From Heterotrichella gracilis (Eukaryota; Sar; Xanthophyceae; Tribonematales; Xanthonemataceae): a stretch of 64,000 bases of DNA. This document shows positions 1 to 64,000 of this stretch, piece after piece. Below the pieces are notes generated by a model that ran no database searches, was not told the origin of the DNA, and saw only the letters and a list, made by a program, of their open reading frames with translations. The translations under genes were made by a program, and so were the position numbers. Every line of letters begins with the position of its first letter. The first letter of the stretch is position 1. The stretch covers positions 1-64,000 of the forward strand of contig JAULBX010011878.1 in assembly GCA_032358255.1 (NCBI GenBank). Reading direction: 5' to 3'.

Positions 1-584
1 TGGGGGGGGGGGGTGGAGTGGGTGGACCCACGTGCGGTGGGTACTGATGTGCTCACCCTGTGGAGTAAAGCACCGCAGCGCAATGCCACATGCAGGGCGT
101 GGAACCACATGTACGTTTTCATGGGATTGCAATGGGTTGATGGATCTTGCAGGGCCATGTGGTCCGCGCTGTCGTCCTGCAGTGGTGGGAGGGACATGGT
201 GCACGCTGCTGCCGCTAGCAGTGGCAATGCAGGTTCAACCACCCTATTGCAATTCCACAGTGGAAATCCAGGGCGTAGAACCACATGAGCGCTGTTGTAC
301 ACATCCATGTGAGGTTCAACCATCCTGCTTCCTGTGCCGCAATAAAAAACATGCGCACTATACCCGTGCAGGCATTTGTCTGCCAAACAGAGTCCTTTTC
401 GCAATGCACCATGTTTCCTCATGCCCCAACCACTGTGACTTTCTTGCGGGAGACCCACCCACATCTGATGCCAGGACAGGACCGGGTGGCGCAAGCTTGT
501 GCCGGGCTGATTGCTGCTCTGTCATTTTTTGCCGGAATTGCATTTAATATTAATATTAATAGTAATAAATAATACCCCACCCAC
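1..584. other. Presumed intron of the OTU gene, no exon found
   Basis: No continuation of the OTU domain could be found on the minus strand here, so the next exon probably lies beyond the left edge. The stretch holds a G run at the extreme left, two similar segments around 92-116 and 266-291 sharing the words GGGCGT and AACCACATG, and an AT-rich island at about 541-572 (runs of TAATAT and AATAAT) directly after the exon 2 donor. Short open frames on both strands resemble no family I know. Confidence 0.5.
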
Positions 585-1096
585 CTCCAGCTGGTCACCC
601 AGCGCTCTGAAGAAGCAGTTGCCATCAGCATCAACCTGCTTCACCCGCAGGTTGAGCGCTGCAAGCTCCTCCTGGAGGTCGTCCTTGAACCACGTGTTGC
701 TGACCTGGCCCTGCAAATACAACAGGTGCGTGAGTTCCCGCCATAACAGTGGGGACTAGCAAGGCAGCCTTTTTCTGGATCGTGCTTGAAGGTTCCTACA
801 AAGTAGGTCAGCCCATGTGGCCCTGGGCCTGCGAAAGTGTGAATTTCAAGAGAGTCTCCCTCCCTGCCAGACAGCGACTCAGGTCAAAGGTGTACATCCT
901 AAACCCTAAACCCTAACCACCCTACCCACTAAACGCTAGCATGTGGCAGTATGCAGACGGGCGCAATGCGAACAATCTAGCCCTTCATTGAGGTATTGCA
1001 CACCTTCTTCTTGTTTTTCGTGTTGATTTGATCTGCTGCTTGCTTGGCCTTGTCTGCTTGGGACAGCTTCTTCTCTTTCTTGTGCTTGTGACCCAT
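585..1096 (-). CDS. OTU-family cysteine deubiquitinase, N-terminal part (runs off window)
   Basis: OTU proteases cleave ubiquitin from protein conjugates. Two exons are visible. Exon 1 (1096-1004) encodes 31 residues beginning MGHKHKKEKKLSQADK, a lysine-rich leader like that of OTUD3-type proteins. Exon 2 (710-585) encodes the start of the OTU fold, with the catalytic motif VDADGNCFFRALGDQL, in which the Asp and Cys are the expected active-site residues. The junction is in phase 0, with donor GTGTGC after exon 1 and acceptor TTGCAG before exon 2; exon 2 ends at donor GTGGGT. The catalytic His and the rest of the domain are not in the window. The closest family resemblance is OTUD3 and its plant relatives. 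It is transcribed divergently from the TPR gene. The family call is secure; substrate and linkage preference cannot be judged. Confidence 0.85.
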
Positions 1097-1881
1097 TAGC
1101 CAGCCAGTTCCCCTTTCTCAACTGAAGGTGCCTTAAATCGTTCCACGTCATCAGTTGTCGCTGTTACCCACCGCTAGGGAGGTGTAGGCCACGTTGAAGC
1201 GACCAAGAGAGCGTTGTTTGCGCCCGCATGCATGCATATGCGCCCGCATGCCAAGGCGAACCCAAAGTCGCACCTATCGATACACACTACCAGTGCGGAT
1301 TTATTACCAGCAGGACTAGCAGACCAGTGTAAAGGGCAACCGTTCTGCAACGTATTGGGCTGAATATCTACCGTAGGGGAGCACAGGGTTTTGGGTTGTG
1401 GGTGGTGTCGAGGCAGGTGCGACAGAATTGGAGGGTTGTTACTACAAAACACAAGCACTGTGGCTAAGAGACTACTAGATTATTGCAGCTACCTCAGTAT
1501 ACAGCGTCGATAGCTTGACATTGTATATATGCATGCAGTTTGAATAAGAAGAAAAAGGCGGGGAGTGGGGTTGGCCCATGACATGTCACCTTTTTCGGCT
1601 TTTAAAAGCAATTCAGTTCAATTCCGCACATACCCAAACAACTCCCAGAGTCTGTTGTACACACTTTGCAATACAGCCAACCTGTTAGCCAGCATCGGCA
1701 CAGGAATGAACTGCACATAGCCCGGCACATAACTGCTGTACTCCGCTTCGGTTGCCACGAGTTGCTGCCGCAGCGTTAGCACTCTGGGTTTTGGTTACTT
1801 TCCAGTGCACTTCGCTTCTTGCGTTATCATATAACTGGGTTGGTGAAGGAGGTTGAAGAAGGTTGGCAGCATCGCAGCACA
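1097..1881. promoter_or_regulatory. Divergent upstream region, OTU gene and TPR gene
   Basis: About 0.8 kb separates the two divergent start codons and should carry both promoters and leaders. A short alternating GCATGCATGC-type tract lies at 1224-1245. I see no unambiguous TATA box and no additional gene. Confidence 0.4.
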
Positions 1882-2558
1882 ATGGTCACAATCGACCAGG
1901 CCACGAGCTACAAAGACGAAGGCAACGACGAGTTCAAGAAGGGAAACTATTTGAAAGCTGCTGGATTGTACAGTAAAGGCATCAAACTTGAACCAGACAA
2001 CGCGGTGCTCTACAGGTATGAACATGCAATGCATGCATATGGCACACAATGTTGGGCTACAGGTGCATTATCGCACGCTGAATACTCTGCTTGAAGTTGA
2101 GTGGGCTGTTGCTGGTGCAGTAATCGATGTGCAGCCTTGCTCAAGCTCAACAAAGTCACCAAGGCACTGGCAGATGCCGACGAGTGTATAAAGTGCAGAC
2201 CTGACTGGCACAAGAGCTACTTCAGGAAAGGTGCAGTGCTGGAAGCTATGGGCAGGCTCGAGGAGGTAAGTTTCAAACAGCTATTCATGAAATTGAAATA
2301 GAGCGCACTCATTTTGTGACTTTCCTGTCAACAGCAACAGTGTGGTGCATCCATACACCTGCATGGCTGCAAGCACACAACAAGATGTGGCCGTTTGTAG
2401 TCCAACTTGGGCGCATTCTGCAGGCGGCAGTGGAGTACCAGCACGCAACAAAGTTCACTGATAGCAGAGAAGCTCAGGACAAAGTCAGGCTGTTGAACAA
2501 GCGCATCCAACGTGCCAAGCAGACAACAGAAGCTCAACAGACTACCGAGAAGCAATGA
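1882..2558 (+). CDS. Three-TPR cochaperone-like protein with carboxylate clamp
   Basis: A 137-residue protein from three exons (1882-2015, 2121-2265, 2424-2558). The phases close exactly: exon 1 ends in AG and joins T to give LYSNRCAALLKL, a textbook TPR helix. Three TPR units are visible at about residues 6-39, 40-73 and 74-107, followed by a charged tail of Lys, Gln and Thr. The five residues that form the two-carboxylate clamp of HOP/STI1 TPR1 all have counterparts: Lys and Asn in YKDEGNDEF, Asn in YSNR, and Lys and Arg in HKSYFRKG. By analogy it should bind the EEVD tail of Hsp70 or Hsp90 in the cytosol. It is much shorter than STI1, so it resembles an isolated clamp domain such as those in small TTC-type cochaperones. 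The partner is inferred, not shown. Confidence 0.85.
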
Positions 2559-4310
2559 AGGGGGGTCAGGGAGCCTGCCAGAGGGAGCCAGCAATATGTT
2601 AGCTTTTATTTGTCCATATATTACATGAAACACTTCTATCAATTAGCTTGGTGTACATACCACTTGCCGCTTTGCCTTAACTTGCCGGCTGCCGCTGGGT
2701 TGCATCCCCTCGATTACGTTTGCGTGTCCCTGGTCAGTTGTGTGGGGGCCCTGTTTGAAAGCTCTGGCCAACGAGCGTGTGTATGTCGTATCAGCTGCAA
2801 CACAGCAGCAACTGGAACAAATTTGCTGTTTATATGGTCTGTCTGTGGTCTTGACATTGTGACAGCTGTGGAACCACTAAACTGCTTGTGAGTTCACAGC
2901 AGGGATTTTGCTGTTTTCCAGGGCACTTCAACTACCTTGATCCTAGCTTGTAACCGGTTACAACAAGCTATTGGGATGGGCAGTCATTTTTGTTTCAACA
3001 GTGGGCCCGCTGCAATGCGCTCAGCTGTTGTTGTCACAGTACTCACTGTGCCGTTGTAGTCAGTGCCAATTTGATGCAGTGCAGGCGGGTGCAGCTGGAT
3101 CACACTGGCTGGATACCCCTGCAACCCAGCTGCAGCCTTTGCGGTTTGCCAGCTGGACGAACGCTTTTGCCAGCTGGAAAATGACTTGTTATCGAGGGGG
3201 TACCTAAAAAGGCGGAGTTTACTGCCAGCAGGTTGCACGCTCCAAAGAACACTGCATATCTGGGACCCCAGCAAGCCAAAGTGCAGCTGTGCAACACCGT
3301 TGACAGCCACTTGAGCACACGCCATGCGAATGGCAATGGGCAAATCACCCTCGTTGACACTTTCAACCGTTGGCAGGGCTGGCACCCAAGACTCTCTCAA
3401 CTTCAAGTCTGGTGACCACATGTAGTTACAGGACGGGCGGCCATGAGACAAGACAGGTACACGCTGGCTGGCTGCGTGTGCAACAGCTACTCAAATGGTT
3501 CATATGATAGCTGACTGAAGGACAGCTGGGAGCTTCATACCACCGCTCACACTCAAGCAAGGTACACACGTATGCAATCTACTATTGCACCAGCTCACTG
3601 GACTTGCACCAGCGTGCTGGACTTGCAAAGGTTTTTATGTAATGAAATATCCGTTTGACACAAAAGTACACCAGATGAAATACCCTCGCACACCCACGTC
3701 ACAACAGTGGCGTGGTTTAAAAACTAGGAGCTTGGGTTTGGGGAAGCCGTCAAATAAAGAATCTAAACACCTACAAAGACAACCCCCTGAAACAGACACA
3801 CACTGACATTTTGTAAACACAATACGTTTCGACCGCAACGGCTGTTCAGGTTAGCCATGGAACACTTGACACCACCAAGTGGATTCAAGTCTGGACTGTT
3901 ACTGAAACACTAGCAAATACGTTCTGCACGCCAGGAGTACTGCTGCGCTGCTCTGACACGAGAAGAGTTTGCTGCCACCCCACCAGATCGCAGTGAAGCC
4001 ACACATCCTGCACGAGGTTTAAAAGTTGCGTCAGCACCAGCACCAGCTACGGTCAGCAACTCCTTTGGGTAGCAGCCACCCAGCTCCCACTGTCACCAAT
4101 AGCTGCACAACAGCAGGTTTCACATATGCCAGAACAGCCACAACCACCTCATTGGGTGCACCTCACAAGACATGGTGGACAACTGCAGCGCGATGCAAAA
4201 ACTTATCAAAAGATGGCCACTGAAGGAAGGATGGATGGTGAAGTGCTATCCCCAGTCTCTGTGTCAGCAAAGGCGCCAGCATGCAGACAACCAACACACT
4301 CACCAGCTGC
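2559..4310. other. Convergent intergenic region, TPR gene to actin 3' end
   Basis: This holds the 3' ends of two convergent genes. Green-algal polyadenylation signals of the TGTAA type occur, for example near 2950. A 155-codon minus-strand open frame at 2984-3451 resembles nothing known and is treated as chance. No other gene or repeat is evident. Confidence 0.5.
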
Positions 4311-5444
4311 TTAGAAGCACTTCCTGTTGACAATGGATGGGCCACTCTCGTCGTACTCGCTCTTGGAGATCCACATTTGTTGGAAGGTGGAGAGCGACGC
4401 CAGGATGGAGCCACCGATCCAGACAGAGTACTTGCGCTCTGGTGGTGCAACCACCTTGATCTTCATGGCGGAGGGCGCCAGGGCTGTGATCTCCTTGCTC
4501 ATGCGGTCAGCTATGCCAGGGAAGAGGGTGGTGCCTCCAGACAGCACGATGTTGCCATACAGGTCCTTGCGGATATCCACTGAGCACTTCATGATGGACT
4601 GGAAGGTGGCCTCGTGGATGCCAGCCATCTCAGCGCCCACCATGCTGGGGTTGAACAGCACCTCTGGGCAGCGGAACCTCTCGTTGCCAATGGTGATGAC
4701 CTGGCCATCAGGCAGCTCGTAGCTCTTCTCCAGCGTGGAGCTTGCCAGGGAGGTGGCCATCTCCTGCTCAAAGTCCAGGGCAACGTAGGCCAGCTTCTCC
4801 TTGATGTCCCTCACGATTTCGCGCTCTGCGGAGGTGGTGAAGGTGTAGCCGCGCTCTGTGAGGATCTTCATCATATACTCGGTCAGGTCACGCCCAGCCA
4901 GGTCCAGGCGCATGATCGCGTGGGGCAGGGCAAAGCCCTCGTAGATGGGCACCGTGTGGGTGACGCCGTCGCCAGAGTCGAGTACAATGCCGGTTGTGCG
5001 CCCGCTGGCGTACAGGGAGAGCACCGCCTGAATGGCCACGTACATGGCTGGCACGTTGAAGGTCTCGAACATGACCTGGGTCATCTTCTCCCTGTTGGCC
5101 TTGGGGTTCATTGGAGCCTCGGTCAGCAGCACTGGGTGCTCCTCGGGGGCCACGCGCAGCTCGTTGTAGAAGGTGTGATGCCATATCTTCTCCATGTCGT
5201 CCCAGTTGGTCACAATACCGTGCTCGATGGGGTACTTGAGCGACAGGATACCCCTCTTAGACTGGGCCTCATCACCCACGTAGGCGTCCTTCTGGCCCAT
5301 ACCAACCATCACGCCCTGGTGGCGCGGGCGGCCAACAATGCTGGGGAACACGGCGCGGGGAGCATCATCGCCAGCAAAGCCAGCTTTGACCATCCCAGAC
5401 CCATTGTCACACACGAGCGCGGAAACCTCTCCGTCCTCTGCCAT
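4311..5444 (-). CDS. Actin
   Basis: Conventional actin of 377 residues, polymerising ATPase of the cytoskeleton. The whole protein reads without interruption from [15 protein letters not shown], including phosphate loop 1 ([20 protein letters not shown]), phosphate loop 2 ([12 protein letters not shown]), the hydrophobic/adenosine region around [14 protein letters not shown] and the canonical end [11 protein letters not shown]. Length and every block fit conventional actin rather than an actin-related protein. The coding region has no introns, whereas most other genes here have three to twelve exons; a good acceptor (CCTGTCTCCCCAG) sits 11 bases upstream of the start codon, so a leader intron, as in plant actins, is likely. 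Codon use is strongly biased to C/G-ending codons, as expected for high expression. It is transcribed divergently from the PP2-A10-like gene. Confidence 0.98.
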
Positions 5445-5475
5445 ATTGACGTGATCTGGGGAGACAGGAGGACAA
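5445..5475 (-). other. Probable 3' splice site of an actin leader intron
   Basis: On the minus strand a pyrimidine tract followed by CCCCAG ends at 5456, leaving an 11-base leader exon before the actin ATG. Leader introns in this position are usual in plant actin genes. The matching donor was not placed. Confidence 0.5.
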
Positions 5476-5973
5476 GAAACAAGGTAAAGTGCAGGGAGAG
5501 GCCGCTCAGGAGGCGTTCAAGCTTGGTTTATGCCTGTGGGCAGTGGCTGCTGCACCTCTATACCTTCACTCGTTTCACTCCCACCCAATGCATTTCAAAT
5601 TTGCCAGGGGGACAATGCATGTGTGTTCCTCCCCGTCGCAGAGACAGCTCAGGACTCGAAAAGTTTTGCCCTAGAAAATTTGGGTGCTCCTTTTGTTGCT
5701 TTTAATACGCAATGCACTAGCTGCTCCGCATTGCATCCAACCCATTGAGCACTAGGAAGCCGTCTGTTGTCTGCATGCACGCTCCTGCTACGCCATAGCA
5801 AGCTCCTTGAACAAGCTCCCCCTTATGTCCACCTCAACCGTTCACCAAACCATATGCAACTGGTGCCAAGCTGGTGCCAAGCACAGCAATAGGGCCTTTC
5901 ACACTCATTTTGGTGGTAAGCAATCAGTAACATTGCAGGTCCTGGTCTCTTACACAGTGGGTTAACCGATTCG
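5476..5973. promoter_or_regulatory. Divergent upstream region, actin and PP2-A10-like gene
   Basis: About 0.5 kb between two divergent genes; it probably contains the actin leader intron and both promoters. A short direct repeat of TGGTGCCAAGC occurs near 5860-5881. No further gene is seen. Confidence 0.4.
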
Positions 5974-7746
5974 ATGCTGAGGCGTCGTAGCAGGATAGCC
6001 CTTGGTGTTGGAGGGGCGCTGGCTGGGGCGTATGTGGTGTACAGGTTGCGCAGCTCTGGCAGCTTTCGCCAAGGCAGGGACTACATCACCAAGCTGCAGG
6101 CGGCTTTACAAGGCTACACGGACGCTGCTAGCAGCACAGGCCAGCTGCTTGCCCAGGTGTCCAAGGACCTCCTGACCTTCCTCAACTCCAACTCCACCGA
6201 GGTCCCTGACAGCCTCAAGCAGCTGCTTGCCCTCGCCCAGTCACCAGAGGTCCTCCAAACCGTGTCAAAAGTCACCACCGCCGTCAAGGATGGCTGTGTC
6301 AGCTCTGGGGAGGCTGACACCCTTGCTGTGGACTGGTTTGAGAGGGTCACAGCATACCTGGGGAGCGACAAGTCCCAGCAGCTGATAGAAACAGTGGTGG
6401 GGACAGCAGTCAGGAGCTGCGTCTCCACGGGTTGTGAGTTCCTCAGGCAGCAGCAGCAGCAAACCACAGCAGGACCCCATCAAGCAGACACCATAGACAG
6501 GGTCATCTCAGCTGCCCTGAGCGACAGGGGCCACAGCCTGGTCTCCCTGGCCATCAGCGTGGGGGTGCGCAACACCATCCACGCCTTCTACGACAGGACG
6601 GAGGCAGCCGCGGCGGTGGCTGGGGCCAATGAGGGCGACAGCTTCTTGATACAGGCCCTCAAGTTTGCCGCAAGCAAGCCCGGGCAGCAGCTGGTGAACA
6701 CAGCCATCGCCTCCATGGCAGGCAACGCCATGTCGGTGTACATGGACCGATGTGAGGGAGTCAATGTGTACGATGACCTGCTGAGTGCGGTGTCCAAGCC
6801 TGACCACAGGGACACCGTGGAGCTGCTCACACGCGCCTTTGTGTCGCAGTGCGTGCTGTCCTTCAAGGCGCCCAAAGCCGTGGTCAACCACAGGTGAGCA
6901 GCACCTAGCAGTGGTTCAGTACCTGCATATGGTGGGGTGGTTGAACTTGCAAGCACCGCTGAACCTTTCACCGCGACATATTGCATGTGGGATGCATCCA
7001 CCAATGGTGCCCACCCAGCCTACATTAAATGACTAGCCGTAGCCAGTTGCATTTACCTATGTGTTACCTGCTGCAGGGCTCAGCGCAAGGCGGCCAACAC
7101 TGCCCGCCAGTCAGTGGATGGCACCGTGGTGTGCGAGCTGGCTGGCAAGCCAGAGGAGGGTGCCATAGTGGATGCCAGTGCCAGCCTGAGCCGACCCGGG
7201 TCTGCGCCGCTGCTGGTAAACCTGGCGCCCGCTCCAGCCGCGACAGGCAGCGAGTCAGCCACGCTCAAATCCTTTGCGCAGGTGAGTGCCCCCTTGGCGC
7301 CTGCCCACAAACCCTAAACCCTAAATTGCACAGGGTAGCTGTATTTCCCAACTCCATTGATCCCACCCTAGGTCCCACCACAACACACCCACCCAACACA
7401 CATCAAAACCCCCCATCCACCTCCACACACCACCCACACCTCCACACACACGCCACTTACCCAAACAACACACCCACCTCCGCCCACCACCCACCCCCAC
7501 CCCCACCCCCCACCTCCCCAGGCCGCCAGGGAGCCCGAGCTCCGCGGCCTGGCCATCTCCCTCACCGAGACCGCGGTGCGCACCGGCGTGACCACCACGC
7601 TCTCCTCCCTGGCCATCGCCCTGCAGCCCTCCCAGGCCACTGGCGCCACCTTCACCGCGCTGCTGCTGGCAATGGGGCTGGCCCTGCTGGTGCTCATGGT
7701 GCAGCGGGTGCTGCAGATGGGCCCTGTGTTTGCCTCCCTGCTGTGA
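5974..7746 (+). CDS. PHLOEM PROTEIN 2-LIKE A10-type membrane protein
   Basis: A 449-residue protein from three exons (5974-6893, 7077-7281, 7522-7746) whose phases join cleanly. The N-terminus MLRRRSRIALGVGGALAGAY is a positively charged anchor followed by a membrane helix (about residues 8-24), and a second hydrophobic helix lies near the C-terminus (TFTALLLAMGLALLVLMVQ). Between them is an alpha-helical soluble body with several repeats of the type Q-L-V/I-x-T-A-V. Overall layout and segments match the plant PP2-A10 (At1g10155-like) family, whose biochemical role is not established; it is unrelated to true PP2 lectins. Intron 1 is short; intron 2 contains CCCTAAA repeats and a CA-rich tract before the acceptor. 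The end of exon 3 has been duplicated downstream (7772-7827). Confidence is good for the gene and moderate for the family name. Confidence 0.8.
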
Positions 7747-7950
7747 CCCCTGCGTGGTTGGGATGGGGCGGGTGCAGCGGGTGCTGCAGATAGGGCGGGT
7801 GTTTGCCTCGCTGGCGTGACCCCTGCGCTAGGGCAATGCGGCGGGTGGTCGGCGCAACCATGGGCTGTGACCGGTGTCGGCATGGACTGCGATTGGTGCA
7901 TTGACGGGCTGGGATCAGTGCTGGTGGTCATGGTGCAGCGGGTGTTTAGA
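7699..7950 (+). repeat. Tandem copies of the PP2-A10-like gene's last exon end
   Basis: The segment 7699-7754, which contains the last codons, the stop and the start of the 3' untranslated region, recurs with about 85 percent identity at 7772-7827. A third, partial copy of a slightly earlier stretch (7679-7710) lies at 7908-7944. The copies are downstream of the stop and non-coding. Confidence 0.8.
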
Positions 7951-9256
7951 TGAACCCGGTGTCACCGGCGGTGATTGGTGCAGCTTTTGGGTTGCACTGA
8001 CAATGTCGTGTGGCTCTCGCTACGAACCCTTGGCGGTGATGGCATGCCTCGCTTTGGTTGCTTCAATTCGTTTTTCAGGTTGTTCCAGCAAATCAGTTTT
8101 GGTGTTTATGCAGAGTTTTACCGGGACAATTTCTAGGTCTATTACAAGACGTCCTTAGTAGATTCGTAGGTATTGTATGTGGCTTGTGCTCAGTTGACGC
8201 GCTGTACATGCATGGTGGGCATGTTCGTCTGCATTATTATAGCTTCCCCATTGTACATTTGCCCCTTGTAGTATGCCATACTTTACCCCAGGGCATTAAG
8301 TAGCTACTGTAGCACTTGTCTGTGCACTCGTTCACTACCGCTAGCTGGTTTTTCTTGTACATCTACCTGCATTGCTATCCCTGCATTCACGCCTCGCTCT
8401 AGGCAAGGCATGCACCACGTCTCAGCAGAAGTTCCTTGTGGCACAGGTATATACGAATATGTGGCACAGGTGTATACACATATTGTGGTGCCAGATCCAG
8501 GACCTGTTACGCTTATGCCTCAGAGTCTGGACTCGGCCCTCGGGCAACGTTTGATCCGCAGCTGGCACCCAATCAGTATGGCATGGCATGCGGACTGATT
8601 GCTTCAATTGTTGTAGGAATTACCGGCATCCAATGCTAGGCAATTTTGACACATCTGGGTTCAACCAGCAAGTTGCTGACATGGCATTTGCATGTAATAG
8701 ACTCTGATGTGAATGATTCTCATTACAGTGCAGTTGCTGCCACCACTGTTAAACGATGATTGAATCAATCAGATCAGACTGGGGAGCTTAGTATGAGCCT
8801 GCCTCAGTCATGCATGTGTTGGTGGGGTGCTGTGCGCCCCTTCCCAGTTGCCATGCTTCCCCCCTTAAATGCCATTCAATGCCAACCAATTTGTATAGGC
8901 AACTTGCATGGCAGACGCCGCGGCTGGCGATGCCGTCCCAATTGAGAATATGTAGCATTTGTGTAGAATAAAAGTTTCAGCAAAGCCTGGCGCACCATGG
9001 TTTCAGAATTCCCCCCCGTCAGAAGTCTCTAAGACTTATAACCATTGCCTCGGAATTGCTTGTTTCCAACTACAGTCCTGACTGACAATCTGTGTTAATG
9101 GTGAGCCATTTACAAAGTGGCCTGGTATCAATGCACACACCACCTCATCTCATAATCTCACAGCTGTAGGGGAAACACACCATTACCCCCATCATGCCAA
9201 ACCCCATCTCACTCCGTGCCTGCCAGCGCCTGCACCCTGCTGGGCCAAACCACCCC
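7951..9256. other. Convergent intergenic region
   Basis: This separates the 3' ends of the PP2-A10-like gene and the plastid membrane-protein gene. It includes a small direct repeat at about 8435-8485 (GTGGCACAGGT with TATAC). No gene, RNA or mobile element could be supported. Confidence 0.5.
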
Positions 9257-12200
9257 TCACTTCTTGGCAGCAAAATAGTTGTAACCCGCCAGCCCAAACA
9301 CCGCCACCATGCCCCCCAGCATGCCCAGCAGCGGCCGCGACGCCGCCGCCAGTCCACCCCGCACGCCCTGCGCCAGGATGAGTCCCTGCAGCAGCGCCAG
9401 CGATGCCAGGGATGCGTTGAGGGCGCGGAAGGTGGAGGCGCCCAGGCGGCCGCGCTCAGCTGCGTCCTGCGGGTGGGGGAGGGGGGTATAAGAGGTGGGA
9501 AAGGGGAGGGATAATGGTGGAAGGGAGATTGGGCATGAGGCAAGCCGACAAAAGGGATGGCAATGGTGGGCCATTGAGGCGCTGAGGACTGGAAGGTGGA
9601 GGCACCACCACACATGCCACCCACCGCCACCCACCACACCACCCACCTTGAGCCTGTATGCGTACCCTAGATCCTGTACCCCCCCTTTGAGTGGAAGTGG
9701 AGGCACCAGCCTATATGCCACCCCCACCCGTGAACCCACCCACCTTGAGTGTGTAGGCCACCACTGCCAGCAGCAGCATGCCTGCGCCTGTGCTGCGCTT
9801 GAACAGGAGGCCAATCACGCCTGCATAGGGCACAGGGGCACGTGGCTGTCATGTGATGCCCAGTGTCACATGGCGATCATTGATGCACTCAATACCCACG
9901 TGGCCTGAAAGCATGCCCTCGTATTGTGACTGTAACTGTCAGTATGATTGGACCCAAGTGGAGATGATATGATATGATGCACTGAGTGCTAACGTCCTGC
10001 ATTTGAATAGGGAGGTAATCACATGTGCATGATGCGCCCAGGCACAGGTGGCATTTGTACCCAGCATGAAGCATCCAGTGCCATATGGGTGGCCATGTAA
10101 TGCACCCAGTACATGGATTATACAATGAGAGGAAATTACAGCACCCACCTGCCGCCTCACCCCACACCTCCACCACCGTCACCCCCACTACCACCACATC
10201 CACCACCACCACCATGTAACGATGCAAGACTTACGCCATCTCAGTGCAGGGAATATGGTGCATCCCCCTTTGCTAGGCACTTACTGATTGGACTTAATCA
10301 CTTGGCAGCACCCTTCACTTAGAATTGCATGACAATCACAACACCGCCACCACCCACCTGCCGCCTCCACCAGCAGCCCCTGCGCGGGTGTGGGTGCAAG
10401 CTGCATGAGCCCCATGGCTGCCACCACCACACAGGTCACCGAGTAGCAGGCTGCATTCACCCCCTTGGGCACCGCCAGGGCGCCCAGGGATCTGAAAAAC
10501 TGCGCTGCGATGTGGGGGATGGAGAACCCTTTGGGGTTTGTGGCGGCGTAGCACAGCGAGGCCAGGGCTATGGTGAAGGTGGAGAAGATGGCCATGGAAC
10601 TGCGGCAGGGGGGGTGTGCATATTATCTTTCACATGTCGCACAAGTGAACATACTTATGCCCAAGATGCTGGGCCATAGAATAGTGCTATGGATTAAACA
10701 CACATGCAGGTGGTTATAGTGCACGGCATTGTCCATATGCAGAGGCATTGCGTAAGATAGGGAACACTGCCACAGCCTAGCATACAATGGATTGCGCACC
10801 CAAAGAACGCCGGCGGGAGCGCTGGATATGCCGCCACATGCACCGCCAGCATGACTGCCCCCCACAGCACCAGGCCCAGGTTCAGGCGCTGGTAGGTATC
10901 GGACCCCAGACGCCCATGCTGCGCAGCGCCCTGCAAGGATGAGCATGGGGGCATCAGGGATTTGGTGCGCTGGTGGGGGTCATTTGAGACACCCCGGCAT
11001 CGATGGGTGTCAAGCTGACGGATATCCTCCCATGAGACATGGAGGGCCACCTTTTTGGCCTGATGCCCGCCTGTTTGTCCGTGAATCATTCCATGTTTTA
11101 TCTATTTGTGAACATATATGAGCAGGTTTGCAATGTTCCCCCCCCACTCCCACCAACCCCACCTCGCGCCCCATCCCCCACACCCCACCTTGAGCGTGTG
11201 CGCCACCACCGCTGCCACCACCAGCGTGCTTCCCCAGGCAGTGCATTGGACGTTGCTTGTTTGTCCATAAACCACTCCAAGCTTTGTCATACGAGGGATT
11301 GGTATGCAATCACGGTCTCACCAGCATCAGCCACCCCACACCTTGAAATACCCCTTCCAAACCCCACCCATCACCCCCCCCCCCACCTTGAGCGTGTGCG
11401 CCACCACCGCTGCCACCACCAGCGTGCTCCCCAAAAAGTGCTGCTGCAGGGCGGTGGCAGGGGTGGGGCAGGCAGCCAGCGACACCTGCGCCACCTGTGC
11501 CGCCCACAGCAGGTGGCCAAGGGCGAGGGAGCCAAACAGCACCGAGAGGATGGCATACGCGGTGGCCTGCTCATCCGGCTTGTCCAGAAAACCTGGGTAG
11601 AAATTAGCCAAATTTACGAATTGATACAGCAAAATTTACAATTTATAAGGTGAATTGTCCTGCACTACTGGTGCAGTGCAGGTGGTGCATGCAGAAGCTG
11701 TAGGGTTAACGATTCAGCCCTATCCTGCCAGCTGTGCAGATTGCCCCGGGGTGTAGGAAGGCATGCTTAGGGTTTTAGTAAAACCTAATAGGGTGACCCA
11801 CCTCCCGCGGGGGGCGCAGTTGTGGAGTCCTGCCCAGTTGCTGCTGAGGCGGCTTCCTGATTGGCAGGGGGTGCCTCGCTGGCTGGTTCCTCCCCGCCGT
11901 ACCCTTCCCCCCCTGCGTCGCCCCCTCCATCCATGGATCCCATGGGCTCGCCGAAGAGGTACCCTGGGGGTGGCGGGTTCTCCGACTCTGCAGAGCGAAC
12001 CCTGGAGAAGGGTTTTTGCGCGTGCTGCACAGGAAGTGGGGAGGTGAGAGGTGGTGGTGGGTGGTGGGGAGGGTGGTGCGGAGGTGGGCGGTGGCGCGGG
12101 GGAGGCAACAGTGGGCATGCTGCATTGGTCCGGCTGACGGCCCATGTGGATGGTGCAGGATGTACAAGCAGTGGAGAGAACGAAGATGAGCAGGGTTCAG

Positions 12201-12477
12201 AGTTCTGAGTCTCCTTGCTCACAACTCCTACAGCAGGGGTTGAGTTCTAGCGGGGCATATATTGGTACCCAGTACAGTACTGGCAACTAACCCAGGTATG
12301 TGACCGAAAACAGGGGACAGGGAACAGGTGTTTGGAAACAAGGGGGTGGGAGCCCCACTTAAATTCCACCTTCACTTAGTTTCTCACCTGAGCAAGTCCC
12401 CTTGGGCTTAGGCGTTGCACAGTGGTGCTGAGAGGCAAGTAGGTGGCAGCATGCCTTGCCATGCCATGCCTTGCCAT
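9257..12477 (-). CDS. Plastid-directed polytopic membrane protein, unknown function, internally duplicated
   Basis: Seven exons (12477-12388, 12024-11802, 11592-11387, 10930-10800, 10599-10358, 9820-9744, 9466-9257) join in phase to a 392-residue protein. Exon 1 encodes MARHGMARHAATYLPLSTTV, rich in Arg, Ser, Thr and Ala without acids, a typical chloroplast transit peptide. Exon 2 is an acidic Gly/Pro-rich linker. Exons 3-7 encode about eight hydrophobic segments. The membrane part is an internal duplication: VVAHTLKGAAQHGRLGSDTY at the exon 3/4 border matches VVAYTLKDAAERGRLGASTF at the exon 6/7 border, and the intron falls at the same place after TLK in both halves, so the duplication probably included the intron. 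I do not recognise the family. A transport or assembly role in a plastid membrane is a guess. Exon 3's end is duplicated in the following intron. Confidence 0.75.
11060..11435 (-). repeat. Tandem intronic duplication of the membrane-protein exon 3 end
   Basis: The exon 3 end with its donor (11380-11433) recurs almost perfectly at 11183-11236 inside the following intron, about one mismatch in 50. Matching flanks (GTTTGTCC near 11077 and 11259) show that the duplicated block is near 190 bp. The copy keeps a GT donor after TLK. Confidence 0.85.
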
Positions 12478-13667
12478 GCCAACGCTCTGGCCTTGGTGCG
12501 GTGGCAGGCGCGAGGTTGTGCAGGGGTTGGTGCTTGAGCACAACACGCGTGAGGGGTGCATCCTGGGTGTGTGCTGCTGCGCTACAGTGGGTTGCCCCGT
12601 ATACAACAGCATCTAGGCACTCGATGTATACAGCAGAGCAACAACAGAGGACCAGATCTGAGAGTACAGCCCAGCACGCGCGCAAAAAGTAGGCGGTACG
12701 AGCTTGAAACGAAGAGCAACGGGTTCAGGCGTCTTGCGGTTGCTGCAGGTTGTCGGGGTGAGGCACCAAATTCAAAGTTTCGACAGGGTGGATGGGATGG
12801 CACACCAGCTTGACGTCGACAGCAGCACAACCCGGCTCAGTACGCCGTGTGTGCTGGGTATTGGTGCAGGTATAGTGTACGCTGCAACACCTGTTCTATA
12901 TAAAACTATGCTGGCGCTGCTGCCCTGCGTGATAAATGCTGAAGTGTCACTGTGGGCAAAACTACTAGAAGATTCGAGTTTGGGATATCACTTGTATCAT
13001 GTCCAGCCAGCCAGTCTACAGTATACTCAACACCCACGCGCTGCTTTCTTCTGAGGATACCTCGCGAGTGACCTTATTTTATGAGCCTCCAACTTGTTCA
13101 AGATTTGTCTTTGCAGCAGACCTTTTTTCATATAGCAGCCGTTGCCATTCCGGCAATTACCCAAGTGTTTTCCGCTGCAAACCCCAGCTTCAAACAGGCG
13201 CGTGTTCGTGCTTTCGTATCATCTTCGCATATCTTCTGCATCGTGCAACTTTGGCGTTGAATACACTGCCCCACAAACTGGGTGGGGACGACTGATACAG
13301 CGCAACTGGTACTCAGGTTGGTTTGGAGACATCAATAGCTGTCCAAAGCTGCACGTCTGTTTCTGGCCCCTTTTTTGAAACATATAGCGCCCAGCTTGTC
13401 CATGTGGCCGAGACCGTGCCGTAGCATCGATTCAGAATCTCAAGTGCAATATGCATGCATTCCGGCATTGTTCACATGCATCGCTTCTCAACCCTTTGAG
13501 TCAACGCTTTCACAGCCCAATACCACTAGCCATATACGCCAGAAGCACCTGCCGTCGTCTATGCTTGCCCTTTCTTCCGATGCACCTTCATCCACTCCCA
13601 TCCCCTGGTGACTGCTGACATGCCCACTCTGCATTCCCCCCGCCACGCTCCACAGGATCTGCACAGT
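12478..13667. promoter_or_regulatory. Divergent upstream region, membrane-protein gene and DUF493 gene
   Basis: About 1.2 kb between two divergent plastid-protein genes. A small upstream open frame (ATG at 13561, stop at 13609) precedes the DUF493 start. A 116-codon plus-strand frame at 12704-13054 is unrecognised and probably chance. No other gene is seen. Confidence 0.4.
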
Positions 13668-15362
13668 ATGGCGGCTTCAGTGACCAAGCTACTTGCTGCA
13701 AGGAGCCTCTCTGGCTTGGTTTCCAGGGCAAGCAGCCACCATCTACACCACAGGCACTGCCTAACTCGGCCGCACTGCAGTGGGGGAGACATCCAGCCAA
13801 GTGACAGCACCGCAGGCAAGGGCTTTGGCCCTGCCGCCAAGCGCATCGCCCAAAAGAAGACCATCAGCACCGCCGACGCGCTCACCAAGAGCCTGGGAGG
13901 TGCGCAGAATGGCATGCCTGGGCGTGCATGAAACCTAACCCCTAAACCCTAAACTCTGGTGCATGCATCCCCAGGAATTTGCGACCCTTGGATTGGGACC
14001 TGACACGCCCATCAACTGCATTGGTTGACAGGTAACTTTTGCATGCACACCCTAGGGGTGCTTTCCACAAGCCAGCACCGCACATCGGGTCACCTCACTC
14101 AAGGACATTCACGCGCCATGCCATGGCGATTTTTCAGTGATGCGAACATGGCTGTCAGCCTGTCTGCATGGCTATAATACCTGCTACTTACCAACTGCCA
14201 TGTCATGTAAGCATCATGCCTCATAGACCAATCCGGTACATATGCAACCATGGCGCATGCCGCTGCCTGAGTGGGCCCTCCATATGCAACCAAGGTAGTG
14301 CACCACCTTGTCATCCTTGTCACTCTCTCACTGTCCCCCCCGCAACGACTACTTGTTGGCGCCACTTCTCATTAGTAGCCAGGTAGCTTAGGCTGGAGCA
14401 TCCTGGAAAAATTGATTATTCTGGCCTGTTATTTTGTTGAATGTTGCAATTTCTTTGCATTCTTTCTAGTCGTTGACTGAGGCTTCTTGTTGCCTGGTGC
14501 GCAGAGGTGTCTGGGCGTGATGGGCGTGTGGCCACCTCCACCAACATGGTCCTGGGGGCAGACAACAGCGAGGAGAAGTGGCGGGAGCTGGATGCAAAGG
14601 TAAACCCTGAAACCAAAACCCTAAAGTGGAGTTTTTTTCTATAGCCAAAATGCTGGAAGCTGTGATGTTGGGTGTCGCCAATAGCCTCGCCTTATCCGGG
14701 TACCCATGTTTCCTCACTATCCAACAGGCATTGAATATGGGCGACAGCTGCAAAATTACCATCGCCCATGTGGGCGGCAACCATTCCTACCATGCTCACC
14801 CAGGCGCCCATGGGGCAGACAAATGCCCAATTGGTATTAGTGATGCTGATGCGCTGCCTGCACCCATGTACCACAGCTTGGCACCATGCAGCGACACACC
14901 CATCTCTCAGTATCCCCCTTGCCCTCTCACCTTCCCCTCTCCACCCCTCCCTGACCCTATCCATCCAGTCACACCGCTGAACCCTGTGCCCTTCGCCTTA
15001 ACCTCTGATTGCAAAAGCAGGCACACCTGCAGGTGAATGAGTACCCCAGGCCCCTTTTTAACCCCCAAACCCCAAACCTACATCTCAAACCCTACCCCAC
15101 CCACCTGCAGGTGAACGAGTACCCCGGCCAGCGCATCTTCAAGGTGGTGGGCTCTGGGGAGGAGGGGTTTGCTGACACCATGGTGGCGGCTGTGGCGGGG
15201 GTGGTGGGGGCGGTGCACCAGGAGTGCGTCAGCTTGCGGCCCTCCAAGGGGGGAAAATACGTGTCGGTCACCATCGGGCCGGTGTGGGTGGAGCACCCCG
15301 ACCAGGTCATTGCTGTGTTTGCTGCCATGAAGGCGGACGCCAGGTGCAGGTTTATGATCTAA
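13668..15362 (+). CDS. DUF493 family protein, plastid-targeted
   Basis: A 192-residue protein from three exons (13668-13899, 14505-14599, 15111-15362). Residues 1-40 (MAASVTKLLAARSLSGLVSR and following, His/Arg/Ser-rich) look like a chloroplast transit peptide. Exon 3 encodes the small alpha/beta DUF493 (YbeD-like) domain, with YPGQRIFKVVG, an acidic-hydrophobic helix, RPSKGGKYVSVTIGPVWV and PDQVIAVFAAMKADAR, ending RFMI. Plant plastid homologues have the same arrangement; bacterial YbeD is ACT-like in fold and is proposed to be regulatory, but the function is unproven. Exon 3's acceptor and first codons are duplicated 78 bp upstream, in frame, so a 26-residue longer form is possible. The start at 13668 was chosen because it begins the transit-like leader. 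Confidence 0.85.
15024..15130 (+). repeat. Duplicated 3' splice junction of DUF493 exon 3
   Basis: CACCTGCAG followed by GTGAATGAGTACCCC at 15024-15047 repeats as CACCTGCAG and GTGAACGAGTACCCC at 15102-15125. Both carry a usable acceptor. The intervening 78 bases, which include degenerate AACCCCAAACC repeats, contain no stop in the exon frame. Confidence 0.85.
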
Positions 15363-15600
15363 GTGGTGCGGGTTGTGGTCTAAGCGGGGCAGGTTGTGAT
15401 GTAAGCATGCTATTTATGCCTAAGCATGCTATAAACGAATCATGCGTGCAGTTTGTGATCTCAGCATGCTTTCTTTTACTATCGTGCGGGGCTATGATCT
15501 CAGCGTGCTTTTTATACTATCACAGCGTGCGGGGTTATGATCTAAGCATGCTATCTATGCTATCTATCACCTTAGCACGCAGTTTATGGTCCAAGTGTGC
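15345..15600 (+). repeat. Degenerate tandem repeats at the 3' end of the DUF493 gene
   Basis: The last codons and stop (TTTATGATCTAAG) recur many times with drift: first as units of about 21 bases with cores TATGATCTAAG, TGTGGTCTAAG and TGTGATGTAAG, then as longer units containing TATGATCTCAGCGTGCT. The array begins in the coding end and runs about 240 bases into the 3' flank. Confidence 0.75.
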
Positions 15601-15604
15601 ATGA

Positions 15605-15646
15605 CCAAATCGTGCCCACGCTCAGATCATCAAGTGCACGATTTGG
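15605..15646. other. Hairpin-forming inverted repeat
   Basis: Arms CCAAATCGTGC (15605-15615) and GCACGATTTGG (15636-15646) are perfect complements; GTGCCCACGC and GCGTGTGGGCAC form a second, overlapping pair. It could mark the transcript end, but no function is shown. Confidence 0.6.
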
Positions 15647-16971
15647 TTTGCGTGTGGGCACAGTAACCTAGGCTAGGGTGTGGTGGAGGGCGATTGCCTC
15701 ATGGCGCCCAGAACTGGGTAGGAATACATTCTGACTGTGGGTTGGGTTTGGGAGCATGTGCTGAGTCTGGAACTATTTTCGCTTGTGCGCTGGGGTCGAG
15801 TCGGGTGGAGCAACCTTCATGTATTGCTGGTGTTCCTTCGCAGCGGTGTACTGATAAATCTTGATATTTTGATAGTGCACGATGTCCACAGCCCATGCCA
15901 TTTTTGCTGTGTACCCCCAGCAGGCAGTTTTACTGAGGAAGGTTTTTGGTGTCTTGGAAGTAGTTTACAGTTGTGAGGGGTCCTGTTCATGTGCAGGCAT
16001 CAGGATTTGCTTCATCGAGTTGTTGCACATGGCGGGTATCCGCCTGAAGTCCCTGACCTTCAGGAAGAACCTGCATTTTTCAGCATTTGGCAATGTCTTT
16101 TAGATGTGCTCTTTGGGCTGGGTTTTTTACAGGGCCAGCGTAAAGCAACACAGGGAGCTATAGGTGACCTTGCACAGCTCCTGTAAGCGGCTACTGTCCA
16201 TTAGTGCGGCACTGTGTAGCAACCCTTGCTAGAAAGGGTTTTCATCTCCGCCGCATGTTGACATTCTGTTGGCACTGCCTACATTGAAGCGGATGAAATT
16301 CCTTACCAAGTTGTACCCAGCCTGAGAGGGCCACACAAGAGCCCTTCACATCATGACACCATGGCATCGCACATGGACTTGTCCAGAGCTTGAGGCTGCT
16401 ATCATCAGCGCTGCTTTGAAACTGTGTCACGCAGATTGATTCAGCCTCTAGCTCTTTTGGGCGCTTGTGGATGTCAAGCGATGGTGTAACCAAGAGCAAA
16501 CCGTTTGGATCATCGGAGGTCACCTGGGCTCTAAGCTTCGTACTGGTGGTGACTGCTAGGGTCTACAGGTTGAACCGGCGGGTGCATTTTGACTGACCAG
16601 TTGGAGTGTGTGTTCAGTGGGCTGCAGAAGCACTCCAGCACGTCTCACGTCTGTGTTTTTCTGTATATTCCTACGAAGCACTTCGCACGCACCTCGGGGG
16701 ATAGGCGGAGCGGTGGCACCGGCCACGTCTGCGGTGCACATGCATGCATGCATACTCACAGTCTGACAATGCGTTTCTCCACGCACCAGTTGTCTTGGGT
16801 GGTGAACCAAGACAAACCCCAAGTTACATCAAAGTTGCAATAACCGCACGCAGTGAGTTTCAGCAGTAGCGTGCACTCCTCAACTCCAGTTTACTTTCCT
16901 CAACCTGCAAGGTTAAATAGAGCTGCACTTGCACGTTTATCCAGTTGCTACACTGGTGCAGTGCTGGCACC
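15647..16971. other. Intergenic region before the acyltransferase cluster
   Basis: Contains only short unrecognised frames on both strands, a CCTAGGCTAGGG motif near 15669 and an ATGCATGCATGC tract at 16740-16752. No gene could be supported. Confidence 0.5.
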
Positions 16972-18640
16972 ATGGCAGTGCCCCAGGACCCTCTCAAGCC
17001 TCTCAACGGCCTACGTGCCTTGAGCAACTTTGGAGTTATCCAGTCACACACTGTATGGCTGTCCTTCTACGCGTTTGACATACTCGTGGCTATGCAGCAC
17101 CTGGCAAAGCACCCGTGGCTCAGGGCGAGCATCTTCACAGCGAACCTGGCCATGGACGTCTTTCTGGTCCTCACAGGTATCTGCTGAACCACTCTTGTCG
17201 CACATTACTTGCCATGCGCCGTTGGAAAGTGGGTCCGTGTTGGTCCATGCACACAAGTCTCACCCTGGTGGGTTGGCAAGTTTCATGGGGAACAGGGTCC
17301 TTACATGCACCTGACATAGAGGGCAACTTGTATTCAGCAAACCCTGTAAAGTACTATGCATTGTCGTCAAGAACCCACTTCCAACCGCAGGTTTCCTTGC
17401 GGCCTGGCACCTCATCCCCGCCCTCCAGCAGGCACCCGACGCGGCCTCCTCCTGGGCAGTGGTGGCCAAGTACTACAGGAAGCGGCTCCTGCGCATAGTG
17501 CCACCATACTACCTCGTCTTGGCGGCGCTATCAGGATTCAGGGCAGTATTTGCTCCTTACTGGTCCACCCTCCACCCGCAGCCCTCTCCAGCATGCGCCC
17601 TCCTGGATGCAAGCAAGGTTTCGCCTGGCTCTTGCTCACCCGGGGCCCTTGCGGCAACCTGGCTGTTTGCCACCAACCTGCGCCCAGACCTCAGCTGCTA
17701 CGTGTGGTACTGGAGCATGGCGGTGCAGTTGCAGTTCTACGCAGTGCTGCCACTTGTGCTCCCGGCACTGCAGCCACGCAGGAGGGGGTTCCAGCGGCGA
17801 CTGGCCCTCACTTGCTACGCAACCATGGCGGCATCCCTGGCGTGGCGTCTGGCGGTCGTCTACCAGGGAATGGTGCTCTTTCCATTGTTTCCCTATCCTG
17901 CCCCGCCAGGCTCAGATGCTGATGCTGTGGCGAGCAACATGGCGAACTTCATGGCTTTGATCCATGGCTCAATCTTCGCCAGGGCGGGCCAGCTGGCGTT
18001 TGCATGCCTCATGACCACCCACCTCCGCTTCCAGCTAGCACAAGTCCAGCCTCCTGAAGAGATCAGCCATAAGCCAATCCTCTCATGGACAGGGGTCTGG
18101 TCTTTCCTACTGGCAGCAGCTGTCTTGGCCATTGCTTCTGTCAACCCAGCTCGCCCTGGGCAGACTGACGTCACCCCAGACCCCACCGTACCAAAGGCGC
18201 TGCTGGTGTTCATCATTGTGGTCATGTCAGGGATTGCGCTGCCCGGGGCAGCATGTGGCATTGTGTGGTGCACCCTCACACGTCCAGATCGTGTGTCGGA
18301 GGCCGGTGCAAGGCTCATGCTCTCCTACCCCCTGCAAGCTGCAGCCAAATACAGCTACGGAGCGTACCTGGTGCATGCCGTTGCGATAGTGGCGGTTGGC
18401 ATTCTTCTGCCGGTGCAGGAGTGGATGAAGCCGGAGGATCCCATCACAGTTGTAGGGTACATGGTGGCCGCGTATGGGGTGTCACTGGTTGGAGGCATGG
18501 CACTGGAGAGGGCAGCGCAGCGCATGACGGCTGTGCTGGGTTGGTCAAAGTTGCCAGTGGCGATGAAGCCAATGGCATGGGATGGCGCGGGGATGGATGG
18601 TGCCAAGCCCATTGGCGTGGATCACAGGAAGGAGGACTGA
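16972..18640 (+). CDS. Acyltransferase-3 family membrane protein, copy 1
   Basis: A 484-residue polytopic protein in two exons (16972-17176, 17391-18640), family Acyl_transf_3 (OatA / nose-resistant-to-fluoxetine type), which moves acyl groups, often acetyl, across or at a membrane onto sugars or lipids. Visible hallmarks are a His in the first membrane helix (GVIQSHTVW), AMDVFLVLTGFLAAWHL, the basic loop YYRKRLLRIVPPYYLVL, the YWSMAVQLQFYAVLPLVLP block and the C-terminal YSYGAYLVHAVAI with the conserved His. In the WSLAVE-like block the usual acidic residue is replaced by Gln in every copy of this cluster, so catalytic detail may differ from bacterial OatA. It is the first of four relatives in the cluster and the one with the fewest introns. 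The acceptor substrate is unknown; cell-wall or membrane-lipid modification is a reasonable guess. Confidence 0.88.
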
Positions 18641-19851
18641 TTCTGGCGCCTGGCGTTGACAGGCCGAGCAGTGTTTCCGGTGACCATGTGTTGACATGTA
18701 GCTTTGCTCGCTTGCTTGGACAGCGATACACACAATACAGCTTTTTACAGTGTTACATACAGCAAACCTCTAGGTTCAGGCTACACCCGTATGCAGGCAT
18801 CGGCCGGAACTCTTTTGAGTGGTGTTCTCCAGACGTCCAACTCTAGTAGAAGCACTGGCGGTGGCACCCAGGTGTTGTGAAGATCTACATGTAGTCTACA
18901 ACGGCACAGCATCTTGCCATTTGGCAAGTGAATTTGTGTCCACAATCCACTTGGGATCTAATAGGGTTTAGGGTTTTTACGGTTTGGGGTTGGATTTGGC
19001 CGAGAACCTCCACACCAGTTGCTACCACTGCAGTTTGAGGCCTGAAGACCAATTGCACTTTTCTCTGGGTTTGGTAATGCTGCCAACTTGCCACGGCATC
19101 GTGTTCCAGCTTGTCAAACATGAAAAACAGCATCTCTAGATAGCTTACGAACATGGGCGTGGCGCAAACGGTTTGCAGATCTGTCATCCAGCTGCTCAGT
19201 GTCTGCCGTTGTCAAGATGGGACCCACGCCGTGGCACGACAGCAACAGTCAGGACCAGGTTGGCTTTCAGAATGCAATGGAAGTTGGAGCCCTATAAGAA
19301 ATAGACAGAGGGGTTTGTTACCACAAGGAAGAAGCCACCTGGCGCACTGTTTGTATTCTTGCCAAAGCGATGGAATACAACTCTTCAACCCCATATTTGT
19401 TTGCTTCTTGTGTGTTGCATAATGACAGTGACTGTCGATATTCTTGTAAAAATGTAATAATCTTTGCATAAAAAAATAAAAAACATTTAATATAAACTCT
19501 GGAAATATTGCATCCATGCACGCATGCAATGCTTGAAGCATGATTTGACTTCACCTAAACCTTGGCACAACATACTAGCCAGTAACTATCACAGGACGTG
19601 CATCCGTTATCCGATAGACGTGTAAACCATCGGCAATAAACTCATCTGCAGCACGCATGCGTTGCTACATGCAAGCACATTGCCTGGCACCGCACGTTTG
19701 CTGGCAGTTGCGCAAACGTCATCAAAGTTTATGCCAGGCCCTGCTTACACCTGTATCCTCGTTTACAGCTCCTAAGTTCGTGTTAGCAGCGCACAACATC
19801 ACGCCAATCCTGCGATATCGTGCATTGCTGCCCACCTCCCGGTGAGCTTAG
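18641..19851. other. Intergenic region between acyltransferase copies 1 and 2
   Basis: Holds degenerate TTTAGGG-type repeats near 18964-18990, an AT-rich tract at about 19445-19500 and no supportable gene. A 100-codon minus-strand frame (18885-19187) is noted under rejected items. Confidence 0.5.
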
Positions 19852-21722
19852 ATGGCCACGGACACGGCAATCTTGGCACCACTGAATGGCTTTCGTGCCC
19901 TGGCCAACCTTGGCGTGATTCTATCCCACACCATTGCAGTTGCCTTTTTTGCCTTTGACACACGCACTGTGGTGTACGATTTCATGCAAAGCTGTCGGTG
20001 GGTGAATGTCTTCTCAGCTGCTTCTGGCCTTGCTATGGATATGTTCATGACGCTGACAGGCAAGTTGGTTCACCTAGGACCACATTCTGTGAGCAGCCGC
20101 ACACTTGCTACCCTCACCCCGCGCCCTATCAGAGCTGGTTGGTGGCGTGAGCTGCACACACCTGCTATAGCTAGGCTGCCTCCTATCAGAGCTGTCTGCC
20201 TGCGTTGTTGCCAAGGCTTGACTGAAGACTGTTTGCGGATTGGCTTGTGCCAAGGTACCTGAGCCACTGAGCACCCACTGCTCTCGCTCCCTCTCAGGGT
20301 TCCTAGCGGCATGGCACTTGGTACCATCCCTGCAGCACGTCGCCGATGCAACAGCCGCCCGCCAGCTGGTGGCAAGGTACTACAGGGACCGGCTCCTGCG
20401 CATCGCCCCGCCGTTCTTCTTGACGTTGGCCCTCACAGCCTTCGCCGTCACCCCTGCGGTCAGCCTCTGGAAGGACCTCAGCCTTGAGACGCACGCAGTA
20501 CTCACAGGCACCCAGCTGGCGCCCGGCTGCTGCACCCTGGTGGGCCGCGCCAGCGTGTGGGCGTTCCTCATGAACCTCCACCCGCAGCAGGGCTGCTACG
20601 GCTGGTACTGGAGCTTGTCCATCCAGGTACCGTATACCCTAAACAGCACGGTATACCCTACTAGGTAGACCGGTGTACCCTAAATCTAGTAGACTGGTGT
20701 ACCCTAATCCAGTACAGCCTAAACCCGGTGTGGCCAGTAAACAGCAACAGGTATAGCCTACTGCCTAGACCCTAACCATCCAGGTATACCCTTAATTCTA
20801 ATGTGAATATCCTCTCTCCAATTGATTTGCATGTCTTTCTCAGGTACAATTTTATGCAGTGCTCCCCCTGGCGCTCCTTGCACTGGAGCCAGGTAAAAAG
20901 GGGTTTGAGGGAAGGGCACAGGCGGCGTGCTTTGCAATCATGGCGGCATCCCTGGCGTGGCGTTTTGCTGTCATTTCCCAGGGCCAAGTTCTCCTCCCCG
21001 TCGTGCCCTGGCCAGCGCCCCCTGGGATGGATGCTCAGGCAGTGCGCCGAAACATCCAGAACTTTGTCTCCCTGCTCCACTGCGCCATGTTTGCCAGGGC
21101 AGGCCAGTTGGCATTCTCCACGCTTTTGGCCATACGGGTGAGGCGACAGCTGGAACAGCCTGTGCCAAGGCGGAAGCGGCTCATCAGCTGGACAGGGGGC
21201 TGCACCCTCTTGCTCACTACCATCGCCACAGGCCTCACCGCCCTCCCCCCACCAGCGGCCATCGAGCCAGACCCCACCACGCCAGTGGCCGTGCTCGTTT
21301 TTGTGTTTGTAGTCATCATGGGGGTGCTGGTCCCAGGGACCGCAGCCAGCCTCGTGTACTACACCACCACCCGCCCCGACCGCCTGTCGGACACCCTCGC
21401 AAGGGTTTTGTCCAGTGCGCCGCTGGCGGTGGCAGCCCAAAACAGCTACGGTACCTACCTGGTGCACATGGTGGTGACAGCTGGCCTGTGTGTGGCGGTG
21501 CCGGTGCAGGAGTACCTGCGCCCGGATGCCTCTGGAGCGTTTGTGATTGGGGGGTATGTGGGTGCAGTGTGTGTGGTTTCGTATGTGACGGGGATGGCAG
21601 TGGAGAAGGCTGCAGGGGCTGCCACCTGGCGCCTGTTCAGGCGGCATACGAGAGCATTGGTGGATGCATGCGGGGGGCGCATTGGCAGCAGCAATGCCAA
21701 TGCAGCTGCAGTGCCACAATAG
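19852..21722 (+). CDS. Acyltransferase-3 family membrane protein, copy 2
   Basis: A 471-residue paralogue of copy 1 in three exons (19852-20059, 20298-20626, 20844-21722). Hallmarks are conserved: GVILSHTIA, AMDMFMTLTGFLAAWHLVPS, YYRDRLLRIAPPFFLTL, the WYWSLSIQVQFYAVLPLALL block, and NSYGTYLVHMVVTAG near the end. Intron 1 lies at the same codon as in copy 1 (the Gly of LTG), but its donor is GC (ACAG followed by GCAAGT) rather than GT; AG-GCAAGT is the recognised GC-AG intron consensus. Intron 2, absent from copy 1, splits the codons before VQFYAVLP and contains decayed GTATACCCTAA-type repeats. It is closer to copies 3 and 4 in its C-terminal half than to copy 1. Function as for copy 1; confidence in the model is good because all phases close. 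Confidence 0.85.
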
Positions 21723-23139
21723 CGTTCGAGGGGCGCCATGAAGATGGGGTGAGCGCAGTGTTGGCAGTTTTTGGTTTGCAGTGTTTGCAGTGTTTGGTTT
21801 GCAGTACATGTGCCGGGGTTTGTAGGGCACAGGGCTAGAGGACCTACAGTACAATAGAAGTGGTAGGGGCTATAGCTGAGTGGGCGGCAATGGGCGCGGC
21901 AGTTGGTGCGGCAATGACAGTCTGTGTAGTCTGGACTTTCTGCACAGCGCATGGCGGAAAGTGTGAATAGCGCACGCGTTGGCAAGGTGGGATTTGGACC
22001 TGCGTCATGCTCTGGTAGTCACATAGGCTTGGATAAATTCCATTATGTTTTTTTTTTTACTAGTGCTATGAAACAACCTGATGCTCCTGACTGGCAATAC
22101 GAGAGCGTTTGTCTTGTATAACATTATTCATGATGAATTTTGCAGCGTTGAGTGAGTGTTTCAAATTGATTGCGTGACTGTTTGGTGTATATACTAGTGG
22201 ACAAAATCACTTCGCAAATCACAGGTACACCTGCTAAAAGGAACACACATTAAAATTTGTGCTTCAGCAAACTCTCTATTTCTGTCAATGTGGCCAGTAT
22301 TTGTGTTATTTGGCCATGCCTGCTCACACCTAGAGCCTCCTCGAGACCACTTGCAAGGACCACAGGACCACAAACAATTATTCTGCATTATAGTTCAAAG
22401 GGACGCTTCCACACAAGATCTTTGAATAACCACATGTGATTTTTACCCGTCTGCTGTATCGAACAAAATAAAATGCTGGCTATGAGCACTGGTGCATACT
22501 TTGAACCCGTCCGTGGCTCTGCCAAGCCGCTGTACAGTACCCCAATTCTTTCTACACACTACATATCTACAATACACCGTTGGCATTCTATCTAGTTTAT
22601 GGCATAATGCTGTATGGTAATACCAAATACTATTCGATAGAGGCACTGATGTGACAGATGGCATCAAATACGGTATCTATTTAGGACTATCAACTACCTA
22701 TTTCAAATGTAATACAATAAACCATCTCAGAGACGGTCATTGGAAATATATCAATAGAGTGTACGGATTTCAGCATACCAGATGGTACATGTCTCACTGA
22801 AAATGAACCCCACCCACACATGTCACGCACTGTCTGTCTGAACATGGCTACCAATATGCTGAATGAGTTTTCAAACTCAAATCAAGTCTTGAACCGGTCA
22901 TAATTTTATACTTTGGTGCCTCTGTGGCTCACCGCTGCACAGCACCCCTTTACATGGATATCCTTATCTATGGTACAATTTAGTGAGCTTGACATACCTA
23001 CATCACATCTACAATACGTCTCTATGGATTATGGGAAATGTATGGCATCACATCACTGGAAATAAAACCCAGAATCAACACACAACCCATCCATTGTCTG
23101 CCTGAACAGGGCTACCAAAACAGCATTCTTGGTAGTCAC
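21723..23139. other. AT-richer intergenic region with diverged repeats
   Basis: Base composition shifts to AT relative to its neighbours. Two diverged units share blocks in the same order: CTTTG..CC..TGTGGCTC.GCC near 22500 and 22912, CATCTACAATAC near 22565 and 23005, and TGTCTG.CTGAACA.GGCTACCA near 22830 and 23095. This suggests an old tandem duplication with a unit of roughly 300-430 bases. A poly-T run lies at 22049-22060. No coding region was recognised. Confidence 0.5.
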
Positions 23140-25490
23140 TCAAAGCTCCTTTTGGAGAAGGTGCCCTTCTGTGCTAGGCCCCTTCACCCTCTCACCGCTG
23201 CTCCCCGCAAACCCAATCCCCACCACAGTCACTGGTTGCAGCCGCCTCCCAAACACCGCCCCAGCAGCCGCCCCAGCAGCCTTCTCCACAGCCACCCCCA
23301 GCACACATGAAATTGCATACACCCCCACCACATACCCCACAAAGGTGAGTGGCTGGTCCATAAAGAGGTACTCCCTCACCGGCACCACCACACACATGAC
23401 TGCTGTCACCACCATGTGCACCAGGTAGGTACCGTAGCTGTACCTGCATAGGGGCACAAAGAGGAACTGGGTTATTGGCAAGGCTGGAAGTGCCCATGCA
23501 TCAAGAGGGAACGCACTGACAGCTCTAGAATCATTCTGTACATGCACAAGGGTTAATGGCAGAGAATAGAGGCACGAGGCTAGCACTTGACAGTGGCTTG
23601 GGAAATACAGGAATGCATGCATGGCCCGTGGCCCATTTTGGTGCATTGCAGTTGGTGGATGCTTCGCAGCATGTAACACTGTAGCCGTACCATGCATGTA
23701 CCATTCTGGACCTGGGTGGAATTCATGTGCATGCATTTGTCTGGATGCATATGTAATTGCACCATGGGTAAAAGAGGCTGCACCATGCACATAAATGTAG
23801 CATTTGTACCTGGCTGCCATCGCCAGCGGTGCACTGGACAGAACCCTAGCTAGGGTGTCTGACATGCGGTCGGGGTGGGTGGTGGTGTAGTACACGAGGC
23901 TGGCTGCGGAGGCTGGAACCAGCACCCCTGTCACCCCCACCAGCGCAAACATCACCACAGCCATTGGGATTGAGGGGTCCGGGTCAATGCCGGGTGGAGG
24001 GGGCATGGATACCAGGACGAAACTCAGCACCAGTAGCGACAGTGTGCCTGCGCCCATCCAGCTCAGGTAGGGTTTGGATGGCGGAGGGTCTTGTGCTAGC
24101 TTGCCCCTCACCATTAGAGCCAGGAGGCATGCAAACGCCAGCTGGCCTGCTCTGGCAAACATGGCTGCGTGGAGGAGGGTCACAAATGCGACGAAGTTCT
24201 TCTCTGATGCCTGCATGCCTGCCCCAGGAGGCCCAGGTGGCCAGGGGACCAATGGGACAAGGATGCGTTTCTCATGCACCACAGACACCCTCCACGCCAT
24301 GGAGGCTGCCATGGTAGCATAGCAGGCGTAGGCCAAGCGCTTCTCAAAGTGCTTGCTGCGTGGCTGCAGCACCAGGAGCACCAAGGGGAGCGCTATGTAG
24401 AACTGCAGCTGCAGCGAAAGATTCCAGTACCAGCCGTAGCAGCCAAGCCGTGGGTGGAGGTTGACGATGAACAGCCACATGGAGACTTGGGCAGGGGTGT
24501 CGCAGGCGCCTGGCCATATCAAAATACAATAAACATAAAAACATAATATAAAAAATTCCAATAATTTATTGCAAACCTGTCCTTGCCCAAGGGCAGTCAA
24601 GGAAGAGGATCCAGCAAATCATGCAACATTCATTCCTGTCCAATATTTCCCCCACCCTTACTTGAGGTGTACAGTCCTAGCAGGCGCTGTGATGGAGTGT
24701 CCAGGCCAGGCCACGCCCTCTCAACCGCTGGTGAAAAGAGGTAGAGCGTGAACGCTAGGGCCAGGTAGTAGGCTGGCACGATGCGCAGGAGCCTGTTCCT
24801 GTAGTACCTGGCAACCACTGCCCAGGAGTCTGACCCAGGGGCAGCACGCTGCAGGGCTGGGACCAGGTGCCAGGCTGCCAGAAAACCTGTGGTGGCGAAG
24901 TGAGTGAGAGTGAGACCAGTGCCAAGTGATAGTAACAATTGCAAAGTGGTAATAGAGTGTTGGTAAGGCTGCTTGCCAAGTTTACTACCATCTCAAGCGG
25001 AGTGGGCACAGGTGACCACCTTTCAATAAACTGGGGACAAGGGAAGCCTCACTGTGGTCAGGAAGTATTTTTTGAATACTGTAACGACCTAGCCAGACAA
25101 GCATAAACCCAGCATAAACCCAGTTCTATAAAATGCCTGGAACCAACAGGGCAGGCAGTTATGCATGGGTAGTCTAGCCATCACGACCAGATACATGGAC
25201 CTATAGACATGCCTCACGTGCATGCCGTTGTTTTCTCAACCGGTTCTAGCTGCCTTGAGTTTGAAGGTTCAGTATGCCCCACCTGTAAGGGTCATGAAAA
25301 GGTCCATAGCTATTCCAGCAAACGGGAAGGTGGTCCTGATCCATGTGTGCTTGGGTATGTAGTCTCCCACCACAGTGCTCACGTCGAAGGCAGCCATGGC
25401 TACGAACGTCATATGAGTGACGATCACGCCGAGGTTGGAAAGGGCACGCAAGCCATTGAGAGGCGCAAGGTCTGGAGTGTGCGCTTTCAT
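23140..25490 (-). CDS. Acyltransferase-3 family membrane protein, copy 3
   Basis: A 478-residue paralogue on the minus strand in four exons (25490-25283, 24886-24662, 24509-23810, 23443-23140), all phases closing. Landmarks are GVIVTHMTFVAMAAFD, AMDLFMTLTGFLAAWHLVPA, YYRNRLLRIVPAYYLAL, the WYWNLSLQLQFYIALPLVLL block, and YSYGTYLVHMVVTAV in the last exon. Intron 3 (23809-23444) happens to read open in frame, so a naive model would insert about 120 meaningless residues; homology to copies 1 and 2 shows it must be removed, giving AARYSYGTYLVH. Intron 2 contains an AT-rich island near its acceptor that is also recognisable in copy 4. It is divergent from copy 4 with 432 bases between starts, and the two are each other's closest relatives, an inverted duplicate pair. 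Confidence 0.87.
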
Positions 25491-25922
25491 TTTGCCAAAT
25501 TGTGCCTTGGCCAGCTGAATAGTCCTTCAGAAGCTGTGCACTCCTGCCTTAGTCATTGGCACAGTGGCACACCCACACGGTCTACTTATACCCACGAGCA
25601 GACCTCGTCGACTTCTGCTGTGTGCACAGGTGTGATGGGAGGGGGAACCTCATCCCCACCTGAAGCGTACTCACCCACCTCGAAAAACTTTTAGGCTAGC
25701 CCAACAGGCCTCCTACTGGACCCTAGTCTAGGGTCGAGCACCTTTCTGGGAGGGTTCCCAGGAAGCTGCTCGCTGCCAAGTACTTGTGGTGGCAAGGTTA
25801 CCCAACACATGTGCACAACGTACGTCAAAGAATGTGCCACTGGTATAAGGAGGCTGTGTGGCCAGTGGACGAAGTCGCATTCTGAATGCAAGGGATTGGG
25901 CATGGCACAACATAGCCGCACC
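25491..25922. promoter_or_regulatory. Head-to-head upstream region of acyltransferase copies 3 and 4
   Basis: Shared upstream region of an inverted gene pair. It contains the near-palindrome GACCCTAG / CTAGGGTC around 25720-25736. If copy 4 is dead, only the leftward promoter is under constraint. Confidence 0.4.
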
Positions 25923-28042
25923 ATGAAGGCTGACCAACCAGACCTTTCGCCTCTAAACGGCCTACGTGCACTCTCTAACCTAGGTGTCATAGTGAACCAC
26001 CTGACAATCATCGCATTTTTTTGCGTTTGACCTGCGAAAGGTGGTGGAAGAGATCATCCCAACTACCCTATGGATCAGGGTCACGTTTGCGACTGCCCCT
26101 CTCGCCATGGACCTGTTCATGACCCTTACAGATGGGTATTTCTCGAACTTCGCCCTCTTGGTCACGGCCAACCTGCCGGGTTAGAAAAAAGCCACAGCAT
26201 GCATGTGGGCATGTAGCCTCGTCACCACCCACTATTCTCGGAATTCACATGGTTACACACGTACAGGTTTCCTGGCAGCCTGGCACCTGATCCCCGCCCT
26301 GCAGCAGGCTGTCCCTGGGTCGGACTCCTGGGCAGTGGTAGCCAGGTACTACAGGAACAGGCTCGTGCGCATCGTGCCACCATACTATCTGGCCCTGTTG
26401 CTCACGCTCTACCCCTTTTCACCAGCGGTTGAGAGGGCTTGGCCTGGCCTCGACGCTCCTTCACAGAGCCTGGTATCTCCGTATGGCCCAGACAAGGGAT
26501 ATAAGGGACAGGAAATATTGTCTTATCAATTGCTGGATCCTCTTCCTTGACTGCGCCTGCGCAAGGACAGGCTGCGTTATTTGAATTTACAGTTATTCAT
26601 TTATCAATGATATATTATTAATTGTATTTTTATTGTATTTTGTTATCGCACAGGCGCCTGCACCACCTCTGCCAAGTCTTCATGTGGCTATTCATCGTCA
26701 ACCTCCACCCAAGATTTGGATGCTATGTGTGGTACTGGAACCTGTCGCTGCAGCTGCAGTTCTACATAGCACTCCCACTGGTGCTCCTGGTACTGCAGCC
26801 GCGCAGGAAACACTTTGAGAAGCGCCTTGCCTACGCCTGCTATGCTACCATGGCAGCCTCCATGGCGTGGAGGGTGTCTGTGGTGCATGAGAAACGCGTC
26901 CTAGTCCCATTGGTCCCCTGGCCTCCTGGGCCTCCTGGGGCAGTTTTGCAGGCATCAGAGAAGAATTTTGGCACGTTTGTGGCCCTCTCCACGCAGCCAT
27001 GTTTGCCAGGGCAGGCCAGCTGGCATTTGCATGTCTCCTGTCTCTACTGGTGAGGCGCAGGCTCGCACAAGGACCCCCGCCCACCAAGCCCTACCTGAGC
27101 TGGGTGGGTGGGGGCACTCTGTCGCTGCTGGTGCTGAGTGTTGTCCTGGTATCCATGCCCTCTCCACCAGGCATCGAGCCGGACCCCTCCATCCCAATGG
27201 CTGTGGTGATGATTGCGCTGGTGGGGGTGGCAGGGGTGCTTGTCCCAGCCTCCGCAGCCAGTATTGTGTACTACACCACCACCCGCCCCGACTGCCTGTC
27301 AGACACCCTAGCTAGGGTTATGTCCGGAGCACCACTGGCGATGGCAGCTAGGTATGGTAAGAGCCACATGTCCATATAACAGCTGTATTTACATAGGGAT
27401 GATTTCAGATCTCAGGCACGTGGATGCATCTCACCTTTTACATGCGCGGTACAGCGCCGTACAACAGGCATAATTCCATCATTAATTCAATAATATGAGA
27501 CGCATCCACTTAAAATATCCATGCGTCCATGCCTCAAGCACCATACCATGCAATTATATGCGTGCCCAGGGTGGGATGCAGCCAGTATCAGCAACCACAC
27601 GTCATGCATGCGTTGGTTTCACAAGCCGCTGTCAAGTGCCAAACCCATGTAGTGCAACCTCTTGATGCATGTGCAAGTGCCATGGACAGCCTGTGTGTCA
27701 ATGACTGGATTTATCTTGGTGTACTTGGTGCCCCTATGCAGGAACAGCTACGGTACCTACCTGGTGCACATGGTGGTGACAGCTGGCCTGTGTGTGGTGG
27801 TGCCTGTGAGGGAGTACCTCAACATGAACCAGCCACTCACCTTTGGGGGGTATGTGGCGGTGGTGTATGTGGTGTCGTGTGTGCTGGGGGTGGCTGTGGA
27901 GAAGGCTGCTGGGGCGGCTGCTGGTGGGGTGTTCGGGAGGCGGCAGCGACCGGTGGTTGTGGTGGGGGATGGGTTTGCGGGGAGCAGTGGTGAGGGGGTG
28001 AAGGGGCCTGGCACAGAAGGGGCCCTTCGACAGGAGGTGTGA
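25923..28042 (+). pseudogene. Acyltransferase-3 copy 4, decayed
   Basis: Recognisable along its whole length against copy 3: exon 1 from 25923, exon 2 from 26267, exon 3 26654-27351, exon 4 27742-28042 (NSYGTYLVHMVVTAG to the stop). Several lesions are visible. A run of seven T at about 26016-26022 shifts the frame, giving an early stop after IIAFFCV where copy 3-like sequence would read FFAFD. The exon 1 donor expected after ACAG is changed (ACAGATGGGT). The exon 2 donor seen in copy 3 is not preserved. A one-base loss near 26972 (GCCCTCTCCACG against ACCCTCCTCCACG in copy 3) shifts exon 3. The remaining sequence is well conserved, so decay is recent, or these are assembly errors. The last exon is intact and could in principle persist as a fragment. 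A decayed duplicate of its 3' end follows at about 28158-28265. Confidence 0.8.
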
Positions 28043-28265
28043 GTGGGTATAAGGACAGCAGGTGAATTTGTCAGTCAGTCAGCACAAGAATTGTGATAGT
28101 TTTAGGTGACCTCATACATTGGTCGGGATTACATTAATTACATATTAATAGCGACTGCCAGGTGGTGGTAGCAGGGGATGGTGTGCCAGGATTATGGGAG
28201 GAGGGGGAGAGAGGCGCAAATGCGAAGGGCCCTTTGGATGGAGGTGTGAGTACTTGTGCGAACAG
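27945..28265 (+). repeat. Duplicate of the copy 4 gene end
   Basis: The stretch 27948-28062 (GTGGTTGTGGTGGGGGATGG to the GGAGGTGTGAGT after the stop) has a decayed copy at 28158-28262, sharing GGGGATGG, AAGGGCCCTT and GGAGGTGTGAGT in order. Confidence 0.65.
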
Positions 28266-29170
28266 CGGCTGCTTTGGCAGACATATATATATCATGCATG
28301 GTTGTGTGGGTTCTGGGTATGCTTTACAGTGGGGTGGTTTCATTTCATACTGGAATTGATAAAAAAAAGGTTTAAGAGTGTGATATTCATCGACAGGGTA
28401 CCATTGTACTGCATTGCAGAGGTGCAAGTGGACTTTAATTTTATTTTCATAGAGTACTAGCATTATGCAATGCTTGGAGAGAAATCAGAATCACAATCTC
28501 AGCAATTTTACAGTTGGTTGAAGAGGAGTAAAGAACTGGCGCAGCTAGCTTGCACGGGCGAATTTTCCAACACAATGTCAATTCACCAAATTAGCACACG
28601 ATTGAGAGGTGTAACAGCAAAAGCAGTAAAGAACGCCAGTGAAGCACAAATGATGAAAGTGCAAAGGCCCCAAATTATGGGCAATTTCCGTTCACGTGAC
28701 AAGCCTTGCTCACTTGCTAGGGTTTTGCACACACAGGAAGGGTTTTGCTGTGGCACAGCCACCAGGGGGACCAGGTGCTGCACTAGTAGATCGTAACTGC
28801 CGTTTAGCGTAGCTGTATCTGTAAAGCGCCCATATGGTCAGCGGTAGGGTCCCCTTTCTCGTATGTGTGGATGCAAAAGCTTTGGCATGTCGACACCCTT
28901 GTGCTCCAGCTAGATCAACCTGGTCCACAAAACCACTATCGCCGTTTCCGTTACAAGGAACGCCATCCTCAGTCCGTACTTGGGAAGTGACAGTAGTAAG
29001 GATATCGCATTTGGTGTTTTCGTGGCTCGGAGACTTTTCTTACAGCCCTCGCCTCCTACTTGCCGCTGCGACACATCACATGCCATATGCATGCATGCAT
29101 CAGAAGCAACCCCCTAGTTGACGCCACCTATCTCAGCGCAGCTTTTATACTTTCCAGAAGTTGAGCAGGC
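28043..29170. other. Intergenic region, acyltransferase cluster to FAD oxidoreductase
   Basis: After the duplicated gene end it holds AT-rich patches (28125-28150, 28350-28372, 28430-28452) and no recognised gene. An ATGCATGCATGC tract lies just upstream of the next gene near 29088-29100. Confidence 0.5.
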
Positions 29171-32100
29171 ATGCACACACAGAGTTTTCAGCGTCATGCT
29201 GCGCACTGCGGGGCACATGGCGTGGGTATTTCACCGAGAGGGCAACCGAGTGGGCGAGTGCCATGCCCACCACACAACCGGCTGCACCGGCGTATGGTCA
29301 CCGCCACCAACCCTCTACAGGTAGTTTTACAAAAACTGATTCAAGACGAGATAGGACATGATTAAAACCAGGGAAATAGTTGTCTGAGTATACTTAGCTT
29401 ACCCCGCATGCCCTCGTGCTCATGCTTGCCAAGCAAAACAGACTCCACCCCCTGTTGTTGTTTTGTCAGGTGACCTCGCGAGTAGGCCCGTCAATCAGGG
29501 CAGCAAGTAACGTTGATGCCCCCTCCGCTACTGCCGTCGCCCAAAACCCTAAAACCCTAACGCAGCGCATGTTTGAGGAGCTGGAGCGCAGGGGGCAAAG
29601 CCAACAAGGTATGGGTGTCCCTCCCCTTGCACACATATATGTGCCAATACTGCCCATTGTTAGCACATTGCATTCATGCACACCAATCATTTGCCCTTGG
29701 TTAAAAAGAAATCTCTGGTGCCTTGCACGCCATTGTCATTGCTGCCCGCCCAAAATGCGTTGCATTGCATTACACTTCATGGTATTGGCAAACGCAATGC
29801 CCCGGCGCAATGCCTGATCCGCACAGCAAACCCATATAATTCCCACCAATACATATAACCCTAGCCCACCAACCTCATGCGACTCACCAACATGTTGGCT
29901 TGGTTGGTGCAGCGGGGGGTGCAGGGGGTGCTACCAGCTACCAAGCATTCAAGGGTGCCGATGCAGCATGGACAGCGCTGCGCAACAGCAAGGTAAAACC
30001 CTATGCCCCGAGACATTAAGAACCCTAACCATGTGCGCAGCAGCCAGGTGAATCCCTGCCGCCCATGCATGGGCGGCAGGTGGGCATACCTACCGCCATT
30101 CCGCTTATGCAGCAACAAAATATAGAGCTTACACTATGATATAAGTATGGTTTCAGAGAGGCAACGCTTGCAGTGTTGCCGACACCTTGGTTCTTCGTCC
30201 CTCCCCTTCACAACGCATCCATGCCACCCCCTCCTTGGCCTGCAGACAGGAGCCGAGGCGGGCCCTGCACCCCAGTTTGTGACCTGGCAGTCGGGGCGGT
30301 GCCCCACAGCGGTGCAGTATGACGTGGCGCTGTGCGGCGGGACACTTGGCATATTCCTGGCATGCGCCCTTCAGCTCAAGGGGGTGAAGGTATGAGCTTG
30401 CATGCTGGTGCATATCTACATCATTATATTAGACAAGTGGTTGGGGCTCACAGATGGGTGCTGGGGGAATTTGCATTGATCTTGCAAGAGAGGTTTACGA
30501 CATTAATTATCGATTCCTGCAACGCTCCTGTCCAATGACTAAATCTTCACTCTTGGTGGTGTTTTTTAATCTGTGCCAGGGGACATCGCAAGCTTGTGAA
30601 ACATAAAATACATCGCAAGCTATAGCTATTTAGCTTTCAAAAATGGATATCCCTCTGTTTGGAGAGTTTGCACATGACTGAACAAAGGAGATGTAATTGC
30701 TGATGCAGGTGGCCGTGGTTGAGCGGGGGGCGCTTGTGGGGAGGGCTCAGGAGTGGAACATCAGCAGGAAAGAGCTGGAGGAGCTGGTAGGATTGAAAAC
30801 GCAACAGGAATTCTTGCACTGACTTTTAGGGCAAAATGTGCATATTTATTTGACTTCTTAGCCGCTAGCGTCGCCAATGATCGGGGGCAGGACAACAGAA
30901 AAATCAGGGCCACCTCCACATGTTTATATAGCTGCACATGCACCATTTTCGTTTCCATGCATAAAATACGTAAGTACAGATCAATGTACCACACTCCTGT
31001 GCCCACTTGTAAATACCATCCCCCCCTTGCAGGTGGCTCTGGGTGTCTTGACCAATGAGGAGGCAGAGGCGGCAGTGAGCCAGGAGTTCAACCCTGTTAG
31101 GGTTGGTTTCCATTCCTCCCCTGCCATCTGGACCAGGGATGTGCTCAATTTGGGTGTCAGCCCCATACGCCTCATCGAGATGGTGGGTGCAGGGTAAATC
31201 ATGAACCCTGAAACCTAAACCAGTGATGTGATCAGTTTGGGTGTCAGCTCCAATCGCCTCATTTAGATGGTGGATGTATGTTGACATACCAATAAATGTT
31301 AGGGCCATGTAACAAATAACGTGACGGGCCATGCGAAATCACCCATTTGACATCATCCGAGTGAAAATATCCTTTGAGATCTATCACTGGAATCGTCTAT
31401 CCAATTGAAATCGTCCATGTGAGACCCATACATGTGATTATGACCTGTATGACCTTGTGGTTTCCTATAACCCACTAGGGTTATGCCACATTCCCCTTAT
31501 GGCGCTGTGCAGGTGAAGCAGCGGTTCATTGCAGCAGGGGGGGTGGTGCTGGAGAAAACTGCTGTGGATGGCATGACCATTTATGACGATGCAGCCCTGT
31601 TGGCGCTGCCGTCGTCCTCTGAGGGATTGGCGGCAAAATTGGTGCGACGAATTCCCTCATCATGTGTTGCTGCTTTTCCCCTTGACACCCTCTTCCCGCC
31701 TCGATCCTCGAACACTATCGATGGACTTGGTCGTAACAGCATACCTAGAGGGCTTCAAAGCTGACGTGGCGCACATAGTGACCTGGGGTCCATTGTCATT
31801 CTACACCAGAGCTGTTGATTTGTCAAATGGACAGTCATACATCTTTGATGGTTCACTCACCATCCTGTCTGCCCCAGCATCAACATGTGCTGTCACCCAC
31901 ACATTCACCACCGCCGCGTCTTCCCAGAGCACGCAACACTGCAGCACAACACACAGCCACCGCCGCCCATCTCGTAAACACACATCACCCACCACCCCAC
32001 CGCTGCAGGTCATTGACTGCATGGGCCACGCCAGTCCCGTGGTGCGCCAGTCGCGCTGGGGGCGGAAGCCGGATGGGGTGTGCTGTGTGGTGGGTACGCT

Positions 32101-34920
32101 GGCCAGCGGGTTTACAGACAACACAACAGGTGCGGTGGGGGGTGGGGGGTGGGGGGTGAAACAGGTGGGGCATCACATTGTGCGGTGTGAATTCGGGCTG
32201 GAATGTTTCGCCATCTCTTTGGTTGAGCACCTATGACATGTGTGAAGAGAAACAGTGCAAAATTGTTCCTCCTAGGTGGCAGCTGATTAGTAGCGGCATC
32301 AGAAAGCTCGGGCACGCAAAGGCGTTTTGAGTCACAATTTATATGTTTGTTGGTCCTACCTGTCAGAGCTGAAGTACTCTTGATTCCTGTGCCGTGGCAC
32401 AGGCAATATACCCGCTGCGTTTTCTCACAGACTAGGCGTAGTCAATTAGCACCTGCTTTCCCTCTGCGTGTGAGCTAAATAACAAATCCCTGTTCGTTTT
32501 CTCCACCTTGCAGGGGACGTCATTTACACAAATGCGGACCTCACGCCCCTCTCAGCCCCCTCCCCATCCACCCAGTATTTCTGGGAGGCATTCCCCGCAG
32601 GCGCTGGCCCCACCCACCGCACCACATACATGTTTGCATACATGGATGCCTCGCCCTCGAGCCCCTCCCTGGAAACCCTCTTTGAGGATTACTGGCAGCT
32701 CATGCCGCAGTACCAGGTGGGGCGGGGCTTGGAAAACCCTTTGGTAGGATTTTGGTGGTGTGAGGGTGTGGGTCACAACCCTTAGCTAGATAGTTGCTGC
32801 ACTGCAGCATCACATTGTGTATAACCCAGGCCCATGGTACGCAGGTGCTCATTGCTTTATATAAAGTAATTGCCGTTGGCTAAAAAATACTTCCCTGGCC
32901 CATGGCTAGCAGATATTGCTTACGCTTTCCACTGCTGCCCGGCTTTCCACTGCTGCCCAGCCATGCATTGTTACTTGGCTGGATGCCATTGTGGCTTGCA
33001 TAGGAGCGAGGTTGCTGTGTAACCGGACTTGAACAAAAGAAATGCCACATACGCATCCAGGTCACCTGACTGTAGAACCCTCGCCCACACATACCTGTGT
33101 CCATATGCATACCAGAAACAGGAATTCAACTGCACAACACCCTCGTGTGATCAACAACCCTCACCCATGCTTACTGTATTTCTACCCTTCTACATTTCTC
33201 ACATCAGCAATGTTCTTCACCCCTTGCAGGGCATTTCCCTGGACGACATCCAGGTGGAGAGGATACTGTTTGGGTTCTTCCCCACCTATAGGGACAGCCC
33301 CTTGAGGCCAGCGTTCGACAGGCTGCTGGCGGTGGGGGACGCATCGGGGATCCAATCCCCGCTGTCGTTCGGGGGATTTGGGGCGCTGACACGGCACCTG
33401 GAGAGGCTGACAGGAGCAGTGGTGGAGGCCTTAGAGGTAGGAGTTTAGGGTTTAGGGTTTGGGTTTTAGGGTTTGAGGTGTCGAGGCGGCGCATGGAGAT
33501 GCTGACAGCAGCGGTGGTGGAGGCCTTGGAGGTAGCATTTAGGGTTAAGGATTTGGGGTTTGGGGTTTGGTGTGCTCACGCGATACCTGGAGAGGCTGAC
33601 TGGAGGGGTGGTGGAAGCCCTGTAGGTTAAAGTCTAGGGTTAAGGGTTTAGGATTTGGGGTTTAGGGTTTGGTGCGCGCACGCGGTACCGTGTGAGGCTG
33701 ACAGGAGCGGTGAAGAAGCCCTGGAGGTGGGGATTAGGTTTTGGGGGATTGGTTTAGGGTTTGGGGCACAGGTGCGGCATCTGGAGTAACCCCTCCTTCT
33801 CCCTGATCAGTGCATAGGGGTGCCTCGCTGGGCGCCCGGCTGTGCTACTTGCCTAGCCCTTCCCTGGATTGTAGTATAGTAATTCCCCTGATGCAGCCAC
33901 TCTTGTCCCCCCTTTTCTTCCTCAAGCACCAACCAACCCCCCCTCCTCTCGTCCCTCATTCTCGTCACCCCCCTTGCAGGCCGACGCCCTAGATCGCTCC
34001 TCCCTTTCCCTGATCAACGCATACAACCCGGGACTCAGCGGGGCGTGGATGCTGCAGCGCGCAATGAGCACGCGGCCCGACACCCCGCCCGCCGCGAATT
34101 TCATCAACAAGTTGCTGGGGGCCAATTTCGCCACCATGGCGCGGCTCGGGGACCCTGTAATGAAGCCATTTCTGCAGGTGGGTGGGTGGGGGGGGGGGCA
34201 GCTACGCACACGTCTCCATTGAAGGGTGCATGCATTGGGTAAGGCGAGCACGTGGGAGGGTGGATGGTTGCTCACTCGTCTGCATTGCTGGTTGGCAAAA
34301 ACCCTGATCTAGGGTGTGGCTGTCCGGCTCACGCAGACCCTGACCGCGGGTTGCACCACTGCTTGTGCATGTAGGCGGGTGTGCTGGAGCTTTTTTTAGG
34401 GTTTAGGGTTTAGGGTTTAGGGTGGAGGTTTTGCTCTCATCCTCGTGTATACACGTTGGTGCTGGTCGGTGTATCAATGATGTGTGCAAGCCCTAGACTA
34501 GGGTTTCCTAGGTAATTGCAATTGTGCAGGGCCATACCACTCATCTGCAGGCTGGGCCCCACTTGGTCAGCTAACCTACCGTAGGGTAGGTGGTTTTGCA
34601 AACGATTCATAGCAATGCCTAACAGCCGCCTCAACACTCCCCCGCAGGACGTGGTGCAATTTGGACCCCTGGGCGTGACCATGCTGAACCAGATGATTTC
34701 GGAGCCCCAGTTTGTGCCCCAGATCATCCGCCATGTGGGCATCGCGCCCATCGCAGACTGGCTGTTCCACTTCATTACCCTAGGGTTGTACACGGGGTTG
34801 AACGGCCTGTCGGGACCCCTGGTGGCGGCGGCTGATAGACTGCCTGCCAAGCAGCGGTTCAGGGCAAGGCGGCTGCGGGACGCGTGGAGGTTTGGCAGCG
34901 GGAAGGACTACAAGCTGTGA
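29171..34920 (+). CDS. FAD/NAD(P)-binding oxidoreductase, lycopene-cyclase-like plastid family
   Basis: Twelve exons (29171-29320, 29470-29608, 29913-29992, 30246-30389, 30709-30786, 31033-31182, 31513-31641, 32009-32129, 32514-32716, 33230-33436, 33980-34177, 34648-34920) close in phase to 623 residues. Exons 1-3 give a His/Arg/Ser-rich leader that looks like a transit peptide. The dinucleotide-binding start YDVALCGGTLGIFLACAL is followed by KGVKVAVVERG, then QEWNISRKELEELV, FNPVRVGF, LNLGVSPIRLIEMV, IDCMGHASPVVRQ, RWGRKPDGVCCVVGTLASGF, FWEAFPAGAGPTHRTTYMF, FPTYRDSPLRPAFDR and GDASGIQSPLSFGGFGALTR. This pattern is shared with a plant plastid family annotated only as FAD/NAD(P)-binding oxidoreductase, related to lycopene cyclases and geranylgeranyl reductases; the substrate is unknown. 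Exon 2 encodes QNPKTLTQ from CCCTAAA-type repeats. Introns 6 and 10 contain copies of the preceding exon edge. Confidence 0.88.
30055..30080. other. Perfect 26-base palindrome in intron 3
   Basis: The half-site CCTGCCGCCCATG is followed immediately by its exact complement, with no spacer. It lies inside intron 3 of the oxidoreductase gene and could form a strong hairpin in the pre-mRNA. Confidence 0.85.
31137..31275 (+). repeat. Duplicated exon 6 edge with donor in the FAD oxidoreductase gene
   Basis: The last about 45 bases of exon 6 plus donor (31137-31187, GATGTGCTCAATTTGGGTGT and on) recur at 31223-31272 with a handful of changes. The copy keeps ATG followed by GTGGAT at the position of the original donor GTGGGT. 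A short CCCTGAAACCTAAACC tract separates the two. Confidence 0.85.
33380..33803 (+). repeat. Four to five tandem copies of exon 10 edge plus TTTAGGG tract
   Basis: The last about 55 bases of exon 10, its donor and a TTTAGGG-type tract (33380-33475) form a unit of roughly 95-105 bases repeated at about 33477-33575, 33576-33675 and 33676-33775, with a fifth truncated copy ending near 33790. Each copy keeps a GT after the equivalent of EALE: GTAGGA in the original, then GTAGCA, GTTAAA and GTGGGG. Confidence 0.9.
34391..34422 (+). repeat. Interstitial TTTAGGG array in intron 11
   Basis: Four consecutive TTTAGGG-type units in intron 11 of the oxidoreductase gene. The unit is that of plant and many green-algal telomeres. 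Unique sequence on both sides shows it is not a chromosome end. Confidence 0.9.
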
Positions 34921-35090
34921 TGCAGCAGAGTGGCTGTGGTTTGCAAGGATGGTTTAGGGTTTAGGGTTTTTGTTTTGGGGACCAAGGCCCTAGTGGTCAT
35001 CCAGCAGAGTGGTCGTCGCGTGCAAGGCTGGTGTAGAGTTTAGGGTTTAGGGTTTGGGGTCTGGGGACCAAGGCCCTAGTGGTCATCAGC
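34921..35090 (+). repeat. Two-copy tandem repeat after the FAD oxidoreductase stop
   Basis: A unit of about 80 bases (CAGCAGAGTGG, GTTTAGGGTTTAGGGTTT, GGGGACCAAGGCCCTAGTGG) occurs at about 34922-35000 and again at 35001-35083. TTTAGGG units sit at the same place in each. Confidence 0.85.
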
Positions 35091-36273
35091 GCTGGGAAGT
35101 GCGGTTGTGGTGTGCGGCAGGCTGTTGGTAGGAGAGCTTGCGTCAGGTGGTGCCAGCCTTCTTGGGAATACCATGCATGCAACTAACAGGGGACGTGAAA
35201 CTTGGTCCTTATGTTACAGCTTGTTTTTTAAGGCATCAGACGGCCTATATTCAAGGCCTTGACACCCCATTGCCAGGGGGGGAGGGGCTGCTAAGAGTAT
35301 GTGCATGCTATGGCTGTATATGCATGCATATGTTGTCAAGGCTTTGCACTAGCGTCTCCCCTCACTTGAGGCCGAGTGATGGAAGATCTTCACAAACGTT
35401 TGTGTTGTCGCACCGAGGTTTGCACAGGCGTTGCCACGCCTGCCAACCAGTGCAGCAACTCAAAAACCCTTGAGCAGGGTCTGCACGGGGACGTTTCCAA
35501 AGCCTTGCAAAGCAACACCTTCAAACCGAGTAATCCTCGTGCTCCAGGTTTTTGGCATGGCAAGGCAATGCACGACCTGCACTCAACAGCCTTGAAACTC
35601 CTTCGGTAGTGGCCTAAAACCGCGTGCATGCCCATGGTTCGTGTATGCATGCATGTGTTGACAAGGCTTCACACCAGCACCTTCCCCCACAATGGGCCGA
35701 TTCCGTGCATATCTTCAACATCTTCAACATCTATCGCGTCGCGCTGGAGTTAAACAGTCCACACCTGCATGGCGCGCCTGCGGCATGCAACCCCTCCCAC
35801 TCCTGTGCCCGCTGGCCAGATTGGCTCTTGGCATCACGTGCACGGCGCTGCACTTCAGCTGCCTCGACGCGTGGATTGGAAAATGGCCCCATTTTGTTCG
35901 ACGCGGTTCGTAGGCAAACGGGCCAAAGACCGTCGACGCGCTTCGTGGGAAAGCATACAAAAGGGGCTTTCATACCTGGCGAACCCACCTATTCTCATCT
36001 GAACCCTCATGCTGCCCTGATCACACGTCCACTGCACGGTTGCTACTGTGATAACCAACGCTGAAATACGCACGCCCATTCCCTGCCCGGGCCCTGAGCA
36101 AGGCAGTTGAAGCCCTGTCCTTAGCCAGTGCTGAAACGCGTTTCGTCCCTGTCGAGCCCATCCACTTCTTATCACTCTTTCCTACACCAAGGTCTCCAGT
36201 CCAACCAGCTTTGTGGTTGCTGCCTGCTGTTGGGTGCAACGTTGTTAACACACCACCTGTTCGCAACCTCACC
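35091..36273. other. Intergenic region, oxidoreductase to repeat-protein gene
   Basis: Holds unrecognised short frames only. A word like GACGCG..TTCGT recurs around 35868-35950. Probably the 3' flank of one gene and the promoter of the next. Confidence 0.45.
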
Positions 36274-39200
36274 ATGTCTTCCTCACCCGCCGACCTCAGC
36301 AACGCTGCAGCAGCGCTGCAAGACGCGGTTCCAGTGCCCAAGACCGCCAAGTCCAAAGGCAAGAAGGGTGCAAGGTGAGGCAGCGTGCTTCGATGCAGTT
36401 CCACTTGGTTTCGAATGCATGCAGTGCTGTCGTGACTGATTCAGCCCGTCCTAGAGGGCGATCCGTGTGTTGCCCACCACCGCCCAACCCACTGCCTCTC
36501 TTGCCGTGGACGTGGGTTCACCCTCTTCCCCGAAACACCTTCGCAGCGCTGCTAGTAGCTCGTTATTGTGTTCCCACGGCACGTTTTACACGACCATGAG
36601 GCGCGTGAATCCACCTGTGTACCCAACGGCGTCGTACGACTGTGGGAAACCTGTAAACTAACTGCACCTGACGTTACTTGAGTGCCTGATCGATGTTCAC
36701 CCACCCTTCTCCACCGCGCCGCCCTTTGCAGCGCGTGGGCCCGGCAGCATTCGTATATGCATGCATTCCAACCTGAACGACAGCATTGCGTGGCCATCAA
36801 CAGCCTATCTGACGTGCGCTCTGTTTCCTGCAGGCCTTCACGGACTGTGACCGCTGCTGAGCTGGAAAAGTACCAAGAGTGCCTCAAGAAGTCCAGGCTG
36901 CTTCCGGGAAGCTTAAGGGCGGCCCCCGTCCGTGAGGTGAGATGCGTTTGATGGACACTCGTTGGGGTGTGCTGTATTGAGTACTATGGGCTCCAGGCAC
37001 CTTTACCTGACGCCCGGGCTTATTTCCTTGAGTACACGCGATGGGCAGTTGTTTTCGCTTTATGGGTACAGAGCTTGTTGGTTCATTGAACAACCCGCAC
37101 CAATCAACTATTGGTGCGGGTTTGCCAGTTTGCCACCATGGCTGCCTGCAGCCATGTACACTCAGAACATAGTTTGGAGTCTAGCTATAGCTAGCTAGCT
37201 ACCTTCTTTTGCGTCTGGATGTTTTGTTTCAATAAGCAAACCCGTTGCAATGCATATGGAAACCTGTGGCTGTAGCGGTCTGCTGTGAGTACTAGTGCAT
37301 GACCCTCGCCCCACACCCTTGTTCACCCACCCCCACCCTTACCCTTTCCTGGCCAGCCGCCTGTTGTGCTCACACGCCTGTGTGTTTGAAAGATATAGAT
37401 AACAACCTTGCTAAATTGCCTGTTTTCTTGTTGTCTTGCAGGCTCCAGTGGTCCCTGAGAGCCGGGCAGCGGGAGGGGTCCACATGCGCCAGAAGCCCAA
37501 GAAGAACAAGAAGAACCCCACCTCCAGCGCCCTCCCCACCCTCGCGGCACCTGCCCCATCTACCACCCCCCAGCCCATCGACGAGCCAGTGGCGCCCACC
37601 ATCGCCACCACCCCAGTCCCTACCGCCGCCTCCACCGCCACCGCCACCCCCACCGACCTCCCCCACCACGAGGCACCTTCCTCTCCACCCACAGAGGCTG
37701 TGGACCAGGAGGCCTGCGTGGGCGTGGACACACCAGTGGCACCAACTGCCACCCACAGCGAAGCCCCCAAGGCGCCTACCACCACCTGCACCGCCATCGT
37801 GCCCTGCATCCCTAGGGCCCTCACCATCTTCGCCATCCCTGCCACCTACAACATCGCTCCCTACAACACCAGGGCGCCCGCCATCCCCACCAGCACCGCC
37901 ATCGTCCCATACATTCCCGGGACCCCCGCCATCCCCACCATCACAGCCATCGTCCACCACACCCTCAGGACGCTGACCATCCCCACCATCCTCGCCACCA
38001 CCGCCGTCGTCCCCTACACCCCCGGGACCCCCGCCATCCCCACCACTATGGCCATCGTCCCCTACACCCTCGGGACCCCTGCCATCCCCGACATCCCCGC
38101 CACCACCGCCATTGTCCCCTACACCCCCAGGACGCTGGCCATCCCCACCACTATGGCCATCGTCCCATACATCTCAAGGGCCCTCGCCATCCCCACCAGC
38201 ACCGCCATCGTGCCCTACATCCATGGGACGCTGGCCATCCCCACCAGCACCGCCATTCTCCCCTACACCCCCAGGGCGCTGGCCATCCCCACCACCACAG
38301 CAATCGTCCCCTACACCCCCAGGAGCCTCGGCATCCCCACCAGCACCGCCATTGTCCCCTACGCCCCCAGGGCGCTGGCCATCCCCACCAGCACAGCCAT
38401 CGTCCCATACACCCCCAGGACCCTCGCCTTCCCCATCACCACCACCGCTGCAGGCCCAGCAGCCATGTCGCCCACCACCACCACGCCAGGACCCACACCC
38501 ACCAACCGCACAAGGCCGATGGCAAGGACATTGCCACAGGTACGCACCTTGCCCTGACCAGCCACACTTGTGATGATATGCCTTGTCTGAGCCACCTCAG
38601 TGCATAACATGCATGATGGAAGGCGGAAATACTTTGGGAGGCGGTGTAGGCGGTGGGCGCAATTGCATAATGCACTAAATGCACCACACTGCGAACCCCA
38701 AACACCAAAACCCTAAACCCTATACTTGATCACCCAAGCTCGTTTTCTAGGGTTTAGGGTTTAAAGAAGGGTACCACACACCCCACAATGCGCTACAATG
38801 TACCCTCACCATAAAAAACCCAAAATCCAAAACCCAAGACTGTCACAACCCTAAACCCAAAACCCTAAACTTTATGCCACAATGCCACAAGCCGTGCGGT
38901 GCTGGGTGTGTGTTGTATGTGCCCTGCAATGCATGCTGGCTGACCGTTGCTCAACCCCCTTTTTACCCCCCCTGTGTAGATGGATGACATGACCCCCCTG
39001 GTGACCCTGGCCAAGGGCAAGGGGGCCTGCTGCAGTAGTACTGTACTACTGTACTACCTGCGCATGGCGGTGGATGCACGCGGCAGCGGCATTGGGATGT
39101 TTGTCAAGGCAAGCAGCACCACCGCACGCATCTTTGAGCACAGGTGGGTGGCGTGGCTGCATGTGCGTCACTGGGCAGAAAGGGTAGGAAGGGTGGTTGC

Positions 39201-40082
39201 ATAAATGTATAATACTGGGTCCTGGTTGGTGCAAGTGGTTGGGTTGCATGTCTGTCACGGGGCAAGTGGTGTGGTTGGGTTGCATGTCTGACATTGGGCC
39301 CTGGTTGGTGCATGTGGTGGTGTGGCCATGTGCTGGTGTAGATTCAAGTAGCATATCAGGGCTGCTTCTGTGTGTGCCTGTGAAATAAAGCAATAATTGT
39401 AATAATTAAAAGCAATGATTCAGATCTCTATACGTTTTGCATTACCCTACCTGACCCCCTGCACATCATGCATTGCCGCAGGTTCCCCCAGCCAACCCAG
39501 CGCCCCGACCCCGACCATGCCGCACCCCACCAGGCGTCTACCTACGAGCCCCTGGGCGAGCCCTACCGCGCCACCTTTGCGCACAGCGTCCACCCCACCG
39601 CACCAGCCCAGCACACCACCAGCTGCAGTCTCCTGGAGGCGGCACCAGCTGGGGACCGCAGCAGCAGCCAGCCTGAGGGAGACGCACATGCAGGCGATGT
39701 GGCCCCCACGCAGGGGGGTGGCAGCATCAGCATCAGGGGAGAGGGGAGGAAGCGCTCCTGCTGGCGGCGCCTGGTGAAGGAGGCTGCCAAGCGGGTGGCG
39801 GCTGTGAGGCGCGCGACACGGCGGCGGGCAGGGGAGGAGGAGGTGGTCGCCGGCGCTGCTGGGGGTGCAGCACCACAGCACGTGGTTGAGGCGGGGCCCA
39901 CGCCAGGTGGCAGCCCCGCATGCGATGTGGATGTGCCAGCTGGCGAGGCGGAGGAGGTGCAGCAGGTGGGGCCCCCCAGCGGTGCAGCGCCCAGCGGGGG
40001 GCGGTGTGCGGCTTTGGGCAGGTCGCTGCGGCGGCTGGCGCTGCGCCTGGCCCCCCGCTGCCTGGCCAGTGAGGTGCTGTAG
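36274..40082 (+). CDS. Unrecognised protein with 16-residue proline-rich tandem repeats
   Basis: Five exons (36274-36374, 36834-36936, 37442-38539, 38980-39143, 39482-40082) join in phase to 688 residues. Exons 1-2 encode a basic, Lys-rich start (MSSSPADLSNAAAALQDAVP, then KSKGKKGAR and TAAELEKYQECLKKSR). Exon 3 opens with another basic patch (QKPKKNKKN), continues with a Pro/Thr/Ala-rich stretch and then about 13 units of a repeat of 16 (sometimes 19) residues with consensus AIVPYTPRALAIPTST. Exon 4 has a compact hydrophobic patch (ACCSSTVLLYYLRMAVDARG), and exon 5 is Ala/Arg/Gly-rich and ends RLAPRCLASEVL. I recognise no catalytic domain. The basic patches would suit nucleic-acid or membrane contact, and the repeat a flexible or fibrous spacer; both are guesses. 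Model confidence rests on phase closure and absence of stops over 1.1 kb in exon 3. Confidence 0.65.
37092..37122. other. Hairpin in intron 2 of the repeat-protein gene
   Basis: Perfect 13-base arms AACCCGCACCAAT (37092-37104) and ATTGGTGCGGGTT (37110-37122) around a five-base loop CAACT. Confidence 0.8.
37793..38449 (+). repeat. Coding 48-bp minisatellite
   Basis: About 13 tandem units, mostly 48 bases, each encoding a variant of AIVPYTPRALAIPTST; a few are 57 bases through insertion of three residues. Units diverge mainly by single substitutions and the reading frame is kept throughout, which argues for selection on the protein. Confidence 0.9.
39148..39320 (+). repeat. Tandem repeat at the start of intron 4
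   Basis: Three degenerate units beginning at the donor: GTGGCGTGGCTGCATGTG with CACTGGGCAG, then GTGGTTGGGTTGCATGTCTG with CACGGGGCAAG, then the same word with ACATTGGGCCC. CTGGTTGGTGCA occurs twice. Confidence 0.7.
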
Positions 40083-41518
40083 GTCAATGTCTGATCACAC
40101 AACTTGAGGCTGTCCTTGAAAACATTCAATCAGATCTGGAGGGTGACAGCTTGACAATCGCGCATGACATCGTCTGTGGTGTTGTTAGCTGATCGCAAAT
40201 GCCAGCGCAGAGAGCCTGTTATTTTTCTTATCAGTGTTTCACATTTACCATAGCCCCATCTGCCAGACACCGACTCAGTAGCTAGTCTAGACACCGCTGG
40301 GGACCTTAATACCAGGACCATTAGATACCAGGCCGTCAGTATATGGTTAGTAACCGTTCTCCATTGAACGGTCAGTTACGTATCAACTTGATGGCGCTTG
40401 TACAAAGCTCACGACTCTGGTGCCCAATTTGTTTGAAAGGCTTGCCAAGTTGACAGCAAATCAAATAGATACGGGCCCTTTTGTTTTGGTTTCAGTTCTG
40501 CTGCAGCATGGGGATGAGCGTGCCGTTCTGTCGTTGTAATGCATGCATCATGCTGTCCATTATGCTACTCTGTTGAAGCTCAGTCCCAAGTGTTTTAGCG
40601 AGTGACTCACTATGACAGCGAAGGGTGAGCAATGTGTATTTTACAGGTGTTGTGTTGGAGGCTGCCATTGAATGGTGTACTACAGTTGGAAACCAGGCAC
40701 AGCGTCTGGAATGTATGCTGGTGATATGGTAGTGCCTTGGGCGTTCAGCTGGCAGGCATTCTAGCTTCTGTTAATTACTACCCCCTACACTGCTGTCCAC
40801 GATTTGGTATTGGTGTCAATGAACACCTGATCCAGATGCCACTGCACTGGCACCATCACGGATGCCATGATTTAAGCCGTGATAATCGTTGAGAAAAGGG
40901 TGAAATTTATGAAAGGAAAGGGTAAAAACCATTTGCAAACATCACATGACTTGCAAGGGATGTTACTAATAACCAGGCGCAGCCTTCCTAATGGTTAACG
41001 CCATTGCCTTTTAAAACACGGCAGGGTCATTCTGTGACAAAAAGTGCAGGAGGATTGGGTTCACTTGTAGAATGAATAAATTGTAATGTGAAAATCAAAA
41101 CTGCCTAGGGCGTTTAACATGCATTGATGGAGTGCAATTGTCACGATGGTTTGAGCAAATGTGCACCATCGAAGCCCTAGAAAATGCCACACGCTATACA
41201 ATAATAACGTACATGTACACAGTTACCAATATTCCTGCCAGTTTGATGGATTTGAAACACATACCTAGGGACAATACAGCAGGATGCTCATCAAACACTA
41301 CACAAGGGTTTTGCCTGCACGCCATCTGTCCCTGTCCCCCATCCGCCACACCCACCATCACGCCCCACCCAATAACCTGGAGAATGCCAAAATTGCAATG
41401 CCTGCTGCAGGCATACCTCAATGCTTCAGTGATTGAGCACAGTTTGACAGTATATGGTACAGCCTACAGTTTAACCTACTTGCCTATCGTTGCAGGGTTG
41501 GCCTGCAACCCTCATACC
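40083..41518. other. Convergent intergenic region
   Basis: Separates the ends of the repeat-protein gene and the AAA-ATPase gene. A segment at about 40975-41060 is faintly tRNA-like but does not fold properly (see rejected items). No gene supported. Confidence 0.5.
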
Positions 41519-44500
41519 CTAAGCTGGGCTTTTCACCCTGTCCCCTTGCACCTGCTCCACCAGCTCCTCCACAGTGTCATACTCTGCACACATACACTCC
41601 AGCGCAGAGGGGGTCATGACGCCGGGGGTGAATGCGCATGCGAATGCCTCCAGGCAGCCAGGTGTCAGCTCCTGGTTGTCCGCCTGGCAGGGGAGGAAAG
41701 GGGGGAGTGTAAGGCATGCACCGCGCGTGGAGGTGGGGGGTGCGGGGGGTATGGAGGAGGAAGGTGCAGGACGCGTGTGTGTGAAGGAGAGCGGGCATGC
41801 AGTAATTCACTCGATACCGGTGGATGTAGTGTTCTGATACCAGAATTTATGAGCTCGCTCACATACGCAGAGTATATAGGGATGCCTAACAGTAGCCCTA
41901 AACTCTGTGATGGCATCCCAGCCGCTTATGGCTCCTCACCTGGAAGTAGTGCCTATTCATTTCAAAGGCCTCAATGCGCAAACATATAGAGTGAAGGGTT
42001 TATGTGTTAGGATGTAGGGTTTCGGCTGTGCTCACCTGGAAGTAGTGCTTGACCATATCGAGGGCCTCCTCCAGGCGCAGGTGCCCCAGGTACAGGGTCT
42101 TGTTGATGCGCCCAGGACGGATGAGGGCGGGGTCAAGCTTGTCGGGGTGATTGGAGGTCATGATCTGAGAAACGGGGAGGGGGAAGGGGTTAGGGGGGGA
42201 ATGGCCACAAAAAGGAACAAGAGATAGGAGGCAGTGGGGATGGTTGAAGCTGCACAGCGCTGCCTAACAAGCTGAATGTCTCCACCTTTGAAGATCAGAC
42301 ACATGCGATGGCCATACTGAGGTCAGCCATACTGAGGCATGACGTGTTGTATTAAGAGTTTAGGCTCAAGACAATTGGATCATGTCCACATGATTCAAGT
42401 GATCACCACAATGCGTTCAGATGCACTACACCACCCCATCCAGCACAATCAAAGGAGGGTTATGTACAATGAAGCCAGATCATGTCACATGATTCCCGCG
42501 CACACACTCACTATATAATATGACCCACCACAGTGCGTTCGGCGAGTCCACCGTCCCATCCAGCACACTCAGATCATGTGGAATGGCCTCAGATCATGTG
42601 CAACCATGCAGATTGGTCATTGAAATGATCAATTGACTCACCACGATGCGCTCGGGCGTGTCCACCACCCCATCCAGCACGTTCAGCAGTCCAGCCAGAT
42701 TGAGCTGATCATCGGGCTCGTCAAATAGGCCCATGCCCTTCAACTTGGGCCCAAATGTGCCCTTCTTGGGGACCCGGTCGGGGGTGGAGGTGCTGGTGGC
42801 CTGTGGGGGGTGGGGGATGTTGGAGGCAGGAATGGTGGTGGGGCGGTGCGTGTGGTGGAAGAAGGGTGGAAAAGGGGATGGTGATATCATGTCGGAGTGC
42901 AAGGCGGTATTACTGGGGTGCAAACATATGCCACTCCCTGACACAGCCAGTTCCAAACCTGGAGAGACATGAAAGAGCAACAGGCCCCCTATATTCCTGC
43001 GGCGTACAAGCACCTTTTTAGCTCCACACACCATTCGAAGGGATTAACATGGTACCACCACCCACCTGCACCTCCCCGTCCTTGTCTTCCTCCCCCTCCC
43101 CCTTCCCCTCCTCCTCCTCGTCGCTTTCATCCTCCTCCTCCCCTTTCTCCTTGGCCCGCTGCTTGGCTGTCATGCGCACCATGTGCCACAGCTGGCGGGA
43201 GGCGGAGGCAGAGGAGGGAGCACCGGAGGAGGACTGGCCCTCACGCTTGAGGACCACGTCGCTGGCGGCATCAATGTCCTCCTGGGAATGGGGAGATTAG
43301 CCAGTCAAATAGTTACATGCATTCAAGCATTACAGACAGATTAGCAGTCAGTCTTGCATATGCGGCGCCATGCAGCCCTTTCCTTGTAAGTACTGTTTGA
43401 ACCACCTATTGATCCCACCCGACTTGAGGTCCTTTCTGGGTAAGGGAGATATGGACAATTAAAACTCCCATACAATTGGGCGCGTTTGAATTAAAAGCAG
43501 GTGGCGGGGAGTGGAGGAGGAGCACCCACATCCTGAATTGGTCACATCCTGATTTGACCACCCCATATCACACGGCCTTGACATCCCCATACCACTATTT
43601 ATGATCCTCACCATGACAAAGATGGTTTTCTTGAATGGCGTGGCCACCACCACGTCCTCCTCCTCCACGTTCACTGTGCGCGCAAACATGATCTCCATAA
43701 GCTCCTGGTTGGTCTTGATGCGCGCAAGAGGGACGTTCACGATGTTGCGACCCGTGTAGGTGGCAAGGGCCTGCACGGAGGGGGTATATGGGTTCAGGGT
43801 TTAGGGTTTAGGGGTCGAGGTTATGGTTATAGTTAGGGACAGGATTTGGGCTGCAGGGAGGCGGGGATGGGGGGATGCGTGGTGCGCAAGGGGCACGTTC
43901 ACGATGTTGCGCACGGCGTAGGTGGCTAGGGATGCAAGTGGGGCGCACGGGGTTGAGGGAGGTTTTAGGATTGGGGCTTAAGGAGGGAAGGGGAGTGAGA
44001 GGGTTGGTGGTGGCTGGTGACAGCGAAGGTCCATGCTGGTGAATGCCCTTGCCACAAACATTCATGAGCGGATGTAGGCTTCACAATTAGGGTTTGGAAG
44101 GCACGCACTGAATGACCTAGGTGGATAGCTTAGGAGGGGACATGTGTGGCACATGCTTGCAATTACAATGGGTCCATCCACATACACCCTATGCTAGGGT
44201 CTTCCAGGGTTTCAGCACCAGCGCAACCGCAACCCCCACCTTGATGAAGGAGGTTTTGCCTGTGCCTGGGGGCCCGTGCAGCAGCAGGCCCAGCTTGTGG
44301 GGGTAGCCGGGGATGGCAAATTTCCCGGATTTTGTGCTGAATTTGTCCACCAGGCGCAGGATGGCCTCCTTCTCAGGGTGGAAAAAGGATGCGAAGGTTT
44401 TCTCCCCTGACAGCTCGTAGCGCTTGTACAGCACCTGGCCTGCCTTGCCGGTCTCCCCCTCCACGTACTTGAGGGGCATGTATAGGTGGCTGCAGGGGTG

Positions 44501-46619
44501 GGAAGGGTGGGCATGACAAAATGCGATAAGCTAGACAATCTGCATGCCCATTACATATGAAGTTTTGGGGTGAGCGGCGGTGGTGTGAAGGTGGCATGTG
44601 GCAATCTTGAGGGGCATGTACAGGCGGCTGCAGGGCGTGTGTGTGTGGTGGTGGGAACGTGGCACGTGGCGATGGGCGAGGGCAGCAGTACATTAATATA
44701 CTTCAGAGTGGTACATGCGTTAGTAAATTGGTGTAACCCTGGTGAGGGCCTCATGGGGGTTGTGCCAAGCATGCGTGCAGGGAAGGTTGGCAGGGTGTGC
44801 ACGGCAGTCATCCATTTGGAACGAGTTATGGACCATCAGAACGCACCGCAGCACGCTGTTTTGCATGCCATGTAGTCCAGCCTCACCCAGCCCCTCTCAC
44901 AACCCCTAGGTGTTGAAAACCCCTCCCACATGAGACACCCTGTACCCTAGCTAGGGTTTCCACCCCTTCCAAACCGCCTACTCACCGCTTGTTGCCCGAC
45001 ACCTCCCCCAGCTTCTTGGCCCGATAATACTCAAACGCCTTCTGCACAAAATCGGCGATCAGGCGTTGGCCGTCGGGGAGGTCGCTCTGTAAGGTGAAGG
45101 AGGTGGTGACAGGGGTGTTGCCGCCGGTGGAGCGCGTCTCCCCAACCTCCACAACCCTGCGATGCGCACATGGGGAATAGATTAAAATATAATGTAAAAG
45201 AATATATATAAACAATAATAAATAAATACAAATGTACTGGGATGGGACAGGTTTGGCATGTGCTCATTTGAACCCTGGCTGGCGAGTTGGCACCCGTAAT
45301 CAATGGTGATAAGATAACAATAGGACTATTATTATCTTATTACCCTTGCCGTGATGCCGCCAGCTTTGTATCCACCACATGCATCCCTGCTCAGAAATTA
45401 CAGGGATGAATGACAGCCTCGACTCACGTGATGAACTTGAGCCCTGGCTGGACCTCCACCTGAACCCCCTTGGGTGGCGTGGTGGTGAGGCGGTACCGCT
45501 TCAGCTCACCCTGCTCGTGGCTGCATGGGGGGGGAAATAATGGGTTAATAGAATATAGCTAAGGGTGAATGCTATAAAAATACAACTACATAAAATATAT
45601 GAGGAGGGGTAGATTGGCAGTCACTGCAGACATGATGCAAACCCTAGGTGAGGTTCGTGGCAGGTGGGTAGCGCTGGCAGTTGGGAGCAAGTTTAGGGTT
45701 TAGGGTTTAGGGTTTAGGGTTTAGGGTTTAGGGTTTGTCACCTTCAAACCCTAAACTGCGCTGTTTTAGGGTTTAGGGTTTAGGGTTTAGGGTTTGAGCA
45801 AGCATGCATGTGGGTAAAAGAACGTATGCCCCGATGCATGGCACCTTTTGCATTGAGGTGCAAAGGAGTGTATAGAAATACCGGTGTCATACAGTGTTCG
45901 GGTTATGAGCGCTGGGCGGGGTTGTGGGCATCATGAGAACCGCCCAGCTCTGACCACAAAACCCTACTTTAGGGTGATGACCACAGCATGCACAGCACAC
46001 ACTTAACAGGAGCAACTTGTGCACGGGCAGGGCCCACCCACCTGCGTCCATCGTCCTCGTCGTCGCTGTCCTCGCCTGCTGGCGCCGCCCCGTCAAAGTC
46101 GATCAGCGTCATGCCCCCGTCCCTGAACCTCTCAGTCACGCCCTCCAGCGAGTTGAGGTAGCACATGATGGCCTCCTGCAGGACCTTGTTCTTCCTTCCC
46201 TCCTACAGGGAGACAGTTACAAGCGGGTGAGGGGGCGGTGGGGTGGCGGCGGCGTGGCACGGGCAAGCACAAACCGTTCTGGCATGCCCAGGCATGTGGT
46301 GGGCGGAGCATGCATTGGTGCAGTACAAGTTCCATTTGGAGACACAGGCTAAGCAATGCTTGGGTTGGGTGGCGAAAAGCATTACAGCCCTTACCGGGTC
46401 CCAGTAATATCCGTTGTCGGTGTGTGAGATGACTCGCGTGCACATATTCTCTGCCTTCTTGCCAGTCCTCAGGTATTGCAGGGTGTCAAGCAGACGGGGC
46501 AGGAACTCTCGGACCAGCAGCGGCATCAGGAGGCAAAGGAGAACATCCAGGAGCATGTGGCCAGTGCTTATCTTGTTCATCATACCAAACTGGGTGAGGA
46601 TCTCGGGAGTAATCTCCAT
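41519..46619 (-). CDS. BCS1-like AAA ATPase
   Basis: Ten exons (46619-46395, 46202-46042, 45520-45428, 45156-44986, 44489-44240, 43770-43612, 43281-43066, 42800-42642, 42164-42036, 41683-41519) close in phase to 575 residues. The N-terminus has a hydrophobic helix (HMLLDVLLCLLMPLLV) suggesting a membrane anchor. The AAA core shows Walker A GPPGTGKTSFIK at the end of exon 5, Walker B TIFVMEDIDA across the exon 6/7 border, and sensor/arginine region IMTSNHPDKLDPALIRPGRI, the last typical of BCS1 and plant AAA-ATPase-at-mitochondrion-type proteins. Between Walker B and the sensor lies an unusual insertion of about 100 residues, rich in Glu, Asp, Lys and Ser. BCS1 itself threads the folded Rieske protein across the inner mitochondrial membrane; whether this paralogue does so is uncertain, because the BCS1-specific N-domain is not evident. 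At four junctions the exon edge is copied into the adjacent intron. Confidence 0.87.
41931..42082 (-). repeat. Duplicated exon 9 edge with donor (AAA ATPase)
   Basis: Exon 9's end and donor (42029-42082) recur at 41931-41980 in the following intron, sharing CTCACCTGGAAGTAGTGC and AGGCCTC. The copy retains the splice donor (CCAG followed by GTGAGG on the minus strand). Confidence 0.85.
42380..42700 (-). repeat. Three tandem copies of the exon 8 edge (AAA ATPase)
   Basis: A unit of about 118 bases contains the exon 8 end and its donor: the original at 42635-42698 and copies at 42522-42578 and 42401-42454. All share CACCAC, TGCG.TC, CCATCCAGCAC and a flanking ATCATGT word. Each copy keeps GT at the junction. 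Confidence 0.85.
43722..43970 (-). repeat. Duplicated exon 6 start with acceptor region (AAA ATPase)
   Basis: The first codons of exon 6 and part of intron 5 (43722-43800) recur at 43883-43965 inside intron 5, sharing ACGTTCACGATGTTGCG and GTAGGTGGC.AGGG. A TTTAGGG tract sits between the copies at 43796-43811. Confidence 0.85.
44469..44640 (-). repeat. Duplicated exon 5 start with acceptor (AAA ATPase)
   Basis: CTTGAGGGGCATGTATAGG and TGGCTGCAGG at 44469-44496 recur as CTTGAGGGGCATGTACAGG and CGGCTGCAGG at 44607-44634. The copy keeps the CTGCAG acceptor on the minus strand. Confidence 0.85.
45691..45795 (+). repeat. Largest interstitial telomere-type array in the window
   Basis: Six and a half GTTTAGG units at 45691-45736 and about four more at 45764-45795, separated by a short segment that carries the opposite orientation (AAACCCTAAAC, 45746-45755). 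Located in intron 2 of the AAA-ATPase gene. Confidence 0.95.
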
Positions 46620-48150
46620 CGTGGGTGATGTGGGTGCTCACCAGCACCTGCCCAGGTGTCGACCAATACGAAATACCAGGCGAAGAAAAATTACAAAAGT
46701 GTGGGCGATAGAAGATAGACAGACGCAATATAAGGTGATGCAGTGCTGGTGGGCAAATCTATGGTGCGCTGGAAGGAGGATATTGGTGCCTCCCTATTGA
46801 CTTCTGAAAGCAGTACTGGCTTGCTTATGTACACAGTGTGGCACGCGATGTTGCACCTCCAACAAGCTGTGGTGCGAGCACTCGCACTTCCCTTTGGCAG
46901 GAATACGGCTGGCAAGCCCTCAGACTGTCAACCCACCGGGCTTCTGAACCCACAACGGGTGGTCTAGCTGCTGGGCACAGCAGGCTGGGGAGGCAGCTGC
47001 CAGGGGAAACCCTCATCCGGTGTTAAAGTGCCCTCATCCGTACTGGCAAACCCTTGTCCGGCATACCCTTCCCCCTGTACAGTTGGCCTGAAAGCAACTT
47101 GCAAGGTGGCCATCAAGCTGCAGTAGACGTACGTGCTGCCCCCTCAGCATTTTCTGCTTGTACTGGGTGGCAACCACTCCCCAGCAATAGCCTAGAACAC
47201 ATTTGATTCTGCTGCAGATGCACACTTTGGAGCTATCAAGATGCCATATCACAGTGCTACAATTGGGAGCGCACTGGACCGTTCCAGTGGGACAGTGGAC
47301 CTGGATTGCTACTGTGTCCAGCGGAGGGTCACCCGGTGTCGGTGACAGACAGTTTGCCACCTGGGTGGGGCCAGGCATGATGCACAATGCGGGCTCATTT
47401 CCCAACAGACAGGTCAGCAGGCCCCCACTGAGCCCCCTTGTCGCTCCTCGCCCAGTAGACCAATCAATGCACCTCTACAACCCTGGCTGTTTCCATAAGA
47501 CTGCTGGCTGGGGTGACGCTAAGCATGAGTGCAGTTGCTGCCCACAAGAGCAGTACTCACCCATGCACAAAGCAGGAGTGCAAGACAACCACACCGTGAC
47601 ACGCTGTGCAGCCTTGTTTCCAGACTGACAAACTTGTAAGCAACCTGCACAGGCTTGCGGGACAGCAGGAGTAGACGCGCGCGCCACTTACACTGCTGCA
47701 TACCAGAGGTCACTTATGCAATAAATCAAAGGTCTTAAGTTGCACGCAGCGGATTGCAACTGGTACAGCACAAAGGCAAAGTGGGGAATACACTGAAACA
47801 CAGGAATTCATATTCAGCTTCCCAATGTGTACGACTGAAAACAGTTTGTAGAAGACACGCAGTGCTGAGCTCACAGAGCTAAGGTGTTGTGCAGTGCTGC
47901 GGGTGCTGGCAGTGTTGTTGCCATAAGTGCTCAAGTGGCGACTGCTCTGCCATAACTCCCAGGTCATGGTGTGTGTACATTGCTTCTTGAAAGTTACCCC
48001 TGTCCATGTGGTGTCCACGTGGTGGGCAGGCTTTGTTCGTTCAGCTGATCGGCTCACACGGCTTGCACTGCCCGCCTGGTCACGGGCTTCAAGGGTTTTT
48101 TTGAAAGCCCTGCCCCTTCCCAAACCCAGTGCTGGCAGCAGCTTGGTCAA
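46620..48150. other. Region between the AAA-ATPase start and the AP-2 sigma gene end
   Basis: Upstream region of the ATPase and 3' flank of AP-2 sigma. Near 47008-47062 a CCTCATCCG-type word repeats (CCCTCATCCG twice, CCTTGTCCGGCA). A 141-codon frame at 47203-47628 is unrecognised. Nothing else supported. Confidence 0.45.
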
Positions 48151-48898
48151 TCACGTGTCCAGTTTATCCAGCTCCTGCAGCCGCTCCAAGATGACCTGCA
48201 CACAAGCATAAGAAAGGCTAGTACCAGCACAACTGCAGCCAACCACCAGCAACATGACCGCACAAACGCACAACGAAAAGATGCTGGTCAGTGAGCAACT
48301 GCAGCAGGTGGTGCTCACCTTTTTGCTGGTCTCCTGGAGCTCCCCTCCAAGGATGAACTCGTCCAAAATCAGGTAGACCTGAAACATCCAGGGCAGCGTG
48401 TTGGTAATGAAGGGTATATGCATGCATTACCGAAAGGCCGCTAATCGGCAGCCCAACTCACTTCTCATGACACCTCAAGGCCGGACTTCTTACCTTATGG
48501 AAGTTGAAGACCAAATCCAGCTCACACACGTTGCTGAAGTAGTGGTCCAAGATCTCAACAAACAGGTGTATGCTTTCCAAGTAGGCGAGCTCGTTGTCCG
48601 TGACATCGACACACAGCGAGAAGTACAGGCCAGCGTATCTTCTGTAGACCACCTTGTACGTTTTGTACTGCAGCATCACGATTTGGGTCAGTGCACAGCT
48701 GGGACATGGATGTCCCAGTGGAAAGGATGTGACCATGCAACGTACCTCTACAAAGTTTGTAAACTTTGGATCCCTGCTGACGATCAGCCTGTATATTTCG
48801 TCCTCACTTCGGTGCTTCTCAGTGTCATCATATGGTATGTAGTACTTTGCGAGCCGTGTTTTCCCTGCCCGGTTCTGCAAAAGCATGAAGCGGATCAT
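48151..48898 (-). CDS. AP2S1: Clathrin adaptor complex AP-2, sigma subunit
   Basis: Small chain of the AP-2 adaptor that links cargo to clathrin at the plasma membrane. Four exons (48898-48746, 48667-48494, 48378-48319, 48195-48151) give 143 residues, the family length being about 142. The sequence follows the family end to end: [90 protein letters not shown] and [11 protein letters not shown], ending LQELDKLDT. Residues lining the dileucine-signal pocket in sigma-2 (around the YYIPYDD and [10 protein letters not shown] regions) appear conserved. The exact start is fixed by family alignment; ten more codons are open upstream. AP-1 sigma is less likely because of the GETSKK-type end and TNFVE segment. 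No oddities in the gene. Confidence 0.96.
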
Positions 48899-49535
48899 GC
48901 CTGGCAAACTGCAGCGCCCACGCCGCAACTGCTAGCAGACTGGCTTGTGTTGGTATTTAAATGGCTTCTGGAACAAAGTAAAGCCAGTTTGGACAGGAAA
49001 CCCCGCTCAAACAGCCCAGGTACTCCTAACTGTCAGTCTGAGATAATCTGCTGACTTCAAATCCAGGTCAACATAAGCAGGCGTCACAGGCTTGTTACAG
49101 ACACATCCAACAACTAGAATCGTCCGAGACTAAACCAAGAGCACTTATGACTCAGCCACGGCGTGCAGGTCGCTTCAAGTGCCTCACGCATTCTTGCGAG
49201 CACAGCCTCGGGGGGAAACGATGGATACCCTAGGCTAGGGTATCTTGGTCTTCGCCTAGGGTTTGCACCGGCCACACAGCGACCGTCCAGCGACAAAGAA
49301 CTCATGATCGAGCGGCACAATGCACCAGCTAGAGGGGTTTGGCATGCAAGCATGTAGCGGAGTGCCCTGCTGCGGTTACTGGGGCACAGCATCTGCTTCA
49401 CCTTTTGAAACACTATCATCCACGGATGAATGACACCACCCCATTGAGTGACGAGTTGCCATGGCCATGGTGTGCGCGCACGCAATAAGGGTGTCTATTA
49501 CATTCAATACATAAGAGCCCTTTGGAGCACACCCC
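48899..49535. other. Intergenic region, AP-2 sigma start to MFS gene end
   Basis: Promoter of AP-2 sigma and 3' flank of the transporter. Carries the telomere-half palindrome ATACCCTAG / CTAGGGTAT around a single G at about 49226-49244. No gene. Confidence 0.5.
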
Positions 49536-52500
49536 TCAACCAATGGAGCCATTGCTTTTAGTGGTGGTCAATGCTTGCCACGACGGCACACAGGCTGCCA
49601 GGATGGCACACAGGCCCCAGCCACACACAATCACGCCCAACGCAACCTCAAACACCGCACGCGCACCAAAGCGTTGGTACACAACCCCCCCTACCAGGCC
49701 CCCCGTCCCCGTCCCCACACCCCTGAACAAGCCCTGGAAAATGGACTGCGTAAATGCTGCCAGGCCGGGGGGCGAAATCTGGCGGCATTTGAAGGTGCCC
49801 GCTGCCAGGCCAAACCCAAATGTCACCCCATGCAGCAGCTCTAGAGGCAGCACCACCCAGGGGTTTCCAAAAATGTGTAGGATTGCGTACCCCCACAGGC
49901 GCACGCAATAGGCCCCCAGCACCAAATGCAGCATGTTCTCCACCCCTAGGCGCTTCAGAAATTTGTCGGCAAAGAAAAGAATGGGGACCTCCGCAATGCA
50001 GGTAAATGTGAGGGTCAGCCCCATGAGCGCCTCACTACCCCCCAGCTCGTCCAAATACAGGAATAGGTACCCATCGATGACCCCCATGCCGAAACCCATC
50101 AGTACAGTCATTGCGAAAAAGGGGCAGTTTGCGGGGGTGAGCAGCCGAGTCATGCTTGACCACCCCTGGTGGGCTTCTCCCACGTGGCCCCCTTGGTCAT
50201 TTTCCCCTGGCTGCTCCGCCACACCCAGGTGGGCATTTTTATGAGCCTCCTGCTCAAATCTAGGTGATGAGGGTGCAATAACCTGTGACCACACCACAGC
50301 CGCTCCCTCGCTGCTGCGCCTGCCAGACTGCGCATCTCTGATCGCCACCCCAATGCTGCCAGCGGCTGGTCGATGATGCAGGGGGTCACCCAAATGCGCA
50401 TCGCCCTCCTCCCCCCAGCTTGGCTCCAAATTCTCCCCTCCCAAATCCGCCGATTTCCGCAAATCTGAAATGGCATCCCCACCTCCCTGCAGCTCAATTT
50501 CCCTCCCCATTTCCAGCCTCTGATACCTCCCCCCTTGGTGGCTCACCCCAGCAGGTGCCTTGCGCCCCGCCTTGAGGGCCTGGTAGGGTAATGCTAGGGT
50601 TGGCCAGAGCACCAGGAGCGACAGCATGGCATGCATCACAAATGCAACGTAGATCCCAAACCGGTGCACCACAGCTCCAGCCACAAAGCTGAATGTGCCC
50701 CAGCCCACTGCGCCCCACAGGCGGTGCTTGCCATAGCTCCCCTCCTGCATGGTGGTAACAAACCTAGCTTAGGACTTTGAGACGTCCATCGGCAATGCAC
50801 AGTACAAGCAATCAGTGTCGTTGCATCTTACACCAAGCCTTGAAAAGAAAAGAATTCATAAACCACATGAGTGCCACAACCGTGAATGCAATCAAGATGC
50901 GCAGAGTATAATTCTCACTCCAATTGACCACGCAACGGCCTGTAAAAGACTGGACCACCTGGCTGATGTGCACCACATGCAGCGCAACACAGAACAACGG
51001 GCAAAAATCGGGTGCCCCAATTATGGCCAAGGCCTGCTCCCACAGCATAAGGGCTGCTAAAAATTGCTTGTGCTAGCTGTAGGAACACACAGGCCTTACA
51101 CATATATCAGTACCAGTCCAGAGAATGTACCAATTATGGATAACCTAGAGCTATAGGTACAACAGTTTAGGATTTGTCAAGCACCTTGGCCGTGGCCGCC
51201 ATCACCGCGGCATCCGTGAAGATGGTTGCCGGCGACTTGCACCCCTCCGCCACCACCACCAGGCCCAGCAGCAGGGGGAAGGAGGAGGTGAGGGACAGGC
51301 AGGTGCGTGCAGCCAGGCTGGCGCAGAAGGTGGTCAGCAGGATGGCGCGGTGGGAGCAGGTGTGGTCCGCGAGGGCAGACCATGCGTTGCCTGCGCAGGG
51401 AAAATGGATGTTATCATGTTGACAATGGCATAGACGATGGCGAGTAATGATCAGGGTTTGACCGAATGTAAATGGAGGTTACTACAGGAGGTTGCCAGAA
51501 GGATTGGCGCAGTGGGAGCTGGTGTAACCAGTGAGGGCAGACCACGCGTTGCCTGCGCGAATGAAATGGGTGGATCATGGTGTGGGTCATGTCACATGAT
51601 TCATGTCACATGCATCACGTGTAATGAGCATGGCACAAGAAGGCCAACAGGATGGCGTGTACTGATCAAATTTTGATTGCATGTAAGATGGAGGTCATTA
51701 CACAACAAAACCAGCAGGATGGCGCGGTGGGACCTGGCGTGGTCCGCAAGGGCAGACCAGGCGTTGCCTGCGCACGCGAAGTGGGTGAATCATGTGTGAT
51801 AAGGATGGCACGGTGGGAACATGATGTGGTAATTAGTAGGTATGGCGCGTGATATTTGATGTTGGCCGGAGGCGTAGCCCACATGCTACCTGTGCATGCG
51901 TTTTGGGTTGAATTACCATTGTCTTGTGCAATAAAAATATCTTGAGAACGAACTAAGCGTCCTGTGCAATGATGATTGCACTGCACGCTATATTAACTGC
52001 TGATGGCGTTGCACACCCTGCACTAACTAGAGAAACCGCCAGCGTACTCCTGTGCGTACTGCACACCCTCCACTAACTTAAGAAACTGCCAGCGTACTCA
52101 TATGAGTACTTCAATTTTCATGCGATCATTGATTACCGGTACATACAGTATTGCAGATAAATCCTAGGCAGGTACCTGTTATTGCTGAAACCCAGGGCCT
52201 GATCGCTGCCAGTGCGCCGATGTGTGCCTCATCCAGTCCCAGGCGGCGGTAATACAGGTTGATGAAGGGGAGGAGGCACACTTGGGACGAGAAGTAGGTG
52301 GCGTACCACACCTGGGGAGTAGCGGGGATGGGATATGTGACAATTAGGTGGGAATTATGATCACGATGTGGTGTCGCCAACGAAAGCGATGTAGTGTGTG
52401 GGAGTACAATATGGTAGGGGAGTGGACAAGGGTGCGGGTTCAGGGCTAGTTGCGGGGATGGGAGTGGGAACAGTCAGCAGATGTTGCTCAATTCCTCATA

Positions 52501-52778
52501 CATATAGGTATGCTCATCGTGCCCCTGGTGGGCTTGCAGTGTGGGGTAGTGCAAAGTGGCATGGGAGTGGAGCGGGTTGTGGGGTGAGTTGATTGCGTGG
52601 CAATGGAGGTCCCTCAGGTGCATCTCCATTGCCTACTAACAAAGACGCAACCATTACCGGTCATGAACCCGGGTATAGGGTTTGGAGCCACCTCGATCAC
52701 AAGCGCAAGGTGCACTGAGTAAGCAAGGGGTGCACTGCACCCCGTAGGTGTTGCCCGACGTACCTTCGCAATAAACAT
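49536..52778 (-). CDS. Major facilitator transporter, MFSD6/LacY-like (MFS_1_like)
   Basis: Multi-pass secondary transporter. Three exons are firm (52311-52176, 51390-51185, 50744-49536), phases 0, 1 and 0. A five-codon first exon (52778-52764, MFIAK, followed by donor GTACGT) is proposed because it supplies an in-frame start immediately before the first membrane helix (VWYATYFSSQVCLLPFINLY); total 521 residues. Diagnostic is GKHRLWGAVGWGTFSFVAGA, the RxWGxxGWG motif of the MFS_1_like/MFSD6 group. A hydrophilic loop of about 130 residues separates the two six-helix halves; the second half runs from FFAMTVLMGFGMGVIDGYLF to CGWGLCAILAACVP. The substrate is unknown; relatives include nucleoside or sugar symporters. 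The exon 3 start is duplicated in the preceding intron. Transporter call firm, first exon tentative. Confidence 0.82.
51331..51910 (-). repeat. Tandem copies of exon 3 start and acceptor in the MFS gene
   Basis: Exon 3's first codons and acceptor (51331-51400) recur at 51490-51560 and 51708-51780, with a more decayed fragment near 51803-51835. The unit is roughly 150-220 bases; intervening parts also match (GATGGCGAGTAATGATCA near 51436 and GATGGCGTGTACTGATCA near 51651). The two clear copies keep the CGCAG acceptor before GCAACGC on the minus strand. Confidence 0.85.
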
Positions 52779-54834
52779 CTACACTGGCCGGTGGTGGCCG
52801 GTGGTTGGGAACTAGGTCAGGGGTACACCAGTCGGGACACCATGCCTGATAGCACCATGTCTGACGGTGCCAGATGCCCCAGCCACTGCCGCCACGACGT
52901 TGATCAGTGTGTCATGCTGCGGGTTCCCTGGGTGCAACTGCGAGATGCTCTGAGGCTACAATCGTGTACTTGTCCTCAGGAGGCTGTTGACTGTCATGGC
53001 TGTGGGTTGAGCCGGCTGTGCACAGGGCCCATAGGAGGAAGGGTGCAGCTGCTATTTATGCAGTGAGACACTAATTTGGTGTTGCTGTACACAAACGGTC
53101 CCAATAACGACTCGAGCAGGCATACTGGCAAATAATGGGCACTGCAGTACTGGGCATATGCATGCATGCAAGCTTGCGATCATATGACCTTCCAACGCAG
53201 GTGTTCACCGTAGTATTTTAAAACCTACAGCTGGGACCCTCCTGATATGACTATAGCACGTCTTATGGCAGCGACCGTGGCATTCAATTGGAAAGGCATG
53301 CATGCACTGTATCCGGCCCCCTGTCGTTTGGAGTGCCTGGACGTGCGTAGTGCCTGTGCAGTGCCTGAAGCAACATAAGCGGATGAAGAGAGCAGCAGTG
53401 GCTAAACAAGTGGTTCACGTTGCTGCTGTATATACACAGGCGTTTCCATAGTTACTGCGTTTGAACAGCAGAATGCATGCATGCATCAGTGCGCACATGA
53501 CCACGAGTGAGCACTGACGCAACAACACAAGCCACGCTACGTTCTGCAACGAGAATTCAAGTCACGAAGCACTTGCTGCTAACGAAGCGGAAACAGCGCA
53601 GTAAACGCGCGGATTGGAGCTGATTACTGCCAGAGCGGGCTCCCACGCTATTCTGCCAAGACTGTTGGCAGAAGGGTCCCTTTACATAAGGACGCGGTTT
53701 GTTGGCACATTCCTGCCGCAAGTTGCACCTGGACCCTTATCCTTTTGGGGGATGCAGTCCTGCACTAGAGCCTGGGTTGGGATGGGGGGTGGGGTTTGGG
53801 ATGGGGGTGGGGGTGGGAACTGTGGGCGAGTAGCCAACAGCCACACTGTTGAGCTCTGGCAGCGCCTCCAGCTCTAACAGCACCACCCCCAGCGGCACCA
53901 CCACCTCCACCGCCCCGCAGCGCCAGCACCTCCTGGCTGCACCACACCTGACAGCACCACCACCCATGCAGCACAACCATTACCGTGCGCTGGCACCACT
54001 GGCAGTTGCTCACTCTGCCAGAGGGAGGTGGCAGCTCAGTGAGTGACCCGCGGGGCCACCATCTTAGCTGAGGTAAGCAGGCACCAGCGCAAGTGTGCAA
54101 TCAGTGGTTTGACTATCGGCGCACCCGTGCCGTGCCGTCCCTTTGCGCATGACCATGCACTCACAATCCCAGGCATGTACCTGATTCTTTCCTTGTACTA
54201 TTGGTGCACGTACATGGGACCTGTGCAACTCTGGTGACTACTGGTGCGCCCCTTTTCTGCCCGTGTACCCGCCTGTGCCCTGTGCGTGCACTGCCATGAC
54301 CCCCGGGCTCCCCCACACCTCATCTATGCACTCCTATGCCATTCATGATATCAATACATTCCTGGTGACTATTGGTGAGCCCCCATGTGCCATGCTCACC
54401 CTCGTGGAGCCCTTGCATGCCCATCGCCTACCGTCACTGCCGCCTTCATATTCTAACCAACATTAATAAGCAAATTGGTAATAAGTGACTTGCCCTCCCC
54501 AAAATGATCAGTAGACCCCAATTCTTTCCATGGACGCCAGGGCATGGCTGGGGAAACTCCCCCTATACTACGGCTGTGCACCCCCTGCAGGGATCCCTGA
54601 TGGCTGTTTGCACCCTTTGTGTGCACGATTGCCAGTGCCCTAACCCAGGGTTTAGGGTTTGGGGTTTGGTTGTCGATAACCCCCATAGGTTCCGTACCCC
54701 TGCAGGCCACAGGCATGAGGAAGGCAGGGGTGCTCAAGCTGTGCCATGGAGTTGCGCAGCGCCCTGCAATGCAAGAAGGACCCAGCAGGTGTCAAAGGCG
54801 ATTGCGGTGAGCGCGCACGGCAGCATGAAAGGTG
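52779..54834. other. Gene-poor region, part 1
   Basis: No gene could be supported. Visible are ATGCATGCATGC tracts at 53158-53170 and 53472-53484, a Ser/Thr-rich open stretch at 53849-54046, and a single TTTAGGG-type tract at 54648-54668. The segment 54705-54830 has an acceptor-like start and a donor-like GTGAGT at its end but no recognisable protein. Confidence 0.4.
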
Positions 54835-54960
54835 AGTACTAGCTAAGTCAGGTTAGTATCAGCTGGTCAGCTTGAGTACTAGCTAGGTCGTGTTAAGTAC
54901 ATACTAGCCAGTTCAGCTTAGTACTAGGTGGTACAGGATTAGTTAACAAGCAAGAAATCC
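54835..54960 (+). repeat. Short-unit degenerate tandem repeat
   Basis: Units of about 25-35 bases built on GAGTACTAGCTA, CAGGTTAGTA and CAGCTTAGTACTAG recur four or five times with drift. Confidence 0.6.
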
Positions 54961-57774
54961 CACGTCCCATGGCCCACCAGTACCGTGCAGGCATGCGGGG
55001 TCTTAGCGCGTATGTGTCCCTGCTGCCTGTGGTAGCAGGCGGGGTCCTTCCTTGAGGCATCCCTTGGGGCTGAGCTGTGCGCATTGCATCATGATAGTGT
55101 TGGATAGCGCGCATTGCAATGAAATGTGCCCTGTGAATATGACCCCTATATGCGAAGCTTCTCATACACGCATCATATGGCTACGAGACCCTCATACACC
55201 CATGATACAACTGCGAGAAGCCATGAGACGTCTATGAGACGTGTGTGAGAAACCTCGTTTCCATAGTGTTGGCCCTATTGGTGATTATGGGCGCCTAATG
55301 CACTGCATGAGGCGTCGTTGCATGGGGTGGTGTGCGTGTGCGTCAGGGTGCAATGCGTGGTGGCGAGTTAGGCTCGGTGCATTGCATCATGGTGCGCTGC
55401 GCTGGGGTGCTGCTCCGGTATTGCAGTCCTGCGTAACAGTTTGTCAGCTATCTATGGCTATCAATCCAGTTCCCGCGCATGCATGTTTTGCAGTGGGGGA
55501 TGTATACACAGGCTGCCATGCATGAGATGGTGGTGCGCTGCATTTGGATTGCACTGGTCGGTGGTGTATTGGCCATGCGGCATGTGCACCATGGACCAGG
55601 ATATACCACGGTAGGATAAATCTGGTGGAATAAGGTGGCGTTGCAGTGTGTGTGTGGTCGGGTGCGAGCTAGCTACACAGACCAGTGCAATCCTCGCATG
55701 CGCCTGTTTGGCAGGGGTGGGATTTGCATGGGTGGCGGTGCGTTGCGTTGGGCGCATTGAGGGATGGTGCTGTGGCCGTAATGCATGCATTGCAGTGCTC
55801 CAATTTGAAGTGTTGCAATGCGTATATTTCTTACCTATAAAATAGCAGTGGCGAGTAGAGCGTTCTCCAGGTATGGAGGTTCATTCGGCAGCGGTGGGCC
55901 ATGCAAGTACTGGGCCAGTAATGTTGATGCAGCTGTAGAGCTGCGCATGCGTTGCGTTACAGGATCAAGAAAGGCTTCCAAGCATTTGCGTTGCACCTGC
56001 ATGCAGCTTTCACATCAAGAGCTGCATCATGCAAATTTGATGCCTCACCATTGTAGAACCACAGCTGCACCATTTGATCTGCCATTCATGCACCTTTCAG
56101 GGGAGTTCAGAAGGTTTTCCATTCTACATGTCCACGTCCTGTTGGGGCCGGTTGGGGCCATTGTGGGTGAAGTTGGGACGACATGTGTGGCTACCAGAGG
56201 GGGTTCGGGTATTCCCAGAAGCACATGGGTCTCACAAGCCCACATGCATCATGCATGCCGTCCATGTGCCGAAACTGACCCCGACTGCTTGGCTGCAGGA
56301 AGGTCGTCTACTAACCCACCTGGCAAGCTCAAGTAAACCTGCCACAAAAGGTGGGCTCACCACCTGTTGCCCACACGTGTGGCAGAACCCTTGAAGTTCA
56401 TGTCGAATGGGTATTCAGCCAGTGCACGTTTTTGAACCGTGAGTTTTTGGCCTCATAGCAACGATTACAAGGACGTTCTGCGCCGCTGGCAACTGATTGC
56501 TTCACACACTGAAAGGGTAAGACCAGCCGTCAAGGCACGTTTGCAGATGTTGCATTTTCGACAGTGAACAAGCACGCGGCCTGTTTACAGCACTGGAAGC
56601 CTCAGGTCTAGACGATTTTTGCCCTCCCAAAGCCTTGCTTATAAAAGACGTCCACACCTGCCACCCAGCCGGCATTACTTGCAGTGCAAGCTAAGCTTCA
56701 AAAGAGTTGTAATTGCGCTGTGCACAAATCGTCCAAATATTCCACTGTCCCTTGGTCAAGGTATACCGTATACCTTGACCAAGGGACCTTCAGGGCCTTC
56801 AGGTATACAGCTGCCACTCCCTCCTGCAATCAGACCAAGGTGGATGCGGGACGTTTCTGACCCAAGTCTCGCCTGGCTTTGCAGACTTGACACTCAGGAA
56901 GATCAACAGCCGTCAGCTCTTCGTTGCTGCCACCTGTAGTAGCTCTGCTGCTCCCAAGTATTGTAAGGACCCTTCCTCAACTGCACCACTTTCAGAGAGG
57001 TCGATTGTCAGAGGTGACTGGTGCTCTTGACTGCCTAAAGATTGCAGCTTGCAACCAATCCTAACCTCAAGACACCAACGTGGCCTCCCACCTCAAGCTT
57101 CAACTGAGGTTGCCCAGTGACCGATTCCCAGACAGGTGAGCCCTTAGTTTGCATGGGGTATTCTATCAACTTGAAGGTAACGGGTTTTTGAAAGTAAGTG
57201 GGGTTTGATATGCCATGGCACCCCATGGATTGCTGCACCGCAGCCTGCAGGCGATGCTATACCAGACCATTAATTAGGGCCAGGGAATTACGCGCTGCAC
57301 TACCCACCATGCCTCGTGGCGCCATGTGCGGCCTCCCTTTGCTGCGTGCCATGTAATGGCACAACGCACCTGCATCATGCACTGGAGTGCAGCATTGAGG
57401 AAAATTACACTGGCTGGTGTGGCTGTGGGCTTTGCTCATGCAGTGAGTGCACCAGGGGCATGCAGTGCACATTCATCCTGATACACGCCTCTGATTCATT
57501 GGTAGATACTGGGTTACATGCGTTTCAGCACTACAACCAGTCTAGCTGTCCGCCTTGCACAATTGGCCAAGCAGCTAAGTCCTGGCACTGTCTGATTTGT
57601 TGCATCATTGAACGTGATGGGCTGCGCCATAATGCAAGCCATCCCATGGGTACGCTAGGCATTGTGTAGCTTCAGCGCCATTGTCCCGCGCACTTTGCAT
57701 CGCATGTCTCAAGCTTGTTTAGCCTACTTTGCAGGGTGTGGTGCCATGCAGTGGTGTGCGAATGGATGGCTGAT
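54961..57774. other. Gene-poor region, part 2
   Basis: Words such as GCGCATTGCATCATG recur (55079, 55109, 55378), and CTCATACAC..CATGAT at 55164-55207 is a small tandem repeat. A 172-codon frame at 55818-56336 is unrecognised. No gene, tRNA or mobile element could be supported. Confidence 0.4.
56747..56787. other. 20-base-arm near-perfect palindrome
   Basis: Arm 56747-56766 (GTCCCTTGGTCAAGGTATAC) and its exact complement 56768-56787 flank a single C. It is the longest perfect inverted repeat seen in the window, in otherwise gene-free DNA. Confidence 0.95.
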
Positions 57775-58060
57775 GCTGCGGTACTTGCAGTGGCTGTGTT
57801 GTGAACCCTAGCGGGTTTGCAGTGGCCGTATCTTAAACCCTAGTAGGGCTTACAGTGACAGGTGTTGGCAGAACCTACAGTAGGGTTTACAGTGGCAGAT
57901 GTGGTGCACGCTAGGGTGCAGTGACCGTGCATGACAAACTATGAGGGTGCAGTGTTGTATCTTCATGAGCCCTACTAGGATGCAGTGTCGGCGTTGGTGA
58001 AACTCTACTAGGCCGCAGTGGCCAAGGTGGATGTTCCCTAGCAGGGGTTGCAGGGTGCGT
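57775..58060 (+). repeat. Degenerate 35-45 bp tandem repeat with CCCTAGTAGGG core
   Basis: About seven units, each containing CAGTG(G/A)C followed by a T/G-rich stretch and a palindromic core related to CCCTAGTAGGG (for example AACCCTAGCGGGTTT, AACCCTAGTAGGGCTT, GCCCTACTAGGA). The unit resembles two telomere-type half repeats placed head to head. Confidence 0.75.
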
Positions 58061-59691
58061 AATGTTGAGCCCTAATAGCGTGGCATGGATTGCATTGTGG
58101 GGCTCATTTGCCAGCTGGCTTGCGCCAGTGCGGTTTGCCACCTGTCGCTCCAGTGCTCAGTGCAGCGTATTGCGCCCCCATCATGTAGCACAACCTATCC
58201 CCTCTTTCAAATCACAGTTTTGCGCACAGCACGCTTGCCTAGTTACCCACTTTGAAAATCCGGTCTGAGTAGGGTTTAGGGTTTTGGGATTAGGGTCTAT
58301 CGCCATCACGTCGTGCCCCTGCTTTACCAACACCCCACCATCCAGCCATGCTGACCACTTACCGCCACTCACGCAGGCAGCCGCTCCTCCTGTCTCCACA
58401 CCCCACCTCACACCACAACACCTCGCCCCTCCCCCCACCCACCACTAGCCTCGCCATGACCTGGCAGGAGGGCGGCCCTCCCCCCGCGCCGCTGCCGCCG
58501 CTGCCACCACTGCACCCTGCCCTGCCCTGTCACAGGCTGCTGCCGGTGGTTGTCCAGCAGCATGGCACAGGTGGGTGGAAATGGTGGTGGTTTGGGGGCT
58601 AGGGGCCTGGGGGCCGGTGGGTTGCTGCTGGGTGTGGTTTGGAATCCAGGGCAGGAACTAGACAGATAAATTGGCCCATAAATTAATATGTATAGATGAA
58701 CTAGCGGAGCCCTTTGTGACGCTTTTTCTTTGGTGGCCTCGCATGCTAGCATTGCCAACTTGCCAGCTAGCATGCCCGCATGCCAGTTGGCAATAGATAC
58801 AGTAAGCATCCCAAGATCAGGTTCCCATCTAGGCACAGTGTATGTCAACCAAGCAGGCATGCATGATCGAAAAAACCTAGTCCACAAGTAGTTACCCTTT
58901 CTGGTGTGCATATGGGATGCACAAAAGTCCCCAAAAGGATCTGGCCTGGCCCTAGGTGCTGCCAACAGATGAGGTGCCTGTTAGGAGTAGTGTGGAGGCA
59001 TGGACAACTGGCCCACCAAGCAACCCACCTTGCCAGCGCTGATATCGTCAGGCGTTTGCCGCGTAAGGTTGGTGCGCTCCTGATCAGTACCTTGCCACGC
59101 CCAAGTGCTGAGCGATCGGTTAGTTGAGGGTTACGCTAATCACATTTTACGTTAGTCACGCCAGGCGCAGGCAGGTTGGAACCCAGGTTGGAACCCAGGT
59201 TGGAGCGGATTTCGCCCCATATTGCTACATTTCCCCGACCCCATACATTTTTGCCCCGTCCGAACCCGCCTGTTTCCCCCCTCAAAACACCCTTGGAGCC
59301 GCAAACTCGATTTCGCATTTTAAACACTTGGACGGTGGGTTGATCAACCTCTCCGCAGCTTCCGGGACCTGCATTTGTTCCAGTGCTTTCTCAGGCCTTT
59401 TTGCCCGATCGTATGTTGGTTAGCAAACCGTGCCTGCACCTTCTATAACCGACCTACAAACGCGTTCAACCTTTCACTCGCCGTCATTCACTACTTTAAC
59501 GCGCCGTTGCTCGCCCACTTTACTGAAAACCATCGTTGACATCGAGCGGGGGGGTTTTCCGCGGGTTGCCAATTCTCAGCTGCTACTCAGTTCCTGCATA
59601 GGCCACACGCCCTACCACGACGTGTAACGCGCTCCAGCACCTCTCACCCCAGCGATGTGTGTGTGATCCAGCGCGCCCCAGCAACCCCCTC
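58061..59691. promoter_or_regulatory. Upstream region of the AP2-domain gene
   Basis: Contains a TTTAGGG tract near 58270, an open Pro-rich stretch 58457-58572 that ends at a donor-like GTGGGT and might be a distant first exon, a short triple repeat of GGTTGGAACCCA at 59173-59206, and a three-codon upstream open frame (ATG at 59655, stop at 59664) just before the AP2 start. Confidence 0.4.
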
Positions 59692-62600
59692 ATGGCTCCG
59701 TTAGTCCTCCCACCGCCGGTCCTGCCGCAGTCAGCCACCCACGCTTTCCCCACCGCCTGCCATGCCAACAGCCTCGCCAGTACCATTGACAGCGCCACGT
59801 CCGACAGAGTCGTCCCCATGCTCGATATCAACCCCAGCTTTGAGCACTTGACCGACCACAGCACTATGAGCACCAGCAGCGAGGAGCTGGCTTCGGACGT
59901 GTCCAGTCCCACCAGGTGCGTGCGTGTACCGCGTGTGTGCGACATGGCACGCGGGAAGGGATTACGAGACGGGCGTGTAGAGGGGTGGCGCGCACACGGC
60001 GCTGGCGCCCGGTCGTCCGGGGCCACGAAAATACTATCGCGGTGTATGTGTGCGCGCTGTGGTACCACGTATTTTGTGTTGACATCCTGCGGTATGCTGC
60101 CAGGCAGCGGCGTGGCATGCGTGGCTGCCTGGCACAGCATGGCACATCGATGGCACATTCTGTGTGGGTGGAAAACATGTCGATTTTGTGCTCGCCTTCT
60201 CCTTGCACCCCCACCCCTCCCCCCACTCCTGACACCCTAACACCCACCAAAAGCGCCTCACCCACCCACCCCCCACACTCCACCACCTCCACTGCCCACC
60301 CACACCCTCCCCTCCCCTCCTGCAGCCACTCCCACTCCACCGGCGCCGCCACCTCCGCGCCCCCCCTGGTCCGGCACTTCCTGTCGGACCTGCAAGAGGA
60401 CTTTTTCGAGGCGCTGCGGGAGGACGACCCCGACGCCATGGCGGACATTGACTGTGGCAATGAGATGGCGCAGCTGGTTGAGTTGCAGGAGGCCGCCCTG
60501 AGGAAGATAGCGGAGGAGGCCGCCAAGCGGCGGGGCCCCAGGGGCGGCAGCTCGCGCTTCAGGGGCGTCACGCAGCACAGGTGGGTGGTGGGAGAGGGTG
60601 TGGCGCGGGGAGGGTGTTCTCACTTTGCTATATTGAGGCGTATGACCAAACCCCGGTCACCATGCAAATTATGAGGCTTGCTGCTTGGGGGCCACATGTG
60701 GAACAGCCTCAGTTGTGCAGAAACCCTGAAACCCTAAAGGACCCTTAAAACTAAACCCAGCTTCTCTACAGAACCCTAACCCTCCACCCCCCCGGCAGGC
60801 GCACCAAGAAGTGGGAGGCTCACATCTGGGACAACCGCAAGCAGCTGTACCTGGGCGGGTACGACATCGAGGAGCACGCGGGGGTGGCGCACGACATCAT
60901 GGCCATCAAGTGCCGCCTGCACGCGCCCATCAACTTCCCGCTGGACGAGTTCAAGGCCCTGGTGGGGCCCATCAGGGCGCTCACCAAGGACACGATAGTG
61001 TACCTGCTGCGCAAGAAGGGCACGTCTATCGGGCTCAAGGCGCGGCAGGCCACCACGGTCAAGAAGACCATCCGCAAGCCAAAGCGCAAGGTGCGGGTGG
61101 CCGCGTGCAGGGTTGTGTTGTGTGGGGACTTGATGTTGGTGGGGCAAGGGTGGTGTGGTGGGATGTAGCCTGTGGGGTCCGGAGTTGTAGTGGTGGCATG
61201 TGGCCTGAAGTGAACAAATGTCGGGCGTTTCCATGGCGAGACCCAGAACCTGTGCATGCAGCCAGGCAAGGCACGGCATTCATATACTTGTACACACACA
61301 TATATATATGACATGTGACTGATATGCCACCTTGCCCCCCTCAAAGGCTGGCAGGACGCCCCGCACCAGGCCCACCCAGGCCCTGCACGCGCGCAGCCCA
61401 AGCCCTGCGCCCCCAGTGGCCCGCTCGCGCGCCTCCAGCCCCGCGCCCTCCCCTCTTCCTCAATCGCTGTTCACCCCCTTCTCGACAGCGCCAGCCTTTA
61501 CCGGGCCCTCTTCAAGGGTACGCAATTTAGTTCCTGTATGCCGGTATACCAACCCCAACTTAACAGTGTTTGTGACGGAAGTGATTGCCTCCTCTTTGTT
61601 TGTCTTGTGTTTGTTTCTGGGGTAACAGTTTTACTTTTAAAAACAGTTTTTTATCTGACACGTCACCCTGTCGTGCAGGCCCAGCAGGCAGCCGAGATTG
61701 ACGTGACCCGCAGTGTGAGCGTTGAGCTGCTGGCGAACCTCGAGCCCCTGCCCTCCATGCCCTCTATGATGGAGTTCCTCAACACCGCCACCTGGCAGTG
61801 CGCGCCCGACGCCGCCATGTGCGAGTCGCTGACGGGGGCCATGATGCCCAAGGAGCACATAGCGGTGATGGGCATGGAGGTGAGTGCTGCTGCCAGCATT
61901 GTGTGGAAAACGAAGCATTTTTTTGATGTTTGTTATAAACAAATTAAGTACCAGACATGCATTTGCAGCGGTCTTTGATGGTCATAGGATTCCTGCTCAT
62001 CTCATGAAGGGTGAACAAAGTAGGTATAGTGCGGTTTCGTACATGCTGTAGGCATGCTTTGTTGCATTGATTCCCTCCCCTCCGTCACCTACCCCCTCCC
62101 TCCCTCCCCCTTTGCAGGCCTCCACGCAGCAGCACCAGCCGGCATACCACCACACCATCCGCCCCGCGGCCACCCCCCTCACCCTCCTCCCCGCGCCCCG
62201 CCTGGCCCCCCACCAGTCGCCATCCCCCTCGCCAGCCCACGCCACCTTGTCCAACGGGGCGCAGCAGCGTCTGCAGCACCTCATCCAGAGCGGCAAGGGG
62301 GCATCGATACACGGGGGCAAGGGGATGGCGCTCATGCAGCAGCAGCAGCAGCAGCAGCCGGAGAGTGGCTTCAGCTTTGGTGCGTCGCAGCGGCCGGCCC
62401 CGCTGCTCAAGCGTGCAAGTACGTGATTGGTGGGCTTGCTAATTGCTATCCTGATTGTGTATCAAATTATGTGTTGGTCACAGCCATTACGTATTTTACT
62501 CACCCGTTTGCAAACGCTGCTGATGCCTGACAAGCGGTTTAGGGTATTAGGTGCTTGGTTTAACCTAACCAGTGTGGTTGCACCTGCCTGTGACCCTTCT

Positions 62601-62853
62601 CTACCCTGCACCAGCTGCCACACCGCATCCACGTCTGACCCCTGTTCACCCCTCCCTCCCTGCAGGCATAGACGGCGCTCCCTCAGGCTTCATTCCCGGG
62701 TTCGTGCCCCTGCAGCCGGCAGACGCCTCATTTTCAGCAATGCTGGACTCCCTGTTCCCTGAATTTGAGTCCCTCCCCTCCATGGCCATCCCAGACAGTA
62801 CCACCCCCTTTGTCGGGAGCACGTGGATCAACAGCCTGCCCTCCATCTGCTAA
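59692..62853 (+). CDS. AP2-domain transcription factor
   Basis: Seven exons (59692-59915, 60326-60580, 60799-61090, 61347-61517, 61679-61879, 62118-62418, 62666-62853) close in phase to 543 residues. One AP2 DNA-binding domain at about residues 150-205 spans the exon 2/3 border: SSRFRGVTQHRRTKKWEAHI, then WDNRKQLYLGGYDIEEHAGV and AHDIMAIKCR, keeping the YRGV/WEA/LGGY-type core. After it, ALTKDTIVYLLRKKGTSI resembles the linker of ANT-type AP2 proteins, and a basic KKTIRKPKRK run is a likely nuclear signal. The flanks are Ser/Pro-rich, with an acidic patch before the domain (SDLQEDFFEALREDDPDA), a poly-Gln run in exon 6 and an acidic-hydrophobic C-terminus (LDSLFPEFESLPSM) that could activate transcription. 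A single AP2 domain of AP2/ANT type is common in chlorophytes. Targets are unknown. A far-upstream first exon cannot be excluded. Confidence 0.88.
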
Positions 62854-64000
62854 ACCCTTGGATAAAGTCAAGTGCCTACAATGGACTCGGCAGTCGTATA
62901 CCATTATGATGGCTGGGACCCTGCAGGGCGCTTGTCATTGTCAGCTGTTTTTGGTGGCGGTGGCTGACCTTGGGGTGCAGCAGGAATCGGCAGGGGGTGG
63001 GGGTGAGTGCGAGGAGAACGGAAGTACTTTGAACTGAGAAGGGATTGCAATTTGGGGGGGAGGGGCAGCAGCAGTGTGGGGCTGGCGCCTGTATTGGGGC
63101 GTCAGCGGCTTTGGGCTGGAAGGTATATACAAGTGTGCACCCATGCACAGCCCACTGACAAGAACCCGCCAGGCAGGGGGCCTGGCGCAAGACTGCGCAG
63201 CAATACGTTGCTGTACATTAAAAAAGCACTGCGATCTACTGATAGGGCTCAGCACCTGTATACTTTTTTAATTTATACGGGAGATGCACTGCTACAAAAC
63301 TTAATAGTGATCCAGCTAGCGCTGCCGCGATATGTAGTTTACTTGTTTGGATCAATGCTGCAGCACTGCCAGCACTTTGCAGCAAACGGCGTAAATTTGT
63401 CCTGCGCCGCTGTCTGTTACAAGTGCCCTCAGAAAATTTTTTCTCCGCGTTGTGGCGCCAGCCTGGTCTTGGCGCACATCGGTAGTATATCTGTGCTCTG
63501 CAGTGTTTTAAACACATTACTATTGGTTTAGCATGGCAGCATAGCCTGCTGCTGTAAGGTACTGAGGACCTTACCTTGTGCCCAGAATGTTTGCTCTTCT
63601 TCTGGTGGGGGATGTACCCTATTAGGGTTTAGTAAACCCTCAGCAAGTCGAGTGGAGAGGTACTGTTGAGTTGGTGTACAATAGTGCTTCCGAGTGGTGA
63701 GAGTTTGAACTTGAATGCTGTGAGCGTTGCAAGTTTTTTGTAATAACATGAAAAGAAAAGCAATGGCAGTGGCCTATCAGTGGCTACTCTCTTAGCAGAG
63801 ACATGCATAGGGTGGCATAGCAACTGCACAGTCATGGAACCCATTCTTAGAGGGCATAACGAACGGTGAAAACCCTCACGGAAAATGGCCAGAGTTCAAC
63901 GAGGTAAGGCAGGCATTTTGTGGCCCCCTCAGTGTGCGCGTTCCCTCCTGTGTGTGCAAGCAAGGTTTTGTGGCCACTGGGAGTGTGTTGGGCTCTGCAT
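62854..64000. other. 3' flank of the AP2-domain gene to window end
   Basis: No gene recognised. Contains a CCCTATTAGGG palindromic motif near 63617-63627, followed by TTTAG. Short frames on both strands resemble nothing known. Confidence 0.5.

Follow-up and report, generated by a model that had tools for sequence, protein, structure and literature searches.

Exon-intron borders in the sampled nuclear sequence of Heterotrichella gracilis recur, in direct orientation, within their own adjoining introns. The copies, their orientation, a preference for borders in the sample, two spacings, neutral decay, added intron length and an association with telomere repeats are all computed here. The reading that exon-intron borders undergo recurrent local duplication, perhaps leaving break-repair scars, is one we hold with evenly balanced confidence, the repair mechanism being what we infer. 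The preliminary description of the window (the whole 64-kb stretch analysed) had claimed that exon edges and their splice junctions are copied into adjoining introns, which self-comparison of the window and our own gene models confirm.

Exon edges recur in their own introns

The sample comprises 264 kb of nuclear sequence, the 64-kb window and five contigs of the same assembly, with contig C1 (40 kb, GC 0.36) left out as a likely contaminant. Exon borders come from our own ab initio gene models and all exons and introns are predicted; thresholds were set in the course of the analysis. A Pfam profile search supports the AAA, DUF493 and MFS names and gives a sub-threshold FAD match, and the other gene names are those of the preliminary description. 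The features of the window are as follows.

29294..34917, + strand: FAD-type oxidoreductase gene, 12 predicted exons (own gene model; Pfam DAO, E 8.5e-5, below cut-off)
31119..31189, + strand: exon 6 donor edge, source, 64 coding and 7 intron bases (window self-comparison)
31206..31276, + strand: exon 6 edge copy in intron 6, 80%, decoy donor after 31269 (self-comparison)
33373..33436, + strand: exon 10 donor edge, source, then TTTAGGG repeats (self-comparison)
33469..33786, + strand: about three more exon 10 edge copies with TTTAGGG-bearing spacer in intron 10, spacing ~95-100 (self-comparison)
34923..35087, + strand: tandem 86-bp unit with TTTAGGG, directly 3' of the stop codon (self-comparison)
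41014..46619, - strand: AAA ATPase gene, 12 predicted exons (own gene model; Pfam AAA, 1.3e-17)
44606..44635, - strand: exon 5 acceptor edge copy in the upstream intron, 93% (source 44468-44497)
43884..43931, - strand: exon 6 acceptor edge copy in the upstream intron, 85% (source 43722-43769)
42521..42572, - strand: exon 8 donor edge copy in the downstream intron, 81% (source 42634-42686)
41935..41972, - strand: exon 9 donor edge copy in the downstream intron, 82% (source 42031-42068)
45691..45796, - strand: two interstitial telomere arrays within an AAA ATPase intron
51324..51410, - strand: acceptor edge of MFS exon 51170-51390, source (self-comparison, gene model)
51485..51572, - strand: first copy of this edge, 78% to 51324-51410
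51712..51787, - strand: second copy of this edge, 87% to 51335-51410
11176..11234, - strand: donor edge copy of exon 3 (11387-11592), 'plastid membrane protein' gene, 95% (source 11374-11432)
7698..7847, + strand: tandem 73-bp unit across the point near 7743 where a coding region is predicted to end
28161..28283, + strand: acyltransferase copy 4, donor edge at 28036 weakly copied (64%; source 27952-28077; local search only)
15344..15597, + strand: short-unit array beginning at the DUF493 exon 3 donor, without coding bases

Nine of the twelve items first listed are borne out, namely exons 6 and 10 of the FAD gene, exons 5, 6, 8 and 9 of the AAA gene, the MFS and 'plastid membrane protein' items and the gene end near 7743, where 7698-7774 and 7771-7847 share 81% identity. 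The AAA exon 6 match stops one base before the border. Exon 51170-51390 was assigned to the MFS gene in the preliminary description and falls in a separate gene in our own model; Pfam MFS_1_like matches predicted exon 49695-50750. A Pfam profile search of the 'plastid membrane protein' returned no family. For acyltransferase copy 4 a weak copy does exist, located at a predicted donor and not in the 3' flank as had been thought. The two DUF493 items (Pfam DUF493, E 7e-18) do not stand, as the array there starts from the donor and copies no coding bases.

Copies are local, sense-oriented and frequent

Each edge probe consisted of the 45 coding bp at an exon end, searched against the adjoining intron. 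Across the 264 kb, 70 of 617 exon edges have a sense-strand copy in the adjoining intron at a score of at least 18, a level at which the controls gave none: 0/617 in antisense, 0/4,833 in unrelated introns and 0/1,615 in non-adjacent introns of the same gene. At a score of at least 16 the count rises to 83/617, against 0, 0 and 2/1,615 in these controls. As the preliminary description had it, existing introns are lengthened repeatedly, and the genes affected on the six sampled nuclear contigs are many and unrelated. Its further claim of a genome-wide reach holds for these many genes and six contigs, but the contigs are uneven, with copies at only 1/92 edges on contig C17 and at 17/84 on C47. 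This unevenness goes beyond the earlier description, as do the two preferred spacings and the enrichment of the introns concerned in telomere repeats.

That all this reflects an artefact of assembly or gene models is scarcely credible: although the models are ab initio and several decoys were predicted as small exons, most copies are several to 25 percent different from the source sequence, which misassembly would not cause, the edge test used coding 45-mers only, and the window items lie in recognised genes (AAA, MFS).

Copies add their spacing to ordinary introns

The nearest copy lies at one of two preferred distances. Of 59 spacings, 27 fall at 60-130, 8 at 131-170 and 24 at 171-225 bp, with none above, and two components (~100 and ~190 bp) beat one by 29 BIC units. 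We rejected the idea that 190 bp represents two 100-bp steps, given that a middle copy is present in just 7/29 pairs. Nucleosome spacing as the reason why borders are hit is a guess prompted by the 190 bp peak. Copy-bearing introns (57) have a median length of 465 bp, and subtraction of the spacing leaves 266 bp, near the 256 bp of copy-free introns, so that copy-bearing introns amount to ordinary introns plus the spacing.

These lengths bear on a narrower form of copying, in which only the exon edge and splice site (30-60 bases) would be set down 100-190 bp off by templated insertion or from RNA, with the intron itself not duplicated. Just 26/73 pairs have a recognisable intron half where whole-unit duplication of equal age predicts 65, and the intron edges at +7 to +51 are copied in 10/399 cases against 105/643 exon edges, both of which agree with such copying; the first also tells against the recurrent duplication that we favour in its simple form. 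However, about a third of pairs are recognisable whole units, one of them near-perfect (on contig C11; 97 percent over 285 aligned bases, spacing 221), and the strictly sense orientation (70 against 0 of 617) is ill-suited to cDNA capture. At the 35 edges without a recognisable intron part, moreover, subtracting the copied stretch only leaves introns of 410 bp, compared with 271 bp (length-weighted 358) for comparison introns at edges without copies, whereas subtracting the full spacing gives 275 bp. We consider edge-limited copying unlikely.

Where two intronic copies derive from one edge, the similarity of their spacers (.65) is lower than that of their exon parts (.79; 25 pairs, 10 from one edge). 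This gap is unexpected, as neither part should be constrained, and it too tells against the favoured reading.

Borders exceed random placement

The preliminary description proposed weighing junction-spanning self-matches against duplications placed at random, and in the 264-kb sample border copies are in excess. Local matches were found for 105/643 exon edges and for 12/1,399 intergenic 45-mers. After removal of 11 matches with the telomere motif and 7 of low complexity, and with coding-coding matches (30) excluded, 109 duplication loci were counted: 51 border-intron, 12 intron-intron, 2 intergenic and 44 of mixed classes. When random placement is restricted to genes, 40.8 +- 4.4 border loci of 109 are expected where 51 are seen, a modest excess.

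Duplications confined to introns are also fairly common, which tells against a simple border preference. Of 250 intron 45-mers picked at random, 14 have a match elsewhere in the same intron, and among intron 45-mers at least 60 bp from exons 153/1,193 were matched within 260 bp, hardly below the proportion for exon edges (p 0.04). Of these 153, 59 match coding sequence and 80 noncoding sequence only, and 34 of the 80 lie outside any exon-involving locus.

Such intron-only duplications are what would be seen if the exon served as an anchor, that is, if tandem duplications arose everywhere and mostly the exon-containing ones stayed visible since selection freezes that copy. The number of border loci expected from gene-limited placement alone also speaks for an anchor, as does the codon-position pattern described below, which fits the one-sided decay required. 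Similarity of the copies drops once ~6-7 intron bases have been passed, the point at which a real splice site would cease to impose constraint. Simulated random duplication with decay, in which units containing a whole exon were set aside, nevertheless yields border, intron and intergenic loci at ~41:29:30 percent (summed over seven divergence values) and, up to d 0.16, still recovers 64-100 percent of the duplications that lie wholly in introns or between genes, against 12 intron-only and 2 intergenic of 65 seen. On these class proportions we reject random tandem duplication with exon anchoring as the sole cause. A masked search, with exons and telomere motifs hidden and E up to 0.1, is blind to any anchor and still favours introns and exon edges: 31 of its 37 loci are intronic (random 16.0 +- 3.1, highest 25) and 8 lie directly against an exon edge (random 2.0 +- 1.3, top of 200 runs 7). 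Taken with these results, we regard the anchor reading as quite improbable.

Copies decay as neutral decoys

The copies decay neutrally. Over 89 pairs the mismatch between copy and source at codon positions 1, 2 and 3 is.120,.118 and.222; silent differences make up 301/694 (random 27 percent), an excess attributable to silent change on the exon side, and differences that make a stop 15/694, against a random expectation of 3 percent. Tandem or mutually exclusive exon duplication, where the copy keeps its coding constraint, does not describe these 89 pairs, in which stops arise near the random rate.

The copies had been said to keep GT or AG at the junction and so to form decoy splice sites. The dinucleotide is indeed kept in 33/40 donor copies (GT) and 28/36 acceptor copies (AG), but neutral decay would leave ~0.77, and retention at about that rate gives no sign of splice-site preservation. 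The claim that decoys are formed stands, as many equal or outscore the real site (21/33 kept donors, 12/28 kept acceptors). It is this strength, with medians of 7.7 bits for kept decoy donors and 8.6 for acceptors compared with 8.9 and 9.9 for real sites, that would suit copies retained by selection as functional decoys or as alternative exons regulating splicing. Against selection stand the near-neutral retention of GT/AG, a mismatch ratio (~.12 at positions 1 and 2 to.22 at position 3) that would follow from constraint on the exon alone, and silent differences explained by the exon side with stops near random; we find a regulatory role very improbable.

Introns with copies are enriched in telomere repeats

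Contigs C70, C140, C526, C609, C717 and C770 begin with arrays of TTTAGGG, and the same true telomere repeat is found at inner sites, absent from coding sequence. Interstitial arrays span 1,720 bases, compared with 0-23 for 11 permuted motifs. An array is held by 25/57 copy-bearing introns and 49/304 others (p 1e-5), and among introns of at least 350 bp by 22/49 and 18/85 respectively (p 0.006); 32/57 copy-bearing introns are without one. Flanking direct repeats above the set level accompany 22/107 intronic arrays, against 75/1,493 random intron sites, and 85/107 intronic arrays have no unusual flanking repeat.

Interstitial telomeric sequences inserted at breaks offer a parallel, sharing short inner telomere arrays of which some have a direct flank duplication; in the sections of PMC7215372 available to us, simple duplication is given for 3/66 horse loci. 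The same sections put the intron share of the human sequences at 31 percent and call it random, whereas introns here carry 0.78-2.15 arrays per kb and intergenic DNA 0.09.

Discussion

Our results point to a way in which duplicated exon-intron borders would lengthen the introns beside them. In the tandem duplication of AGGT-containing segments, too, an exon stretch with splice-like sequence is duplicated directly and the protein stays as it was, but a new intron is created, while here existing introns lengthen. The preliminary description took the two to be the same kind of event. Under the AGGT model the donor in one copy should align with the acceptor in the other; among 27 pairs with called coding sequence in both copies and at least one border, 22 align same-type borders exactly and 0 align donor with acceptor, so that an event of the AGGT kind is not supported.

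Introners (PMC9860276) likewise bring bulk change to the intron landscape and, in the part of that source available, a link to nucleosomes. The present introns form no such family of near-identical members: in 0/348 does a match to another gene's intron extend over 70 percent of the shorter of the two, with partial matches for 46/348. Two window introns compared with the genome, FAD intron 6 and the intron holding the copy at 51712-51787, match only their own locus and exon edge among the best candidates scored. Short direct repeats at intron borders (PMC11782384) also lie near splice sites. As presented in the portion of that source at hand, they are 4-30 bp long, pair the 5' with the 3' border and are read as insertion scars, unlike the copies here. 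No description of the present pattern appears among the literature matches listed, which cover titles and abstract openings, with most subscription journals outside coverage.

Small direct duplications are common to this genome and to the products of CST-guided polymerase alpha-primase, which arise from filled-in 3' overhangs of breaks (PMC8355091). Those duplications come from Cas9-nickase breaks in mouse and human cells, and the available sections of that source report no border preference or telomere insertion.

In the recurrent duplication that we propose, tens of coding bases with the splice site, and with the following intron that is recognisable in about a third of pairs, would be repeated in direct orientation, the nearest copy being placed ~100 or ~190 bp away within the intron. 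The original border probably stays in use and the extra copy would become a neutrally decaying decoy; with the original border still used, the protein would be unchanged and the intron longer by the spacing. Both the copies and the telomere repeats may be scars left by breaks near exon-intron borders that exposed long single-stranded ends; those ends might be filled in, for instance by CST with polymerase alpha-primase, or lengthened by telomerase, before being joined. A bolder version, possible but doubtful, holds that a border-targeted, genome-wide mutational process copies edges and splice sites into introns, each step measuring roughly one nucleosome repeat or half of one, and is coupled to the capture of telomere repeats, so that exons would drive the growth of introns and keep seeding decoys.

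Intron lengthening is usually ascribed to transposons and small insertions. With 69 of the 337 introns of at least 80 bp, about one in five of the sample, holding a piece of their own exon edge, self-duplication at borders could be one of the principal ways in which introns grow. With so many strong decoys next to real donors and acceptors, the genome offers a natural test of spliceosome discrimination, and through the link to inner telomere repeats a repair route becomes open to direct testing.

Exon edges recur within their own introns

Exons were called with a purpose-written, self-trained two-strand hidden Markov model, so that all gene models are ab initio predictions. To the window, which spans positions 1-64000 of contig C120 in an assembly of 68.5 Mb and 903 contigs, we added 40 kb from each of five further contigs (C5, C11, C17, C23 and C47), picked by contig number and not randomly. 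The resulting 264 kb sample, less than 0.5 percent of the assembly, contains 59 predicted genes with 420 exons (median 157 bp) and 361 introns (median 290 bp). The 894 kb contig C1 was left out on its GC content of 0.36 in the 40 kb sampled; it has many long open frames and is probably a contaminant.

With an edge taken as the 45 coding bases at an exon's end, the cleanest count is of 70 among 617 edges with a direct copy in their own intron at a score of at least 18 (donors 38/306, acceptors 32/311), while each of three controls yielded no copies in this test at the same score. For exons of at least 180 bp, copies were found for 4 of 264 mid-exon 45-mers against 35 of 264 edges of these exons. 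Across the sample, 167 repeat matches, coding-coding pairs excluded, reduce to 109 distinct loci, and 77 of these include a copy spanning an exon-intron border. The density of edge copies differs about 18-fold among contigs, from 1/92 in C17 to 17/84 in C47, with 8/107 in the window, 8/107 in C5, 16/110 in C11 and 20/117 in C23. The youngest-looking event in the sample lies at C11:58328-58833 (offset 38328-38833 in the joined C11 sequence), where an acceptor edge is covered by three units of 221 bp that are almost identical (97 percent, with no difference over 196 intron bases).

The preliminary description had placed copied exon edges in several genes of the window. Local direct repeats are indeed present at the places named in the FAD oxidoreductase, AAA ATPase and MFS genes and in exon 3 of the 'plastid' gene, and the repeat at the fourth acyltransferase copy exists but is weak. 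The DUF493 items are instead arrays adjoining a donor, without coding bases. Other features of the window are as follows.

16972-28528, both strands, several related adjoining genes (acyltransferase in the preliminary description)
37782-38446, array of ~48 bp units within a single predicted exon, in frame according to the gene model
48154-48874, gene for a clathrin adaptor small chain (Pfam 1.7e-51)

The protein containing the 48 bp array is unnamed and rich in Thr, Pro and Ala, and the clathrin adaptor gene is joined to an MFS exon in the predicted model.

Border preference and the conservation of exons

A duplication across a border stays visible for longer because its exon copy is conserved. 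This effect was simulated with random duplications of ~100 or 195 bp under exon-anchored decay, setting aside units that were wholly coding or held a whole exon (2,310 placements: border 763, intron 724, intergenic 727, coding-end 96). Detection for border, intron and intergenic placements was.97,.96 and.96 at a per-copy divergence of 0.12,.89,.64 and.80 at 0.16, and.80,.22 and.30 at 0.20. Over seven divergence values the simulation predicts border, intron and intergenic matches at about 41:29:30 percent; the observed best matches at the 109 loci were border-intron 51, intron-intron 12 and intergenic 2. The other 44 comprise 18 border-border loci, mostly decoys that the gene model called exons, 16 coding-intron and 10 others. 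A search at E up to 0.1 in which exons and telomere motifs were masked returned 37 loci. Of these, 31 are intronic and 8 abut an exon edge, exceeding the maxima of 25 and 7 reached in 200 random placements. Random placement confined to genes gives a weaker contrast (51 border-intron loci of 109 observed against 40.8 ± 4.4 expected).

Duplications confined to introns also occur. Of 250 random intron 45-mers, 14 match elsewhere within the intron they come from, whereas comparisons with unrelated introns give 1 match in 1,940. For intron 45-mers that lie 60 bp or more from exons, a match no more than 260 bp away exists in 153 of 1,193 cases; 59 of the 153 match coding sequence and are exon copies viewed from the opposite side, and 80 match noncoding sequence only (46 in loci involving exons, 34 not). 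Matches were found for 12 of 1,399 intergenic 45-mers, 6 of them noncoding-only. The strongest contrast is therefore between introns with their exon edges and intergenic DNA, and border preference inside introns is graded, not absolute. Partial stretches are common to introns of other genes in 46 of 348 introns, such as the window intron after 43281, so dispersed repeats are present in introns too.

Decay and spacing of copies

Mismatches between edge and copy number 183/1,523, 180/1,528 and 336/1,516 at codon positions 1, 2 and 3, as expected of mainly silent change in the exon and free change in the copy. Copies retain GT in 33 of 40 cases and AG in 28 of 36. Copy-bearing introns (n=57) have a median length of 465 bp against 256 bp for copy-free introns (n=304); with the edge-to-copy spacing subtracted they measure 266 bp (IQR 228-349; p 0.25 against copy-free introns). 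The nearest copies (n=59), within a range limited by intron length, peak at ~100 and ~189 bp, with 8 at 131-170 and the farthest at 218 bp; additional copies of an edge reach distances of several hundred bp. Only 7 of 29 pairs spaced 170-225 bp have a middle copy, so two successive short steps do not by themselves account for the longer spacing.

Duplication of a whole unit does not describe all of these data. The intron half of the unit is recognisable in 26 of 73 pairs, where 65 are predicted. In 21 of the 73 pairs, homology on the exon side continues beyond the first ungapped segment, which indicates that insertions and deletions shorten the visible match; the shortfall persists. Where two intronic copies come from the same edge, spacer identity (.65) is below that of the exon part (.79); this comparison covers 12 edges and 25 pairs, of which a single edge supplied 10. 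These departures may reflect copying limited to the edge, fast turnover of the spacer or gene conversion from the exon, and conversion would produce the same codon-position pattern.

Telomere repeats accompany the copies

TTTAGGG arrays stand at the starts of six contigs, and the sample holds 116 short arrays of this true telomere repeat, 109 intronic and 7 intergenic (window examples 45691-45796, 33438-33474 and 34395-34423). Their density per kb is 2.15 between edge and copy, 1.18 in the rest of copy-bearing introns, 0.78 in copy-free introns and 0.09 in intergenic DNA. The association with copies is not circular, since telomere-bearing matches were taken out before copies were counted. Of 107 arrays, 71 read CCCTAAA and 36 read TTTAGGG on the sense strand, a 2:1 bias. 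Intronic array density, which differs ~9-fold among contigs, parallels that of copies in being highest in C47 and C23 and lowest in C17; in the window arrays are high but copies are not. In several units the array lies a few bases past the donor and is duplicated along with it.

Origin of the copies

When the copies were tested against the AGGT model of intron creation, Introners and exon duplication, none of the three described them. Among the literature matches listed, exon-edge copying at such density was not described, which is no proof of absence. In plants, adjacent nicks reportedly give rise to direct duplications (Schiml and colleagues, 2016). We favour break repair as the origin of both copies and telomere arrays; the tests made here do not account for the border preference. 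Staggered break ends, once filled in, would leave direct duplications, as PMC8355091 describes for CST with polymerase alpha-primase. Telomerase acting at breaks would leave short arrays, sometimes with duplication of the flank, as reported in PMC7215372. The peak near 190 bp suggests that nucleosome spacing may set the longer distance between edge and copy.
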